NCBI GenBank assembly: GCA_023055355.1 | Contig: JALJCS010000051.1 | Coordinates: 2,418,001-2,482,000 of the forward strand | Direction: 5' to 3' | DNA: 64,000 bases | From: Agelaius tricolor | Lineage: Eukaryota; Chordata; Aves; Passeriformes; Icteridae | Shown here: positions 1-64,000 of the stretch, one piece after another | How positions within the stretch are numbered: the first letter of the stretch is position 1 | How the letters are laid out: each line of letters opens with the position of its first letter | The notes under the pieces: generated by a model | Told to the model about the DNA's origin: nothing | Seen by the model: only the letters and a program-made list of their open reading frames with translations | Databases searched by the model: none | Made by a program: the position numbers and the translations under genes

Positions 1-281
1 CATCAGGTCTACCCCAGCTCCGTCCGGGGACAACAGGTCTACCCTGCTCTGTAGGGACATCGGGTCTACCCGAGTTCCGGCCAGGGACAAAAGGTCTACC
101 CTGCTCTGTAGGGACATCAGGTCTACCCCAGCTCCGTCCGGGGACAACAGGTCTACCCAGGTCTGTGGGGACATCAGGTCTACCCCAGCTCCGTCCGGGG
201 ACAACAGGTCTACCCTGCTCTGTAGGGACAACTGGTCTACCTCAACTCAATAGGGGCAACAGGTCTACCCTTGTTCCGTAG
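1..281 (+). repeat. Partial block: right part of a class 1 n=5 block
   Basis: Dimers at the window edge followed by the terminal monomer CTCAACTCAATAGG. It carries a rare CAGGTCTGTGGGG variant (G at 161) that recurs at 7334, exactly 7,173 bp away. It therefore corresponds to the tail of the 540 bp block at 6915-7454. Confidence 0.9.
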
Positions 282-650
282 GGCTAGCAGATCTCTGTCA
301 CAAAGTCCTGGGGAGACAACAGGTCTACCCCGATTCCAGCGGGACACCAGGTCTACCCCGGATTCTCTGTGACACCAGGTCTAGCTCTCTCCCGTGGGAC
401 ATCAGGTCGTCCTCGCCCTGGCCGGACAACAGGTCTACCGCGGCCCTGGCCAGGACAACAGGTCGACCCTGGCTTCGCTGGGACATCAGGTCTACCCCAG
501 CTGCGTCCAGGGACAAGAGGTCTACCCAGCTCTGTAGGGACATCAGGTCTACCCCAGCTCCGTCCGGGGACAACAGGTCTACCCAGCTCTGTAGGGACAA
601 CTGGTCTACCTCAGCTCAATAGGGGCAACAGGTCTACCCTTGTTCCGTAG
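282..650 (+). repeat. Type example of class 1 block (369 bp, n=2 dimers, 13 monomers)
   Basis: Monomers in order after the marker octamer 282-289: a 32 bp diverged monomer (290-321); 28 bp GATTCCAGCGGG (322-349); 28 bp GGATTCTCTGTG (350-377); 27 bp CTCTCTCCCGTGGG (378-404); 27 bp GTCCTCGCCCTGG (405-431); 29 bp GCGGCCCTGGCC (432-460); 28 bp GGCTTCGCTGGG (461-488); two 57 bp dimers (489-545, 546-602); 28 bp CTCAGCTCAATAGG (603-630). A 28 bp monomer at 631-658 carries the next marker. The fixed part sums to 255 bp, so class 1 lengths are 255+57n: 312, 369, 426, 483 and 540 for n = 1 to 5. The 369 bp form is the commonest block (27 copies, counting one of 368 bp). Confidence 0.95.
546..602 (+). 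repeat. Representative 57 bp dimer, the unit of expansion
   Basis: This is a 30 bp monomer (546-575, core AGCTCCGTCCGGGG) followed by a 27 bp monomer (576-602, core AGCTCTGTAGGG). Adding or removing whole copies of this dimer accounts for all the 57 bp steps between block lengths. By block arithmetic there are about 424 such dimers in the complete blocks. Variants of the 30-mer core include CTCCGGCCAGGG, CTCCAGCCAGGG, CTGCGTCCAGGG and GAGTTCCGGCC. Variants of the 27-mer include CCTGCTCTGTAGGG and AGCTCTGTGGGG. The variants are tied to position within a block. Because 57 = 3 x 19, the dimer keeps reading frame and produces spurious 19-residue protein repeats. Confidence 0.95.
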
Positions 651-690
651 GGCTAGCAGATCTCTGCCACAAAGTCCTGGGGAGACAACA
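631..690 (+). repeat. 60 bp diverged block-boundary module (example of 134)
   Basis: Two diverged monomers (28+32 bp) carry the block marker GGCTAGCAGATC. The second begins GATCTCTG instead of GGTCTACC, includes CACAAAGTCCTGG and is the longest monomer. The module contains abutting GCTAGC (NheI-type) and AGATCT (BglII-type) hexamers. Allelic forms identify lineage. The left monomer ends CTTGTTCCG, CTTTTTCCG or CTTATATCG. The right one reads CTCTGTC, CTCTGCC or CGCTGCC, followed by GGGGAGAC, GGAAAGAC or GGGAACAC. A TAG in the left monomer (TTCCGTAGGG) closes a plus-strand reading frame at each block end. Confidence 0.93.
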
Positions 691-1163
691 GGTCTACCGC
701 GTTTTCATCTGGACACCAGGTCAACCCGGCTTCTCAGGGAGACCAGGTCTATCTCGCTCCAGCGGAACATCAGGTCGTCCTCGCCCTGGCGGGACAACAG
801 GTCTTCCCCGACCCTGGCCAGGGACAACAGGTCTACCCTGGCTTCGCTGGGACATCAGGTCTACCCCAGCTCCGTCCGGAGACAACAGGTCTACCCCGGC
901 CCTGGGCAGGACAACAGGTCTACCCTGGCTTCACTGGGACATCAGGTCTACCCGAGCTCCGGCCAGGGACAACAGGTCTACCCAGCTCTGTAGGGACATC
1001 AGGTCTACCCGAGCTCCGTCCGGGGACAACAAGTCTACCCAGCTCTGTAGGGACATCTGGTCTACCCCAGCTCCGTCCGGGGACAACAGGTCTACCCAGC
1101 TCTGTAGGGACAACTGGTCTACCTCAGCTCAATAGGGGCAACAGGTCTACCCTTTTTCCGTAG
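651..1163 (+). repeat. Type example of class 2 block (513 bp, n=3 dimers, with extra 87 bp triplet)
   Basis: The order matches class 1, but the head differs: GCGTTTTCATCTGG at 691-718, AACCCGGCTTCTCAGG at 719-745, CTCGCTCCAGCGG-type monomer at 746-772. An extra triplet of 30+29+28 bp monomers (858-944) sits before the dimers (945-1115). The fixed part is 342 bp, or 343 bp in heads with a 28 bp rather than 27 bp second monomer. Class 2 lengths are therefore 399/400, 457, 513, 570/571 and 627/628 for n = 1 to 5. There are 62 such blocks. Confidence 0.93.
858..944 (+). repeat. 87 bp monomer triplet that defines class 2 blocks (example)
   Basis: Three monomers with cores CTCCGTCCGGAG (30 bp), CCGGCCCTGGGCAG (29 bp) and GGCTTCACTGGG (28 bp). 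The last two are slightly altered copies of the CGGCCCTGGCC and GGCTTCGCTGGG monomers found upstream in every block. The triplet therefore looks like an old local segmental duplication that was fixed and then carried into all class 2 blocks. It is present in each class 2 block, including the shortest ones (399/400 bp). Confidence 0.85.
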
Positions 1164-2234
1164 GGCTAGCAGATCTCTGCCACAAAGTCCTGGGGAGACA
1201 ACAGGTCTACCGCGTTTTCATCTGGACACCAGGTCAACCCGGCTTCTCAGGGAGACCAGGTCTACCTCGCTCCAGCGGAACATCAGGTCGTCCTCGCCCT
1301 GGCGGGACAACAGGTCTTCCCCGACCCTGGCCAGGGACAACAGGTCTACCCGGGCTTCGCTGGGACATCAGGTCTACCCCAGCTCCGTCCGGAGACAACA
1401 GGTCTACCCCGGCCCTGGGCAGGACAACAGGTCTACCCTGGCTTCACTGGGACATCAGGTCTACCCGAGCTCCGGCCAGGGACAAGAGGTCTACCCAGCT
1501 CTGTAGGGACATCAGGTCTACCCCAGCTCCGGCCAGGGACAACAGGTCTACCCTGCTCTGTAGGGACATCGGGTCTACCCGAGTTCCGGCCAGGGACAAA
1601 AGGTCTACCCTGCTCTGTAGGGACATCAGGTCTACCCCAGCTCCGTCCGGGGACAACAGGTCTACCCAGCTCTGTGGGGACATCAGGTCTACCCCAGCTC
1701 CGGCCAGGGACAACAGGTCTACCCTGCTCTGTAGGGACAACTGGTCTACCTCAGCTCAATAGGGGCAACAGGTCTACCCTTGTTCCGTAGGGCTAGCAGA
1801 TCTCTGTCACAAAGTCCTGGAAAGACAACAGGTCTACCCCGATTCCAGCGGGACACCAGGTCTACCCCGGATTCTCTGTGACACCAGGTCTACCTCGCTC
1901 CAGCGGAACATCAGGTGGTCCTCGCCCTGGCGGGACAACAGGTCTTCCCCGACCCTGGCCAGGGACAACATGTCTACCCTGGCTTCGCTGGGACATCAGG
2001 TCTACCCCAGCTCCGTCCGGAGACAACAGGTCTACCCCGGCCCTGGGCAGGACAACAGGTCTACCCACGCTTCACTGGGACATCAGGTCTACCCGAGCTC
2101 CGGCCAGGGACAACAGGTCTACCCTGCTCTGTAGGGAGATCAGGTCTTCCCCAGCTCCGTCCGGGGACAACAGGTCTACCCAGCTCTGTAGGGACAACTG
2201 GTCTACCTCAACTCAATAGGGGCAACAGGTCTAC

Positions 2235-2244
2235 CCTTATATCG
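2235..2244 (+). other. AT-rich decamer CCTTATATCG at cassette ends (example of 20)
   Basis: It lies 13 to 4 bases before a block marker. The same decamer precedes the markers at 2248, 3557, 6489, 9421, 12609, 15455, 19297, 23683, 26501, 30887, 34729, 37547, 40478, 44864, 48706, 50839, 55225, 57131, 60973 and 63791. Every 399, 400 or 457 bp block ends with it and no other block does. It differs by one base from the SRF CArG consensus CC(A/T)6GG. Any binding is speculation; its value here is as a cassette-boundary marker. Confidence 0.85.
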
Positions 2245-2247
2245 TAG

Positions 2248-3556
2248 GGCTAGCAGATCTCTGTCACAAAGTCCTGGGGAGACAACAGGTCTACCCCGAT
2301 TCCAGCGGGACACCAGGTCTACCCCGGCTTCTCTGGGAGACCAGGTCTACCTCGCCCCAGCGGGACATCAGGTCGTCCCTGCCCTGGCGGGACAACAGGT
2401 CTACCCCGGCCCTGGCCAGGACAACAGGTCTACCCAGGCTTCGCTGGGACATCAGGTCTACCCCAGCACTGTCCGGGGACAACAGGTCTACCCAGCTCTG
2501 TAGGGACATCAGATCTACCTCAGCTCAATAGGGGCAACAGGTCTACCCTTGTTCCGTAGGGCTAGCAGATCTCTGTCACAAAGTCCTGGAAAGACAACAG
2601 GTCTACCCCGATTCCAGCGGGACACCAGGTCTACCCCGGATTCTCTGTGACACCAGGTCTAGCTCTCTCCCGTGGGACATCAGGTCGTCCTCGCCCTGGC
2701 CGGACAACAGGTCTACCGCGGCCCTGGCCAGGACAACAGGTCGACCCTGGCTTCGCTGGGACATCAGGTCTACCCCAGCTGCGTCCAGGGACAAGAGGTC
2801 TACCCAGCTCTGTAGGGACATCAGGTCTACCCCAGCTCCGGCCAGGGACAACAGGTCTACCCTGCTCTGTAGGGACATCGGGTCTACCCGAGTTCCGGCC
2901 AGGGACAAAAGGTCTACCCTGCTCTGTAGGGACATCAGGTCTACCCCAGCTCCGTCCGGGGACAACAGGTCTACCCAGCTCTGTGGGGACATCAGGTCTA
3001 CCCCAGCTCCGTCCGGGGACAACAGGTCTACCCTGCTCTGTAGGGACAACTGGTCTACCTCAACTCAATAGGGGCAACAGGTCTACCCTTGTTCCGTAGG
3101 GCTAGCAGATCTCTGTCACAAAGTCCTGGGGAGACAACAGGTCTACCCCGATTCCAGCGGGACACCAGGTCTACCCCGGATTCTCTGTGACACCAGGTCT
3201 ACCTCGCTCCAGCGGAACATCAGGTGGTCCTCGCCCTGGCGGGACAACAGGTCTTCCCCGACCCTGGCCAGGGACAACATGTCTACCCTGGCTTCGCTGG
3301 GACATCAGGTCTACCCCAGCTCCGTCCGGAGACAACAGGTCTACCCCGGCCCTGGGCAGGACAACAGGTCTACCCACGCTTCACTGGGACATCAGGTCTA
3401 CCCGAGCTCCGGCCAGGGACAACATGTCTACCCTGCTCTGTAGGGAGATCAGGTCTTCCCCAGCTCCGTCCGGGGACAACAGGTCTACCCAGCTCTGTAG
3501 GGACAACTGGTCTACCTCAACTCAATAGGGGCAACAGGTCTACCCTTATATCGTAG
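2248..3556 (+). repeat. Short cassette: blocks 312-540-457
   Basis: Blocks start at 2248, 2560 and 3100. The 540 block is of the beta form (GGGTCTACCCGAG rather than GGTTCTACCCGAG). It is followed directly by a 457 bp class 2 block instead of the usual 369 bp class 1 block. That block begins with the GGGGAGAC form normally seen in 369 blocks and then changes to a 457-type head, so it looks like a recombination junction. Confidence 0.9.
3100..3556 (+). repeat. Hybrid 457 bp block (369-type left end, E1-type right part)
   Basis: The left end has GGGGAGAC near 3127, which elsewhere begins the 369 block that follows a 540 block. The third head monomer onward (CTCGCTCCAGCGG near 3200) is of the E1 457 type. 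The switch lies between about 3130 and 3200. This is one of only two places where a 540 block is not followed by a 369-type block. Confidence 0.75.
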
Positions 3557-6488
3557 GGCTAGCAGATCTCTGTCACAAAGTCCTGGGGAGACAACAGGTC
3601 TACCCCGATTCCAGCGGGACACCAGGTCTACCCCGGCTTCTCTGGGAGACCAGGTCTACCTCGCCCCAGCGGGACATCAGGTCGTCCCTGCCCTGGCGGG
3701 ACAACAGGTCTACCCCGGCCCTGGCCAGGACAACAGGTCTACCCAGGCTTCGCTGGGACATCAGGTCTACCCCAGCACTGTCCGGGGACAACAGGTCTAC
3801 CCAGCTCTGTAGGGACATCAGGTCTACCCCAGCTCCAGCCAGGGACAACAGGTCTACCCAGCTCTGTAGGGACATCAGGTCTACCCCAGCTCCAGCCAGG
3901 GACAACAGGTCTACCCAGCTCTGTAGGGACATCAGGTCTACCTCAGCTCAATAGGGGCAACAGGTCTACCCTTGTTCCGTAGGGCTAGCAGATCTCTGTC
4001 ACAAAGTCCTGGAAAGACAACAGGTCTACCCCGATTCCAGCGGGACACCAGGTCTACCCCGGATTCTCTGTGACACCAGGTCTAGCTCTCTCCCGTGGGA
4101 CATCAGGTCGTCCTCGCCCTGGCCGGACAACAGGTCTACCGCGGCCCTGGCCAGGACAACAGGTCGACCCTGGCTTCGCTGGGACATCAGGTCTACCCCA
4201 GCTGCGTCCAGGGACAAGAGGTCTACCCAGCTCTGTAGGGACATCAGGTCTACCCCAGCTCCGGCCAGGGACAACAGGTCTACCCTGCTCTGTAGGGACA
4301 TCGGTTCTACCCGAGTTCCGGCCAGGGACAAAAGGTCTACCCTGCTCTGTAGGGACATCTGGTCTACCCCAGCTCCGTCCGGGGACAACAGGTCTACCCA
4401 GCTCTGTGGGGACATCAGGTCTACCCCAGCTCCGTCCGGGGACAACAGGTCTACCCTGCTCTGTAGGGACAACTGGTCTACCTCAACTCAATAGGGGCAA
4501 CAGGTCTACCCTTGTTCCGTAGGGCTAGCAGATCTCTGTCACAAAGTCCTGGGGAGACAACAGGTCTACCCCGATTCCAGCGGGACACCAGGTCTACCCC
4601 GGATTCTCTGTGACACCAGGTCTAGCTCTCTCCCGTGGGACATCAGGTCGTCCTCGCCCTGGCCGGACAACAGGTCTACCGCGGCCCTGGCCATGACAAC
4701 AGGTCGACCCTGGCTTCGCTGGGACATCAGGTCTACCCCAGCTGCGTCCAGGGACAAGAGGTCTACCCAGCTCTGTAGGGACATCAGGTCTACCCCAGCT
4801 CCGTCCGGGGACAACAGGTCTACCCAGCTCTGTAGGGACAACTGGTCTACCTCAGCTCAATAGGGGCAACAGGTCTACCCTTGTTCCGTAGGGCTAGCAG
4901 ATCTCTGCCACAAAGTCCTGGGGAGACAACAGGTCTACCGCGTTTTCATCTGGACACCAGGTCAACCCGGCTTCTCAGGGAGACCAGGTCTACCTCGCTC
5001 CAGCGGAACATCAGGTCGTCCTCGCCCTGGCGGGACAACAGGTCTTCCCCGACCCTGGCCAGGGACAACAGGTCTACCCGGGCTTCGCTGGGACATCAGG
5101 TCTACCCCAGCTCCGTCCGGAGACAACAGGTCTACCCCGGCCCTGGGCAGGACAACAGGTCTACCCTGGCTTCACTGGGACATCAGGTCTACCCGAGCTC
5201 CGGCCAGGGACAACAGGTCTACCCAGCTCTGTAGGGACATCAGGTCTACCCGAGCTCCGTCCGGGGACAACAAGTCTACCCAGCTCTGTAGGGACATCTG
5301 GTCTACCCCAGCTCCGTCCGGGGACAACAGGTCTACCCAGCTCTGTAGGGACAACTGGTCTACCTCAGCTCAATAGGGGCAACAGGTCTACCCTTTTTCC
5401 GTAGGGCTAGCAGATCTCTGCCACAAAGTCCTGGGGAGACAACAGGTCTACCGCGTTTTCATCTGGACACCAGGTCAACCCGGCTTCTCAGGGAGACCAG
5501 GTCTACCTCGCTCCAGCGGAACATCAGGTCGTCCTCGCCCTGGCGGGACAACAGGTCTTCCCCGACCCTGGCCAGGGACAACAGGTCTACCCGGGCTTCG
5601 CTGGGACATCAGGTCTACCCCAGCTCCGTCCGGAGACAACAGGTCTACCCCGGCCCTGGGCAGGACAACAGGTCTACCCTGGCTTCACTGGGACATCAGG
5701 TCTACCCCAGCTGCGTCCAGGGACAAGAGGTCTACCCAGCTCTGTAGGGACATCAGGTCTACCCCAGCTCCGGCCAGGGACAACAGGTCTACCCTGCTCT
5801 GTAGGGACATCGGGTCTACCCGAGTTCCGGCCAGGGACAAAAGGTCTACCCTGCTCTGTAGGGACATCAGGTCTACCCCAGCTCCGTCCGGGGACAACAG
5901 GTCTACCCAGCTCTGTGGGGACATCAGGTCTACCCCAGCTCCGGCCAGGGACAACAGGTCTACCCTGCTCTGTAGGGACAACTGGTCTACCTCAGCTCAA
6001 TAGGGGCAACAGGTCTACCCTTGTTCCGTAGGGCTAGCAGATCTCTGTCACAAAGTCCTGGAAAGACAACAGGTCTACCCCGATTCCAGCGGGACACCAG
6101 GTCTACCCCGGATTCTCTGTGACACCAGGTCTACCTCGCTCCAGCGGAACATCAGGTGGTCCTCGCCCTGGCGGGACAACAGGTCTTCCCCGACCCTGGC
6201 CAGGGACAACATGTCTACCCTGGCTTCGCTGGGACATCAGGTCTACCCCAGCTCCGTCCGGAGACAACAGGTCTACCCCGGCCCTGGGCAGGACAACAGG
6301 TCTACCCACGCTTCACTGGGACATCAGGTCTACCCGAGCTCCGGCCAGGGACAACATGTCTACCCTGCTCTGTAGGGAGATCAGGTCTTCCCCAGCTCCG
6401 TCCGGGGACAACAGGTCTACCCAGCTCTGTAGGGACAACTGGTCTACCTCAACTCAATAGGGGCAACAGGTCTACCCTTATATCGTAG
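3557..6488 (+). repeat. Z-long cassette (2932 bp): 426-540-369-513-627-457, alpha haplotype
   Basis: Blocks start at 3557, 3983, 4523, 4892, 5405 and 6032. The 426 block has two CTCCAGCCAGGG dimers. The 540 block has the alpha variant GGTTCTACC (T at 4305), and the following 369 block has CCATGAC (T at 4694). A further variant, GGGACATCTGG near 4355, is shared with the cassette at 37547 but with none of the neighbouring cassettes. Confidence 0.92.
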
Positions 6489-9420
6489 GGCTAGCAGATC
6501 TCTGTCACAAAGTCCTGGGGAGACAACAGGTCTACCCCGATTCCAGCGGGACACCAGGTCTACCCCGGCTTCTCTGGGAGACCAGGTCTACCTCGCCCCA
6601 GCGGGACATCAGGTCGTCCCTGCCCTGGCGGGACAACAGGTCTACCCCGGCCCTGGCCAGGACAACAGGTCTACCCAGGCTTCGCTGGGACATCAGGTCT
6701 ACCCCAGCACTGTCCGGGGACAACAGGTCTACCCAGCTCTGTAGGGACATCAGGTCTACCCCAGCTCCAGCCAGGGACAACAGGTCTACCCAGCTCTGTA
6801 GGGACATCAGGTCTACCCCAGCTCCAGCCAGGGACAACAGGTCTACCCAGCTCTGTAGGGACATCAGGTCTACCTCAGCTCAATAGGGGCAACAGGTCTA
6901 CCCTTGTTCCGTAGGGCTAGCAGATCTCTGTCACAAAGTCCTGGAAAGACAACAGGTCTACCCCGATTCCAGCGGGACACCAGGTCTACCCCGGATTCTC
7001 TGTGACACCAGGTCTAGCTCTCTCCCGTGGGACATCAGGTCGTCCTCGCCCTGGCCGGACAACAGGTCTACCGCGGCCCTGGCCAGGACAACAGGTCGAC
7101 CCTGGCTTCGCTGGGACATCAGGTCTACCCCAGCTGCGTCCAGGGACAAGAGGTCTACCCAGCTCTGTAGGGACATCAGGTCTACCCCAGCTCCGTCCGG
7201 GGACAACAGGTCTACCCTGCTCTGTAGGGACATCGGGTCTACCCGAGTTCCGGCCAGGGACAAAAGGTCTACCCTGCTCTGTAGGGACATCAGGTCTACC
7301 CCAGCTCCGTCCGGGGACAACAGGTCTACCCAGGTCTGTGGGGACATCAGGTCTACCCCAGCTCCGTCCGGGGACAACAGGTCTACCCTGCTCTGTAGGG
7401 ACAACTGGTCTACCTCAACTCAATAGGGGCAACAGGTCTACCCTTGTTCCGTAGGGCTAGCAGATCTCTGTCACAAAGTCCTGGGGAGACAACAGGTCTA
7501 CCCCGATTCCAGCGGGACACCAGGTCTACCCCGGATTCTCTGTGACACCAGGTCTAGCTCTCTCCCGTGGGACATCAGGTCGTCCTCGCCCTGGCCGGAC
7601 AACAGGTCTACCGCGGCCCTGGCCAGGACAACAGGTCGACCCTGGCTTCGCTGGGACATCAGGTCTACCCCAGCTGCGTCCAGGGACAAGAGGTCTACCC
7701 AGCTCTGTAGGGACATCAGGTCTACCCCAGCTCCGTCCGGGGACAACAGGTCTACCCAGCTCTGTAGGGACAACTGGTCTACCTCAGCTCAATAGGGGCA
7801 ACAGGTCTACCCTTGTTCCGTAGGGCTAGCAGATCTCTGCCACAAAGTCCTGGGGAGACAACAGGTCTACCGCGTTTTCATCTGGACACCAGGTCAACCC
7901 GGCTTCTCAGGGAGACCAGGTCTATCTCGCTCCAGCGGAACATCAGGTCGTCCTCGCCCTGGCGGGACAACAGGTCTTCCCCGACCCTGGCCAGGGACAA
8001 CAGGTCTACCCTGGCTTCGCTGGGACATCAGGTCTACCCCAGCTCCGTCCGGAGACAACAGGTCTACCCCGGCCCTGGGCAGGACAACAGGTCTACCCTG
8101 GCTTCACTGGGACATCAGGTCTACCCGAGCTCCGGCCAGGGACAACAGGTCTACCCAGCTCTGTAGGGACATCAGGTCTACCCGAGCTCCGTCCGGGGAC
8201 AACAAGTCTACCCAGCTCTGTAGGGACATCTGGTCTACCCCAGCTCCGTCCGGGGACAACAGGTCTACCCAGCTCTGTAGGGACAACTGGTCTACCTCAG
8301 CTCAATAGGGGCAACAGGTCTACCCTTTTTCCGTAGGGCTAGCAGATCTCTGCCACAAAGTCCTGGGGAGACAACAGGTCTACCGCGTTTTCATCTGGAC
8401 ACCAGGTCAACCCGGCTTCTCAGGGAGACCAGGTCTACCTCGCTCCAGCGGAACATCAGGTCGTCCTCGCCCTGGCGGGACAACAGGTCTTCCCCGACCC
8501 TGGCCAGGGACAACAGGTCTACCCGGGCTTCGCTGGGACATCAGGTCTACCCCAGCTCCGTCCGGAGACAACAGGTCTACCCCGGCCCTGGGCAGGACAA
8601 CAGGTCTACCCTGGCTTCACTGGGACATCAGGTCTACCCGAGCTCCGGCCAGGGACAAGAGGTCTACCCAGCTCTGTAGGGACATCAGGTCTACCCCAGC
8701 TCCGGCCAGGGACAACAGGTCTACCCTGCTCTGTAGGGACATCGGGTCTACCCGAGTTCCGGCCAGGGACAAAAGGTCTACCCTGCTCTGTAGGGACATC
8801 AGGTCTACCCCAGCTCCGTCCGGGGACAACAGGTCTACCCAGCTCTGTGGGGACATCAGGTCTACCCCAGCTCCGGCCAGGGACAACAGGTCTACCCTGC
8901 TCTGTAGGGACAACTGGTCTACCTCAGCTCAATAGGGGCAACAGGTCTACCCTTGTTCCGTAGGGCTAGCAGATCTCTGTCACAAAGTCCTGGAAAGACA
9001 ACAGGTCTACCCCGATTCCAGCGGGACACCAGGTCTACCCCGGATTCTCTGTGACACCAGGTCTACCTCGCTCCAGCGGAACATCAGGTGGTCCTCGCCC
9101 TGGCGGGACAACAGGTCTTCCCCGACCCTGGCCAGGGACAACATGTCTACCCTGGCTTCGCTGGGACATCAGGTCTACCCCAGCTCCGTCCGGAGACAAC
9201 AGGTCTACCCCGGCCCTGGGCAGGACAACAGGTCTACCCACGCTTCACTGGGACATCAGGTCTACCCGAGCTCCGGCCAGGGACAACATGTCTACCCTGC
9301 TCTGTAGGGAGATCAGGTCTTCCCCAGCTCCGTCCGGGGACAACAGGTCTACCCAGCTCTGTAGGGACAACTGGTCTACCTCAACTCAATAGGGGCAACA
9401 GGTCTACCCTTATATCGTAG
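6489..9420 (+). repeat. Z-long cassette (2932 bp): 426-540-369-513-627-457, beta haplotype
   Basis: Blocks start at 6489, 6915, 7455, 7824, 8337 and 8964. Length and block order are the same as the preceding cassette, but it carries beta-type variants (GGGTCTACCCGAG, CCAGGAC). From about 7174 onward it matches 1-2247 in rare variants. It is therefore not a simple tandem copy of 3557-6488. Confidence 0.92.
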
Positions 9421-10272
9421 GGCTAGCAGATCTCTGTCACAAAGTCCTGGGGAGACAACAGGTCTACCCCGATTCCAGCGGGACACCAGGTCTACCCCGG
9501 CTTCTCTGGGAGACCAGGTCTACCTCGCCCCAGCGGGACATCAGGTCGTCCCTGCCCTGGCGGGACAACAGGTCTACCCCGGCCCTGGCCAGGACAACAG
9601 GTCTACCCAGGCTTCGCTGGGACATCAGGTCTACCCCAGCACTGTCCGGGGACAACAGGTCTACCCAGCTCTGTAGGGACATCAGATCTACCTCAGCTCA
9701 ATAGGGGCAACAGGTCTACCCTTGTTCCGTAGGGCTAGCAGATCTCTGTCACAAAGTCCTGGAAAGACAACAGGTCTACCCCGATTCCAGCGGGACACCA
9801 GGTCTACCCCGGATTCTCTGTGACACCAGGTCTAGCTCTCTCCCGTGGGACATCAGGTCGTCCTCGCCCTGGCCGGACAACAGGTCTACCGCGGCCCTGG
9901 CCAGGACAACAGGTCGACCCTGGCTTCGCTGGGACATCAGGTCTACCCCAGCTGCGTCCAGGGACAAGAGGTCTACCCAGCTCTGTAGGGACATCAGGTC
10001 TACCCCAGCTCCGGCCAGGGACAACAGGTCTACCCTGCTCTGTAGGGACATCGGGTCTACCCGAGTTCCGGCCAGGGACAAAAGGTCTACCCTGCTCTGT
10101 AGGGACATCAGGTCTACCCCAGCTCCGTCCGGGGACAACAGGTCTACCCAGCTCTGTGGGGACATCAGGTCTACCCCAGCTCCGTCCGGGGACAACAGGT
10201 CTACCCTGCTCTGTAGGGACAACTGGTCTACCTCAACTCAATAGGGGCAACAGGTCTACCCTTGTTCCGTAG
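7174..10272 (+). repeat. 3.1 kb repeat of window positions 1-3099 at offset 7173
   Basis: Block order and rare variants match 1-3099: CAGGTCTGTGG (161/7334), TATCTCGCTCC in the 513 block, CGAGCTCCGGCC with ACAAGAGG in the 627 block, and CAGATCTACC at the end of the 312 block. Beyond 3100 and 10273 the block orders differ (457 versus 369). Confidence 0.88.
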
Positions 10273-12608
10273 GGCTAGCAGATCTCTGTCACAAAGTCCT
10301 GGGGAGACAACAGGTCTACCCCGATTCCAGCGGGACACCAGGTCTACCCCGGATTCTCTGTGACACCAGGTCTAGCTCTCTCCCGTGGGACATCAGGTCG
10401 TCCTCGCCCTGGCCGGACAACAGGTCTACCGCGGCCCTGGCCAGGACAACAGGTCGACCCTGGCTTCGCTGGGACATCAGGTCTACCCCAGCTGCGTCCA
10501 GGGACAAGAGGTCTACCCAGCTCTGTAGGGACATCAGGTCTACCCCAGCTCCGTCCGGGGACAACAGGTCTACCCAGCTCTGTAGGGACAACTGGTCTAC
10601 CTCAGCTCAATAGGGGCAACAGGTCTACCCTTGTTCCGTAGGGCTAGCAGATCTCTGCCACAAAGTCCTGGGGAGACAACAGGTCTACCGCGTTTTCATC
10701 TGGACACCAGGTCAACCCGGCTTCTCAGGGAGACCAGGTCTATCTCGCTCCAGCGGAACATCAGGTCGTCCTCGCCCTGGCGGGACAACAGGTCTTCCCC
10801 GACCCTGGCCAGGGACAACAGGTCTACCCGGGCTTCGCTGGGACATCAGGTCTACCCCAGCTCCGTCCGGAGACAACAGGTCTACCCCGGCCCTGGGCAG
10901 GACAACAGGTCTACCCTGGCTTCACTGGGACATCAGGTCTACCCGAGCTCCGGCCAGGGACAACAGGTCTACCCAGCTCTGTAGGGACATCAGGTCTACC
11001 CGAGCTCCGTCCGGGGACAACAAGTCTACCCAGCTCTGTAGGGACATCTGGTCTACCCCAGCTCCGGCCAGGGACAACAGGTCTACCCAGCTCTGTAGGG
11101 ACATCAGGTCTACCCCAGCTCCGGCCAGGGACAACAGGTCTACCCTGCTCTGTAGGGACAACTGGTCTACCTCAGCTCAATAGGGGCAACAGGTCTACCC
11201 TTGTTCCGTAGGGCTAGCAGATCTCTGTCACAAAGTCCTGGGAACACAACAGGTCTACCCCGATTCCAGCGGGACACCAGGTCTACCCCGGATTCTCTGT
11301 GACACCAGGTCTAGCTCTCTCCCGTGGGACATCAGGTCGTCCTCGCCCTGGCCGGACAACAGGTCTACCCCGGCCCTGGCCAGGACAACAGGTCGACCCT
11401 GGCTTCGCTGGGACATCAGGTCTACCCCAGCTGCGTCCAGGGACAAGAGGTCTACCCAGCTCTGTAGGGACATCAGGTCTACCCCAGCTCCGTCCGGGGA
11501 CAACAGGTCTACCCAGCTCTGTAGGGACAACTGGTCTACCTCAGCTCAATAGGGGCAACAGGTCTACCCTTGTTCCGTAGGGCTAGCAGATCGCTGCCAC
11601 AAAGTCCTGGGGAGACAACAGGTCTACCGCGTTTTCATCTGGACACCAGGTCTACCCCGGCTTCTCAGGGAGACCAGGTCTACCTCGCTCCAGCGGAACA
11701 TCAGGTCGTCCTCGCCCTGGCGGGACAACAGGTCTTCCCCGACCCTGGCCAGGGACAACAGGTCTACCCGGGCTTCGCTGGGACATCAGGTCTACCCCAG
11801 CTCCGTCCGGAGACAACAGGTCTACCCCGGCCCTGGGCAGGACAACAGGTCAACCCTGGCTTCACTGGGACATCAGGTCTACCCCAGCTGCGTCCAGGGA
11901 CAAGAGGTCTACCCAGCTCTGTAGGGACATCAGGTCTACCCCAGCTCCGGCCAGGGACAACAGGTCTACCCTGCTCTGTAGGGACATCGGGTCTACCCGA
12001 GTTCCGGCCAGGGACAAAAGGTCTACCATGCTCTGTAGGGACATCAGGTCTACCCCAGCTCCGTCCGGGGACAACAGGTCTACCCAGCTCTGTGGGGACA
12101 TCAGGTCTACCCCAGCTCCGGCCAGGGACAACAGGTCTACCCTGCTCTGTAGGGACAACTGGTCTACCTCAGCTCAATAGGGGCAACAGGTCTACCCTTG
12201 TTCCGTAGGGCTAGCAGATCTCTGTCACAAAGTCCTGGAAAGACAACAGGTCTACCCCGATTCCAGCGGGACACCAGGTCTACCCCGGATTCTCTGTGAC
12301 ACCAGGTCTACCTCGCTCCAGCGGAACATCAGGTGATCCTCGCCCTGGCCGGACAACAGGTCTTCCCCGACCCTGGCCAGGGACAACATGTCTACCCTGG
12401 CTTCGCTGGGACATCAGGTCTACCCCAGCTCCGTCCGGAGACAACAGGTCTACCCCGGCCCTGGGCAGGACAACAGGTCTACCCACGCTTCACTGGGACA
12501 TCAGGTCTACCCGAGCTCCGGCCAGGGACAACAGGTCTACCCAGCTCTGTAGGGACAACTGGTCTACCTCAACTCAATAGGGGCAACAGGTCTACCCTTA
12601 TATCGTAG
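9421..12608 (+). repeat. Mosaic cassette (3188 bp): 312-540-369-570-369-628-400
   Basis: Blocks start at 9421, 9733, 10273, 10642, 11212, 11581 and 12209. It opens like X or Z (312-540) but continues with the 369-570-369-628 run that is typical of Y. It ends with a 400 bp class 2 block in which two dimers have fused into one. The 628 block has AGATCGCTG in place of AGATCTCTG. Confidence 0.9.
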
Positions 12609-15600
12609 GGCTAGCAGATCTCTGTCACAAAGTCCTGGGGAGACAACAGGTCTACCCCGATTCCAGCGGGACACCAGGTCTACCCCGGCTTCTCTGGGAG
12701 ACCAGGTCTACCTCGCCCCAGCGGGACATCAGGTCGTCCCTGCCCTGGCGGGACAACAGGTCTACCCCGGCCCTGGCCAGGACAACAGGTCTACCCAGGC
12801 TTCGCTGGGACATCAGGTCTACCCCAGCACTGTCCGGGGAAAACAGGTCTACCCAGCTCTGTAGGGACATCAGGTCTACCCCAGCTCCAGCCAGGGACAA
12901 CAGGTCTACCCAGCTCTGTAGGGACATCAGGTCTACCCCAGCTCCAGCCAGGGACAACAGGTCTACCCAGCTCTGTAGGGACATCAGGTCTACCTCAGCT
13001 CAATAGGGGCAACAGGTCTACCCTTGTTCCGTAGGGCTAGCAGATCTCTGTCACAAAGTCCTGGAAAGACAACAGGTCTACCCCGATTCCAGCGGGACTC
13101 CAGGTCTACCCCGGCTTCTCTGGAAGACCAGGTCTACCTCGCCCCAGCGGGACATCAGGTCGTCCCTGCCCTGGCGGGACAACAGGTCTACCCCGGCCCT
13201 GGCCAGGACAACAGGTCTACCCAGGCTTCGCTGGGACATCAGGTCTACCCCAGCTGCGTCCAGGGACAAGAGGTCTACCCAGCTCTGTAGGGACATCAGG
13301 TCTACCCCAGCTCCGGCCAGGGACAACAGGTCTACCCAGCTCTGTAGGGACATCAGGTCTACCCCAGCTCCGTCCGGGGACAACAGGTCTACCCAGCTCT
13401 GTGGGGACATCAGGTCTACCCCAGCTCCGTCCGGGGACAACAGATCTACCCAGCTCTGTAGGGACATCAGGTCTACCTCAGCTCAATAGGGGCAACAGGT
13501 CTACCCTTGTTCCGTAGGGCTAGCAGATCTCTGTCACAAAGTCCTGGAAAGACAACAGGTCTACCCCGATTCCAGCGGGACACCAGGTCTACCCCGGATT
13601 CTCTGTGACACCAGGTCTAGCTCTCTCCCGTGGGACATCAGGTCGTCCTCGCCCTGGCCGGACAACAGGTCTACCGCGGCCCTGGCCAGGACAACAGGTC
13701 GACCCTGGCTTCGCTGGGACATCAGGTCTACCCCAGCTGCGTCCAGGGACAAGAGGTCTACCCAGCTCTGTAGGGACATCAGGTCTACCCCAGCTCCGGC
13801 CAGGGACAACAGGTCTACCCTGCTCTGTAGGGACATCGGGTCTACCCGAGTTCCGGCCAGGGACAAAAGGTCTACCCTGCTCTGTAGGGACATCAGGTCT
13901 ACCCCAGCTCCGTCCGGGGACAACAGGTCTACCCAGCTCTGTAGGGACATCAGGTCTACCCCAGCTCCGGCCAGGGACAACAGGTCTACCCTGCTCTGTA
14001 GGGACAACTGGTCTACCTCAGCTCAATAGGGGCAACAGGTCTACCCTTGTTCCGTAGGGCTAGCAGATCTCTGTCACAAAGTCCTGGGAACACAACAGGT
14101 CTACCCCGATTCCAGCGGGACACCAGGTCTACCCCGGATTCTCTGTGACACCAGGTCTAGCTCTCTCCCGTGGGACATCAGGTCGTCCTCGCCCTGGCCG
14201 GACAACAGGTCTACCCCGGCCCTGGCCAGGACAACAGGTCGACCCTGGCTTCGCTGGGACATCAGGTCTACCCCAGCTGCGTCCAGGGACAAGAGGTCTA
14301 CCCAGCTCTGTAGGGACATCAGGTCTACCCCAGCTCCGTCCGGGGACAACAGGTCTACCCAGCTCTGTAGGGACAACTGGTCTACCTCAGCTCAATAGGG
14401 GCAACAGGTCTACCCTTGTTCCGTAGGGCTAGCAGATCGCTGCCACAAAGTCCTGGGGAGACAACAGGTCTACCGCGTTTTCATCTGGACACCAGGTCTA
14501 CCCCGGCTTCTCAGGGAGACCAGGTCTACCTCGCTCCAGCGGAACATCAGGTCGTCCTCGCCCTGGCGGGACAACAGGTCTTCCCCGACCCTGGCCAGGG
14601 ACAACAGGTCTACCCGGGCTTCGCTGGGACATCAGGTCTACCCCAGCTCCGTCCGGAGACAACAGGTCTACCCCGGCCCTGGGCAGGACAACAGGTCAAC
14701 CCTGGCTTCACTGGGACATCAGGTCTACCCCAGCTGCGTCCAGGGACAAGAGGTCTACCCAGCTCTGTAGGGACATCAGGTCTACCCCAGCTCCGGCCAG
14801 GGACAACAGGTCTACCCTGCTCTGTAGGGACATCGGGTCTACCCGAGTTCCGGCCAGGGACAAAAGGTCTACCATGCTCTGTAGGGACATCAGGTCTACC
14901 CCAGCTCCGTCCGGGGACAACAGGTCTACCCAGCTCTGTGGGGACATCAGGTCTACCCCAGCTCCGGCCAGGGACAACAGGTCTACCCTGCTCTGTAGGG
15001 ACAACTGGTCTACCTCAGCTCAATAGGGGCAACAGGTCTACCCTTGTTCCGTAGGGCTAGCAGATCTCTGTCACAAAGTCCTGGAAAGACAACAGGTCTA
15101 CCCCGATTCCAGCGGGACACCAGGTCTACCCCGGATTCTCTGTGACACCAGGTCTACCTCGCTCCAGCGGAACATCAGGTGATCCTCGCCCTGGCCGGAC
15201 AACAGGTCTTCCCCGACCCTGGCCAGGGACAACATGTCTACCCTGGCTTCGCTGGGACATCAGGTCTACCCCAGCTCCGTCCGGAGACAACAGGTCTACC
15301 CCGGCCCTGGGCAGGACAACAGGTCTACCCACGCTTCACTGGGACATCAGGTCTACCCGAGCTCCGGCCAGGGACAACAGGTCTACCCAGCTCTGTAGGG
15401 ACAACTGGTCTACCTCAACTCAATAGGGGCAACAGGTCTACCCTTATATCGTAGGGCTAGCAGATCTCTGTCACAAAGTCCTGGGGAGACAACAGGTCTA
15501 CCCCGATTCCAGCGGGACACCAGGTCTACCCCGGCTTCTCTGGGAGACCAGGTCTACCTCGCCCCAGCGGGACATCAGGTCGTCCCTGCCCTGGCGGGAC

Positions 15601-16903
15601 AACAGGTCTACCCCGGCCCTGGCCAGGACAACAGGTCTACCCAGGCTTCGCTGGGACATCAGGTCTACCCCAGCACTGTCCGGGGAAAACAGGTCTACCC
15701 AGCTCTGTAGGGACATCAGGTCTACCCCAGCTCCAGCCAGGGACAACAGGTCTACCCAGCTCTGTAGGGACATCAGGTCTACCCCAGCTCCAGCCAGGGA
15801 CAACAGGTCTACCCAGCTCTGTAGGGACATCAGGTCTACCTCAGCTCAATAGGGGCAACAGGTCTACCCTTGTTCCGTAGGGCTAGCAGATCTCTGTCAC
15901 AAAGTCCTGGAAAGACAACAGGTCTACCCCGATTCCAGCGGGACTCCAGGTCTACCCCGGCTTCTCTGGAAGACCAGGTCTACCTCGCCCCAGCGGGACA
16001 TCAGGTCGTCCCTGCCCTGGCGGGACAACAGGTCTACCCCGGCCCTGGCCAGGACAACAGGTCTACCCAGGCTTCGCTGGGACATCAGGTCTACCCCAGC
16101 TGCGTCCAGGGACAAGAGGTCTACCCAGCTCTGTAGGGACATCAGGTCTACCCCAGCTCCGGCCAGGGACAACAGGTCTACCCAGCTCTGTAGGGACATC
16201 AGGTCTACCCCAGCTCCGTCCGGGGACAACAGGTCTACCCAGCTCTGTGGGGACATCAGGTCTACCCCAGCTCCGTCCGGGGACAACAGATCTACCCAGC
16301 TCTGTAGGGACATCAGGTCTACCTCAGCTCAATAGGGGCAACAGGTCTACCCTTGTTCCGTAGGGCTAGCAGATCTCTGTCACAAAGTCCTGGAAAGACA
16401 ACAGGTCTACCCCGATTCCAGCGGGACACCAGGTCTACCCCGGATTCTCTGTGACACCAGGTCTAGCTCTCTCCCGTGGGACATCAGGTCGTCCTCGCCC
16501 TGGCCGGACAACAGGTCTACCGCGGCCCTGGCCAGGACAACAGGTCGACCCTGGCTTCGCTGGGACATCAGGTCTACCCCAGCTGCGTCCAGGGACAAGA
16601 GGTCTACCCAGCTCTGTAGGGACATCAGGTCTACCCCAGCTCCGGCCAGGGACAACAGGTCTACCCTGCTCTGTAGGGACATCGGGTCTACCCGAGTTCC
16701 GGCCAGGGACAAAAGGTCTACCCTGCTCTGTAGGGACATCAGGTCTACCCCAGCTCCGTCCGGGGACAACAGGTCTACCCAGCTCTGTGGGGACATCAGG
16801 TCTACCCCAGCTCCGTCCGGGGACAACAGGTCTACCCTGCTCTGTAGGGACAACTGGTCTACCTCAACTCAATAGGGGCAACAGGTCTACCCTTGTTCCG
16901 TAG
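11212..16903 (+). repeat. Tandem duplication, two 2846 bp copies (11212-14057, 14058-16903)
   Basis: Both copies have blocks 369-628-400-426-483-540. They share rare variants exactly 2846 bp apart: CTACCATGCTC (A at 12028 and 14874), GGGGAAAACAGG (A at 12841 and 15687), GTGATCCTCGCC, and GTCAACCCTGGCTTCAC near 11850 and 14696. None of these was noticed elsewhere in the window. The tails of the two 540 blocks differ, as expected if the junction lies there. Confidence 0.93.
12609..15454 (+). repeat. Shortened Y cassette (2846 bp): 426-483-540-369-628-400
   Basis: Blocks start at 12609, 13035, 13518, 14058, 14427 and 15055. Compared with Y it lacks one 570 and one 369 block, and its last block is 400 instead of 457 bp. 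The 540 block at 13518 ends with features of a 570 block (CTCAGCTCAATAGG, then GGGAACAC in the next block), which suggests a crossover inside it. Confidence 0.9.
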
Positions 16904-19296
16904 GGCTAGCAGATCTCTGTCACAAAGTCCTGGGGAGACAACAGGTCTACCCCGATTCCAGCGGGACACCAGGTCTACCCCGGATTCTCTGTGACACCAG
17001 GTCTAGCTCTCTCCCGTGGGACATCAGGTCGTCCTCGCCCTGGCCGGACAACAGGTCTACCGCGGCCCTGGCCAGGACAACAGGTCGACCCTGGCTTCGC
17101 TGGGACATCAGGTCTACCCCAGCTGCGTCCAGGGACAAGAGGTCTACCCAGCTCTGTAGGGACATCAGGTCTACCCCAGCTCCGTCCGGGGACAACAGGT
17201 CTACCCAGCTCTGTAGGGACAACTGGTCTACCTCAGCTCAATAGGGGCAACAGGTCTACCCTTGTTCCGTAGGGCTAGCAGATCTCTGCCACAAAGTCCT
17301 GGGGAGACAACAGGTCTACCGCGTTTTCATCTGGACACCAGGTCAACCCGGCTTCTCAGGGAGACCAGGTCTACCTCGCTCCAGCGGAACATCAGGTCGT
17401 CCTCGCCCTGGCGGGACAACAGGTCTTCCCCGACCCTGGCCAGGGACAACAGGTCTACCCGGGCTTCGCTGGGACATCAGGTCTACCCCAGCTCCGTCCG
17501 GAGACAACAGGTCTACCCCGGCCCTGGGCAGGACAACAGGTCTACCCTGGCTTCACTGGGACATCAGGTCTACCCGAGCTCCGGCCAGGGACAACAGGTC
17601 TACCCAGCTCTGTAGGGACATCAGGTCTACCCGAGCTCCGTCCGGGGACAACAAGTCTACCCAGCTCTGTAGGGACATCTGGTCTACCCCAGCTCCGGCC
17701 AGGGACAACAGGTCTACCCAGCTCTGTAGGGACATCAGGTCTACCCCAGCTCCGGCCAGGGACAACAGGTCTACCCTGCTCTGTAGGGACAACTGGTCTA
17801 CCTCAGCTCAATAGGGGCAACAGGTCTACCCTTGTTCCGTAGGGCTAGCAGATCTCTGTCACAAAGTCCTGGGAACACAACAGGTCTACCCCGATTCCAG
17901 CGGGACACCAGGTCTACCCCGGATTCTCTGTGACACCAGGTCTAGCTCTCTCCCGTGGGACATCAGGTCGTCCTCGCCCTGGCCGGACAACAGGTCTACC
18001 CCGGCCCTGGCCAGGACAACAGGTCGACCCTGGCTTCGCTGGGACATCAGGTCTACCCCAGCTGCGTCCAGGGACAAGAGGTCTACCCAGCTCTGTAGGG
18101 ACATCAGGTCTACCCCAGCTCCGTCCGGGGACAACAGGTCTACCCAGCTCTGTAGGGACAACTGGTCTACCTCAGCTCAATAGGGGCAACAGGTCTACCC
18201 TTGTTCCGTAGGGCTAGCAGATCGCTGCCACAAAGTCCTGGGGAGACAACAGGTCTACCGCGTTTTCATCTGGACACCAGGTCTACCCCGGCTTCTCAGG
18301 GAGACCAGGTCTACCTCGCTCCAGCGGAACATCAGGTCGTCCTTGCCCTGGCGGGACAACAGGTCTTCCCCGACCCTGGCCAGGGACAACAGGTCTACCC
18401 GGGCTTCGCTGGGACATCAGGTCTACCCCAGCTCCGTCCGGAGACAACAGGTCTACCCCGGCCCTGGGCAGGACAACAGGTCTACCCTGGCTTCACTGGG
18501 ACATCAGGTCTACCCCAGCTGCGTCCAGGGACAAGAGGTCTACCCAGCTCTGTAGGGACATCAGGTCTACCCCAGCTCCAGCCAGGGACAACAGGTCTAC
18601 CCTGCTCTGTAGGGATATCGGGTCTACCCGAGTTCCGGCCAGGGACAAAAGGTCTACCCTGCTCTGTAGGGACATCAGGTCTACCCCAGCTCCGTCCGGG
18701 GACAACAGGTCTACCCAGCTCTGTGGGGACATCAGGTCTACCCCAGCTCCGGCCAGGGACAACAGGTCTACCCTGCTCTGTAGGGACAACTGGTCTACCT
18801 CAGCTCAATAGGGGCAACAGGTCTACCCTTGTTCCGTAGGGCTAGCAGATCTCTGTCACAAAGTCCTGGGAACACAACAGGTCTACCCCGATTCCAGCGG
18901 GACACCAGGTCTACCCCGGATTCTCTGTGACACCAGGTCTAGCTCTCTCCCGTGGGACATCAGGTCGTCCTCGCCCTGGCGGGACAACAGGTCTTCCCCG
19001 ACCCTGGCCAGGGACAACATGTCTACCCTGGCTTCGCTGGGACATCAGGTCTACCCCAGCTCCGTCCGGAGACAACAGGTCTACCCCGGCCCTGGGCAGG
19101 ACAACAGGTCTACCCACGCTTCACTGGGACATCAGGTCTACCCGAGCTCCGGCCAGGGACAACAGGTCTACCCTGCTCTGTAGGGAGATCAGGTCTTCCC
19201 CAGCTCCGTCCGGGGACAACAGGTCTACCCAGCTCTGTAGGGACAACTGGTCTACCTCAACTCAATAGGGGCAACAGGTCTACCCTTATATCGTAG
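15455..19296 (+). repeat. Y cassette (3842 bp), copy 1: 426-483-540-369-570-369-628-457
   Basis: Blocks start at 15455, 15881, 16364, 16904, 17273, 17843, 18212 and 18840. The 426 block shares the private GGGGAAAACAGG variant (A at 15687) with the block at 12609. The 628 block has a private CpG-to-TpG change (CCTTGCCCTGG at 18343). Confidence 0.92.
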
Positions 19297-22200
19297 GGCT
19301 AGCAGATCTCTGTCACAAAGTCCTGGGGAGACAACAGGTCTACCCCGATTCCAGCGGGACACCAGGTCTACCCCGGCTTCTCTGGGAGACCAGGTCTACC
19401 TCGCCCCAGCGGGACATCAGGTCGTCCCTGCCCTGGCGGGACAACAGGTCTACCCCGGCCCTGGCCAGGACAACAGGTCTACCCAGGCTTCGCTGGGACA
19501 TCAGGTCTACCCCAGCACTGTCCGGGGACAACAGGTCTACCCAGCTCTGTAGGGACATCAGATCTACCTCAGCTCAATAGGGGCAACAGGTCTACCCTTG
19601 TTCCGTAGGGCTAGCAGATCTCTGTCACAAAGTCCTGGAAAGACAACAGGTCTACCCCGATTCCAGCGGGACACCAGGTCTACCCCGGATTCTCTGTGAC
19701 ACCAGGTCTAGCTCTCTCCCGTGGGACATCAGGTCGTCCTCGCCCTGGCCGGACAACAGGTCTACCGCGGCCCTGGCCAGGACAACAGGTCGACCCTGGC
19801 TTCGCTGGGACATCAGGTCTACCCCAGCTGCGTCCAGGGACAAGAGGTCTACCCAGCTCTGTAGGGACATCAGGTCTACCCCAGCTCCGGCCAGGGACAA
19901 CAGGTCTACCCTGCTCTGTAGGGACATCGGTTCTACCCGAGTTCCGGCCAGGGACAAAAGGTCTACCCTGCTCTGTAGGGACATCAGGTCTACCCCAGCT
20001 CCGTCCGGGGACAACAGGTCTACCCAGCTCTGTGGGGACATCAGGTCTACCCCAGCTCCGTCCGGGGACAACAGGTCTACCCTGCTCTGTAGGGACAACT
20101 GGTCTACCTCAACTCAATAGGGGCAACAGGTCTACCCTTGTTCCGTAGGGCTAGCAGATCTCTGTCACAAAGTCCTGGGGAGACAACAGGTCTACCCCGA
20201 TTCCAGCGGGACACCAGGTCTACCCCGGATTCTCTGTGACACCAGGTCTAGCTCTCTCCCGTGGGACATCAGGTCGTCCTCGCCCTGGCCGGACAACAGG
20301 TCTACCGCGGCCCTGGCCATGACAACAGGTCGACCCTGGCTTCGCTGGGACATCAGGTCTACCCCAGCTGCGTCCAGGGACAAGAGGTCTACCCAGCTCT
20401 GTAGGGACATCAGGTCTACCCCAGCTCCGTCCGGGGACAACAGGTCTACCCAGCTCTGTAGGGACAACTGGTCTACCTCAGCTCAATAGGGGCAACAGGT
20501 CTACCCTTGTTCCGTAGGGCTAGCAGATCTCTGCCACAAAGTCCTGGGGAGACAACAGGTCTACCGCGTTTTCATCTGGACACCAGGTCAACCCGGCTTC
20601 TCAGGGAGACCAGGTCTACCTCGCTCCAGCGGAACATCAGGTCGTCCTCGCCCTGGCGGGACAACAGGTCTTCCCCGACCCTGGCCAGGGACAACAGGTC
20701 TACCCGGGCTTCGCTGGGACATCAGGTCTACCCCAGCTCCGTCCGGAGACAACAGGTCTACCCCGGCCCTGGGCAGGACAACAGGTCTACCCTGGCTTCA
20801 CTGGGACATCAGGTCTACCCGAGCTCCGGCCAGGGACAACAGGTCTACCCAGCTCTGTAGGGACATCAGGTCTACCCGAGCTCCGTCCGGGGACAACAAG
20901 TCTACCCAGCTCTGTAGGGACATCTGGTCTACCCCAGCTCCGTCCGGGGACAACAGGTCTACCCAGCTCTGTAGGGACAACTGGTCTACCTCAGCTCAAT
21001 AGGGGCAACAGGTCTACCCTTGTTCCGTAGGGCTAGCAGATCTCTGCCACAAAGTCCTGGGGAGACAACAGGTCTACCGCGTTTTCATCTGGACACCAGG
21101 TCAACCCGGCTTCTCAGGGAGACCAGGTCTACCTCGCTCCAGCGGAACATCAGGTCGTCCTCGCCCTGGCGGGACAACAGGTCTTCCCCGACCCTGGCCA
21201 GGGACAACAGGTCTACCCGGGCTTCGCTGGGACATCAGGTCTACCCCAGCTGCGTCCGGAGACAACAGGTCTACCCCGGCCCTGGGCAGGACAACAGGTC
21301 TACCCTGGCTTCACTGGGACATCAGGTCTACCCCAGCTGCGTCCAGGGACAAGAGGTCTACCCAGCTCTGTAGGGACATCAGGTCTACCCCAGCTCCGGC
21401 CAGGGACAACAGGTCTACCCTGCTCTGTAGGGACATCGGGTCTACCCGAGTTCCGGCCAGGGACAAAAGGTCTACCCTGCTCTGTAGGGACATCAGGTCT
21501 ACCCCAGCTCCGTCCGGGGACAACAGGTCTACCCAGCTCTGTGGGGACATCAGGTCTACCCCAGCTCCGGCCAGGGACAACAGGTCTACCCTGCTCTGTA
21601 GGGACAACTGGTCTACCTCAGCTCAATAGGGGCAACAGGTCTACCCTTGTTCCGTAGGGCTAGCAGATCTCTGTCACAAAGTCCTGGAAAGACAACAGGT
21701 CTACCCCGATTCCAGCGGGACACCAGGTCTACCCCGGATTCTCTGTGACACCAGGTCTACCTCGCTCCAGCGGAACATCAGGTGGTCCTCGCCCTGGCGG
21801 GACAACAGGTCTTCCCCGACCCTGGCCAGGGACAACATGTCTACCCTGGCTTCGCTGGGACATCAGGTCTACCCCAGCTCCGTCCGGAGACAACAGGTCT
21901 ACCCCGGCCCTGGGCAGGACAACAGGTCTACCCTGGCTTCACTGGGACATCAGGTCTACCCGAGCTCCGGCCAGGGACAACAGGTCTACCCAGCTCTGTA
22001 GGGACATCAGGTCTACCCGAGCTCCGTCCGGGGACAACAAGTCTACCCAGCTCTGTAGGGACATCTGGTCTACCCCAGCTCCGGCCAGGGACAACAGGTC
22101 TACCCAGCTCTGTAGGGACATCAGGTCTACCCCAGCTCCGGCCAGGGACAACAGGTCTACCCTGCTCTGTAGGGACAACTGGTCTACCTCAGCTCAATAG

Positions 22201-23682
22201 GGGCAACAGGTCTACCCTTGTTCCGTAGGGCTAGCAGATCTCTGTCACAAAGTCCTGGGAACACAACAGGTCTACCCCGATTCCAGCGGGACACCAGGTC
22301 TACCCCGGATTCTCTGTGACACCAGGTCTAGCTCTCTCCCGTGGGACATCAGGTCGTCCTCGCCCTGGCCGGACAACAGGTCTACCCCGGCCCTGGCCAG
22401 GACAACAGGTCGACCCTGGCTTCGCTGGGACATCAGGTCTACCCCAGCTGCGTCCAGGGACAAGAGGTCTACCCAGCTCTGTAGGGACATCAGGTCTACC
22501 CCAGCTCCGTCCGGGGACAACAGGTCTACCCAGCTCTGTAGGGACAACTGGTCTACCTCAGCTCAATAGGGGCAACAGGTCTACCCTTGTTCCGTAGGGC
22601 TAGCAGATCGCTGCCACAAAGTCCTGGGGAGACAACAGGTCTACCGCGTTTTCATCTGGACACCAGGTCTACCCCGGCTTCTCAGGGAGACCAGGTCTAC
22701 CTCGCTCCAGCGGAACATCAGGTCGTCCTCGCCCTGGCGGGACAACAGGTCTTCCCCGACCCTGGCCAGGGACAACAGGTCTACCCGGGCTTCGCTGGGA
22801 CATCAGGTCTACCCCAGCTCCGTCCGGAGACAACAGGTCTACCCCGGCCCTGGGCAGGACAACAGGTCTACCCTGGCTTCACTGGGACATCAGGTCTACC
22901 CCAGCTGCGTCCAGGGACAAGAGGTCTACCCAGCTCTGTAGGGACATCAGGTCTACCCCAGCTCCGGCCAGGGACAACAGGTCTACCCTGCTCTGTAGGG
23001 ATATCGGGTCTACCCGAGTTCCGGCCAGGGACAAAAGGTCTACCCTGCTCTGTAGGGACATCAGGTCTACCCCAGCTCCGTCCGGGGACAACAGGTCTAC
23101 CCAGCTCTGTGGGGACATCAGGTCTACCCCAGCTCCGTCCGGGGACAACAGGTCTACCCTGCTCTGTAGGGACAACTGGTCTACCTCAGCTCAATAGGGG
23201 CAACAGGTCTACCCTTGTTCCGTAGGGCTAGCAGATCTCTGTCACAAAGTCCTGGGAACACAACAGGTCTACCCCGATTCCAGCGGGACACCAGGTCTAC
23301 CCCGGATTCTCTGTGACACCAGGTCTAGCTCTCTCCCGTGGGACATCAGGTCGTCCTCGCCCTGGCGGGACAACAGGTCTTCCCCGACCCTGGCCAGGGA
23401 CAACATGTCTACCCTGGCTTCGCTGGGACATCAGGTCTACCCCAGCTCCGTCCGGAGACAACAGGTCTACCCCGGCCCTGGGCAGGACAACAGGTCTACC
23501 CACGCTTCACTGGGACATCAGGTCTACCCGAGCTCCGGCCAGGGACAACAGGTCTACCCTGCTCTGTAGGGAGATCAGGTCTTCCCCAGCTCCGTCCGGG
23601 GACAACAGGTCTACCCAGCTCTGTAGGGACAACTGGTCTACCTCAACTCAATAGGGGCAACAGGTCTACCCTTATATCGTAG
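19297..23682 (+). repeat. X cassette (4386 bp), copy 1: 312-540-369-513-627-571-369-628-457
   Basis: Blocks start at 19297, 19609, 20149, 20518, 21031, 21658, 22229, 22598 and 23226. The alpha pair of variants is present in the 540 and 369 blocks. The 571 block joins a 457-type head to the four-dimer tail of 570 blocks. Confidence 0.93.
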
Positions 23683-26500
23683 GGCTAGCAGATCTCTGTC
23701 ACAAAGTCCTGGGGAGACAACAGGTCTACCCCGATTCCAGCGGGACACCAGGTCTACCCCGGCTTCTCTGGGAGACCAGGTCTACCTCGCCCCAGCGGGA
23801 CATCAGGTCGTCCCTGCCCTGGCGGGACAACAGGTCTACCCCGGCCCTGGCCAGGACAACAGGTCTACCCAGGCTTCGCTGGGACATCAGGTCTACCCCA
23901 GCACTGTCCGGGGACAACAGGTCTACCCAGCTCTGTAGGGACATCAGATCTACCTCAGCTCAATAGGGGCAACAGGTCTACCCTTGTTCCGTAGGGCTAG
24001 CAGATCTCTGTCACAAAGTCCTGGAAAGACAACAGGTCTACCCCGATTCCAGCGGGACACCAGGTCTACCCCGGATTCTCTGTGACACCAGGTCTAGCTC
24101 TCTCCCGTGGGACATCAGGTCGTCCTCGCCCTGGCCGGACAACAGGTCTACCGCGGCCCTGGCCAGGACAACAGGTCGACCCTGGCTTCGCTGGGACATC
24201 AGGTCTACCCCAGCTGCGTCCAGGGACAAGAGGTCTACCCAGCTCTGTAGGGACATCAGGTCTACCCCAGCTCCGGCCAGGGACAACAGGTCTACCCTGC
24301 TCTGTAGGGACATCGGTTCTACCCGAGTTCCGGCCAGGGACAAAAGGTCTACCCTGCTCTGTAGGGACATCAGGTCTACCCCAGCTCCGTCCGGGGACAA
24401 CAGGTCTACCCAGCTCTGTGGGGACATCAGGTCTACCCCAGCTCCGTCCGGGGACAACAGGTCTACCCTGCTCTGTAGGGACAACTGGTCTACCTCAACT
24501 CAATAGGGGCAACAGGTCTACCCTTGTTCCGTAGGGCTAGCAGATCTCTGTCACAAAGTCCTGGGGAGACAACAGGTCTACCCCGATTCCAGCGGGACAC
24601 CAGGTCTACCCCGGATTCTCTGTGACACCAGGTCTAGCTCTCTCCCGTGGGACATCAGGTCGTCCTCGCCCTGGCCGGACAACAGGTCTACCGCGGCCCT
24701 GGCCATGACAACAGGTCGACCCTGGCTTCGCTGGGACATCAGGTCTACCCCAGCTGCGTCCAGGGACAAGAGGTCTACCCAGCTCTGTAGGGACATCAGG
24801 TCTACCCCAGCTCCGTCCGGGGACAACAGGTCTACCCAGCTCTGTAGGGACAACTGGTCTACCTCAGCTCAATAGGGGCAACAGGTCTACCCTTGTTCCG
24901 TAGGGCTAGCAGATCTCTGCCACAAAGTCCTGGGGAGACAACAGGTCTACCGCGTTTTCATCTGGACACCAGGTCAACCCGGCTTCTCAGGGAGACCAGG
25001 TCTACCTCGCTCCAGCGGAACATCAGGTCGTCCTCGCCCTGGCGGGACAACAGGTCTTCCCCGACCCTGGCCAGGGACAACAGGTCTACCCGGGCTTCGC
25101 TGGGACATCAGGTCTACCCCAGCTCCGTCCGGAGACAACAGGTCTACCCCGGCCCTGGGCAGGACAACAGGTCTACCCTGGCTTCACTGGGACATCAGGT
25201 CTACCCGAGCTCCGGCCAGGGACAACAGGTCTACCCAGCTCTGTAGGGACATCAGGTCTACCCGAGCTCCGTCCGGGGACAACAAGTCTACCCAGCTCTG
25301 TAGGGACATCTGGTCTACCCCAGCTCCGTCCGGGGACAACAGGTCTACCCAGCTCTGTAGGGACAACTGGTCTACCTCAGCTCAATAGGGGCAACAGGTC
25401 TACCCTTGTTCCGTAGGGCTAGCAGATCTCTGCCACAAAGTCCTGGGGAGACAACAGGTCTACCGCGTTTTCATCTGGACACCAGGTCAACCCGGCTTCT
25501 CAGGGAGACCAGGTCTACCTCGCTCCAGCGGAACATCAGGTCGTCCTCGCCCTGGCGGGACAACAGGTCTTCCCCGACCCTGGCCAGGGACAACAGGTCT
25601 ACCCGGGCTTCGCTGGGACATCAGGTCTACCCCAGCTGCGTCCGGAGACAACAGGTCTACCCCGGCCCTGGGCAGGACAACAGGTCTACCCTGGCTTCAC
25701 TGGGACATCAGGTCTACCCCAGCTGCGTCCAGGGACAAGAGGTCTACCCAGCTCTGTAGGGACATCAGGTCTACCCCAGCTCCGGCCAGGGACAACAGGT
25801 CTACCCTGCTCTGTAGGGACATCGGGTCTACCCGAGTTCCGGCCAGGGACAAAAGGTCTACCCTGCTCTGTAGGGACATCAGGTCTACCCCAGCTCCGTC
25901 CGGGGACAACAGGTCTACCCAGCTCTGTGGGGACATCAGGTCTACCCCAGCTCCGGCCAGGGACAACAGGTCTACCCTGCTCTGTAGGGACAACTGGTCT
26001 ACCTCAGCTCAATAGGGGCAACAGGTCTACCCTTGTTCCGTAGGGCTAGCAGATCTCTGTCACAAAGTCCTGGAAAGACAACAGGTCTACCCCGATTCCA
26101 GCGGGACACCAGGTCTACCCCGGATTCTCTGTGACACCAGGTCTACCTCGCTCCAGCGGAACATCAGGTGGTCCTCGCCCTGGCGGGACAACAGGTCTTC
26201 CCCGACCCTGGCCAGGGACAACATGTCTACCCTGGCTTCGCTGGGACATCAGGTCTACCCCAGCTCCGTCCGGAGACAACAGGTCTACCCCGGCCCTGGG
26301 CAGGACAACAGGTCTACCCACGCTTCACTGGGACATCAGGTCTACCCGAGCTCCGGCCAGGGACAACAGGTCTACCCTGCTCTGTAGGGAGATCAGGTCT
26401 TCCCCAGCTCCGTCCGGGGACAACAGGTCTACCCAGCTCTGTAGGGACAACTGGTCTACCTCAACTCAATAGGGGCAACAGGTCTACCCTTATATCGTAG
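23683..26500 (+). repeat. Z cassette (2818 bp), copy 1: 312-540-369-513-627-457
   Basis: Blocks start at 23683, 23995, 24535, 24904, 25417 and 26044. The alpha haplotype is present. The terminal 457 block is the E1 form (GGAAAGAC start, CTCGCTCCAGCGG head). It lies between two X cassettes. Confidence 0.93.
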
Positions 26501-29500
26501 GGCTAGCAGATCTCTGTCACAAAGTCCTGGGGAGACAACAGGTCTACCCCGATTCCAGCGGGACACCAGGTCTACCCCGGCTTCTCTGGGAGACCAGGTC
26601 TACCTCGCCCCAGCGGGACATCAGGTCGTCCCTGCCCTGGCGGGACAACAGGTCTACCCCGGCCCTGGCCAGGACAACAGGTCTACCCAGGCTTCGCTGG
26701 GACATCAGGTCTACCCCAGCACTGTCCGGGGACAACAGGTCTACCCAGCTCTGTAGGGACATCAGATCTACCTCAGCTCAATAGGGGCAACAGGTCTACC
26801 CTTGTTCCGTAGGGCTAGCAGATCTCTGTCACAAAGTCCTGGAAAGACAACAGGTCTACCCCGATTCCAGCGGGACACCAGGTCTACCCCGGATTCTCTG
26901 TGACACCAGGTCTAGCTCTCTCCCGTGGGACATCAGGTCGTCCTCGCCCTGGCCGGACAACAGGTCTACCGCGGCCCTGGCCAGGACAACAGGTCGACCC
27001 TGGCTTCGCTGGGACATCAGGTCTACCCCAGCTGCGTCCAGGGACAAGAGGTCTACCCAGCTCTGTAGGGACATCAGGTCTACCCCAGCTCCGGCCAGGG
27101 ACAACAGGTCTACCCTGCTCTGTAGGGACATCGGTTCTACCCGAGTTCCGGCCAGGGACAAAAGGTCTACCCTGCTCTGTAGGGACATCAGGTCTACCCC
27201 AGCTCCGTCCGGGGACAACAGGTCTACCCAGCTCTGTGGGGACATCAGGTCTACCCCAGCTCCGTCCGGGGACAACAGGTCTACCCTGCTCTGTAGGGAC
27301 AACTGGTCTACCTCAACTCAATAGGGGCAACAGGTCTACCCTTGTTCCGTAGGGCTAGCAGATCTCTGTCACAAAGTCCTGGGGAGACAACAGGTCTACC
27401 CCGATTCCAGCGGGACACCAGGTCTACCCCGGATTCTCTGTGACACCAGGTCTAGCTCTCTCCCGTGGGACATCAGGTCGTCCTCGCCCTGGCCGGACAA
27501 CAGGTCTACCGCGGCCCTGGCCATGACAACAGGTCGACCCTGGCTTCGCTGGGACATCAGGTCTACCCCAGCTGCGTCCAGGGACAAGAGGTCTACCCAG
27601 CTCTGTAGGGACATCAGGTCTACCCCAGCTCCGTCCGGGGACAACAGGTCTACCCAGCTCTGTAGGGACAACTGGTCTACCTCAGCTCAATAGGGGCAAC
27701 AGGTCTACCCTTGTTCCGTAGGGCTAGCAGATCTCTGCCACAAAGTCCTGGGGAGACAACAGGTCTACCGCGTTTTCATCTGGACACCAGGTCAACCCGG
27801 CTTCTCAGGGAGACCAGGTCTACCTCGCTCCAGCGGAACATCAGGTCGTCCTCGCCCTGGCGGGACAACAGGTCTTCCCCGACCCTGGCCAGGGACAACA
27901 GGTCTACCCGGGCTTCGCTGGGACATCAGGTCTACCCCAGCTCCGTCCGGAGACAACAGGTCTACCCCGGCCCTGGGCAGGACAACAGGTCTACCCTGGC
28001 TTCACTGGGACATCAGGTCTACCCGAGCTCCGGCCAGGGACAACAGGTCTACCCAGCTCTGTAGGGACATCAGGTCTACCCGAGCTCCGTCCGGGGACAA
28101 CAAGTCTACCCAGCTCTGTAGGGACATCTGGTCTACCCCAGCTCCGTCCGGGGACAACAGGTCTACCCAGCTCTGTAGGGACAACTGGTCTACCTCAGCT
28201 CAATAGGGGCAACAGGTCTACCCTTGTTCCGTAGGGCTAGCAGATCTCTGCCACAAAGTCCTGGGGAGACAACAGGTCTACCGCGTTTTCATCTGGACAC
28301 CAGGTCAACCCGGCTTCTCAGGGAGACCAGGTCTACCTCGCTCCAGCGGAACATCAGGTCGTCCTCGCCCTGGCGGGACAACAGGTCTTCCCCGACCCTG
28401 GCCAGGGACAACAGGTCTACCCGGGCTTCGCTGGGACATCAGGTCTACCCCAGCTGCGTCCGGAGACAACAGGTCTACCCCGGCCCTGGGCAGGACAACA
28501 GGTCTACCCTGGCTTCACTGGGACATCAGGTCTACCCCAGCTGCGTCCAGGGACAAGAGGTCTACCCAGCTCTGTAGGGACATCAGGTCTACCCCAGCTC
28601 CGGCCAGGGACAACAGGTCTACCCTGCTCTGTAGGGACATCGGGTCTACCCGAGTTCCGGCCAGGGACAAAAGGTCTACCCTGCTCTGTAGGGACATCAG
28701 GTCTACCCCAGCTCCGTCCGGGGACAACAGGTCTACCCAGCTCTGTGGGGACATCAGGTCTACCCCAGCTCCGGCCAGGGACAACAGGTCTACCCTGCTC
28801 TGTAGGGACAACTGGTCTACCTCAGCTCAATAGGGGCAACAGGTCTACCCTTGTTCCGTAGGGCTAGCAGATCTCTGTCACAAAGTCCTGGAAAGACAAC
28901 AGGTCTACCCCGATTCCAGCGGGACACCAGGTCTACCCCGGATTCTCTGTGACACCAGGTCTACCTCGCTCCAGCGGAACATCAGGTGGTCCTCGCCCTG
29001 GCGGGACAACAGGTCTTCCCCGACCCTGGCCAGGGACAACATGTCTACCCTGGCTTCGCTGGGACATCAGGTCTACCCCAGCTCCGTCCGGAGACAACAG
29101 GTCTACCCCGGCCCTGGGCAGGACAACAGGTCTACCCTGGCTTCACTGGGACATCAGGTCTACCCGAGCTCCGGCCAGGGACAACAGGTCTACCCAGCTC
29201 TGTAGGGACATCAGGTCTACCCGAGCTCCGTCCGGGGACAACAAGTCTACCCAGCTCTGTAGGGACATCTGGTCTACCCCAGCTCCGGCCAGGGACAACA
29301 GGTCTACCCAGCTCTGTAGGGACATCAGGTCTACCCCAGCTCCGGCCAGGGACAACAGGTCTACCCTGCTCTGTAGGGACAACTGGTCTACCTCAGCTCA
29401 ATAGGGGCAACAGGTCTACCCTTGTTCCGTAGGGCTAGCAGATCTCTGTCACAAAGTCCTGGGAACACAACAGGTCTACCCCGATTCCAGCGGGACACCA

Positions 29501-30886
29501 GGTCTACCCCGGATTCTCTGTGACACCAGGTCTAGCTCTCTCCCGTGGGACATCAGGTCGTCCTCGCCCTGGCCGGACAACAGGTCTACCCCGGCCCTGG
29601 CCAGGACAACAGGTCGACCCTGGCTTCGCTGGGACATCAGGTCTACCCCAGCTGCGTCCAGGGACAAGAGGTCTACCCAGCTCTGTAGGGACATCAGGTC
29701 TACCCCAGCTCCGTCCGGGGACAACAGGTCTACCCAGCTCTGTAGGGACAACTGGTCTACCTCAGCTCAATAGGGGCAACAGGTCTACCCTTGTTCCGTA
29801 GGGCTAGCAGATCGCTGCCACAAAGTCCTGGGGAGACAACAGGTCTACCGCGTTTTCATCTGGACACCAGGTCTACCCCGGCTTCTCAGGGAGACCAGGT
29901 CTACCTCGCTCCAGCGGAACATCAGGTCGTCCTCGCCCTGGCGGGACAACAGGTCTTCCCCGACCCTGGCCAGGGACAACAGGTCTACCCGGGCTTCGCT
30001 GGGACATCAGGTCTACCCCAGCTCCGTCCGGAGACAACAGGTCTACCCCGGCCCTGGGCAGGACAACAGGTCTACCCTGGCTTCACTGGGACATCAGGTC
30101 TACCCCAGCTGCGTCCAGGGACAAGAGGTCTACCCAGCTCTGTAGGGACATCAGGTCTACCCCAGCTCCGGCCAGGGACAACAGGTCTACCCTGCTCTGT
30201 AGGGATATCGGGTCTACCCGAGTTCCGGCCAGGGACAAAAGGTCTACCCTGCTCTGTAGGGACATCAGGTCTACCCCAGCTCCGTCCGGGGACAACAGGT
30301 CTACCCAGCTCTGTGGGGACATCAGGTCTACCCCAGCTCCGTCCGGGGACAACAGGTCTACCCTGCTCTGTAGGGACAACTGGTCTACCTCAGCTCAATC
30401 GGGGCAACAGGTCTACCCTTGTTCCGTAGGGCTAGCAGATCTCTGTCACAAAGTCCTGGGAACACAACAGGTCTACCCCGATTCCAGCGGGACACCAGGT
30501 CTACCCCGGATTCTCTGTGACACCAGGTCTAGCTCTCTCCCGTGGGACATCAGGTCGTCCTCGCCCTGGCGGGACAACAGGTCTTCCCCGACCCTGGCCA
30601 GGGACAACATGTCTACCCTGGCTTCGCTGGGACATCAGGTCTACCCCAGCTCCGTCCGGAGACAACAGGTCTACCCCGGCCCTGGGCAGGACAACAGGTC
30701 TACCCACGCTTCACTGGGACATCAGGTCTACCCGAGCTCCGGCCAGGGACAACAGGTCTACCCTGCTCTGTAGGGAGATCAGGTCTTCCCCAGCTCCGTC
30801 CGGGGACAACAGGTCTACCCAGCTCTGTAGGGACAACTGGTCTACCTCAACTCAATAGGGGCAACAGGTCTACCCTTATATCGTAG
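26501..30886 (+). repeat. X cassette (4386 bp), copy 2
   Basis: Blocks start at 26501, 26813, 27353, 27722, 28235, 28862, 29433, 29802 and 30430, in the same order as copy 1. The 628 block ends with CTCAATCGGGG near 30400. That variant is shared with X copies 3 and 4 and with the block at 62707, but not with copy 1. Confidence 0.93.
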
Positions 30887-33800
30887 GGCTAGCAGATCTC
30901 TGTCACAAAGTCCTGGGGAGACAACAGGTCTACCCCGATTCCAGCGGGACACCAGGTCTACCCCGGCTTCTCTGGGAGACCAGGTCTACCTCGCCCCAGC
31001 GGGACATCAGGTCGTCCCTGCCCTGGCGGGACAACAGGTCTACCCCGGCCCTGGCCAGGACAACAGGTCTACCCAGGCTTCGCTGGGACATCAGGTCTAC
31101 CCCAGCACTGTCCGGGGACAACAGGTCTACCCAGCTCTGTAGGGACATCAGGTCTACCCCAGCTCCAGCCAGGGACCACAGGTCTACCCAGCTCTGTTGG
31201 GACATCAGGTCTACCCCAGCTCCAGCCAGGGACAACAGGTCTACCCAGCTCTGTAGGGACATCAGGTCTACCTCAGCTCAATAGGGGCAACAGGTCTACC
31301 CTTGTTCCGTAGGGCTAGCAGATCTCTGTCACAAAGTCCTGGAAAGACAACAGGTCTACCCCGATTCCAGCGGGACTCCAGGTCTACCCCGGCTTCTCTG
31401 GAAGACCAGGTCTACCTCGCCCCAGCGGGACATCAGGTCGTCCCTGCCCTGGCGGGACAACAGGTCTACCCCGGCCCTGGCCAGGACAACAGGTCTACCC
31501 AGGCTTCGCTGGGACATCAGGTCTACCCCAGCTGCGTCCAGGGACAAGAGGTCTACCCAGCTCTGTAGGGACATCAGGTCTACCCCAGCTCCGGCCAGGG
31601 ACAACAGGTCTACCCAGCTCTGTAGGGACATCAGGTCTACCCCAGCTCCGTCCGGGGACAACAGGTCTACCCAGCTCTGTGGGGACATCAGGTCTACCCC
31701 AGCTCCGTCCGGGGACAACAGATCTACCCAGCTCTGTAGGGACATCAGGTCTACCTCAGCTCAATAGGGGCAACAGGTCTACCCTTGTTCCGTAGGGCTA
31801 GCAGATCTCTGTCACAAAGTCCTGGAAAGACAACAGGTCTACCCCGATTCCAGCGGGACACCAGGTCTACCCCGGATTCTCTGTGACACCAGGTCTAGCT
31901 CTCTCCCGTGGGACATCAGGTCGTCCTCGACCTGGCCGGACAACAGGTCTACCACGGCCCTGGCCAGGACAACAGGTCGACCCTGGCTTCGCTGGGACAT
32001 CAGGTCTACCCCAGCTGCGTCCAGGGACAAGAGGTCTACCCAGCTCTGTAGGGACATCAGGTCTACCCCAGCTCCGGCCAGGGACAACAGGTCTACCCTG
32101 CTCTGTAGGGACATCGGGTCTACCCGAGTTCCGGCCAGGGACAAAAGGTCTACCCTGCTCTGTAGGGACATCAGGTCTACCCCAGCTCCGTCCGGGGACA
32201 ACAGGTCTACCCAGCTCTGTGGGGACATCAGGTCTACCCCAGCTCCGTCCGGGGACAACAGGTCTACCCTGCTCTGTAGGGACAACTGGTCTACCTCAAC
32301 TCAATAGGGGCAACAGGTCTACCCTTGTTCCGTAGGGCTAGCAGATCTCTGTCACAAAGTCCTGGGGAGACAACAGGTCTACCCCGATTCCAGCGGGACA
32401 CCAGGTCTACCCCGGATTCTCTGTGACACCAGGTCTAGCTCTCTCCCGTGGGACATCAGGTCGTCCTCGCCCTGGCCGGACAACAGGTCTACCGCGGCCC
32501 TGGCCAGGACAACAGGTCGACCCTGGCTTCGCTGGGACATCAGGTCTACCCCAGCTGCGTCCAGGGACAAGAGGTCTACCCAGCTCTGTAGGGACATCAG
32601 GTCTACCCCAGCTCCGTCCGGGGACAACAGGTCTACCCAGCTCTGTAGGGACAACTGGTCTACCTCAGCTCAATAGGGGCAACAGGTCTACCCTTGTTCC
32701 GTAGGGCTAGCAGATCTCTGCCACAAAGTCCTGGGGAGACAACAGGTCTACCGCGTTTTCATCTGGACACCAGGTCAACCCGGCTTCTCAGGGAGACCAG
32801 GTCTACCTCGCTCCAGCGGAACATCAGGTCGTCCTCGCCCTGGCGGGACAACAGGTCTTCCCCGACCCTGGCCAGGGACAACAGGTCTACCCGGGCTTCG
32901 CTGGGACATCAGGTCTACCCCAGCTCCGTCCGGAGACAACAGGTCTACCCCGGCCCTGGGCAGGACAACAGGTCTACCCTGGCTTCACTGGGACATCAGG
33001 TCTACCCGAGCTCCGGCCAGGGACAACAGGTCTACCCAGCTCTGTAGGGACATCAGGTCTACCCGAGCTCCGTCCGGGGACAACAAGTCTACCCAGCTCT
33101 GTAGGGACATCTGGTCTACCCCAGCTCCGGCCAGGGACAACAGGTCTACCCAGCTCTGTAGGGACATCAGGTCTACCCCAGCTCCGGCCAGGGACAACAG
33201 GTCTACCCTGCTCTGTAGGGACAACTGGTCTACCTCAGCTCAATAGGGGCAACAGGTCTACCCTTGTTCCGTAGGGCTAGCAGATCTCTGTCACAAAGTC
33301 CTGGGAACACAACAGGTCTACCCCGATTCCAGCGGGACACCAGGTCTACCCCGGATTCTCTGTGACACCAGGTCTAGCTCTCTCCCGTGGGACATCAGGT
33401 CGTCCTCGCCCTGGCCGGACAACAGGTCTACCCCGGCCCTGGCCAGGACAACAGGTCGACCCTGGCTTCGCTGGGACATCAGGTCTACCCCAGCTGCGTC
33501 CAGGGACAAGAGGTCTACCCAGCTCTGTAGGGACATCAGGTCTACCCCAGCTCCGTCCGGGGACAACAGGTCTACCCAGCTCTGTAGGGACAACTGGTCT
33601 ACCTCAGCTCAATAGGGGCAACAGGTCTACCCTTGTTCCGTAGGGCTAGCAGATCGCTGCCACAAAGTCCTGGGGAGACAACAGGTCTACCGCGTTTTCA
33701 TCTGGACACCAGGTCTACCCCGGCTTCTCAGGGAGACCAGGTCTACCTCGCTCCAGCGGAACATCAGGTCGTCCTCGCCCTGGCGGGACAACAGGTCTTC

Positions 33801-34728
33801 CCCGACCCTGGCCAGGGACAACAGGTCTACCCGGGCTTCGCTGGGACATCAGGTCTACCCCAGCTCCGTCCGGAGACAACAGGTCTACCCCGGCCCTGGG
33901 CAGGACAACAGGTCTACCCTGGCTTCACTGGGACATCAGGTCTACCCCAGCTGCGTCCAGGGACAAGAGGTCTACCCAGCTCTGTAGGGACATCAGGTCT
34001 ACCCCAGCTCCAGCCAGGGACAACAGGTCTACCCTGCTCTGTAGGGATATCGGGTCTACCCGAGTTCCGGCCAGGGACAAAAGGTCTACCCTGCTCTGTA
34101 GGGACATCAGGTCTACCCCAGCTCCGTCCGGGGACAACAGGTCTACCCATCTCTGTGGGGACATCAGGTCTACCCCAGCTCCGGCCAGGGACAACAGGTC
34201 TACCCTGCTCTGTAGGGACAACTGGTCTACCTCAGCTCAATAGGGGCAACAGGTCTACCCTTGTTCCGTAGGGCTAGCAGATCTCTGTCACAAAGTCCTG
34301 GGAACACAACAGGTCTACCCCGATTCCAGCGGGACACCAGGTCTACCCCGGATTCTCTGTGACACCAGGTCTAGCTCTCTCCCGTGGGACATCAGGTCGT
34401 CCTCGCCCTGGCGGGACAACAGGTCTTCCCCGACCCTGGCCAGGGACAACATGTCTACCCTGGCTTCGCTGGGACATCAGGTCTACCCCAGCTCCGTCCG
34501 GAGACAACAGGTCTACCCCGGCCCTGGGCAGGACAACAGGTCTACCCACGCTTCACTGGGACATCAGGTCTACCCGAGCTCCGGCCAGGGACAACAGGTC
34601 TACCCTGCTCTGTAGGGAGATCAGGTCTTCCCCAGCTCCGTCCGGGGACAACAGGTCTACCCAGCTCTGTAGGGACAACTGGTCTACCTCAACTCAATAG
34701 GGGCAACAGGTCTACCCTTATATCGTAG
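30887..34728 (+). repeat. Y cassette (3842 bp), copy 2
   Basis: Blocks start at 30887, 31313, 31796, 32336, 32705, 33275, 33644 and 34272. The 426 block has GGGACCACAGG (C at 31177) and CTCTGTTGGG. The 540 block has CTCGACCTGG and ACCACGGCCC. All of these are shared with later Y copies but absent from copy 1. A private CCATCTCTGTGG variant occurs near 34150 in the 628 block. Confidence 0.93.
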
Positions 34729-37546
34729 GGCTAGCAGATCTCTGTCACAAAGTCCTGGGGAGACAACAGGTCTACCCCGATTCCAGCGGGACACCAGGTC
34801 TACCCCGGCTTCTCTGGGAGACCAGGTCTACCTCGCCCCAGCGGGACATCAGGTCGTCCCTGCCCTGGCGGGACAACAGGTCTACCCCGGCCCTGGCCAG
34901 GACAACAGGTCTACCCAGGCTTCGCTGGGACATCAGGTCTACCCCAGCACTGTCCGGGGACAACAGGTCTACCCAGCTCTGTAGGGACATCAGATCTACC
35001 TCAGCTCAATAGGGGCAACAGGTCTACCCTTGTTCCGTAGGGCTAGCAGATCTCTGTCACAAAGTCCTGGAAAGACAACAGGTCTACCCCGATTCCAGCG
35101 GGACACCAGGTCTACCCCGGATTCTCTGTGACACCAGGTCTAGCTCTCTCCCGTGGGACATCAGGTCGTCCTCGCCCTGGCCGGACAACAGGTCTACCGC
35201 GGCCCTGGCCAGGACAACAGGTCGACCCTGGCTTCGCTGGGACATCAGGTCTACCCCAGCTGCGTCCAGGGACAAGAGGTCTACCCAGCTCTGTAGGGAC
35301 ATCAGGTCTACCCCAGCTCCGGCCAGGGACAACAGGTCTACCCTGCTCTGTAGGGACATCGGTTCTACCCGAGTTCCGGCCAGGGACAAAAGGTCTACCC
35401 TGCTCTGTAGGGACATCAGGTCTACCCCAGCTCCGTCCGGGGACAACAGGTCTACCCAGCTCTGTGGGGACATCAGGTCTACCCCAGCTCCGTCCGGGGA
35501 CAACAGGTCTACCCTGCTCTGTAGGGACAACTGGTCTACCTCAACTCAATAGGGGCAACAGGTCTACCCTTGTTCCGTAGGGCTAGCAGATCTCTGTCAC
35601 AAAGTCCTGGGGAGACAACAGGTCTACCCCGATTCCAGCGGGACACCAGGTCTACCCCGGATTCTCTGTGACACCAGGTCTAGCTCTCTCCCGTGGGACA
35701 TCAGGTCGTCCTCGCCCTGGCCGGACAACAGGTCTACCGCGGCCCTGGCCATGACAACAGGTCGACCCTGGCTTCGCTGGGACATCAGGTCTACCCCAGC
35801 TGCGTCCAGGGACAAGAGGTCTACCCAGCTCTGTAGGGACATCAGGTCTACCCCAGCTCCGTCCGGGGACAACAGGTCTACCCAGCTCTGTAGGGACAAC
35901 TGGTCTACCTCAGCTCAATAGGGGCAACAGGTCTACCCTTGTTCCGTAGGGCTAGCAGATCTCTGCCACAAAGTCCTGGGGAGACAACAGGTCTACCGCG
36001 TTTTCATCTGGACACCAGGTCAACCCGGCTTCTCAGGGAGACCAGGTCTACCTCGCTCCAGCGGAACATCAGGTCGTCCTCGCCCTGGCGGGACAACAGG
36101 TCTTCCCCGACCCTGGCCAGGGACAACAGGTCTACCCGGGCTTCGCTGGGACATCAGGTCTACCCCAGCTCCGTCCGGAGACAACAGGTCTACCCCGGCC
36201 CTGGGCAGGACAACAGGTCTACCCTGGCTTCACTGGGACATCAGGTCTACCCGAGCTCCGGCCAGGGACAACAGGTCTACCCAGCTCTGTAGGGACATCA
36301 GGTCTACCCGAGCTCCGTCCGGGGACAACAAGTCTACCCAGCTCTGTAGGGACATCTGGTCTACCCCAGCTCCGTCCGGGGACAACAGGTCTACCCAGCT
36401 CTGTAGGGACAACTGGTCTACCTCAGCTCAATAGGGGCAACAGGTCTACCCTTTTTCCGTAGGGCTAGCAGATCTCTGCCACAAAGTCCTGGGGAGACAA
36501 CAGGTCTACCGCGTTTTCATCTGGACACCAGGTCAACCCGGCTTCTCAGGGAGACCAGGTCTACCTCGCTCCAGCGGAACATCAGGTCGTCCTCGCCCTG
36601 GCGGGACAACAGGTCTTCCCCGACCCTGGCCAGGGACAACAGGTCTACCCGGGCTTCGCTGGGACATCAGGTCTACCCCAGCTCCGTCCGGAGACAACAG
36701 GTCTACCCCGGCCCTGGGCAGGACAACAGGTCTACCCTGGCTTCACTGGGACATCAGGTCTACCCCAGCTGCGTCCAGGGACAAGAGGTCTACCCAGCTC
36801 TGTAGGGACATCAGGTCTACCCCAGCTCCGGCCAGGGACAACAGGTCTACCCTGCTCTGTAGGGACATCGGGTCTACCCGAGTTCCGGCCAGGGACAAAA
36901 GGTCTACCCTGCTCTGTAGGGACATCAGGTCTACCCCAGCTCCGTCCGGGGACAACAGGTCTACCCAGCTCTGTGGGGACATCAGGTCTACCCCAGCTCC
37001 GGCCAGGGACAACAGGTCTACCCTGCTCTGTAGGGACAACTGGTCTACCTCAGCTCAATAGGGGCAACAGGTCTACCCTTGTTCCGTAGGGCTAGCAGAT
37101 CTCTGTCACAAAGTCCTGGAAAGACAACAGGTCTACCCCGATTCCAGCGGGACACCAGGTCTACCCCGGATTCTCTGTGACACCAGGTCTACCTCGCTCC
37201 AGCGGAACATCAGGTGGTCCTCGCCCTGGCGGGACAACAGGTCTTCCCCGACCCTGGCCAGGGACAACATGTCTACCCTGGCTTCGCTGGGACATCAGGT
37301 CTACCCCAGCTCCGTCCGGAGACAACAGGTCTACCCCGGCCCTGGGCAGGACAACAGGTCTACCCACGCTTCACTGGGACATCAGGTCTACCCGAGCTCC
37401 GGCCAGGGACAACATGTCTACCCTGCTCTGTAGGGAGATCAGGTCTTCCCCAGCTCCGTCCGGGGACAACAGGTCTACCCAGCTCTGTAGGGACAACTGG
37501 TCTACCTCAACTCAATAGGGGCAACAGGTCTACCCTTATATCGTAG
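34729..37546 (+). repeat. Z cassette (2818 bp), copy 2: 312-540-369-513-627-457
   Basis: Blocks start at 34729, 35041, 35581, 35950, 36463 and 37090. The alpha haplotype is present. The 513 block ends CTTTTTCCG, unlike Z copy 1 (CTTGTTCCG). The terminal 457 block is E1 and carries ACAACATGTC in its first dimer, as do the blocks at 3100, 6032 and 8964. Confidence 0.92.
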
Positions 37547-40477
37547 GGCTAGCAGATCTCTGTCACAAAGTCCTGGGGAGACAACAGGTCTACCCCGATT
37601 CCAGCGGGACACCAGGTCTACCCCGGCTTCTCTGGGAGACCAGGTCTACCTCGCCCCAGCGGGACATCAGGTCGTCCCTGCCCTGGCGGGACAACAGGTC
37701 TACCCCGGCCCTGGCCAGGACAACAGGTCTACCCAGGCTTCGCTGGGACATCAGGTCTACCCCAGCACTGTCCGGGGACAACAGGTCTACCCAGCTCTGT
37801 AGGGACATCAGGTCTACCCCAGCTCCAGCCAGGGACAACAGGTCTACCCAGCTCTGTAGGGACATCAGGTCTACCCCAGCTCCAGCCAGGGACAACAGGT
37901 CTACCCAGCTCTGTAGGGACATCAGGTCTACCTCAGCTCAATAGGGGCAACAGGTCTACCCTTGTTCCGTAGGGCTAGCAGATCTCTGTCACAAAGTCCT
38001 GGAAAGACAACAGGTCTACCCCGATTCCAGCGGGACACCAGGTCTACCCCGGATTCTCTGTGACACCAGGTCTAGCTCTCTCCCGTGGGACATCAGGTCG
38101 TCCTCGCCCTGGCCGGACAACAGGTCTACCGCGGCCCTGGCCAGGACAACAGGTCGACCCTGGCTTCGCTGGGACATCAGGTCTACCCCAGCTGCGTCCA
38201 GGGACAAGAGGTCTACCCAGCTCTGTAGGGACATCAGGTCTACCCCAGCTCCGGCCAGGGACAACAGGTCTACCCTGCTCTGTAGGGACATCGGTTCTAC
38301 CCGAGTTCCGGCCAGGGACAAAAGGTCTACCCTGCTCTGTAGGGACATCTGGTCTACCCCAGCTCCGTCCGGGGACAACAGGTCTACCCAGCTCTGTGGG
38401 GACATCAGGTCTACCCCAGCTCCGTCCGGGGACAACAGGTCTACCCTGCTCTGTAGGGACAACTGGTCTACCTCAACTCAATAGGGGCAACAGGTCTACC
38501 CTTGTTCCGTAGGGCTAGCAGATCTCTGTCACAAAGTCCTGGGGAGACAACAGGTCTACCCGATTCCAGCGGGACACCAGGTCTACCCCGGATTCTCTGT
38601 GACACCAGGTCTAGCTCTCTCCCGTGGGACATCAGGTCGTCCTCGCCCTGGCCGGACAACAGGTCTACCGCGGCCCTGGCCATGACAACAGGTCGACCCT
38701 GGCTTCGCTGGGACATCAGGTCTACCCCAGCTGCGTCCAGGGACAAGAGGTCTACCCAGCTCTGTAGGGACATCAGGTCTACCCCAGCTCCGTCCGGGGA
38801 CAACAGGTCTACCCAGCTCTGTAGGGACAACTGGTCTACCTCAGCTCAATAGGGGCAACAGGTCTACCCTTGTTCCGTAGGGCTAGCAGATCTCTGCCAC
38901 AAAGTCCTGGGGAGACAACAGGTCTACCGCGTTTTCATCTGGACACCAGGTCAACCCGGCTTCTCAGGGAGACCAGGTCTACCTCGCTCCAGCGGAACAT
39001 CAGGTCGTCCTCGCCCTGGCGGGACAACAGGTCTTCCCCGACCCTGGCCAGGGACAACAGGTCTACCCGGGCTTCGCTGGGACATCAGGTCTACCCCAGC
39101 TCCGTCCGGAGACAACAGGTCTACCCCGGCCCTGGGCAGGACAACAGGTCTACCCTGGCTTCACTGGGACATCAGGTCTACCCGAGCTCCGGCCAGGGAC
39201 AACAGGTCTACCCAGCTCTGTAGGGACATCAGGTCTACCCGAGCTCCGTCCGGGGACAACAAGTCTACCCAGCTCTGTAGGGACATCTGGTCTACCCCAG
39301 CTCCGTCCGGGGACAACAGGTCTACCCAGCTCTGTAGGGACAACTGGTCTACCTCAGCTCAATAGGGGCAACAGGTCTACCCTTTTTCCGTAGGGCTAGC
39401 AGATCTCTGCCACAAAGTCCTGGGGAGACAACAGGTCTACCGCGTTTTCATCTGGACACCAGGTCAACCCGGCTTCTCAGGGAGACCAGGTCTACCTCGC
39501 TCCAGCGGAACATCAGGTCGTCCTCGCCCTGGCGGGACAACAGGTCTTCCCCGACCCTGGCCAGGGACAACAGGTCTACCCGGGCTTCGCTGGGACATCA
39601 GGTCTACCCCAGCTCCGTCCGGAGACAACAGGTCTACCCCGGCCCTGGGCAGGACAACAGGTCTACCCTGGCTTCACTGGGACATCAGGTCTACCCCAGC
39701 TGCGTCCAGGGACAAGAGGTCTACCCAGCTCTGTAGGGACATCAGGTCTACCCCAGCTCCGGCCAGGGACAACAGGTCTACCCTGCTCTGTAGGGACATC
39801 GGGTCTACCCGAGTTCCGGCCAGGGACAAAAGGTCTACCCTGCTCTGTAGGGACATCAGGTCTACCCCAGCTCCGTCCGGGGACAACAGGTCTACCCAGC
39901 TCTGTGGGGACATCAGGTCTACCCCAGCTCCGGCCAGGGACAACAGGTCTACCCTGCTCTGTAGGGACAACTGGTCTACCTCAGCTCAATAGGGGCAACA
40001 GGTCTACCCTTGTTCCGTAGGGCTAGCAGATCTCTGTCACAAAGTCCTGGAAAGACAACAGGTCTACCCCGATTCCAGCGGGACACCAGGTCTACCCCGG
40101 ATTCTCTGTGACACCAGGTCTACCTCGCTCCAGCGGAACATCAGGTGGTCCTCGCCCTGGCGGGACAACAGGTCTTCCCCGACCCTGGCCAGGGACAACA
40201 TGTCTACCCTGGCTTCGCTGGGACATCAGGTCTACCCCAGCTCCGTCCGGAGACAACAGGTCTACCCCGGCCCTGGGCAGGACAACAGGTCTACCCACGC
40301 TTCACTGGGACATCAGGTCTACCCGAGCTCCGGCCAGGGACAACATGTCTACCCTGCTCTGTAGGGAGATCAGGTCTTCCCCAGCTCCGTCCGGGGACAA
40401 CAGGTCTACCCAGCTCTGTAGGGACAACTGGTCTACCTCAACTCAATAGGGGCAACAGGTCTACCCTTATATCGTAG
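37547..40477 (+). repeat. Z-long cassette (2931 bp) with the only odd-length block
   Basis: Blocks start at 37547, 37973, 38513, 38881, 39394 and 40021. The 369-type block at 38513 is 368 bp because GGTCTACCCC has lost one C near 38559. It shares the rare GGGACATCTGG variant (near 38345) with the cassette at 3557, about 33,990 bp away. Confidence 0.93.
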
Positions 40478-43400
40478 GGCTAGCAGATCTCTGTCACAAA
40501 GTCCTGGGGAGACAACAGGTCTACCCCGATTCCAGCGGGACACCAGGTCTACCCCGGCTTCTCTGGGAGACCAGGTCTACCTCGCCCCAGCGGGACATCA
40601 GGTCGTCCCTGCCCTGGCGGGACAACAGGTCTACCCCGGCCCTGGCCAGGACAACAGGTCTACCCAGGCTTCGCTGGGACATCAGGTCTACCCCAGCACT
40701 GTCCGGGGACAACAGGTCTACCCAGCTCTGTAGGGACATCAGATCTACCTCAGCTCAATAGGGGCAACAGGTCTACCCTTGTTCCGTAGGGCTAGCAGAT
40801 CTCTGTCACAAAGTCCTGGAAAGACAACAGGTCTACCCCGATTCCAGCGGGACACCAGGTCTACCCCGGATTCTCTGTGACACCAGGTCTAGCTCTCTCC
40901 CGTGGGACATCAGGTCGTCCTCGCCCTGGCCGGACAACAGGTCTACCGCGGCCCTGGCCAGGACAACAGGTCGACCCTGGCTTCGCTGGGACATCAGGTC
41001 TACCCCAGCTGCGTCCAGGGACAAGAGGTCTACCCAGCTCTGTAGGGACATCAGGTCTACCCCAGCTCCGGCCAGGGACAACAGGTCTACCCTGCTCTGT
41101 AGGGACATCGGTTCTACCCGAGTTCCGGCCAGGGACAAAAGGTCTACCCTGCTCTGTAGGGACATCAGGTCTACCCCAGCTCCGTCCGGGGACAACAGGT
41201 CTACCCAGCTCTGTGGGGACATCAGGTCTACCCCAGCTCCGTCCGGGGACAACAGGTCTACCCTGCTCTGTAGGGACAACTGGTCTACCTCAACTCAATA
41301 GGGGCAACAGGTCTACCCTTGTTCCGTAGGGCTAGCAGATCTCTGTCACAAAGTCCTGGGGAGACAACAGGTCTACCCCGATTCCAGCGGGACACCAGGT
41401 CTACCCCGGATTCTCTGTGACACCAGGTCTAGCTCTCTCCCGTGGGACATCAGGTCGTCCTCGCCCTGGCCGGACAACAGGTCTACCGCGGCCCTGGCCA
41501 TGACAACAGGTCGACCCTGGCTTCGCTGGGACATCAGGTCTACCCCAGCTGCGTCCAGGGACAAGAGGTCTACCCAGCTCTGTAGGGACATCAGGTCTAC
41601 CCCAGCTCCGTCCGGGGACAACAGGTCTACCCAGCTCTGTAGGGACAACTGGTCTACCTCAGCTCAATAGGGGCAACAGGTCTACCCTTGTTCCGTAGGG
41701 CTAGCAGATCTCTGCCACAAAGTCCTGGGGAGACAACAGGTCTACCGCGTTTTCATCTGGACACCAGGTCAACCCGGCTTCTCAGGGAGACCAGGTCTAC
41801 CTCGCTCCAGCGGAACATCAGGTCGTCCTCGCCCTGGCGGGACAACAGGTCTTCCCCGACCCTGGCCAGGGACAACAGGTCTACCCGGGCTTCGCTGGGA
41901 CATCAGGTCTACCCCAGCTCCGTCCGGAGACAACAGGTCTACCCCGGCCCTGGGCAGGACAACAGGTCTACCCTGGCTTCACTGGGACATCAGGTCTACC
42001 CGAGCTCCGGCCAGGGACAACAGGTCTACCCAGCTCTGTAGGGACATCAGGTCTACCCGAGCTCCGTCCGGGGACAACAAGTCTACCCAGCTCTGTAGGG
42101 ACATCTGGTCTACCCCAGCTCCGTCCGGGGACAACAGGTCTACCCAGCTCTGTAGGGACAACTGGTCTACCTCAGCTCAATAGGGGCAACAGGTCTACCC
42201 TTGTTCCGTAGGGCTAGCAGATCTCTGCCACAAAGTCCTGGGGAGACAACAGGTCTACCGCGTTTTCATCTGGACACCAGGTCAACCCGGCTTCTCAGGG
42301 AGACCAGGTCTACCTCGCTCCAGCGGAACATCAGGTCGTCCTCGCCCTGGCGGGACAACAGGTCTTCCCCGACCCTGGCCAGGGACAACAGGTCTACCCG
42401 GGCTTCGCTGGGACATCAGGTCTACCCCAGCTGCGTCCGGAGACAACAGGTCTACCCCGGCCCTGGGCAGGACAACAGGTCTACCCTGGCTTCACTGGGA
42501 CATCAGGTCTACCCCAGCTGCGTCCAGGGACAAGAGGTCTACCCAGCTCTGTAGGGACATCAGGTCTACCCCAGCTCCGGCCAGGGACAACAGGTCTACC
42601 CTGCTCTGTAGGGACATCGGGTCTACCCGAGTTCCGGCCAGGGACAAAAGGTCTACCCTGCTCTGTAGGGACATCAGGTCTACCCCAGCTCCGTCCGGGG
42701 ACAACAGGTCTACCCAGCTCTGTGGGGACATCAGGTCTACCCCAGCTCCGGCCAGGGACAACAGGTCTACCCTGCTCTGTAGGGACAACTGGTCTACCTC
42801 AGCTCAATAGGGGCAACAGGTCTACCCTTGTTCCGTAGGGCTAGCAGATCTCTGTCACAAAGTCCTGGAAAGACAACAGGTCTACCCCGATTCCAGCGGG
42901 ACACCAGGTCTACCCCGGATTCTCTGTGACACCAGGTCTACCTCGCTCCAGCGGAACATCAGGTGGTCCTCGCCCTGGCGGGACAACAGGTCTTCCCCGA
43001 CCCTGGCCAGGGACAACATGTCTACCCTGGCTTCGCTGGGACATCAGGTCTACCCCAGCTCCGTCCGGAGACAACAGGTCTACCCCGGCCCTGGGCAGGA
43101 CAACAGGTCTACCCTGGCTTCACTGGGACATCAGGTCTACCCGAGCTCCGGCCAGGGACAACAGGTCTACCCAGCTCTGTAGGGACATCAGGTCTACCCG
43201 AGCTCCGTCCGGGGACAACAAGTCTACCCAGCTCTGTAGGGACATCTGGTCTACCCCAGCTCCGGCCAGGGACAACAGGTCTACCCAGCTCTGTAGGGAC
43301 ATCAGGTCTACCCCAGCTCCGGCCAGGGACAACAGGTCTACCCTGCTCTGTAGGGACAACTGGTCTACCTCAGCTCAATAGGGGCAACAGGTCTACCCTT

Positions 43401-44863
43401 GTTCCGTAGGGCTAGCAGATCTCTGTCACAAAGTCCTGGGAACACAACAGGTCTACCCCGATTCCAGCGGGACACCAGGTCTACCCCGGATTCTCTGTGA
43501 CACCAGGTCTAGCTCTCTCCCGTGGGACATCAGGTCGTCCTCGCCCTGGCCGGACAACAGGTCTACCCCGGCCCTGGCCAGGACAACAGGTCGACCCTGG
43601 CTTCGCTGGGACATCAGGTCTACCCCAGCTGCGTCCAGGGACAAGAGGTCTACCCAGCTCTGTAGGGACATCAGGTCTACCCCAGCTCCGTCCGGGGACA
43701 ACAGGTCTACCCAGCTCTGTAGGGACAACTGGTCTACCTCAGCTCAATAGGGGCAACAGGTCTACCCTTGTTCCGTAGGGCTAGCAGATCGCTGCCACAA
43801 AGTCCTGGGGAGACAACAGGTCTACCGCGTTTTCATCTGGACACCAGGTCTACCCCGGCTTCTCAGGGAGACCAGGTCTACCTCGCTCCAGCGGAACATC
43901 AGGTCGTCCTCGCCCTGGCGGGACAACAGGTCTTCCCCGACCCTGGCCAGGGACAACAGGTCTACCCGGGCTTCGCTGGGACATCAGGTCTACCCCAGCT
44001 CCGTCCGGAGACAACAGGTCTACCCCGGCCCTGGGCAGGACAACAGGTCGACCCTGGCTTCGCTGGGACATCAGGTCTACCCCAGCTGCGTCCAGGGACA
44101 AGAGGTCTACCCAGCTCTGTAGGGACATCAGGTCTACCCCAGCTCCGGCCAGGGACAACAGGTCTACCCTGCTCTGTAGGGATATCGGGTCTACCCGAGT
44201 TCCGGCCAGGGACAAAAGGTCTACCCTGCTCTGTAGGGACATCAGGTCTACCCCAGCTCCGTCCGGGGACAACAGGTCTACCCAGCTCTGTGGGGACATC
44301 AGGTCTACCCCAGCTCCGTCCGGGGACAACAGGTCTACCCTGCTCTGTAGGGACAACTGGTCTACCTCAGCTCAATCGGGGCAACAGGTCTACCCTTGTT
44401 CCGTAGGGCTAGCAGATCTCTGTCACAAAGTCCTGGGAACACAACAGGTCTACCCCGATTCCAGCGGGACACCAGGTCTACCCCGGATTCTCTGTGACAC
44501 CAGGTCTAGCTCTCTCCCGTGGGACATCAGGTCGTCCTCGCCCTGGCGGGACAACAGGTCTTCCCCGACCCTGGCCAGGGACAACATGTCTACCCTGGCT
44601 TCGCTGGGACATCAGGTCTACCCCAGCTCCGTCCGGAGACAACAGGTCTACCCCGGCCCTGGGCAGGACAACAGGTCTACCCACGCTTCACTGGGACATC
44701 AGGTCTACCCGAGCTCCGGCCAGGGACAACAGGTCTACCCTGCTCTGTAGGGAGATCAGGTCTTCCCCAGCTCCGTCCGGGGACAACAGGTCTACCCAGC
44801 TCTGTAGGGACAACTGGTCTACCTCAACTCAATAGGGGCAACAGGTCTACCCTTATATCGTAG
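40478..44863 (+). repeat. X cassette (4386 bp), copy 3
   Basis: Blocks start at 40478, 40790, 41330, 41699, 42212, 42839, 43410, 43779 and 44407. In the 628 block the third triplet monomer is replaced by the class 1 form GTCGACCCTGGCTTCGC at about 44047. Copy 4 has the same replacement at about 54408. Copies 1 and 2 lack it. Confidence 0.93.
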
Positions 44864-47800
44864 GGCTAGCAGATCTCTGTCACAAAGTCCTGGGGAGACA
44901 ACAGGTCTACCCCGATTCCAGCGGGACACCAGGTCTACCCCGGCTTCTCTGGGAGACCAGGTCTACCTCGCCCCAGCGGGACATCAGGTCGTCCCTGCCC
45001 TGGCGGGACAACAGGTCTACCCCGGCCCTGGCCAGGACAACAGGTCTACCCAGGCTTCGCTGGGACATCAGGTCTACCCCAGCACTGTCCGGGGACAACA
45101 GGTCTACCCAGCTCTGTAGGGACATCAGGTCTACCCCAGCTCCAGCCAGGGACCACAGGTCTACCCAGCTCTGTTGGGACATCAGGTCTACCCCAGCTCC
45201 AGCCAGGGACAACAGGTCTACCCAGCTCTGTAGGGACATCAGGTCTACCTCAGCTCAATAGGGGCAACAGGTCTACCCTTGTTCCGTAGGGCTAGCAGAT
45301 CTCTGTCACAAAGTCCTGGAAAGACAACAGGTCTACCCCGATTCCAGCGGGACTCCAGGTCTACCCCGGCTTCTCTGGAAGACCAGGTCTACCTCGCCCC
45401 AGCGGGACATCAGGTCGTCCCTGCCCTGGCGGGACAACAGGTCTACCCCGGCCCTGGCCAGGACAACAGGTCTACCCAGGCTTCGCTGGGACATCAGGTC
45501 TACCCCAGCTGCGTCCAGGGACAAGAGGTCTACCCAGCTCTGTAGGGACATCAGGTCTACCCCAGCTCCGGCCAGAGACAACAGGTCTACCCAGCTCTGT
45601 AGGGACATCAGGTCTACCCCAGCTCCGTCCGGGGACAACAGGTCTACCCAGCTCTGTGGGGACATCAGGTCTACCCCAGCTCCGTCCGGGGACAACAGAT
45701 CTACCCAGCTCTGTAGGGACATCAGGTCTACCTCAGCTCAATAGGGGCAACAGGTCTACCCTTGTTCCGTAGGGCTAGCAGATCTCTGTCACAAAGTCCT
45801 GGAAAGACAACAGGTCTACCCCGATTCCAGCGGGACACCAGGTCTACCCCGGATTCTCTGTGACACCAGGTCTAGCTCTCTCCCGTGGGACATCAGGTCG
45901 TCCTCGACCTGGCCGGACAACAGGTCTACCACGGCCCTGGCCAGGACAACAGGTCGACCCTGGCTTCGCTGGGACATCAGGTCTACCCCAGCTGCGTCCA
46001 GGGACAAGAGGTCTACCCAGCTCTGTAGGGACATCAGGTCTACCCCAGCTCCGGCCAGGGACAACAGGTCTACCCTGCTCTGTAGGGACATCGGGTCTAC
46101 CCGAGTTCCGGCCAGGGACAAAAGGTCTACCCTGCTCTGTAGGGACATCAGGTCTACCCCAGCTCCGTCCGGGGACAACAGGTCTACCCAGCTCTGTGGG
46201 GACATCAGGTCTACCCCAGCTCCGTCCGGGGACAACAGGTCTACCCTGCTCTGTAGGGACAACTGGTCTACCTCAACTCAATAGGGGCAACAGGTCTACC
46301 CTTGTTCCGTAGGGCTAGCAGATCTCTGTCACAAAGTCCTGGGGAGACAACAGGTCTACCCCGATTCCAGCGGGACACCAGGTCTACCCCGGATTCTCTG
46401 TGACACCAGGTCTAGCTCTCTCCCGTGGGACATCAGGTCGTCCTCGCCCTGGCCGGACAACAGGTCTACCGCGGCCCTGGCCAGGACAACAGGTCGACCC
46501 TGGCTTCGCTGGGACATCAGGTCTACCCCAGCTGCGTCCAGGGACAAGAGGTCTACCCAGCTCTGTAGGGACATCAGGTCTACCCCAGCTCCGTCCGGGG
46601 ACAACAGGTCTACCCAGCTCTGTAGGGACAACTGGTCTACCTCAGCTCAATAGGGGCAACAGGTCTACCCTTGTTCCGTAGGGCTAGCAGATCTCTGCCA
46701 CAAAGTCCTGGGGAGACAACAGGTCTACCGCGTTTTCATCTGGACACCAGGTCAACCCGGCTTCTCAGGGAGACCAGGTCTACCTCGCTCCAGCGGAACA
46801 TCAGGTCGTCCTCGCCCTGGCGGGACAACAGGTCTTCCCCGACCCTGGCCAGGGACAACAGGTCTACCCGGGCTTCGCTGGGACATCAGGTCTACCCCAG
46901 CTCCGTCCGGAGACAACAGGTCTACCCCGGCCCTGGGCAGGACAACAGGTCTACCCTGGCTTCACTGGGACATCAGGTCTACCCGAGCTCCGGCCAGGGA
47001 CAACAGGTCTACCCAGCTCTGTAGGGACATCAGGTCTACCCGAGCTCCGTCCGGGGACAACAAGTCTACCCAGCTCTGTAGGGACATCTGGTCTACCCCA
47101 GCTCCGGCCAGGGACAACAGGTCTACCCAGCTCTGTAGGGACATCAGGTCTACCCCAGCTCCGGCCAGGGACAACAGGTCTACCCTGCTCTGTAGGGACA
47201 ACTGGTCTACCTCAGCTCAATAGGGGCAACAGGTCTACCCTTGTTCCGTAGGGCTAGCAGATCTCTGTCACAAAGTCCTGGGAACACAACAGGTCTACCC
47301 CGATTCCAGCGGGACACCAGGTCTACCCCGGATTCTCTGTGACACCAGGTCTAGCTCTCTCCCGTGGGACATCAGGTCGTCCTCGCCCTGGCCGGACAAC
47401 AGGTCTACCCCGGCCCTGGCCAGGACAACAGGTCGACCCTGGCTTCGCTGGGACATCAGGTCTACCCCAGCTGCGTCCAGGGACAAGAGGTCTACCCAGC
47501 TCTGTAGGGACATCAGGTCTACCCCAGCTCCGTCCGGGGACAACAGGTCTACCCAGCTCTGTAGGGACAACTGGTCTACCTCAGCTCAATAGGGGCAACA
47601 GGTCTACCCTTGTTCCGTAGGGCTAGCAGATCGCTGCCACAAAGTCCTGGGGAGACAACAGGTCTACCGCGTTTTCATCTGGACACCAGGTCTACCCCGG
47701 CTTCTCAGGGAGACCAGGTCTACCTCGCTCCAGCGGAACATCAGGTCGTCCTCGCCCTGGCGGGACAACAGGTCTTCCCCGACCCTGGCCAGGGACAACA

Positions 47801-48705
47801 GGTCTACCCGGGCTTCGCTGGGACATCAGGTCTACCCCAGCTCCGTCCGGAGACAACAGGTCTACCCCGGCCCTGGGCAGGACAACAGGTCTACCCTGGC
47901 TTCACTGGGACATCAGGTCTACCCCAGCTGCGTCCAGGGACAAGAGGTCTACCCAGCTCTGTAGGGACATCAGGTCTACCCCAGCTCCAGCCAGGGACAA
48001 CAGGTCTACCCTGCTCTGTAGGGATATCGGGTCTACCCGAGTTCCGGCCAGGGACAAAAGGTCTACCCTGCTCTGTAGGGACATCAGGTCTACCCCAGCT
48101 CCGTCCGGGGACAACAGGTCTACCCAGCTCTGTGGGGACATCAGGTCTACCCCAGCTCCGGCCAGGGACAACAGGTCTACCCTGCTCTGTAGGGACAACT
48201 GGTCTACCTCAGCTCAATAGGGGCAACAGGTCTACCCTTGTTCCGTAGGGCTAGCAGATCTCTGTCACAAAGTCCTGGGAACACAACAGGTCTACCCCGA
48301 TTCCAGCGGGACACCAGGTCTACCCCGGATTCTCTGTGACACCAGGTCTAGCTCTCTCCCGTGGGACATCAGGTCGTCCTCGCCCTGGCGGGACAACAGG
48401 TCTTCCCCGACCCTGGCCAGGGACAACATGTCTACCCTGGCTTCGCTGGGACATCAGGTCTACCCCAGCTCCGTCCGGAGACAACAGGTCTACCCCGGCC
48501 CTGGGCAGGACAACAGGTCTACCCACGCTTCACTGGGACATCAGGTCTACCCGAGCTCCGGCCAGGGACAACAGGTCTACCCTGCTCTGTAGGGAGATCA
48601 GGTCTTCCCCAGCTCCGTCCGGGGACAACAGGTCTACCCAGCTCTGTAGGGACAACTGGTCTACCTCAACTCAATAGGGGCAACAGGTCTACCCTTATAT
48701 CGTAG
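44864..48705 (+). repeat. Y cassette (3842 bp), copy 3
   Basis: Blocks start at 44864, 45290, 45773, 46313, 46682, 47252, 47621 and 48249. It shares the GGGACCACAGG (C at 45154), CTCTGTTGGG, CTCGACCTGG and ACCACGGCCC variants with copy 2 at an offset of 13,977. A private GGCCAGAGAC change lies near 45575. Confidence 0.93.
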
Positions 48706-50838
48706 GGCTAGCAGATCTCTGTCACAAAGTCCTGGGGAGACAACAGGTCTACCCCGATTCCAGCGGGACACCAGGTCTACCCCGGCTTCTCTGGGAGACC
48801 AGGTCTACCTCGCCCCAGCGGGACATCAGGTCGTCCCTGCCCTGGCGGGACAACAGGTCTACCCCGGCCCTGGCCAGGACAACAGGTCTACCCAGGCTTC
48901 GCTGGGACATCAGGTCTACCCCAGCACTGTCCGGGGACAACAGGTCTACCCAGCTCTGTAGGGACATCAGATCTACCTCAGCTCAATAGGGGCAACAGGT
49001 CTACCCTTGTTCCGTAGGGCTAGCAGATCTCTGTCACAAAGTCCTGGAAAGACAACAGGTCTACCCCGATTCCAGCGGGACACCAGGTCTACCCCGGATT
49101 CTCTGTGACACCAGGTCTAGCTCTCTCCCGTGGGACATCAGGTCGTCCTCGCCCTGGCCGGACAACAGGTCTACCGCGGCCCTGGCCAGGACAACAGGTC
49201 GACCCTGGCTTCGCTGGGACATCAGGTCTACCCCAGCTGCGTCCAGGGACAAGAGGTCTACCCAGCTCTGTAGGGACATCAGGTCTACCCCAGCTCCGGC
49301 CAGGGACAACAGGTCTACCCTGCTCTGTAGGGACATCGGTTCTACCCGAGTTCCGGCCAGGGACAAAAGGTCTACCCTGCTCTGTAGGGACATCAGGTCT
49401 ACCCCAGCTCCGTCCGGGGACAACAGGTCTACCCAGCTCTGTGGGGACATCAGGTCTACCCCAGCTCCGTCCGGGGACAACAGGTCTACCCTGCTCTGTA
49501 GGGACAACTGGTCTACCTCAACTCAATAGGGGCAACAGGTCTACCCTTGTTCCGTAGGGCTAGCAGATCTCTGTCACAAAGTCCTGGGGAGACAACAGGT
49601 CTACCCCGATTCCAGCGGGACACCAGGTCTACCCCGGATTCTCTGTGACACCAGGTCTAGCTCTCTCCCGTGGGACATCAGGTCGTCCTCGCCCTGGCCG
49701 GACAACAGGTCTACCGCGGCCCTGGCCATGACAACAGGTCGACCCTGGCTTCGCTGGGACATCAGGTCTACCCCAGCTGCGTCCAGGGACAAGAGGTCTA
49801 CCCAGCTCTGTAGGGACATCAGGTCTACCCCAGCTCCGTCCGGGGACAACAGGTCTACCCAGCTCTGTAGGGACAACTGGTCTACCTCAGCTCAATAGGG
49901 GCAACAGGTCTACCCTTGTTCCGTAGGGCTAGCAGATCTCTGCCACAAAGTCCTGGGGAGACAACAGGTCTACCGCGTTTTCATCTGGACACCAGGTCAA
50001 CCCGGCTTCTCAGGGAGACCAGGTCTACCTCGCTCCAGCGGAACATCAGGTCGTCCTCGCCCTGGCGGGACAACAGGTCTTCCCCGACCCTGGCCAGGGA
50101 CAACAGGTCTACCCGGGCTTCGCTGGGACATCAGGTCTACCCCAGCTCCGTCCGGAGACAACAGGTCTACCCCGGCCCTGGGCAGGACAACAGGTCTACC
50201 CTGGCTTCACTGGGACATCAGGTCTACCCGAGCTCCGGCCAGGGACAACAGGTCTACCCAGCTCTGTAGGGACATCAGGTCTACCCGAGCTCCGTCCGGG
50301 GACAACAAGTCTACCCAGCTCTGTAGGGACATCTGGTCTACCCCAGCTCCGTCCGGGGACAACAGGTCTACCCAGCTCTGTAGGGACAACTGGTCTACCT
50401 CAGCTCAATAGGGGCAACAGGTCTACCCTTTTTCCGTAGGGCTAGCAGATCTCTGCCACAAAGTCCTGGGGAGACAACAGGTCTACCGCGTTTTCATCTG
50501 GACACCAGGTCAACCCGGCTTCTCAGGGAGACCAGGTCTACCTCGCTCCAGCGGAACATCAGGTCGTCCTCGCCCTGGCGGGACAACAGGTCTTCCCCGA
50601 CCCTGGCCAGGGACAACATGTCTACCCTGGCTTCGCTGGGACATCAGGTCTACCCCAGCTCCGTCCGGAGACAACAGGTCTACCCCGGCCCTGGGCAGGA
50701 CAACAGGTCTACCCACGCTTCACTGGAACATCAGGTCTTCCCCAGCTCCGTCCGGGGACAACAGGTCTACCCAGCTCTGTAGGGACAACTGGTCTACCTC
50801 AACTCAATAGGGGCAACAGGTCTACCCTTATATCGTAG
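48706..50838 (+). repeat. Contracted Z cassette (2133 bp): 312-540-369-513-399
   Basis: Blocks start at 48706, 49018, 49558, 49927 and 50440. The usual 627 and 457 blocks are replaced by one 399 bp block that joins a 627-type left head to a 457-type right end. It also lacks one dimer. Relative to Z (2818 bp) the net loss is 685 bp. Confidence 0.92.
50440..50838 (+). repeat. Unique 399 bp hybrid block
   Basis: The left head is 627-type (GCGTTTTCATCTGG, AACCCGGCTTCTCAGG). From about 50617 it is 457-type (ACAACATGTC, CACGCTTCAC, CTTATATCG end). A clean 57 bp loss occurs after CACTGGAACATCAGG (about 50721-50735), where GGAAC is itself a private change. It is the only class 2 n=1 block with a 342 bp fixed part. 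Confidence 0.82.
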
Positions 50839-53800
50839 GGCTAGCAGATCTCTGTCACAAAGTCCTGGGGAGACAACAGGTCTACCCCGATTCCAGCGGG
50901 ACACCAGGTCTACCCCGGCTTCTCTGGGAGACCAGGTCTACCTCGCCCCAGCGGGACATCAGGTCGTCCCTGCCCTGGCGGGACAACAGGTCTACCCCGG
51001 CCCTGGCCAGGACAACAGGTCTACCCAGGCTTCGCTGGGACATCAGGTCTACCCCAGCACTGTCCGGGGACAACAGGTCTACCCAGCTCTGTAGGGACAT
51101 CAGATCTACCTCAGCTCAATAGGGGCAACAGGTCTACCCTTGTTCCGTAGGGCTAGCAGATCTCTGTCACAAAGTCCTGGAAAGACAACAGGTCTACCCC
51201 GATTCCAGCGGGACACCAGGTCTACCCCGGATTCTCTGTGACACCAGGTCTAGCTCTCTCCCGTGGGACATCAGGTCGTCCTCGCCCTGGCCGGACAACA
51301 GGTCTACCGCGGCCCTGGCCAGGACAACAGGTCGACCCTGGCTTCGCTGGGACATCAGGTCTACCCCAGCTGCGTCCAGGGACAAGAGGTCTACCCAGCT
51401 CTGTAGGGACATCAGGTCTACCCCAGCTCCGGCCAGGGACAACAGGTCTACCCTGCTCTGTAGGGACATCGGTTCTACCCGAGTTCCGGCCAGGGACAAA
51501 AGGTCTACCCTGCTCTGTAGGGACATCAGGTCTACCCCAGCTCCGTCCGGGGACAACAGGTCTACCCAGCTCTGTGGGGACATCAGGTCTACCCCAGCTC
51601 CGTCCGGGGACAACAGGTCTACCCTGCTCTGTAGGGACAACTGGTCTACCTCAACTCAATAGGGGCAACAGGTCTACCCTTGTTCCGTAGGGCTAGCAGA
51701 TCTCTGTCACAAAGTCCTGGGGAGACAACAGGTCTACCCCGATTCCAGCGGGACACCAGGTCTACCCCGGATTCTCTGTGACACCAGGTCTAGCTCTCTC
51801 CCGTGGGACATCAGGTCGTCCTCGCCCTGGCCGGACAACAGGTCTACCGCGGCCCTGGCCATGACAACAGGTCGACCCTGGCTTCGCTGGGACATCAGGT
51901 CTACCCCAGCTGCGTCCAGGGACAAGAGGTCTACCCAGCTCTGTAGGGACATCAGGTCTACCCCAGCTCCGTCCGGGGACAACAGGTCTACCCAGCTCTG
52001 TAGGGACAACTGGTCTACCTCAGCTCAATAGGGGCAACAGGTCTACCCTTGTTCCGTAGGGCTAGCAGATCTCTGCCACAAAGTCCTGGGGAGACAACAG
52101 GTCTACCGCGTTTTCATCTGGACACCAGGTCAACCCGGCTTCTCAGGGAGACCAGGTCTACCTCGCTCCAGCGGAACATCAGGTCGTCCTCGCCCTGGCG
52201 GGACAACAGGTCTTCCCCGACCCTGGCCAGGGACAACAGGTCTACCCGGGCTTCGCTGGGACATCAGGTCTACCCCAGCTCCGTCCGGAGACAACAGGTC
52301 TACCCCGGCCCTGGGCAGGACAACAGGTCTACCCTGGCTTCACTGGGACATCAGGTCTACCCGAGCTCCGGCCAGGGACAACAGGTCTACCCAGCTCTGT
52401 AGGGACATCAGGTCTACCCGAGCTCCGTCCGGGGACAACAAGTCTACCCAGCTCTGTAGGGACATCTGGTCTACCCCAGCTCCGTCCGGGGACAACAGGT
52501 CTACCCAGCTCTGTAGGGACAACTGGTCTACCTCAGCTCAATAGGGGCAACAGGTCTACCCTTGTTCCGTAGGGCTAGCAGATCTCTGCCACAAAGTCCT
52601 GGGGAGACAACAGGTCTACCGCGTTTTCATCTGGACACCAGGTCAACCCGGCTTCTCAGGGAGACCAGGTCTACCTCGCTCCAGCGGAACATCAGGTCGT
52701 CCTCGCCCTGGCGGGACAACAGGTCTTCCCCGACCCTGGCCAGGGACAACAGGTCTACCCGGGCTTCGCTGGGACATCAGGTCTACCCCAGCTGCGTCCG
52801 GAGACAACAGGTCTACCCCGGCCCTGGGCAGGACAACAGGTCTACCCTGGCTTCACTGGGACATCAGGTCTACCCCAGCTGCGTCCAGGGACAAGAGGTC
52901 TACCCAGCTCTGTAGGGACATCAGGTCTACCCCAGCTCCGGCCAGGGACAACAGGTCTACCCTGCTCTGTAGGGACATCGGGTCTACCCGAGTTCCGGCC
53001 AGGGACAAAAGGTCTACCCTGCTCTGTAGGGACATCAGGTCTACCCCAGCTCCGTCCGGGGACAACAGGTCTACCCAGCTCTGTGGGGACATCAGGTCTA
53101 CCCCAGCTCCGGCCAGGGACAACAGGTCTACCCTGCTCTGTAGGGACAACTGGTCTACCTCAGCTCAATAGGGGCAACAGGTCTACCCTTGTTCCGTAGG
53201 GCTAGCAGATCTCTGTCACAAAGTCCTGGAAAGACAACAGGTCTACCCCGATTCCAGCGGGACACCAGGTCTACCCCGGATTCTCTGTGACACCAGGTCT
53301 ACCTCGCTCCAGCGGAACATCAGGTGGTCCTCGCCCTGGCGGGACAACAGGTCTTCCCCGACCCTGGCCAGGGACAACATGTCTACCCTGGCTTCGCTGG
53401 GACATCAGGTCTACCCCAGCTCCGTCCGGAGACAACAGGTCTACCCCGGCCCTGGGCAGGACAACAGGTCTACCCTGGCTTCACTGGGACATCAGGTCTA
53501 CCCGAGCTCCGGCCAGGGACAACAGGTCTACCCAGCTCTGTAGGGACATCAGGTCTACCCGAGCTCCGTCCGGGGACAACAAGTCTACCCAGCTCTGTAG
53601 GGACATCTGGTCTACCCCAGCTCCGGCCAGGGACAACAGGTCTACCCAGCTCTGTAGGGACATCAGGTCTACCCCAGCTCCGGCCAGGGACAACAGGTCT
53701 ACCCTGCTCTGTAGGGACAACTGGTCTACCTCAGCTCAATAGGGGCAACAGGTCTACCCTTGTTCCGTAGGGCTAGCAGATCTCTGTCACAAAGTCCTGG

Positions 53801-55224
53801 GAACACAACAGGTCTACCCCGATTCCAGCGGGACACCAGGTCTACCCCGGATTCTCTGTGACACCAGGTCTAGCTCTCTCCCGTGGGACATCAGGTCGTC
53901 CTCGCCCTGGCCGGACAACAGGTCTACCCCGGCCCTGGCCAGGACAACAGGTCGACCCTGGCTTCGCTGGGACATCAGGTCTACCCCAGCTGCGTCCAGG
54001 GACAAGAGGTCTACCCAGCTCTGTAGGGACATCAGGTCTACCCCAGCTCCGTCCGGGGACAACAGGTCTACCCAGCTCTGTAGGGACAACTGGTCTACCT
54101 CAGCTCAATAGGGGCAACAGGTCTACCCTTGTTCCGTAGGGCTAGCAGATCGCTGCCACAAAGTCCTGGGGAGACAACAGGTCTACCGCGTTTTCATCTG
54201 GACACCAGGTCTACCCCGGCTTCTCAGGGAGACCAGGTCTACCTCGCTCCAGCGGAACATCAGGTCGTCCTCGCCCTGGCGGGACAACAGGTCTTCCCCG
54301 ACCCTGGCCAGGGACAACAGGTCTACCCGGGCTTCGCTGGGACATCAGGTCTACCCCAGCTCCGTCCGGAGACAACAGGTCTACCCCGGCCCTGGGCAGG
54401 ACAACAGGTCGACCCTGGCTTCGCTGGGACATCAGGTCTACCCCAGCTGCGTCCAGGGACAAGAGGTCTACCCAGCTCTGTAGGGACATCAGGTCTACCC
54501 CAGCTCCGGCCAGGGACAACAGGTCTACCCTGCTCTGTAGGGATATCGGGTCTACCCGAGTTCCGGCCAGGGACAAAAGGTCTACCCTGCTCTGTAGGGA
54601 CATCAGGTCTACCCCAGCTCCGTCCGGGGACAACAGGTCTACCCAGCTCTGTGGGGACATCAGGTCTACCCCAGCTCCGTCCGGGGACAACAGGTCTACC
54701 CTGCTCTGTAGGGACAACTGGTCTACCTCAGCTCAATCGGGGCAACAGGTCTACCCTTGTTCCGTAGGGCTAGCAGATCTCTGTCACAAAGTCCTGGGAA
54801 CACAACAGGTCTACCCCGATTCCAGCGGGACACCAGGTCTACCCCGGATTCTCTGTGACACCAGGTCTAGCTCTCTCCCGTGGGACATCAGGTCGTCCTC
54901 GCCCTGGCGGGACAACAGGTCTTCCCCGACCCTGGCCAGGGACAACATGTCTACCCTGGCTTCGCTGGGACATCAGGTCTACCCCAGCTCCGTCCGGAGA
55001 CAACAGGTCTACCCCGGCCCTGGGCAGGACAACAGGTCTACCCACGCTTCACTGGGACATCAGGTCTACCCGAGCTCCGGCCAGGGACAACAGGTCTACC
55101 CTGCTCTGTAGGGAGATCAGGTCTTCCCCAGCTCCGTCCGGGGACAACAGGTCTACCCAGCTCTGTAGGGACAACTGGTCTACCTCAACTCAATAGGGGC
55201 AACAGGTCTACCCTTATATCGTAG
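50839..55224 (+). repeat. X cassette (4386 bp), copy 4
   Basis: Blocks start at 50839, 51151, 51691, 52060, 52573, 53200, 53771, 54140 and 54768. It matches copy 3 at an offset of 10,361 bp, including the converted monomer in the 628 block and the CTCAATCGGGG ending. Confidence 0.93.
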
Positions 55225-57130
55225 GGCTAGCAGATCTCTGTCACAAAGTCCTGGGGAGACAACAGGTCTACCCCGATTCCAGCGGGACACCAGGTCTACC
55301 CCGGCTTCTCTGGGAGACCAGGTCTACCTCGCCCCAGCGGGACATCAGGTCGTCCCTGCCCTGGCGGGACAACAGGTCTACCCCGGCCCTGGCCAGGACA
55401 ACAGGTCTACCCAGGCTTCGCTGGGACATCAGGTCTACCCCAGCACTGTCCGGGGACAACAGGTCTACCCAGCTCTGTAGGGACATCAGGTCTACCCCAG
55501 CTCCAGCCAGGGACCACAGGTCTACCCAGCTCTGTTGGGACATCAGGTCTACCCCAGCTCCAGCCAGGGACAACAGGTCTACCCAGCTCTGTAGGGACAT
55601 CAGGTCTACCTCAGCTCAATAGGGGCAACAGGTCTACCCTTGTTCCGTAGGGCTAGCAGATCTCTGTCACAAAGTCCTGGAAAGACAACAGGTCTACCCC
55701 GATTCCAGCGGGACTCCAGGTCTACCCCGGCTTCTCTGGAAGACCAGGTCTACCTCGCCCCAGCGGGACATCAGGTCGTCCCTGCCCTGGCGGGACAACA
55801 GGTCTACCCCGGCCCTGGCCAGGACAACAGGTCTACCCAGGCTTCGCTGGGACATCAGGTCTACCCCAGCTGCGTCCAGGGACAAGAGGTCTACCCAGCT
55901 CTGTAGGGACATCAGGTCTACCCCAGCTCCGGCCAGGGACAACAGGTCTACCCAGCTCTGTAGGGACATCAGGTCTACCCCAGCTCCGTCCGGGGACAAC
56001 AGGTCTACCCAGCTCTGTGGGGACATCAGGTCTACCCCAGCTCCGTCCGGGGACAACAGATCTACCCAGCTCTGTAGGGACATCAGGTCTACCTCAGCTC
56101 AATAGGGGCAACAGGTCTACCCTTGTTCCGTAGGGCTAGCAGATCTCTGTCACAAAGTCCTGGAAAGACAACAGGTCTACCCCGATTCCAGCGGGACACC
56201 AGGTCTACCCCGGATTCTCTGTGACACCAGGTCTAGCTCTCTCCCGTGGGACATCAGGTCGTCCTCGACCTGGCCGGACAACAGGTCTACCACGGCCCTG
56301 GCCAGGACAACAGGTCGACCCTGGCTTCGCTGGGACATCAGGTCTACCCCAGCTGCGTCCAGGGACAAGAGGTCTACCCAGCTCTGTAGGGACATCAGGT
56401 CTACCCCAGCTCCGGCCAGGGACAACAGGTCTACCCTGCTCTGTAGGGACATCGGGTCTACCCGAGTTCCGGCCAGGGACAAAAGGTCTACCCTGCTCTG
56501 TAGGGACATCAGGTCTACCCCAGCTCCGTCCGGGGACAACAGGTCTACCCAGCTCTGTGGGGACATCAGGTCTACCCCAGCTCCGTCCGGGGACAACAGG
56601 TCTACCCTGCTCTGTAGGGACAACTGGTCTACCTCAACTCAATAGGGGCAACAGGTCTACCCTTGTTCCGTAGGGCTAGCAGATCTCTGTCACAAAGTCC
56701 TGGGGAGACAACAGGTCTACCCCGATTCCAGCGGGACACCAGGTCTACCCCGGATTCTCTGTGACACCAGGTCTAGCTCTCTCCCGTGGGACATCAGGTC
56801 GTCCTCGCCCTGGCGGGACAACAGGTCTTCCCCGACCCTGGCCAGGGACAACATGTCTACCCTGGCTTCGCTGGGACATCAGGTCTACCCCAGCTCCGTC
56901 CGGAGACAACAGGTCTACCCCGGCCCTGGGCAGGACAACAGGTCTACCCACGCTTCACTGGGACATCAGGTCTACCCGAGCTCCGGCCAGGGACAACAGG
57001 TCTACCCTGCTCTGTAGGGAGATCAGGTCTTCCCCAGCTCCGTCCGGGGACAACAGGTCTACCCAGCTCTGTAGGGACAACTGGTCTACCTCAACTCAAT
57101 AGGGGCAACAGGTCTACCCTTATATCGTAG
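55225..57130 (+). repeat. Truncated Y cassette (1906 bp): 426-483-540-457
   Basis: Blocks start at 55225, 55651, 56134 and 56674. The 540 block is followed by a 457 block that begins like a 369 block (GGGGAGAC near 56703) and continues as an E2-type 457 block (CTGGCGGGACA near 56815). The normal 369-570-369-628 run is missing. Confidence 0.92.
56674..57130 (+). repeat. Hybrid 457 bp block at the 1906 bp duplication junction
   Basis: It starts GGGGAGAC like the 369 block that normally follows a 540 block. From CTGGCGGGACA (about 56815) it is E2-type. The 369 and E2 blocks are alike between these points (both have GGATTCTCTGTG and CTCTCTCCCGTGGG), so the exchange lies between about 56710 and 56815. 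Confidence 0.8.
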
Positions 57131-60100
57131 GGCTAGCAGATCTCTGTCACAAAGTCCTGGGGAGACAACAGGTCTACCCCGATTCCAGCGGGACACCAGG
57201 TCTACCCCGGCTTCTCTGGGAGACCAGGTCTACCTCGCCCCAGCGGGACATCAGGTCGTCCCTGCCCTGGCGGGACAACAGGTCTACCCCGGCCCTGGCC
57301 AGGACAACAGGTCTACCCAGGCTTCGCTGGGACATCAGGTCTACCCCAGCACTGTCCGGGGACAACAGGTCTACCCAGCTCTGTAGGGACATCAGGTCTA
57401 CCCCAGCTCCAGCCAGGGACCACAGGTCTACCCAGCTCTGTTGGGACATCAGGTCTACCCCAGCTCCAGCCAGGGACAACAGGTCTACCCAGCTCTGTAG
57501 GGACATCAGGTCTACCTCAGCTCAATAGGGGCAACAGGTCTACCCTTGTTCCGTAGGGCTAGCAGATCTCTGTCACAAAGTCCTGGAAAGACAACAGGTC
57601 TACCCCGATTCCAGCGGGACTCCAGGTCTACCCCGGCTTCTCTGGAAGACCAGGTCTACCTCGCCCCAGCGGGACATCAGGTCGTCCCTGCCCTGGCGGG
57701 ACAACAGGTCTACCCCGGCCCTGGCCAGGACAACAGGTCTACCCAGGCTTCGCTGGGACATCAGGTCTACCCCAGCTGCGTCCAGGGACAAGAGGTCTAC
57801 CCAGCTCTGTAGGGACATCAGGTCTACCCCAGCTCCGGCCAGGGACAACAGGTCTACCCAGCTCTGTAGGGACATCAGGTCTACCCCAGCTCCGTCCGGG
57901 GACAACAGGTCTACCCAGCTCTGTGGGGACATCAGGTCTACCCCAGCTCCGTCCGGGGACAACAGATCTACCCAGCTCTGTAGGGACATCAGGTCTACCT
58001 CAGCTCAATAGGGGCAACAGGTCTACCCTTGTTCCGTAGGGCTAGCAGATCTCTGTCACAAAGTCCTGGAAAGACAACAGGTCTACCCCGATTCCAGCGG
58101 GACACCAGGTCTACCCCGGATTCTCTGTGACACCAGGTCTAGCTCTCTCCCGTGGGACATCAGGTCGTCCTCGACCTGGCCGGACAACAGGTCTACCACG
58201 GCCCTGGCCAGGACAACAGGTCGACCCTGGCTTCGCTGGGACATCAGGTCTACCCCAGCTGCGTCCAGGGACAAGAGGTCTACCCAGCTCTGTAGGGACA
58301 TCAGGTCTACCCCAGCTCCGGCCAGGGACAACAGGTCTACCCTGCTCTGTAGGGACATCGGGTCTACCCGAGTTCCGGCCAGGGACAAAAGGTCTACCCT
58401 GCTCTGTAGGGACATCAGGTCTACCCCAGCTCCGTCCGGGGACAACAGGTCTACCCAGCTCTGTGGGGACATCAGGTCTACCCCAGCTCCGTCCGGGGAC
58501 AACAGGTCTACCCTGCTCTGTAGGGACAACTGGTCTACCTCAACTCAATAGGGGCAACAGGTCTACCCTTGTTCCGTAGGGCTAGCAGATCTCTGTCACA
58601 AAGTCCTGGGGAGACAACAGGTCTACCCCGATTCCAGCGGGACACCAGGTCTACCCCGGATTCTCTGTGACACCAGGTCTAGCTCTCTCCCGTGGGACAT
58701 CAGGTCGTCCTCGCCCTGGCCGGACAACAGGTCTACCGCGGCCCTGGCCAGGACAACAGGTCGACCCTGGCTTCGCTGGGACATCAGGTCTACCCCAGCT
58801 GCGTCCAGGGACAAGAGGTCTACCCAGCTCTGTAGGGACATCAGGTCTACCCCAGCTCCGTCCGGGGACAACAGGTCTACCCAGCTCTGTAGGGACAACT
58901 GGTCTACCTCAGCTCAATAGGGGCAACAGGTCTACCCTTGTTCCGTAGGGCTAGCAGATCTCTGCCACAAAGTCCTGGGGAGACAACAGGTCTACCGCGT
59001 TTTCATCTGGACACCAGGTCAACCCGGCTTCTCAGGGAGACCAGGTCTACCTCGCTCCAGCGGAACATCAGGTCGTCCTCGCCCTGGCGGGACAACAGGT
59101 CTTCCCCGACCCTGGCCAGGGACAACAGGTCTACCCGGGCTTCGCTGGGACATCAGGTCTACCCCAGCTCCGTCCGGAGACAACAGGTCTACCCCGGCCC
59201 TGGGCAGGACAACAGGTCTACCCTGGCTTCACTGGGACATCAGGTCTACCCGAGCTCCGGCCAGGGACAACAGGTCTACCCAGCTCTGTAGGGACATCAG
59301 GTCTACCCGAGCTCCGTCCGGGGACAACAAGTCTACCCAGCTCTGTAGGGACATCTGGTCTACCCCAGCTCCGGCCAGGGACAACAGGTCTACCCAGCTC
59401 TGTAGGGACATCAGGTCTACCCCAGCTCCGGCCAGGGACAACAGGTCTACCCTGCTCTGTAGGGACAACTGGTCTACCTCAGCTCAATAGGGGCAACAGG
59501 TCTACCCTTGTTCCGTAGGGCTAGCAGATCTCTGTCACAAAGTCCTGGGAACACAACAGGTCTACCCCGATTCCAGCGGGACACCAGGTCTACCCCGGAT
59601 TCTCTGTGACACCAGGTCTAGCTCTCTCCCGTGGGACATCAGGTCGTCCTCGCCCTGGCCGGACAACAGGTCTACCCCGGCCCTGGCCAGGACAACAGGT
59701 CGACCCTGGCTTCGCTGGGACATCAGGTCTACCCCAGCTGCGTCCAGGGACAAGAGGTCTACCCAGCTCTGTAGGGACATCAGGTCTACCCCAGCTCCGT
59801 CCGGGGACAACAGGTCTACCCAGCTCTGTAGGGACAACTGGTCTACCTCAGCTCAATAGGGGCAACAGGTCTACCCTTGTTCCGTAGGGCTAGCAGATCG
59901 CTGCCACAAAGTCCTGGGGAGACAACAGGTCTACCGCGTTTTCATCTGGACACCAGGTCTACCCCGGCTTCTCAGGGAGACCAGGTCTACCTCGCTCCAG
60001 CGGAACATCAGGTCGTCCTCGCCCTGGCGGGACAACAGGTCTTCCCCGACCCTGGCCAGGGACAACAGGTCTACCCGGGCTTCGCTGGGACATCAGGTCT

Positions 60101-60972
60101 ACCCCAGCTCCGTCCGGAGACAACAGGTCTACCCCGGCCCTGGGCAGGACAACAGGTCTACCCTGGCTTCACTGGGACATCAGGTCTACCCCAGCTGCGT
60201 CCAGGGACAAGAGGTCTACCCAGCTCTGTAGGGACATCAGGTCTACCCCAGCTCCAGCCAGGGACAACAGGTCTACCCTGCTCTGTAGGGATATCGGGTC
60301 TACCCGAGTTCCGGCCAGGGACAAAAGGTCTACCCTGCTCTGTAGGGACATCAGGTCTACCCCAGCTCCGTCCGGGGACAACAGGTCTACCCAGCTCTGT
60401 GGGGACATCAGGTCTACCCCAGCTCCGGCCAGGGACAACAGGTCTACCCTGCTCTGTAGGGACAACTGGTCTACCTCAGCTCAATAGGGGCAACAGGTCT
60501 ACCCTTGTTCCGTAGGGCTAGCAGATCTCTGTCACAAAGTCCTGGGAACACAACAGGTCTACCCCGATTCCAGCGGGACACCAGGTCTACCCCGGATTCT
60601 CTGTGACACCAGGTCTAGCTCTCTCCCGTGGGACATCAGGTCGTCCTCGCCCTGGCGGGACAACAGGTCTTCCCCGACCCTGGCCAGGGACAACATGTCT
60701 ACCCTGGCTTCGCTGGGACATCAGGTCTACCCCAGCTCCGTCCGGAGACAACAGGTCTACCCCGGCCCTGGGCAGGACAACAGGTCTACCCACGCTTCAC
60801 TGGGACATCAGGTCTACCCGAGCTCCGGCCAGGGACAACAGGTCTACCCTGCTCTGTAGGGAGATCAGGTCTTCCCCAGCTCCGTCCGGGGACAACAGGT
60901 CTACCCAGCTCTGTAGGGACAACTGGTCTACCTCAACTCAATAGGGGCAACAGGTCTACCCTTATATCGTAG
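57131..60972 (+). repeat. Y cassette (3842 bp), copy 4
   Basis: Blocks start at 57131, 57557, 58040, 58580, 58949, 59519, 59888 and 60516. The first three blocks repeat those at 55225, 55651 and 56134 at an offset of 1906 bp, including GGGACCACAGG (C at 57421 versus 55515) and the ACCACGGCCC variant. Confidence 0.93.
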
Positions 60973-63790
60973 GGCTAGCAGATCTCTGTCACAAAGTCCT
61001 GGGGAGACAACAGGTCTACCCCGATTCCAGCGGGACACCAGGTCTACCCCGGCTTCTCTGGGAGACCAGGTCTACCTCGCCCCAGCGGGACATCAGGTCG
61101 TCCCTGCCCTGGCGGGACAACAGGTCTACCCCGGCCCTGGCCAGGACAACAGGTCTACCCAGGCTTCGCTGGGACATCAGGTCTACCCCAGCACTGTCCG
61201 GGGACAACAGGTCTACCCAGCTCTGTAGGGACATCAGATCTACCTCAGCTCAATAGGGGCAACAGGTCTACCCTTGTTCCGTAGGGCTAGCAGATCTCTG
61301 TCACAAAGTCCTGGAAAGACAACAGGTCTACCCCGATTCCAGCGGGACACCAGGTCTACCCCGGATTCTCTGTGACACCAGGTCTAGCTCTCTCCCGTGG
61401 GACATCAGGTCGTCCTCGCCCTGGCCGGACAACAGGTCTACCGCGGCCCTGGCCAGGACAACAGGTCGACCCTGGCTTCGCTGGGACATCAGGTCTACCC
61501 CAGCTGCGTCCAGGGACAAGAGGTCTACCCAGCTCTGTAGGGACATCAGGTCTACCCCAGCTCCGGCCAGGGACAACAGGTCTACCCTGCTCTGTAGGGA
61601 CATCGGTTCTACCCGAGTTCCGGCCAGGGACAAAAGGTCTACCCTGCTCTGTAGGGACATCAGGTCTACCCCAGCTCCGTCCGGGGACAACAGGTCTACC
61701 CAGCTCTGTGGGGACATCAGGTCTACCCCAGCTCCGTCCGGGGACAACAGGTCTACCCTGCTCTGTAGGGACAACTGGTCTACCTCAACTCAATAGGGGC
61801 AACAGGTCTACCCTTGTTCCGTAGGGCTAGCAGATCTCTGTCACAAAGTCCTGGGGAGACAACAGGTCTACCCCGATTCCAGCGGGACACCAGGTCTACC
61901 CCGGATTCTCTGTGACACCAGGTCTAGCTCTCTCCCGTGGGACATCAGGTCGTCCTCGCCCTGGCCGGACAACAGGTCTACCGCGGCCCTGGCCATGACA
62001 ACAGGTCGACCCTGGCTTCGCTGGGACATCAGGTCTACCCCAGCTGCGTCCAGGGACAAGAGGTCTACCCAGCTCTGTAGGGACATCAGGTCTACCCCAG
62101 CTCCGTCCGGGGACAACAGGTCTACCCAGCTCTGTAGGGACAACTGGTCTACCTCAGCTCAATAGGGGCAACAGGTCTACCCTTGTTCCGTAGGGCTAGC
62201 AGATCTCTGCCACAAAGTCCTGGGGAGACAACAGGTCTACCGCGTTTTCATCTGGACACCAGGTCAACCCGGCTTCTCAGGGAGACCAGGTCTACCTCGC
62301 TCCAGCGGAACATCAGGTCGTCCTCGCCCTGGCGGGACAACAGGTCTTCCCCGACCCTGGCCAGGGACAACAGGTCTACCCGGGCTTCGCTGGGACATCA
62401 GGTCTACCCCAGCTCCGTCCGGAGACAACAGGTCTACCCCGGCCCTGGGCAGGACAACAGGTCTACCCTGGCTTCACTGGGACATCAGGTCTACCCGAGC
62501 TCCGGCCAGGGACAACAGGTCTACCCAGCTCTGTAGGGACATCAGGTCTACCCGAGCTCCGTCCGGGGACAACAAGTCTACCCAGCTCTGTAGGGACATC
62601 TGGTCTACCCCAGCTCCGTCCGGGGACAACAGGTCTACCCAGCTCTGTAGGGACAACTGGTCTACCTCAGCTCAATAGGGGCAACAGGTCTACCCTTTTT
62701 CCGTAGGGCTAGCAGATCTCTGCCACAAAGTCCTGGGGAGACAACAGGTCTACCGCGTTTTCATCTGGACACCAGGTCAACCCGGCTTCTCAGGGAGACC
62801 AGGTCTACCTCGCTCCAGCGGAACATCAGGTCGTCCTCGCCCTGGCGGGACAACAGGTCTTCCCCGACCCTGGCCAGGGACAACAGGTCTACCCGGGCTT
62901 CGCTGGGACATCAGGTCTACCCCAGCTCCGTCCGGAGACAACAGGTCTACCCCGGCCCTGGGCAGGACAACAGGTCTACCCTGGCTTCACTGGGACATCA
63001 GGTCTACCCCAGCTGCGTCCAGGGACAAGAGGTCTACCCAGCTCTGTAGGGACATCAGGTCTACCCCAGCTCCGGCCAGGGACAACAGGTCTACCCTGCT
63101 CTGTAGGGATATCGGGTCTACCCGAGTTCCGGCCAGGGACAAAAGGTCTACCCTGCTCTGTAGGGACATCAGGTCTACCCCAGCTCCGTCCGGGGACAAC
63201 AGGTCTACCCAGCTCTGTGGGGACATCAGGTCTACCCCAGCTCCGTCCGGGGACAACAGGTCTACCCTGCTCTGTAGGGACAACTGGTCTACCTCAGCTC
63301 AATCGGGGCAACAGGTCTACCCTTGTTCCGTAGGGCTAGCAGATCTCTGTCACAAAGTCCTGGGAACACAACAGGTCTACCCCGATTCCAGCGGGACACC
63401 AGGTCTACCCCGGATTCTCTGTGACACCAGGTCTAGCTCTCTCCCGTGGGACATCAGGTCGTCCTCGCCCTGGCGGGACAACAGGTCTTCCCCGACCCTG
63501 GCCAGGGACAACATGTCTACCCTGGCTTCGCTGGGACATCAGGTCTACCCCAGCTCCGTCCGGAGACAACAGGTCTACCCCGGCCCTGGGCAGGACAACA
63601 GGTCTACCCACGCTTCACTGGGACATCAGGTCTACCCGAGCTCCGGCCAGGGACAACAGGTCTACCCTGCTCTGTAGGGAGATCAGGTCTTCCCCAGCTC
63701 CGTCCGGGGACAACAGGTCTACCCAGCTCTGTAGGGACAACTGGTCTACCTCAACTCAATAGGGGCAACAGGTCTACCCTTATATCGTAG
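60973..63790 (+). repeat. Z-length cassette (2818 bp) with a hybrid 627 block
   Basis: Blocks start at 60973, 61285, 61825, 62194, 62707 and 63334. The length equals Z, but the 627 block has a 627-type left end and a 628-type right end (GGATATCGGG near 63108, CTCAATCGGGG near 63300). The terminal 457 block is the E2 form that normally follows a 628 block. It appears derived from an X cassette by deletion. Confidence 0.92.
62707..63333 (+). repeat. Hybrid 627/628 block
   Basis: The left end is 627-type (AGATCTCTGCC, GTCAACCCGG at 62776-62785). The right part is 628-type (GGATATCGGG near 63108, AATCGGGG near 63302). Fusing these blocks in an X cassette would remove the 571 and 369 blocks plus one block equivalent, 1568 bp in total. 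That gives the observed cassette length of 2818 bp. Confidence 0.82.
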
Positions 63791-64000
63791 GGCTAGCAGA
63801 TCTCTGTCACAAAGTCCTGGGGAGACAACAGGTCTACCCCGATTCCAGCGGGACACCAGGTCTACCCCGGCTTCTCTGGGAGACCAGGTCTACCTCGCCC
63901 CAGCGGGACATCAGGTCGTCCCTGCCCTGGCGGGACAACAGGTCTACCCCGGCCCTGGCCAGGACAACAGGTCTACCCAGGCTTCGCTGGGACATCAGGT
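63791..64000 (+). repeat. Partial block: left part of a 312/426-type class 1 block
   Basis: After the marker it carries GGGGAGAC, GATTCCAGCGGG, GGCTTCTCTGGGAG and CTCGCCCCAGCGGG, which is the head shared by 312 and 426 blocks. The window ends before the dimers, so n cannot be determined. Confidence 0.9.

What the first reader, a model, noticed from the sequence alone, without database searches (positions are those of the whole stretch)
282..63790. Two-parameter length grammar explains all 133 blocks
Block lengths fall on two ladders: 255+57n and 342/343+57n, with n = 1-5 in each. Only one block departs from this, and by one base. The 57 bp dimer is the sole variable-number element, while the surrounding monomers are invariant in number. 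No block has n = 0 or n > 5. So variation arises almost entirely by exchange in dimer register, with little replication slippage at other periods and almost no small indels.
Basis: seen in the sequence. Interest (0 to 1): 0.75.

Follow-up and report, generated by a model that had tools for sequence, protein, structure and literature searches.

The report
Layered satellite beside ribosomal RNA genes
The window is the inside of a very large, layered tandem repeat that lies next to the ribosomal RNA genes and shares its building block with their spacer; its tidy block lengths are real, but they are mostly copies of about a dozen inherited block types rather than 133 independent results.

Summary
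The ladder is real: 132 of 133 blocks fit one monomer grammar with n=1-5 dimers; the exception is one base short. The explanation is only partly right. The 133 blocks are 40 sequences in 14 classes, copied in ordered super-units; length entropy is 3.11 bits, but 0.11 given both neighbours. Recent structural change in the window is mostly gain and loss of whole blocks. Two modules vary in number: the 57-bp dimer and an 87-bp trimer. Among 422 blocks just outside the window 415 fit the grammar, but n=7 occurs, the trimer can move, and on contig C60 n reaches 12. Near-identical blocks of different length differ by multiples of 57 bp (28 of 40 pairs), by steps that include 87 bp (8) or by 1 bp (4). 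On contigs C51, C60 and C91 the array is followed by rDNA units, and spacer 30-mers are up to 93% identical to the x monomer. Best reading: a spacer-related, nucleolus-organiser-flanking higher-order satellite, probably of a bird.

The parts
4..63996 (+). Continuous run of 27-32 bp monomers (family core GACAACAGGTCTACCC); the window begins and ends inside the array
   Evidence: 2247 monomers from position 4 on; searches show the array going on at both sides
288..63796 (+). 133 complete blocks, cut at the 32-bp head monomer h1; grammar h1 m2-m7 [t1 t2 t3] (x y)n e1 e2, n=1-5
   Evidence: 132 of 133 fit
38519..38886 (+). Block 81 (class M, 368 bp), the one departure: a 27-bp m2 (C4 to C3)
   Evidence: a homopolymer, so a base-calling error is not excluded
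16910..32341 (+). Super-unit U1, 15,432 bp, AHAIDEFABCLAIDEFABCDEFABCLAIDGKF
32342..46318 (+). Super-unit U2, 13,977 bp, AHAIDEFABCDGFMBCDEFABCLAIDGKF
46319..58585 (+). Super-unit U3, 12,267 bp, AHAIDEFABNEFABCLAIDGKFDGKF
21664..22234 (+). Block 46 (class L, one of 4 identical copies): exact hybrid of a D left part and an H right part
   Evidence: 0 mismatches under two parents
50446..50844 (+). Block 106 (class N, 399 bp): B or C left part, D right part, one dimer fewer than D; sits between B and E
   Evidence: 5 mismatches under two parents, so more than one step
12215..12614 (+). Block 26 (class J, one of 2 identical copies): D less 57 bp
   Evidence: 2 mismatches
13524..14063 (+). Block 29: F left part with H right part, before the A type that otherwise follows H or L
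   Evidence: 0 mismatches under two parents, 4 under F alone
3106..3562 (+). Block 7: D block after F, with the A-type head h1a
56680..57136 (+). Block 119: D block after F, with the A-type head h1a
62713..63339 (+). Block 132: C left part with I right part
   Evidence: 0 mismatches under two parents, 7 under C alone

Best explanation
The window is the interior of a nucleolus-organiser-flanking higher-order satellite whose 27-32 bp monomers belong to the same family as the repeats of the rDNA intergenic spacer (IGS). Shown: on C51 the array begins beside unique DNA at about 2.25 Mb, is still present at 2.81 Mb, and rDNA units are present from 2.848 Mb; C60 and C91 show HOR blocks followed by rDNA in the same orientation. 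Shown: a block is a frame of nine monomers plus modules (57-bp dimer, 87-bp trimer), and blocks fall into classes that are copied in multi-block units. Inferred: unequal homologous exchange (crossover or template switching) acts where local similarity is high: heads with heads (whole-block gain and loss, most of the recent structural change seen), dimer with dimer (57k steps), m6-m7-x with t2-t3-x (87-bp steps); one-monomer shifts are rare because x and y are only about 74% alike. Inferred: the array grew from spacer repeats; the reverse direction is not excluded.
For: Grammar and its wider test: 132 of 133 in the window, 415 of 422 just outside. Copying of classes: 40 sequences in 14 classes; length entropy 3.11 bits against 0.11 given both neighbours. 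Block-register change: 5, 16 and 13 unaligned blocks between super-units that differ by 20 of 13,183, 4 of 9,962 and 2 of 9,962 bases in aligned same-length blocks. Hybrids: L, 7, 29, 119 and 132 fit two parents with 0 mismatches; both D blocks that follow F carry the A head h1a, none of the other 17 D and J blocks does. Step sizes 57k 28, with 87 8, 1 bp 4 of 40. Slot identities x-x .88, y-y .90, m6-t2 .92, m7-t3 .91, t1-x .87, x-y .74. rDNA: 5.8S on C51:2,876,889 and four on C60; the 756-bp stretch before the N-run recurs at 2 places on C51, 17 on C60 spaced 18.3-22.7 kb, 5 long ones on C64 and 2 on C91, 7,644-7,672 bp before 5.8S in the 6 cases compared. IGS 30-mers up to 93% identical to x. 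A junction beside the rDNA has an 83-bp, 86.7% copy at the left edge of the array; core score 63 against a maximum of 33 in 200 shuffles.
Against: The transition from HOR blocks to rDNA was not read (C51 2.810-2.848, C60 1.206-1.550 Mb, C91 3-631 kb). A 5,000-N run lies between the 5' rDNA stretch and 5.8S on C51. Two-parent fits are imperfect for N (5 mismatches), K (14), H (2-3), J (2). 5 of 9 G blocks carry two identical neighbouring dimers, which suits slippage or local duplication. At looser thresholds 1-bp steps grow (24 of 118 pairs at 4 mismatches or fewer). IGS-type monomers on C64 and C39 have the opposite orientation to their rDNA, so the family has more than one place in the spacer.
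Confidence: 0.8

Rival explanations
1. One reading: the blocks vary almost only by exchange in dimer register, everything else being fixed.
For: 57k is the commonest step (28 of 40); J differs from D by 57 bp and E from G by 114 bp with 2 and 1 mismatches.
Against: Trimer steps (8 of 40) and displaced trimers; whole-block differences between super-units; lengths inherited with class.
Confidence: 0.15
2. Replication slippage or local tandem duplication, not exchange between blocks, makes the 57-bp steps.
For: 5 of 9 G blocks have identical neighbouring dimers; J and E can be written as simple deletions.
Against: In 12 class representatives 0 of 24 neighbouring dimer pairs are identical, while 20 of 136 (from the 5' side) and 16 of 136 (from the 3' side) same-position pairs across classes are; hybrids join parts of different blocks.
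Confidence: 0.25
3. The spacer captured satellite monomers: the satellite came first and part of it was taken into the IGS.
For: The family is on several contigs and in two orientations relative to rDNA.
Against: Each of the C39 clusters listed (5 of 5) lies near a degenerate 5.8S copy, and the left edge of the array holds a copy of a junction otherwise found beside the rDNA; neither fixes the direction.
Confidence: 0.25
4. It is the centromere-forming satellite of this chromosome.
For: HOR layering and near-identity of units resemble centromeric arrays.
Confidence: 0.15
5. Much of the block order is an assembly product (collapsed or duplicated units).
For: Near-identical units; contig lengths of 2,877,500, 1,955,000 and 652,500 and a 5,000-N run suggest scaffold editing.
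Against: The same frame with different n on C51, C60 and C91.
Confidence: 0.1

Closest known systems
[quoted passage not shown]
   Same: Spacer repeats present in bulk on a chromosome, in or next to an rDNA site
   Different: There the rRNA genes are largely lost; here rDNA units follow the array, and the array has several layers of higher-order repeat
Cascading alpha-satellite HORs of human chromosome 15 (PMC11050224, outline and abstract)
   Same: Repeat units of differing monomer number, in which one monomer type occurs more than once
   Different: 171-bp AT-richer centromeric monomers in that case (size recalled and); here 27-32 bp, 60% GC, beside rDNA
Quartic HOR of hornerin (PMC9584774 passages)
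   Same: Short unit organised in several nested levels (39 bp, 0.35, 0.7, 1.4 kb)
   Different: A protein-coding exon array; here non-coding, larger, with variable-length blocks
Elena and Valerie repeats of the chicken IGS (PMC6815422, outline, passages and first part of Results)
   Same: GC-rich repeats of stable length in the rDNA spacer, Elena in tetrads of 372-373 bp
   Different: Units of 72-95 bp inside each spacer; sequences not compared here; no array outside the rDNA in the parts read

Membership tests
Higher-order-repeat satellite | Multi-monomer units nearly identical to each other while monomers within a unit are divergent | tested here: met
   Blocks within a class differ by at most 9 bases; distinct monomers are 72% identical on average in 800 sampled pairs
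Higher-order-repeat satellite | Tandem, head-to-tail, one orientation over long distance | tested here: met
   4518 boundary matches forward, 0 reverse in the genome
Cascading HOR | A unit contains the same monomer type more than once and unit copies differ in monomer number | tested here: met
   x and y recur n times; 11-22 monomers per block
rDNA-spacer-related satellite | Sequence kinship with repeats inside the rDNA spacer | tested here: met
   Promoter-side 30-mers: mean best identity to x .87, maximum .93; junction copy
rDNA-spacer-related satellite | Derived from the spacer (direction of descent) | tested here: inconclusive
   Kinship shown, direction not; no relative's genome could be searched (one search says none is held)
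NOR-flanking array | Directly next to an rDNA array | tested here: inconclusive
   Same contig and same order on C51, C60 and C91, but the junction stretches were not read and scaffolding gaps are possible
Centromeric satellite | CENP-A or kinetochore occupancy | not testable with these tools
   No chromatin data
Pol I terminator (Sal box) repeats | Match to the mouse motif that begins AGGTCGACCAG (PMC11358750 passage) | tested here: inconclusive
   First nine bases exact in 48 of 2247 monomers, one base off (AGGTCTACC) in 1522; chicken IGS paper found no Sal-box-like motif and zebrafish Ttf1 sites lack the consensus

The most novel reading that the evidence does not exclude
Arrays of several hundred kilobases beside each nucleolus organiser are made of terminator-like or replication-fork-barrier-like spacer monomers; barrier-provoked breaks both homogenise the array by unequal exchange and buffer the chromosome against the rDNA, so that block order is a readable record of exchange next to the nucleolus organiser.
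Probability: 0.08. Interest if true: 0.8.

Novelty: new member of a known kind. Interest (0 to 1): 0.5.

Why it matters
Sequence flanking rDNA arrays is seldom assembled. This array shows several layers of higher-order repeat next to rDNA, built from spacer-type monomers, with a nearly closed grammar in which single exchange products can be read and their parents named. It is also a caution: a clean length ladder in one window can reflect copying of a few classes rather than many events. The similarity rule (steps at offsets 87-92% alike, rarely at the 74% one-monomer offset) makes a testable link between sequence similarity and the register of exchange.

Tried and rejected
Coding: the 10 ORFs of 200 aa or more are all 212 aa and lie over class I blocks; no protein search was made on the satellite. 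Rfam on the window: no match at gathering score. Plasmid records: no match; one 17-base pattern in viral contigs: none; one 18-base pattern in prokaryote genomes: 2 places, taken as chance. Hairpins in monomers: only mildly above mononucleotide shuffles (mean longest stem 3.84 against 3.66, sd 0.08, the best of 100 shuffles reaching 3.84; mean folding energy -6.05 against -4.84, sd 0.27), not pursued. Block order beyond first-order transitions: mixed (longest repeated order 26 against a maximum of 22 in 100 simulations, but LZ phrase count 26 against mean 28.9 and minimum 24 in 300). The 1/C values count out-of-register sites where parents differ in length and are not used as probabilities. 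For C39 the distance limit was set after seeing the distances, both position lists were capped, and the contig length assumed (5.6 Mb) is below the true 5.80 Mb. Step-size pairs are not independent events, since haplotypes are copies.
Full report
OBSERVATION. A dynamic-programming cut of the window gave 2247 monomers, 81 distinct, of 27-32 bp and mean 28.47. All blocks but one follow h1 32, m2 28, m3 28 or 27, m4 27, m5 27, m6 29 or 30, m7 28, an optional trimer t1 30, t2 29, t3 28, then n dimers x 30 + y 27, then e1 28, e2 28. The two ladders differ by the trimer (87), the longer m6 (+1) and, in 29 of the 62 trimer blocks, the shorter m3 (-1), which explains 342 and 343.

PSEUDOREPLICATION. 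The 133 blocks are 40 distinct sequences in 14 same-length classes, within which at most 9 bases differ. There are 23 transition types between classes. The entropy of (n, trimer) is 3.11 bits; it falls to 0.72 given the previous class (1000 shuffles: mean 2.49, minimum 2.29) and to 0.11 given both neighbours. Length is therefore mostly inherited. With 12 independent classes, absence of n=0 and n>5 has a probability of about 0.18 under a Poisson of mean 3. Super-units of 12.3-15.4 kb recur; exact repeats reach 5,207 bp among the shifts tried. In the 260 kb described below, length entropy is 3.51 bits and 0.55 given both neighbours' lengths.

RECENT CHANGE. Between three super-units the aligned same-length blocks differ by 20 of 13,183, 4 of 9,962 and 2 of 9,962 bases, while 5, 16 and 13 blocks stay unaligned. 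One block of new dimer number (N) and one 1-bp change (M) are seen. So whole-block gain and loss is the commonest recent structural change in this sample of three. Hybrids sit at odd junctions: L is an exact D/H hybrid; block 29 is F/H; block 132 is C/I; blocks 7 and 119, the only D blocks after F, carry the A head h1a, which none of the other 17 D and J blocks has. Other classes fit two parents less well: E 1, H 2-3, J 2, N 5, K 14 mismatches.

WIDER ARRAY. When the whole-genome tool answered, the window proved to be C51:2,418,001-2,482,000 of an unnamed 1.16-Gb assembly in 214 contigs. A boundary pattern with up to 3 mismatches occurs 4518 times forward and 0 times reverse; the 100 places listed lie on C51 and C60, and C91 also has blocks. 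I decomposed 260 kb of C51 including the window: 556 blocks, 190 haplotypes, 548 fit the grammar; outside the window 415 of 422. By length alone 19 of 556 are off the ladders, 18 of them outside the window; 14 of the 19 (370 and 541 bp) are the 30-bp m6 form without trimer. Among the 548, n is 1 (46), 2 (213), 3 (69), 4 (75), 5 (140) and 7 (5), and 208 have the trimer. Trimer monomers lie inside the dimer run in 5 of 556 blocks, once with two trimers, and one further block has t1-t2 without t3. On C60 two samples (10 and 6 kb) gave blocks without trimer and with n from 1 to 12, some with a 27-bp x; of 5 complete blocks in 3 kb of C91 two have odd monomer lengths. Samples at C51:2.65 and 2.80 Mb keep the frame, apart from one neighbouring pair of blocks of 485 and 739 bp, whose sum equals 483+741.

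STEP SIZES. For each of 190 haplotypes I took the nearest haplotype of another length under one gap. At 1 mismatch or fewer there are 40 pairs: 57 (26), 114 (1), 171 (1), 87 (6), 201 (1), 258 (1), 1 bp (4). At 4 mismatches or fewer there are 118: 79 multiples of 57, 15 that include 87, 24 of 1 bp. Among all pairs 31% of gaps are multiples of 57. Slot identities offer a reason: x-x .88, y-y .90, m6-t2 .92, m7-t3 .91, t1-x .87, but x-y .74. That similarity sets the register is an inference. Slippage cannot be excluded for simple 57-bp cases: in 12 class representatives 0 of 24 neighbouring dimer pairs are identical while 20 of 136 same-position pairs are, but 5 of 9 G blocks do carry two identical neighbouring dimers.

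RIBOSOMAL CONTEXT. The right end of C51 holds 5.8S rRNA (144.7 bits), after 52 monomers of 30 bp, about 800 bp of other sequence and a 5,000-N run that may be a gap or a withheld stretch. The 756 bp before the N-run recur at C51:2,848,211 and 2,869,240, at 17 places on C60 (4 of them partial) spaced 18.3-22.7 kb, at 5 long and 1 short place on C64 (minus strand) and at 2 on C91, and lie 7,644-7,672 bp before 5.8S in the 6 cases compared. I take this stretch for the 5' part of the rDNA unit. The 5.8S search scored 40 of 17,547 candidates, so its list is partial. On C51, C60 and C91 the HOR blocks come before the rDNA in the same orientation; the transition itself was not read. The left edges of the C51 and C60 arrays share unique flank, 516 of 525 columns alike, and a junction beside the rDNA has a copy at the left edge of the C51 array and no comparable match in the 260 kb. 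IGS 30-mers are up to 93% identical to x. Related 25-28 bp monomers lie on C64, and the 5 clusters listed on C39 lie 4.9-10.3 kb on one side of minus-strand 5.8S copies. So the monomer family is part of the rDNA spacer, and the HOR array is its NOR-flanking relative. That the organism is a bird is an inference from genome size and a long GC-rich stretch before 5.8S (1.9 kb to the N-run; chicken ITS1 is 2,530 bp in the abstract listed); no call names it.

LITERATURE. Seen: outline and abstract of PMC11050224; passages of PMC9584774, PMC11062924, PMC11447458, PMC11358750, PMC8800533, PMC8794474; outline, passages and the first part of Results of PMC6815422. Searches listed no paper that I recognised as describing this satellite; the library holds open-licence papers only, so this is weak evidence of absence. 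PMC11062924 argues that simple unequal crossover does not account for the spread of new HORs in human centromeres, which may hold here too.

VERDICT. A correct and precise observation, over-read in its explanation. The thing itself is best filed as a new member of a known kind: a spacer-related, layered satellite next to rDNA.

Noticed in passing
C39 of the window's genome (5,798,228 bp), e.g. L039: 32 of the 40 scored 5.8S matches lie on this contig, at 112-141 bits and on both strands (18 minus), as if degenerate rDNA copies were scattered along it.
   Followed up: partly
window, m7a monomers (46 of 133 blocks): m7a holds AGGTCGACC, the first nine bases of the mouse Sal box given in PMC11358750; the commonest monomer core differs by one base.
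   Followed up: partly
L035:1670-2495: A reverse-oriented copy of the monomer core (GGGTAGACCTGTTGTC) lies just after the 30-mer run, near the presumed rDNA promoter; seen by eye.
   Followed up: no
L031 and L032, left array edges on C60 and C51: The two arrays share at least 520 bp of unique left flank at about 98% identity but differ in n range and trimer content; alleles or two chromosomes is open.
   Followed up: partly
contigs C51, C60, C91: Lengths 2,877,500, 1,955,000 and 652,500 are multiples of 2,500, as after binned scaffold editing.
   Followed up: no
L040 (C64:1743501-1744900): A second spacer-type array of 25-28 bp monomers with its own 456-bp higher-order period, on the strand opposite to the rDNA of C64.
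   Followed up: no
L032:2540-2812: An open stretch in the left flank of the array gives a sub-threshold Pfam match to PF06369 (14.4 bits, cut-off 25).
   Followed up: no
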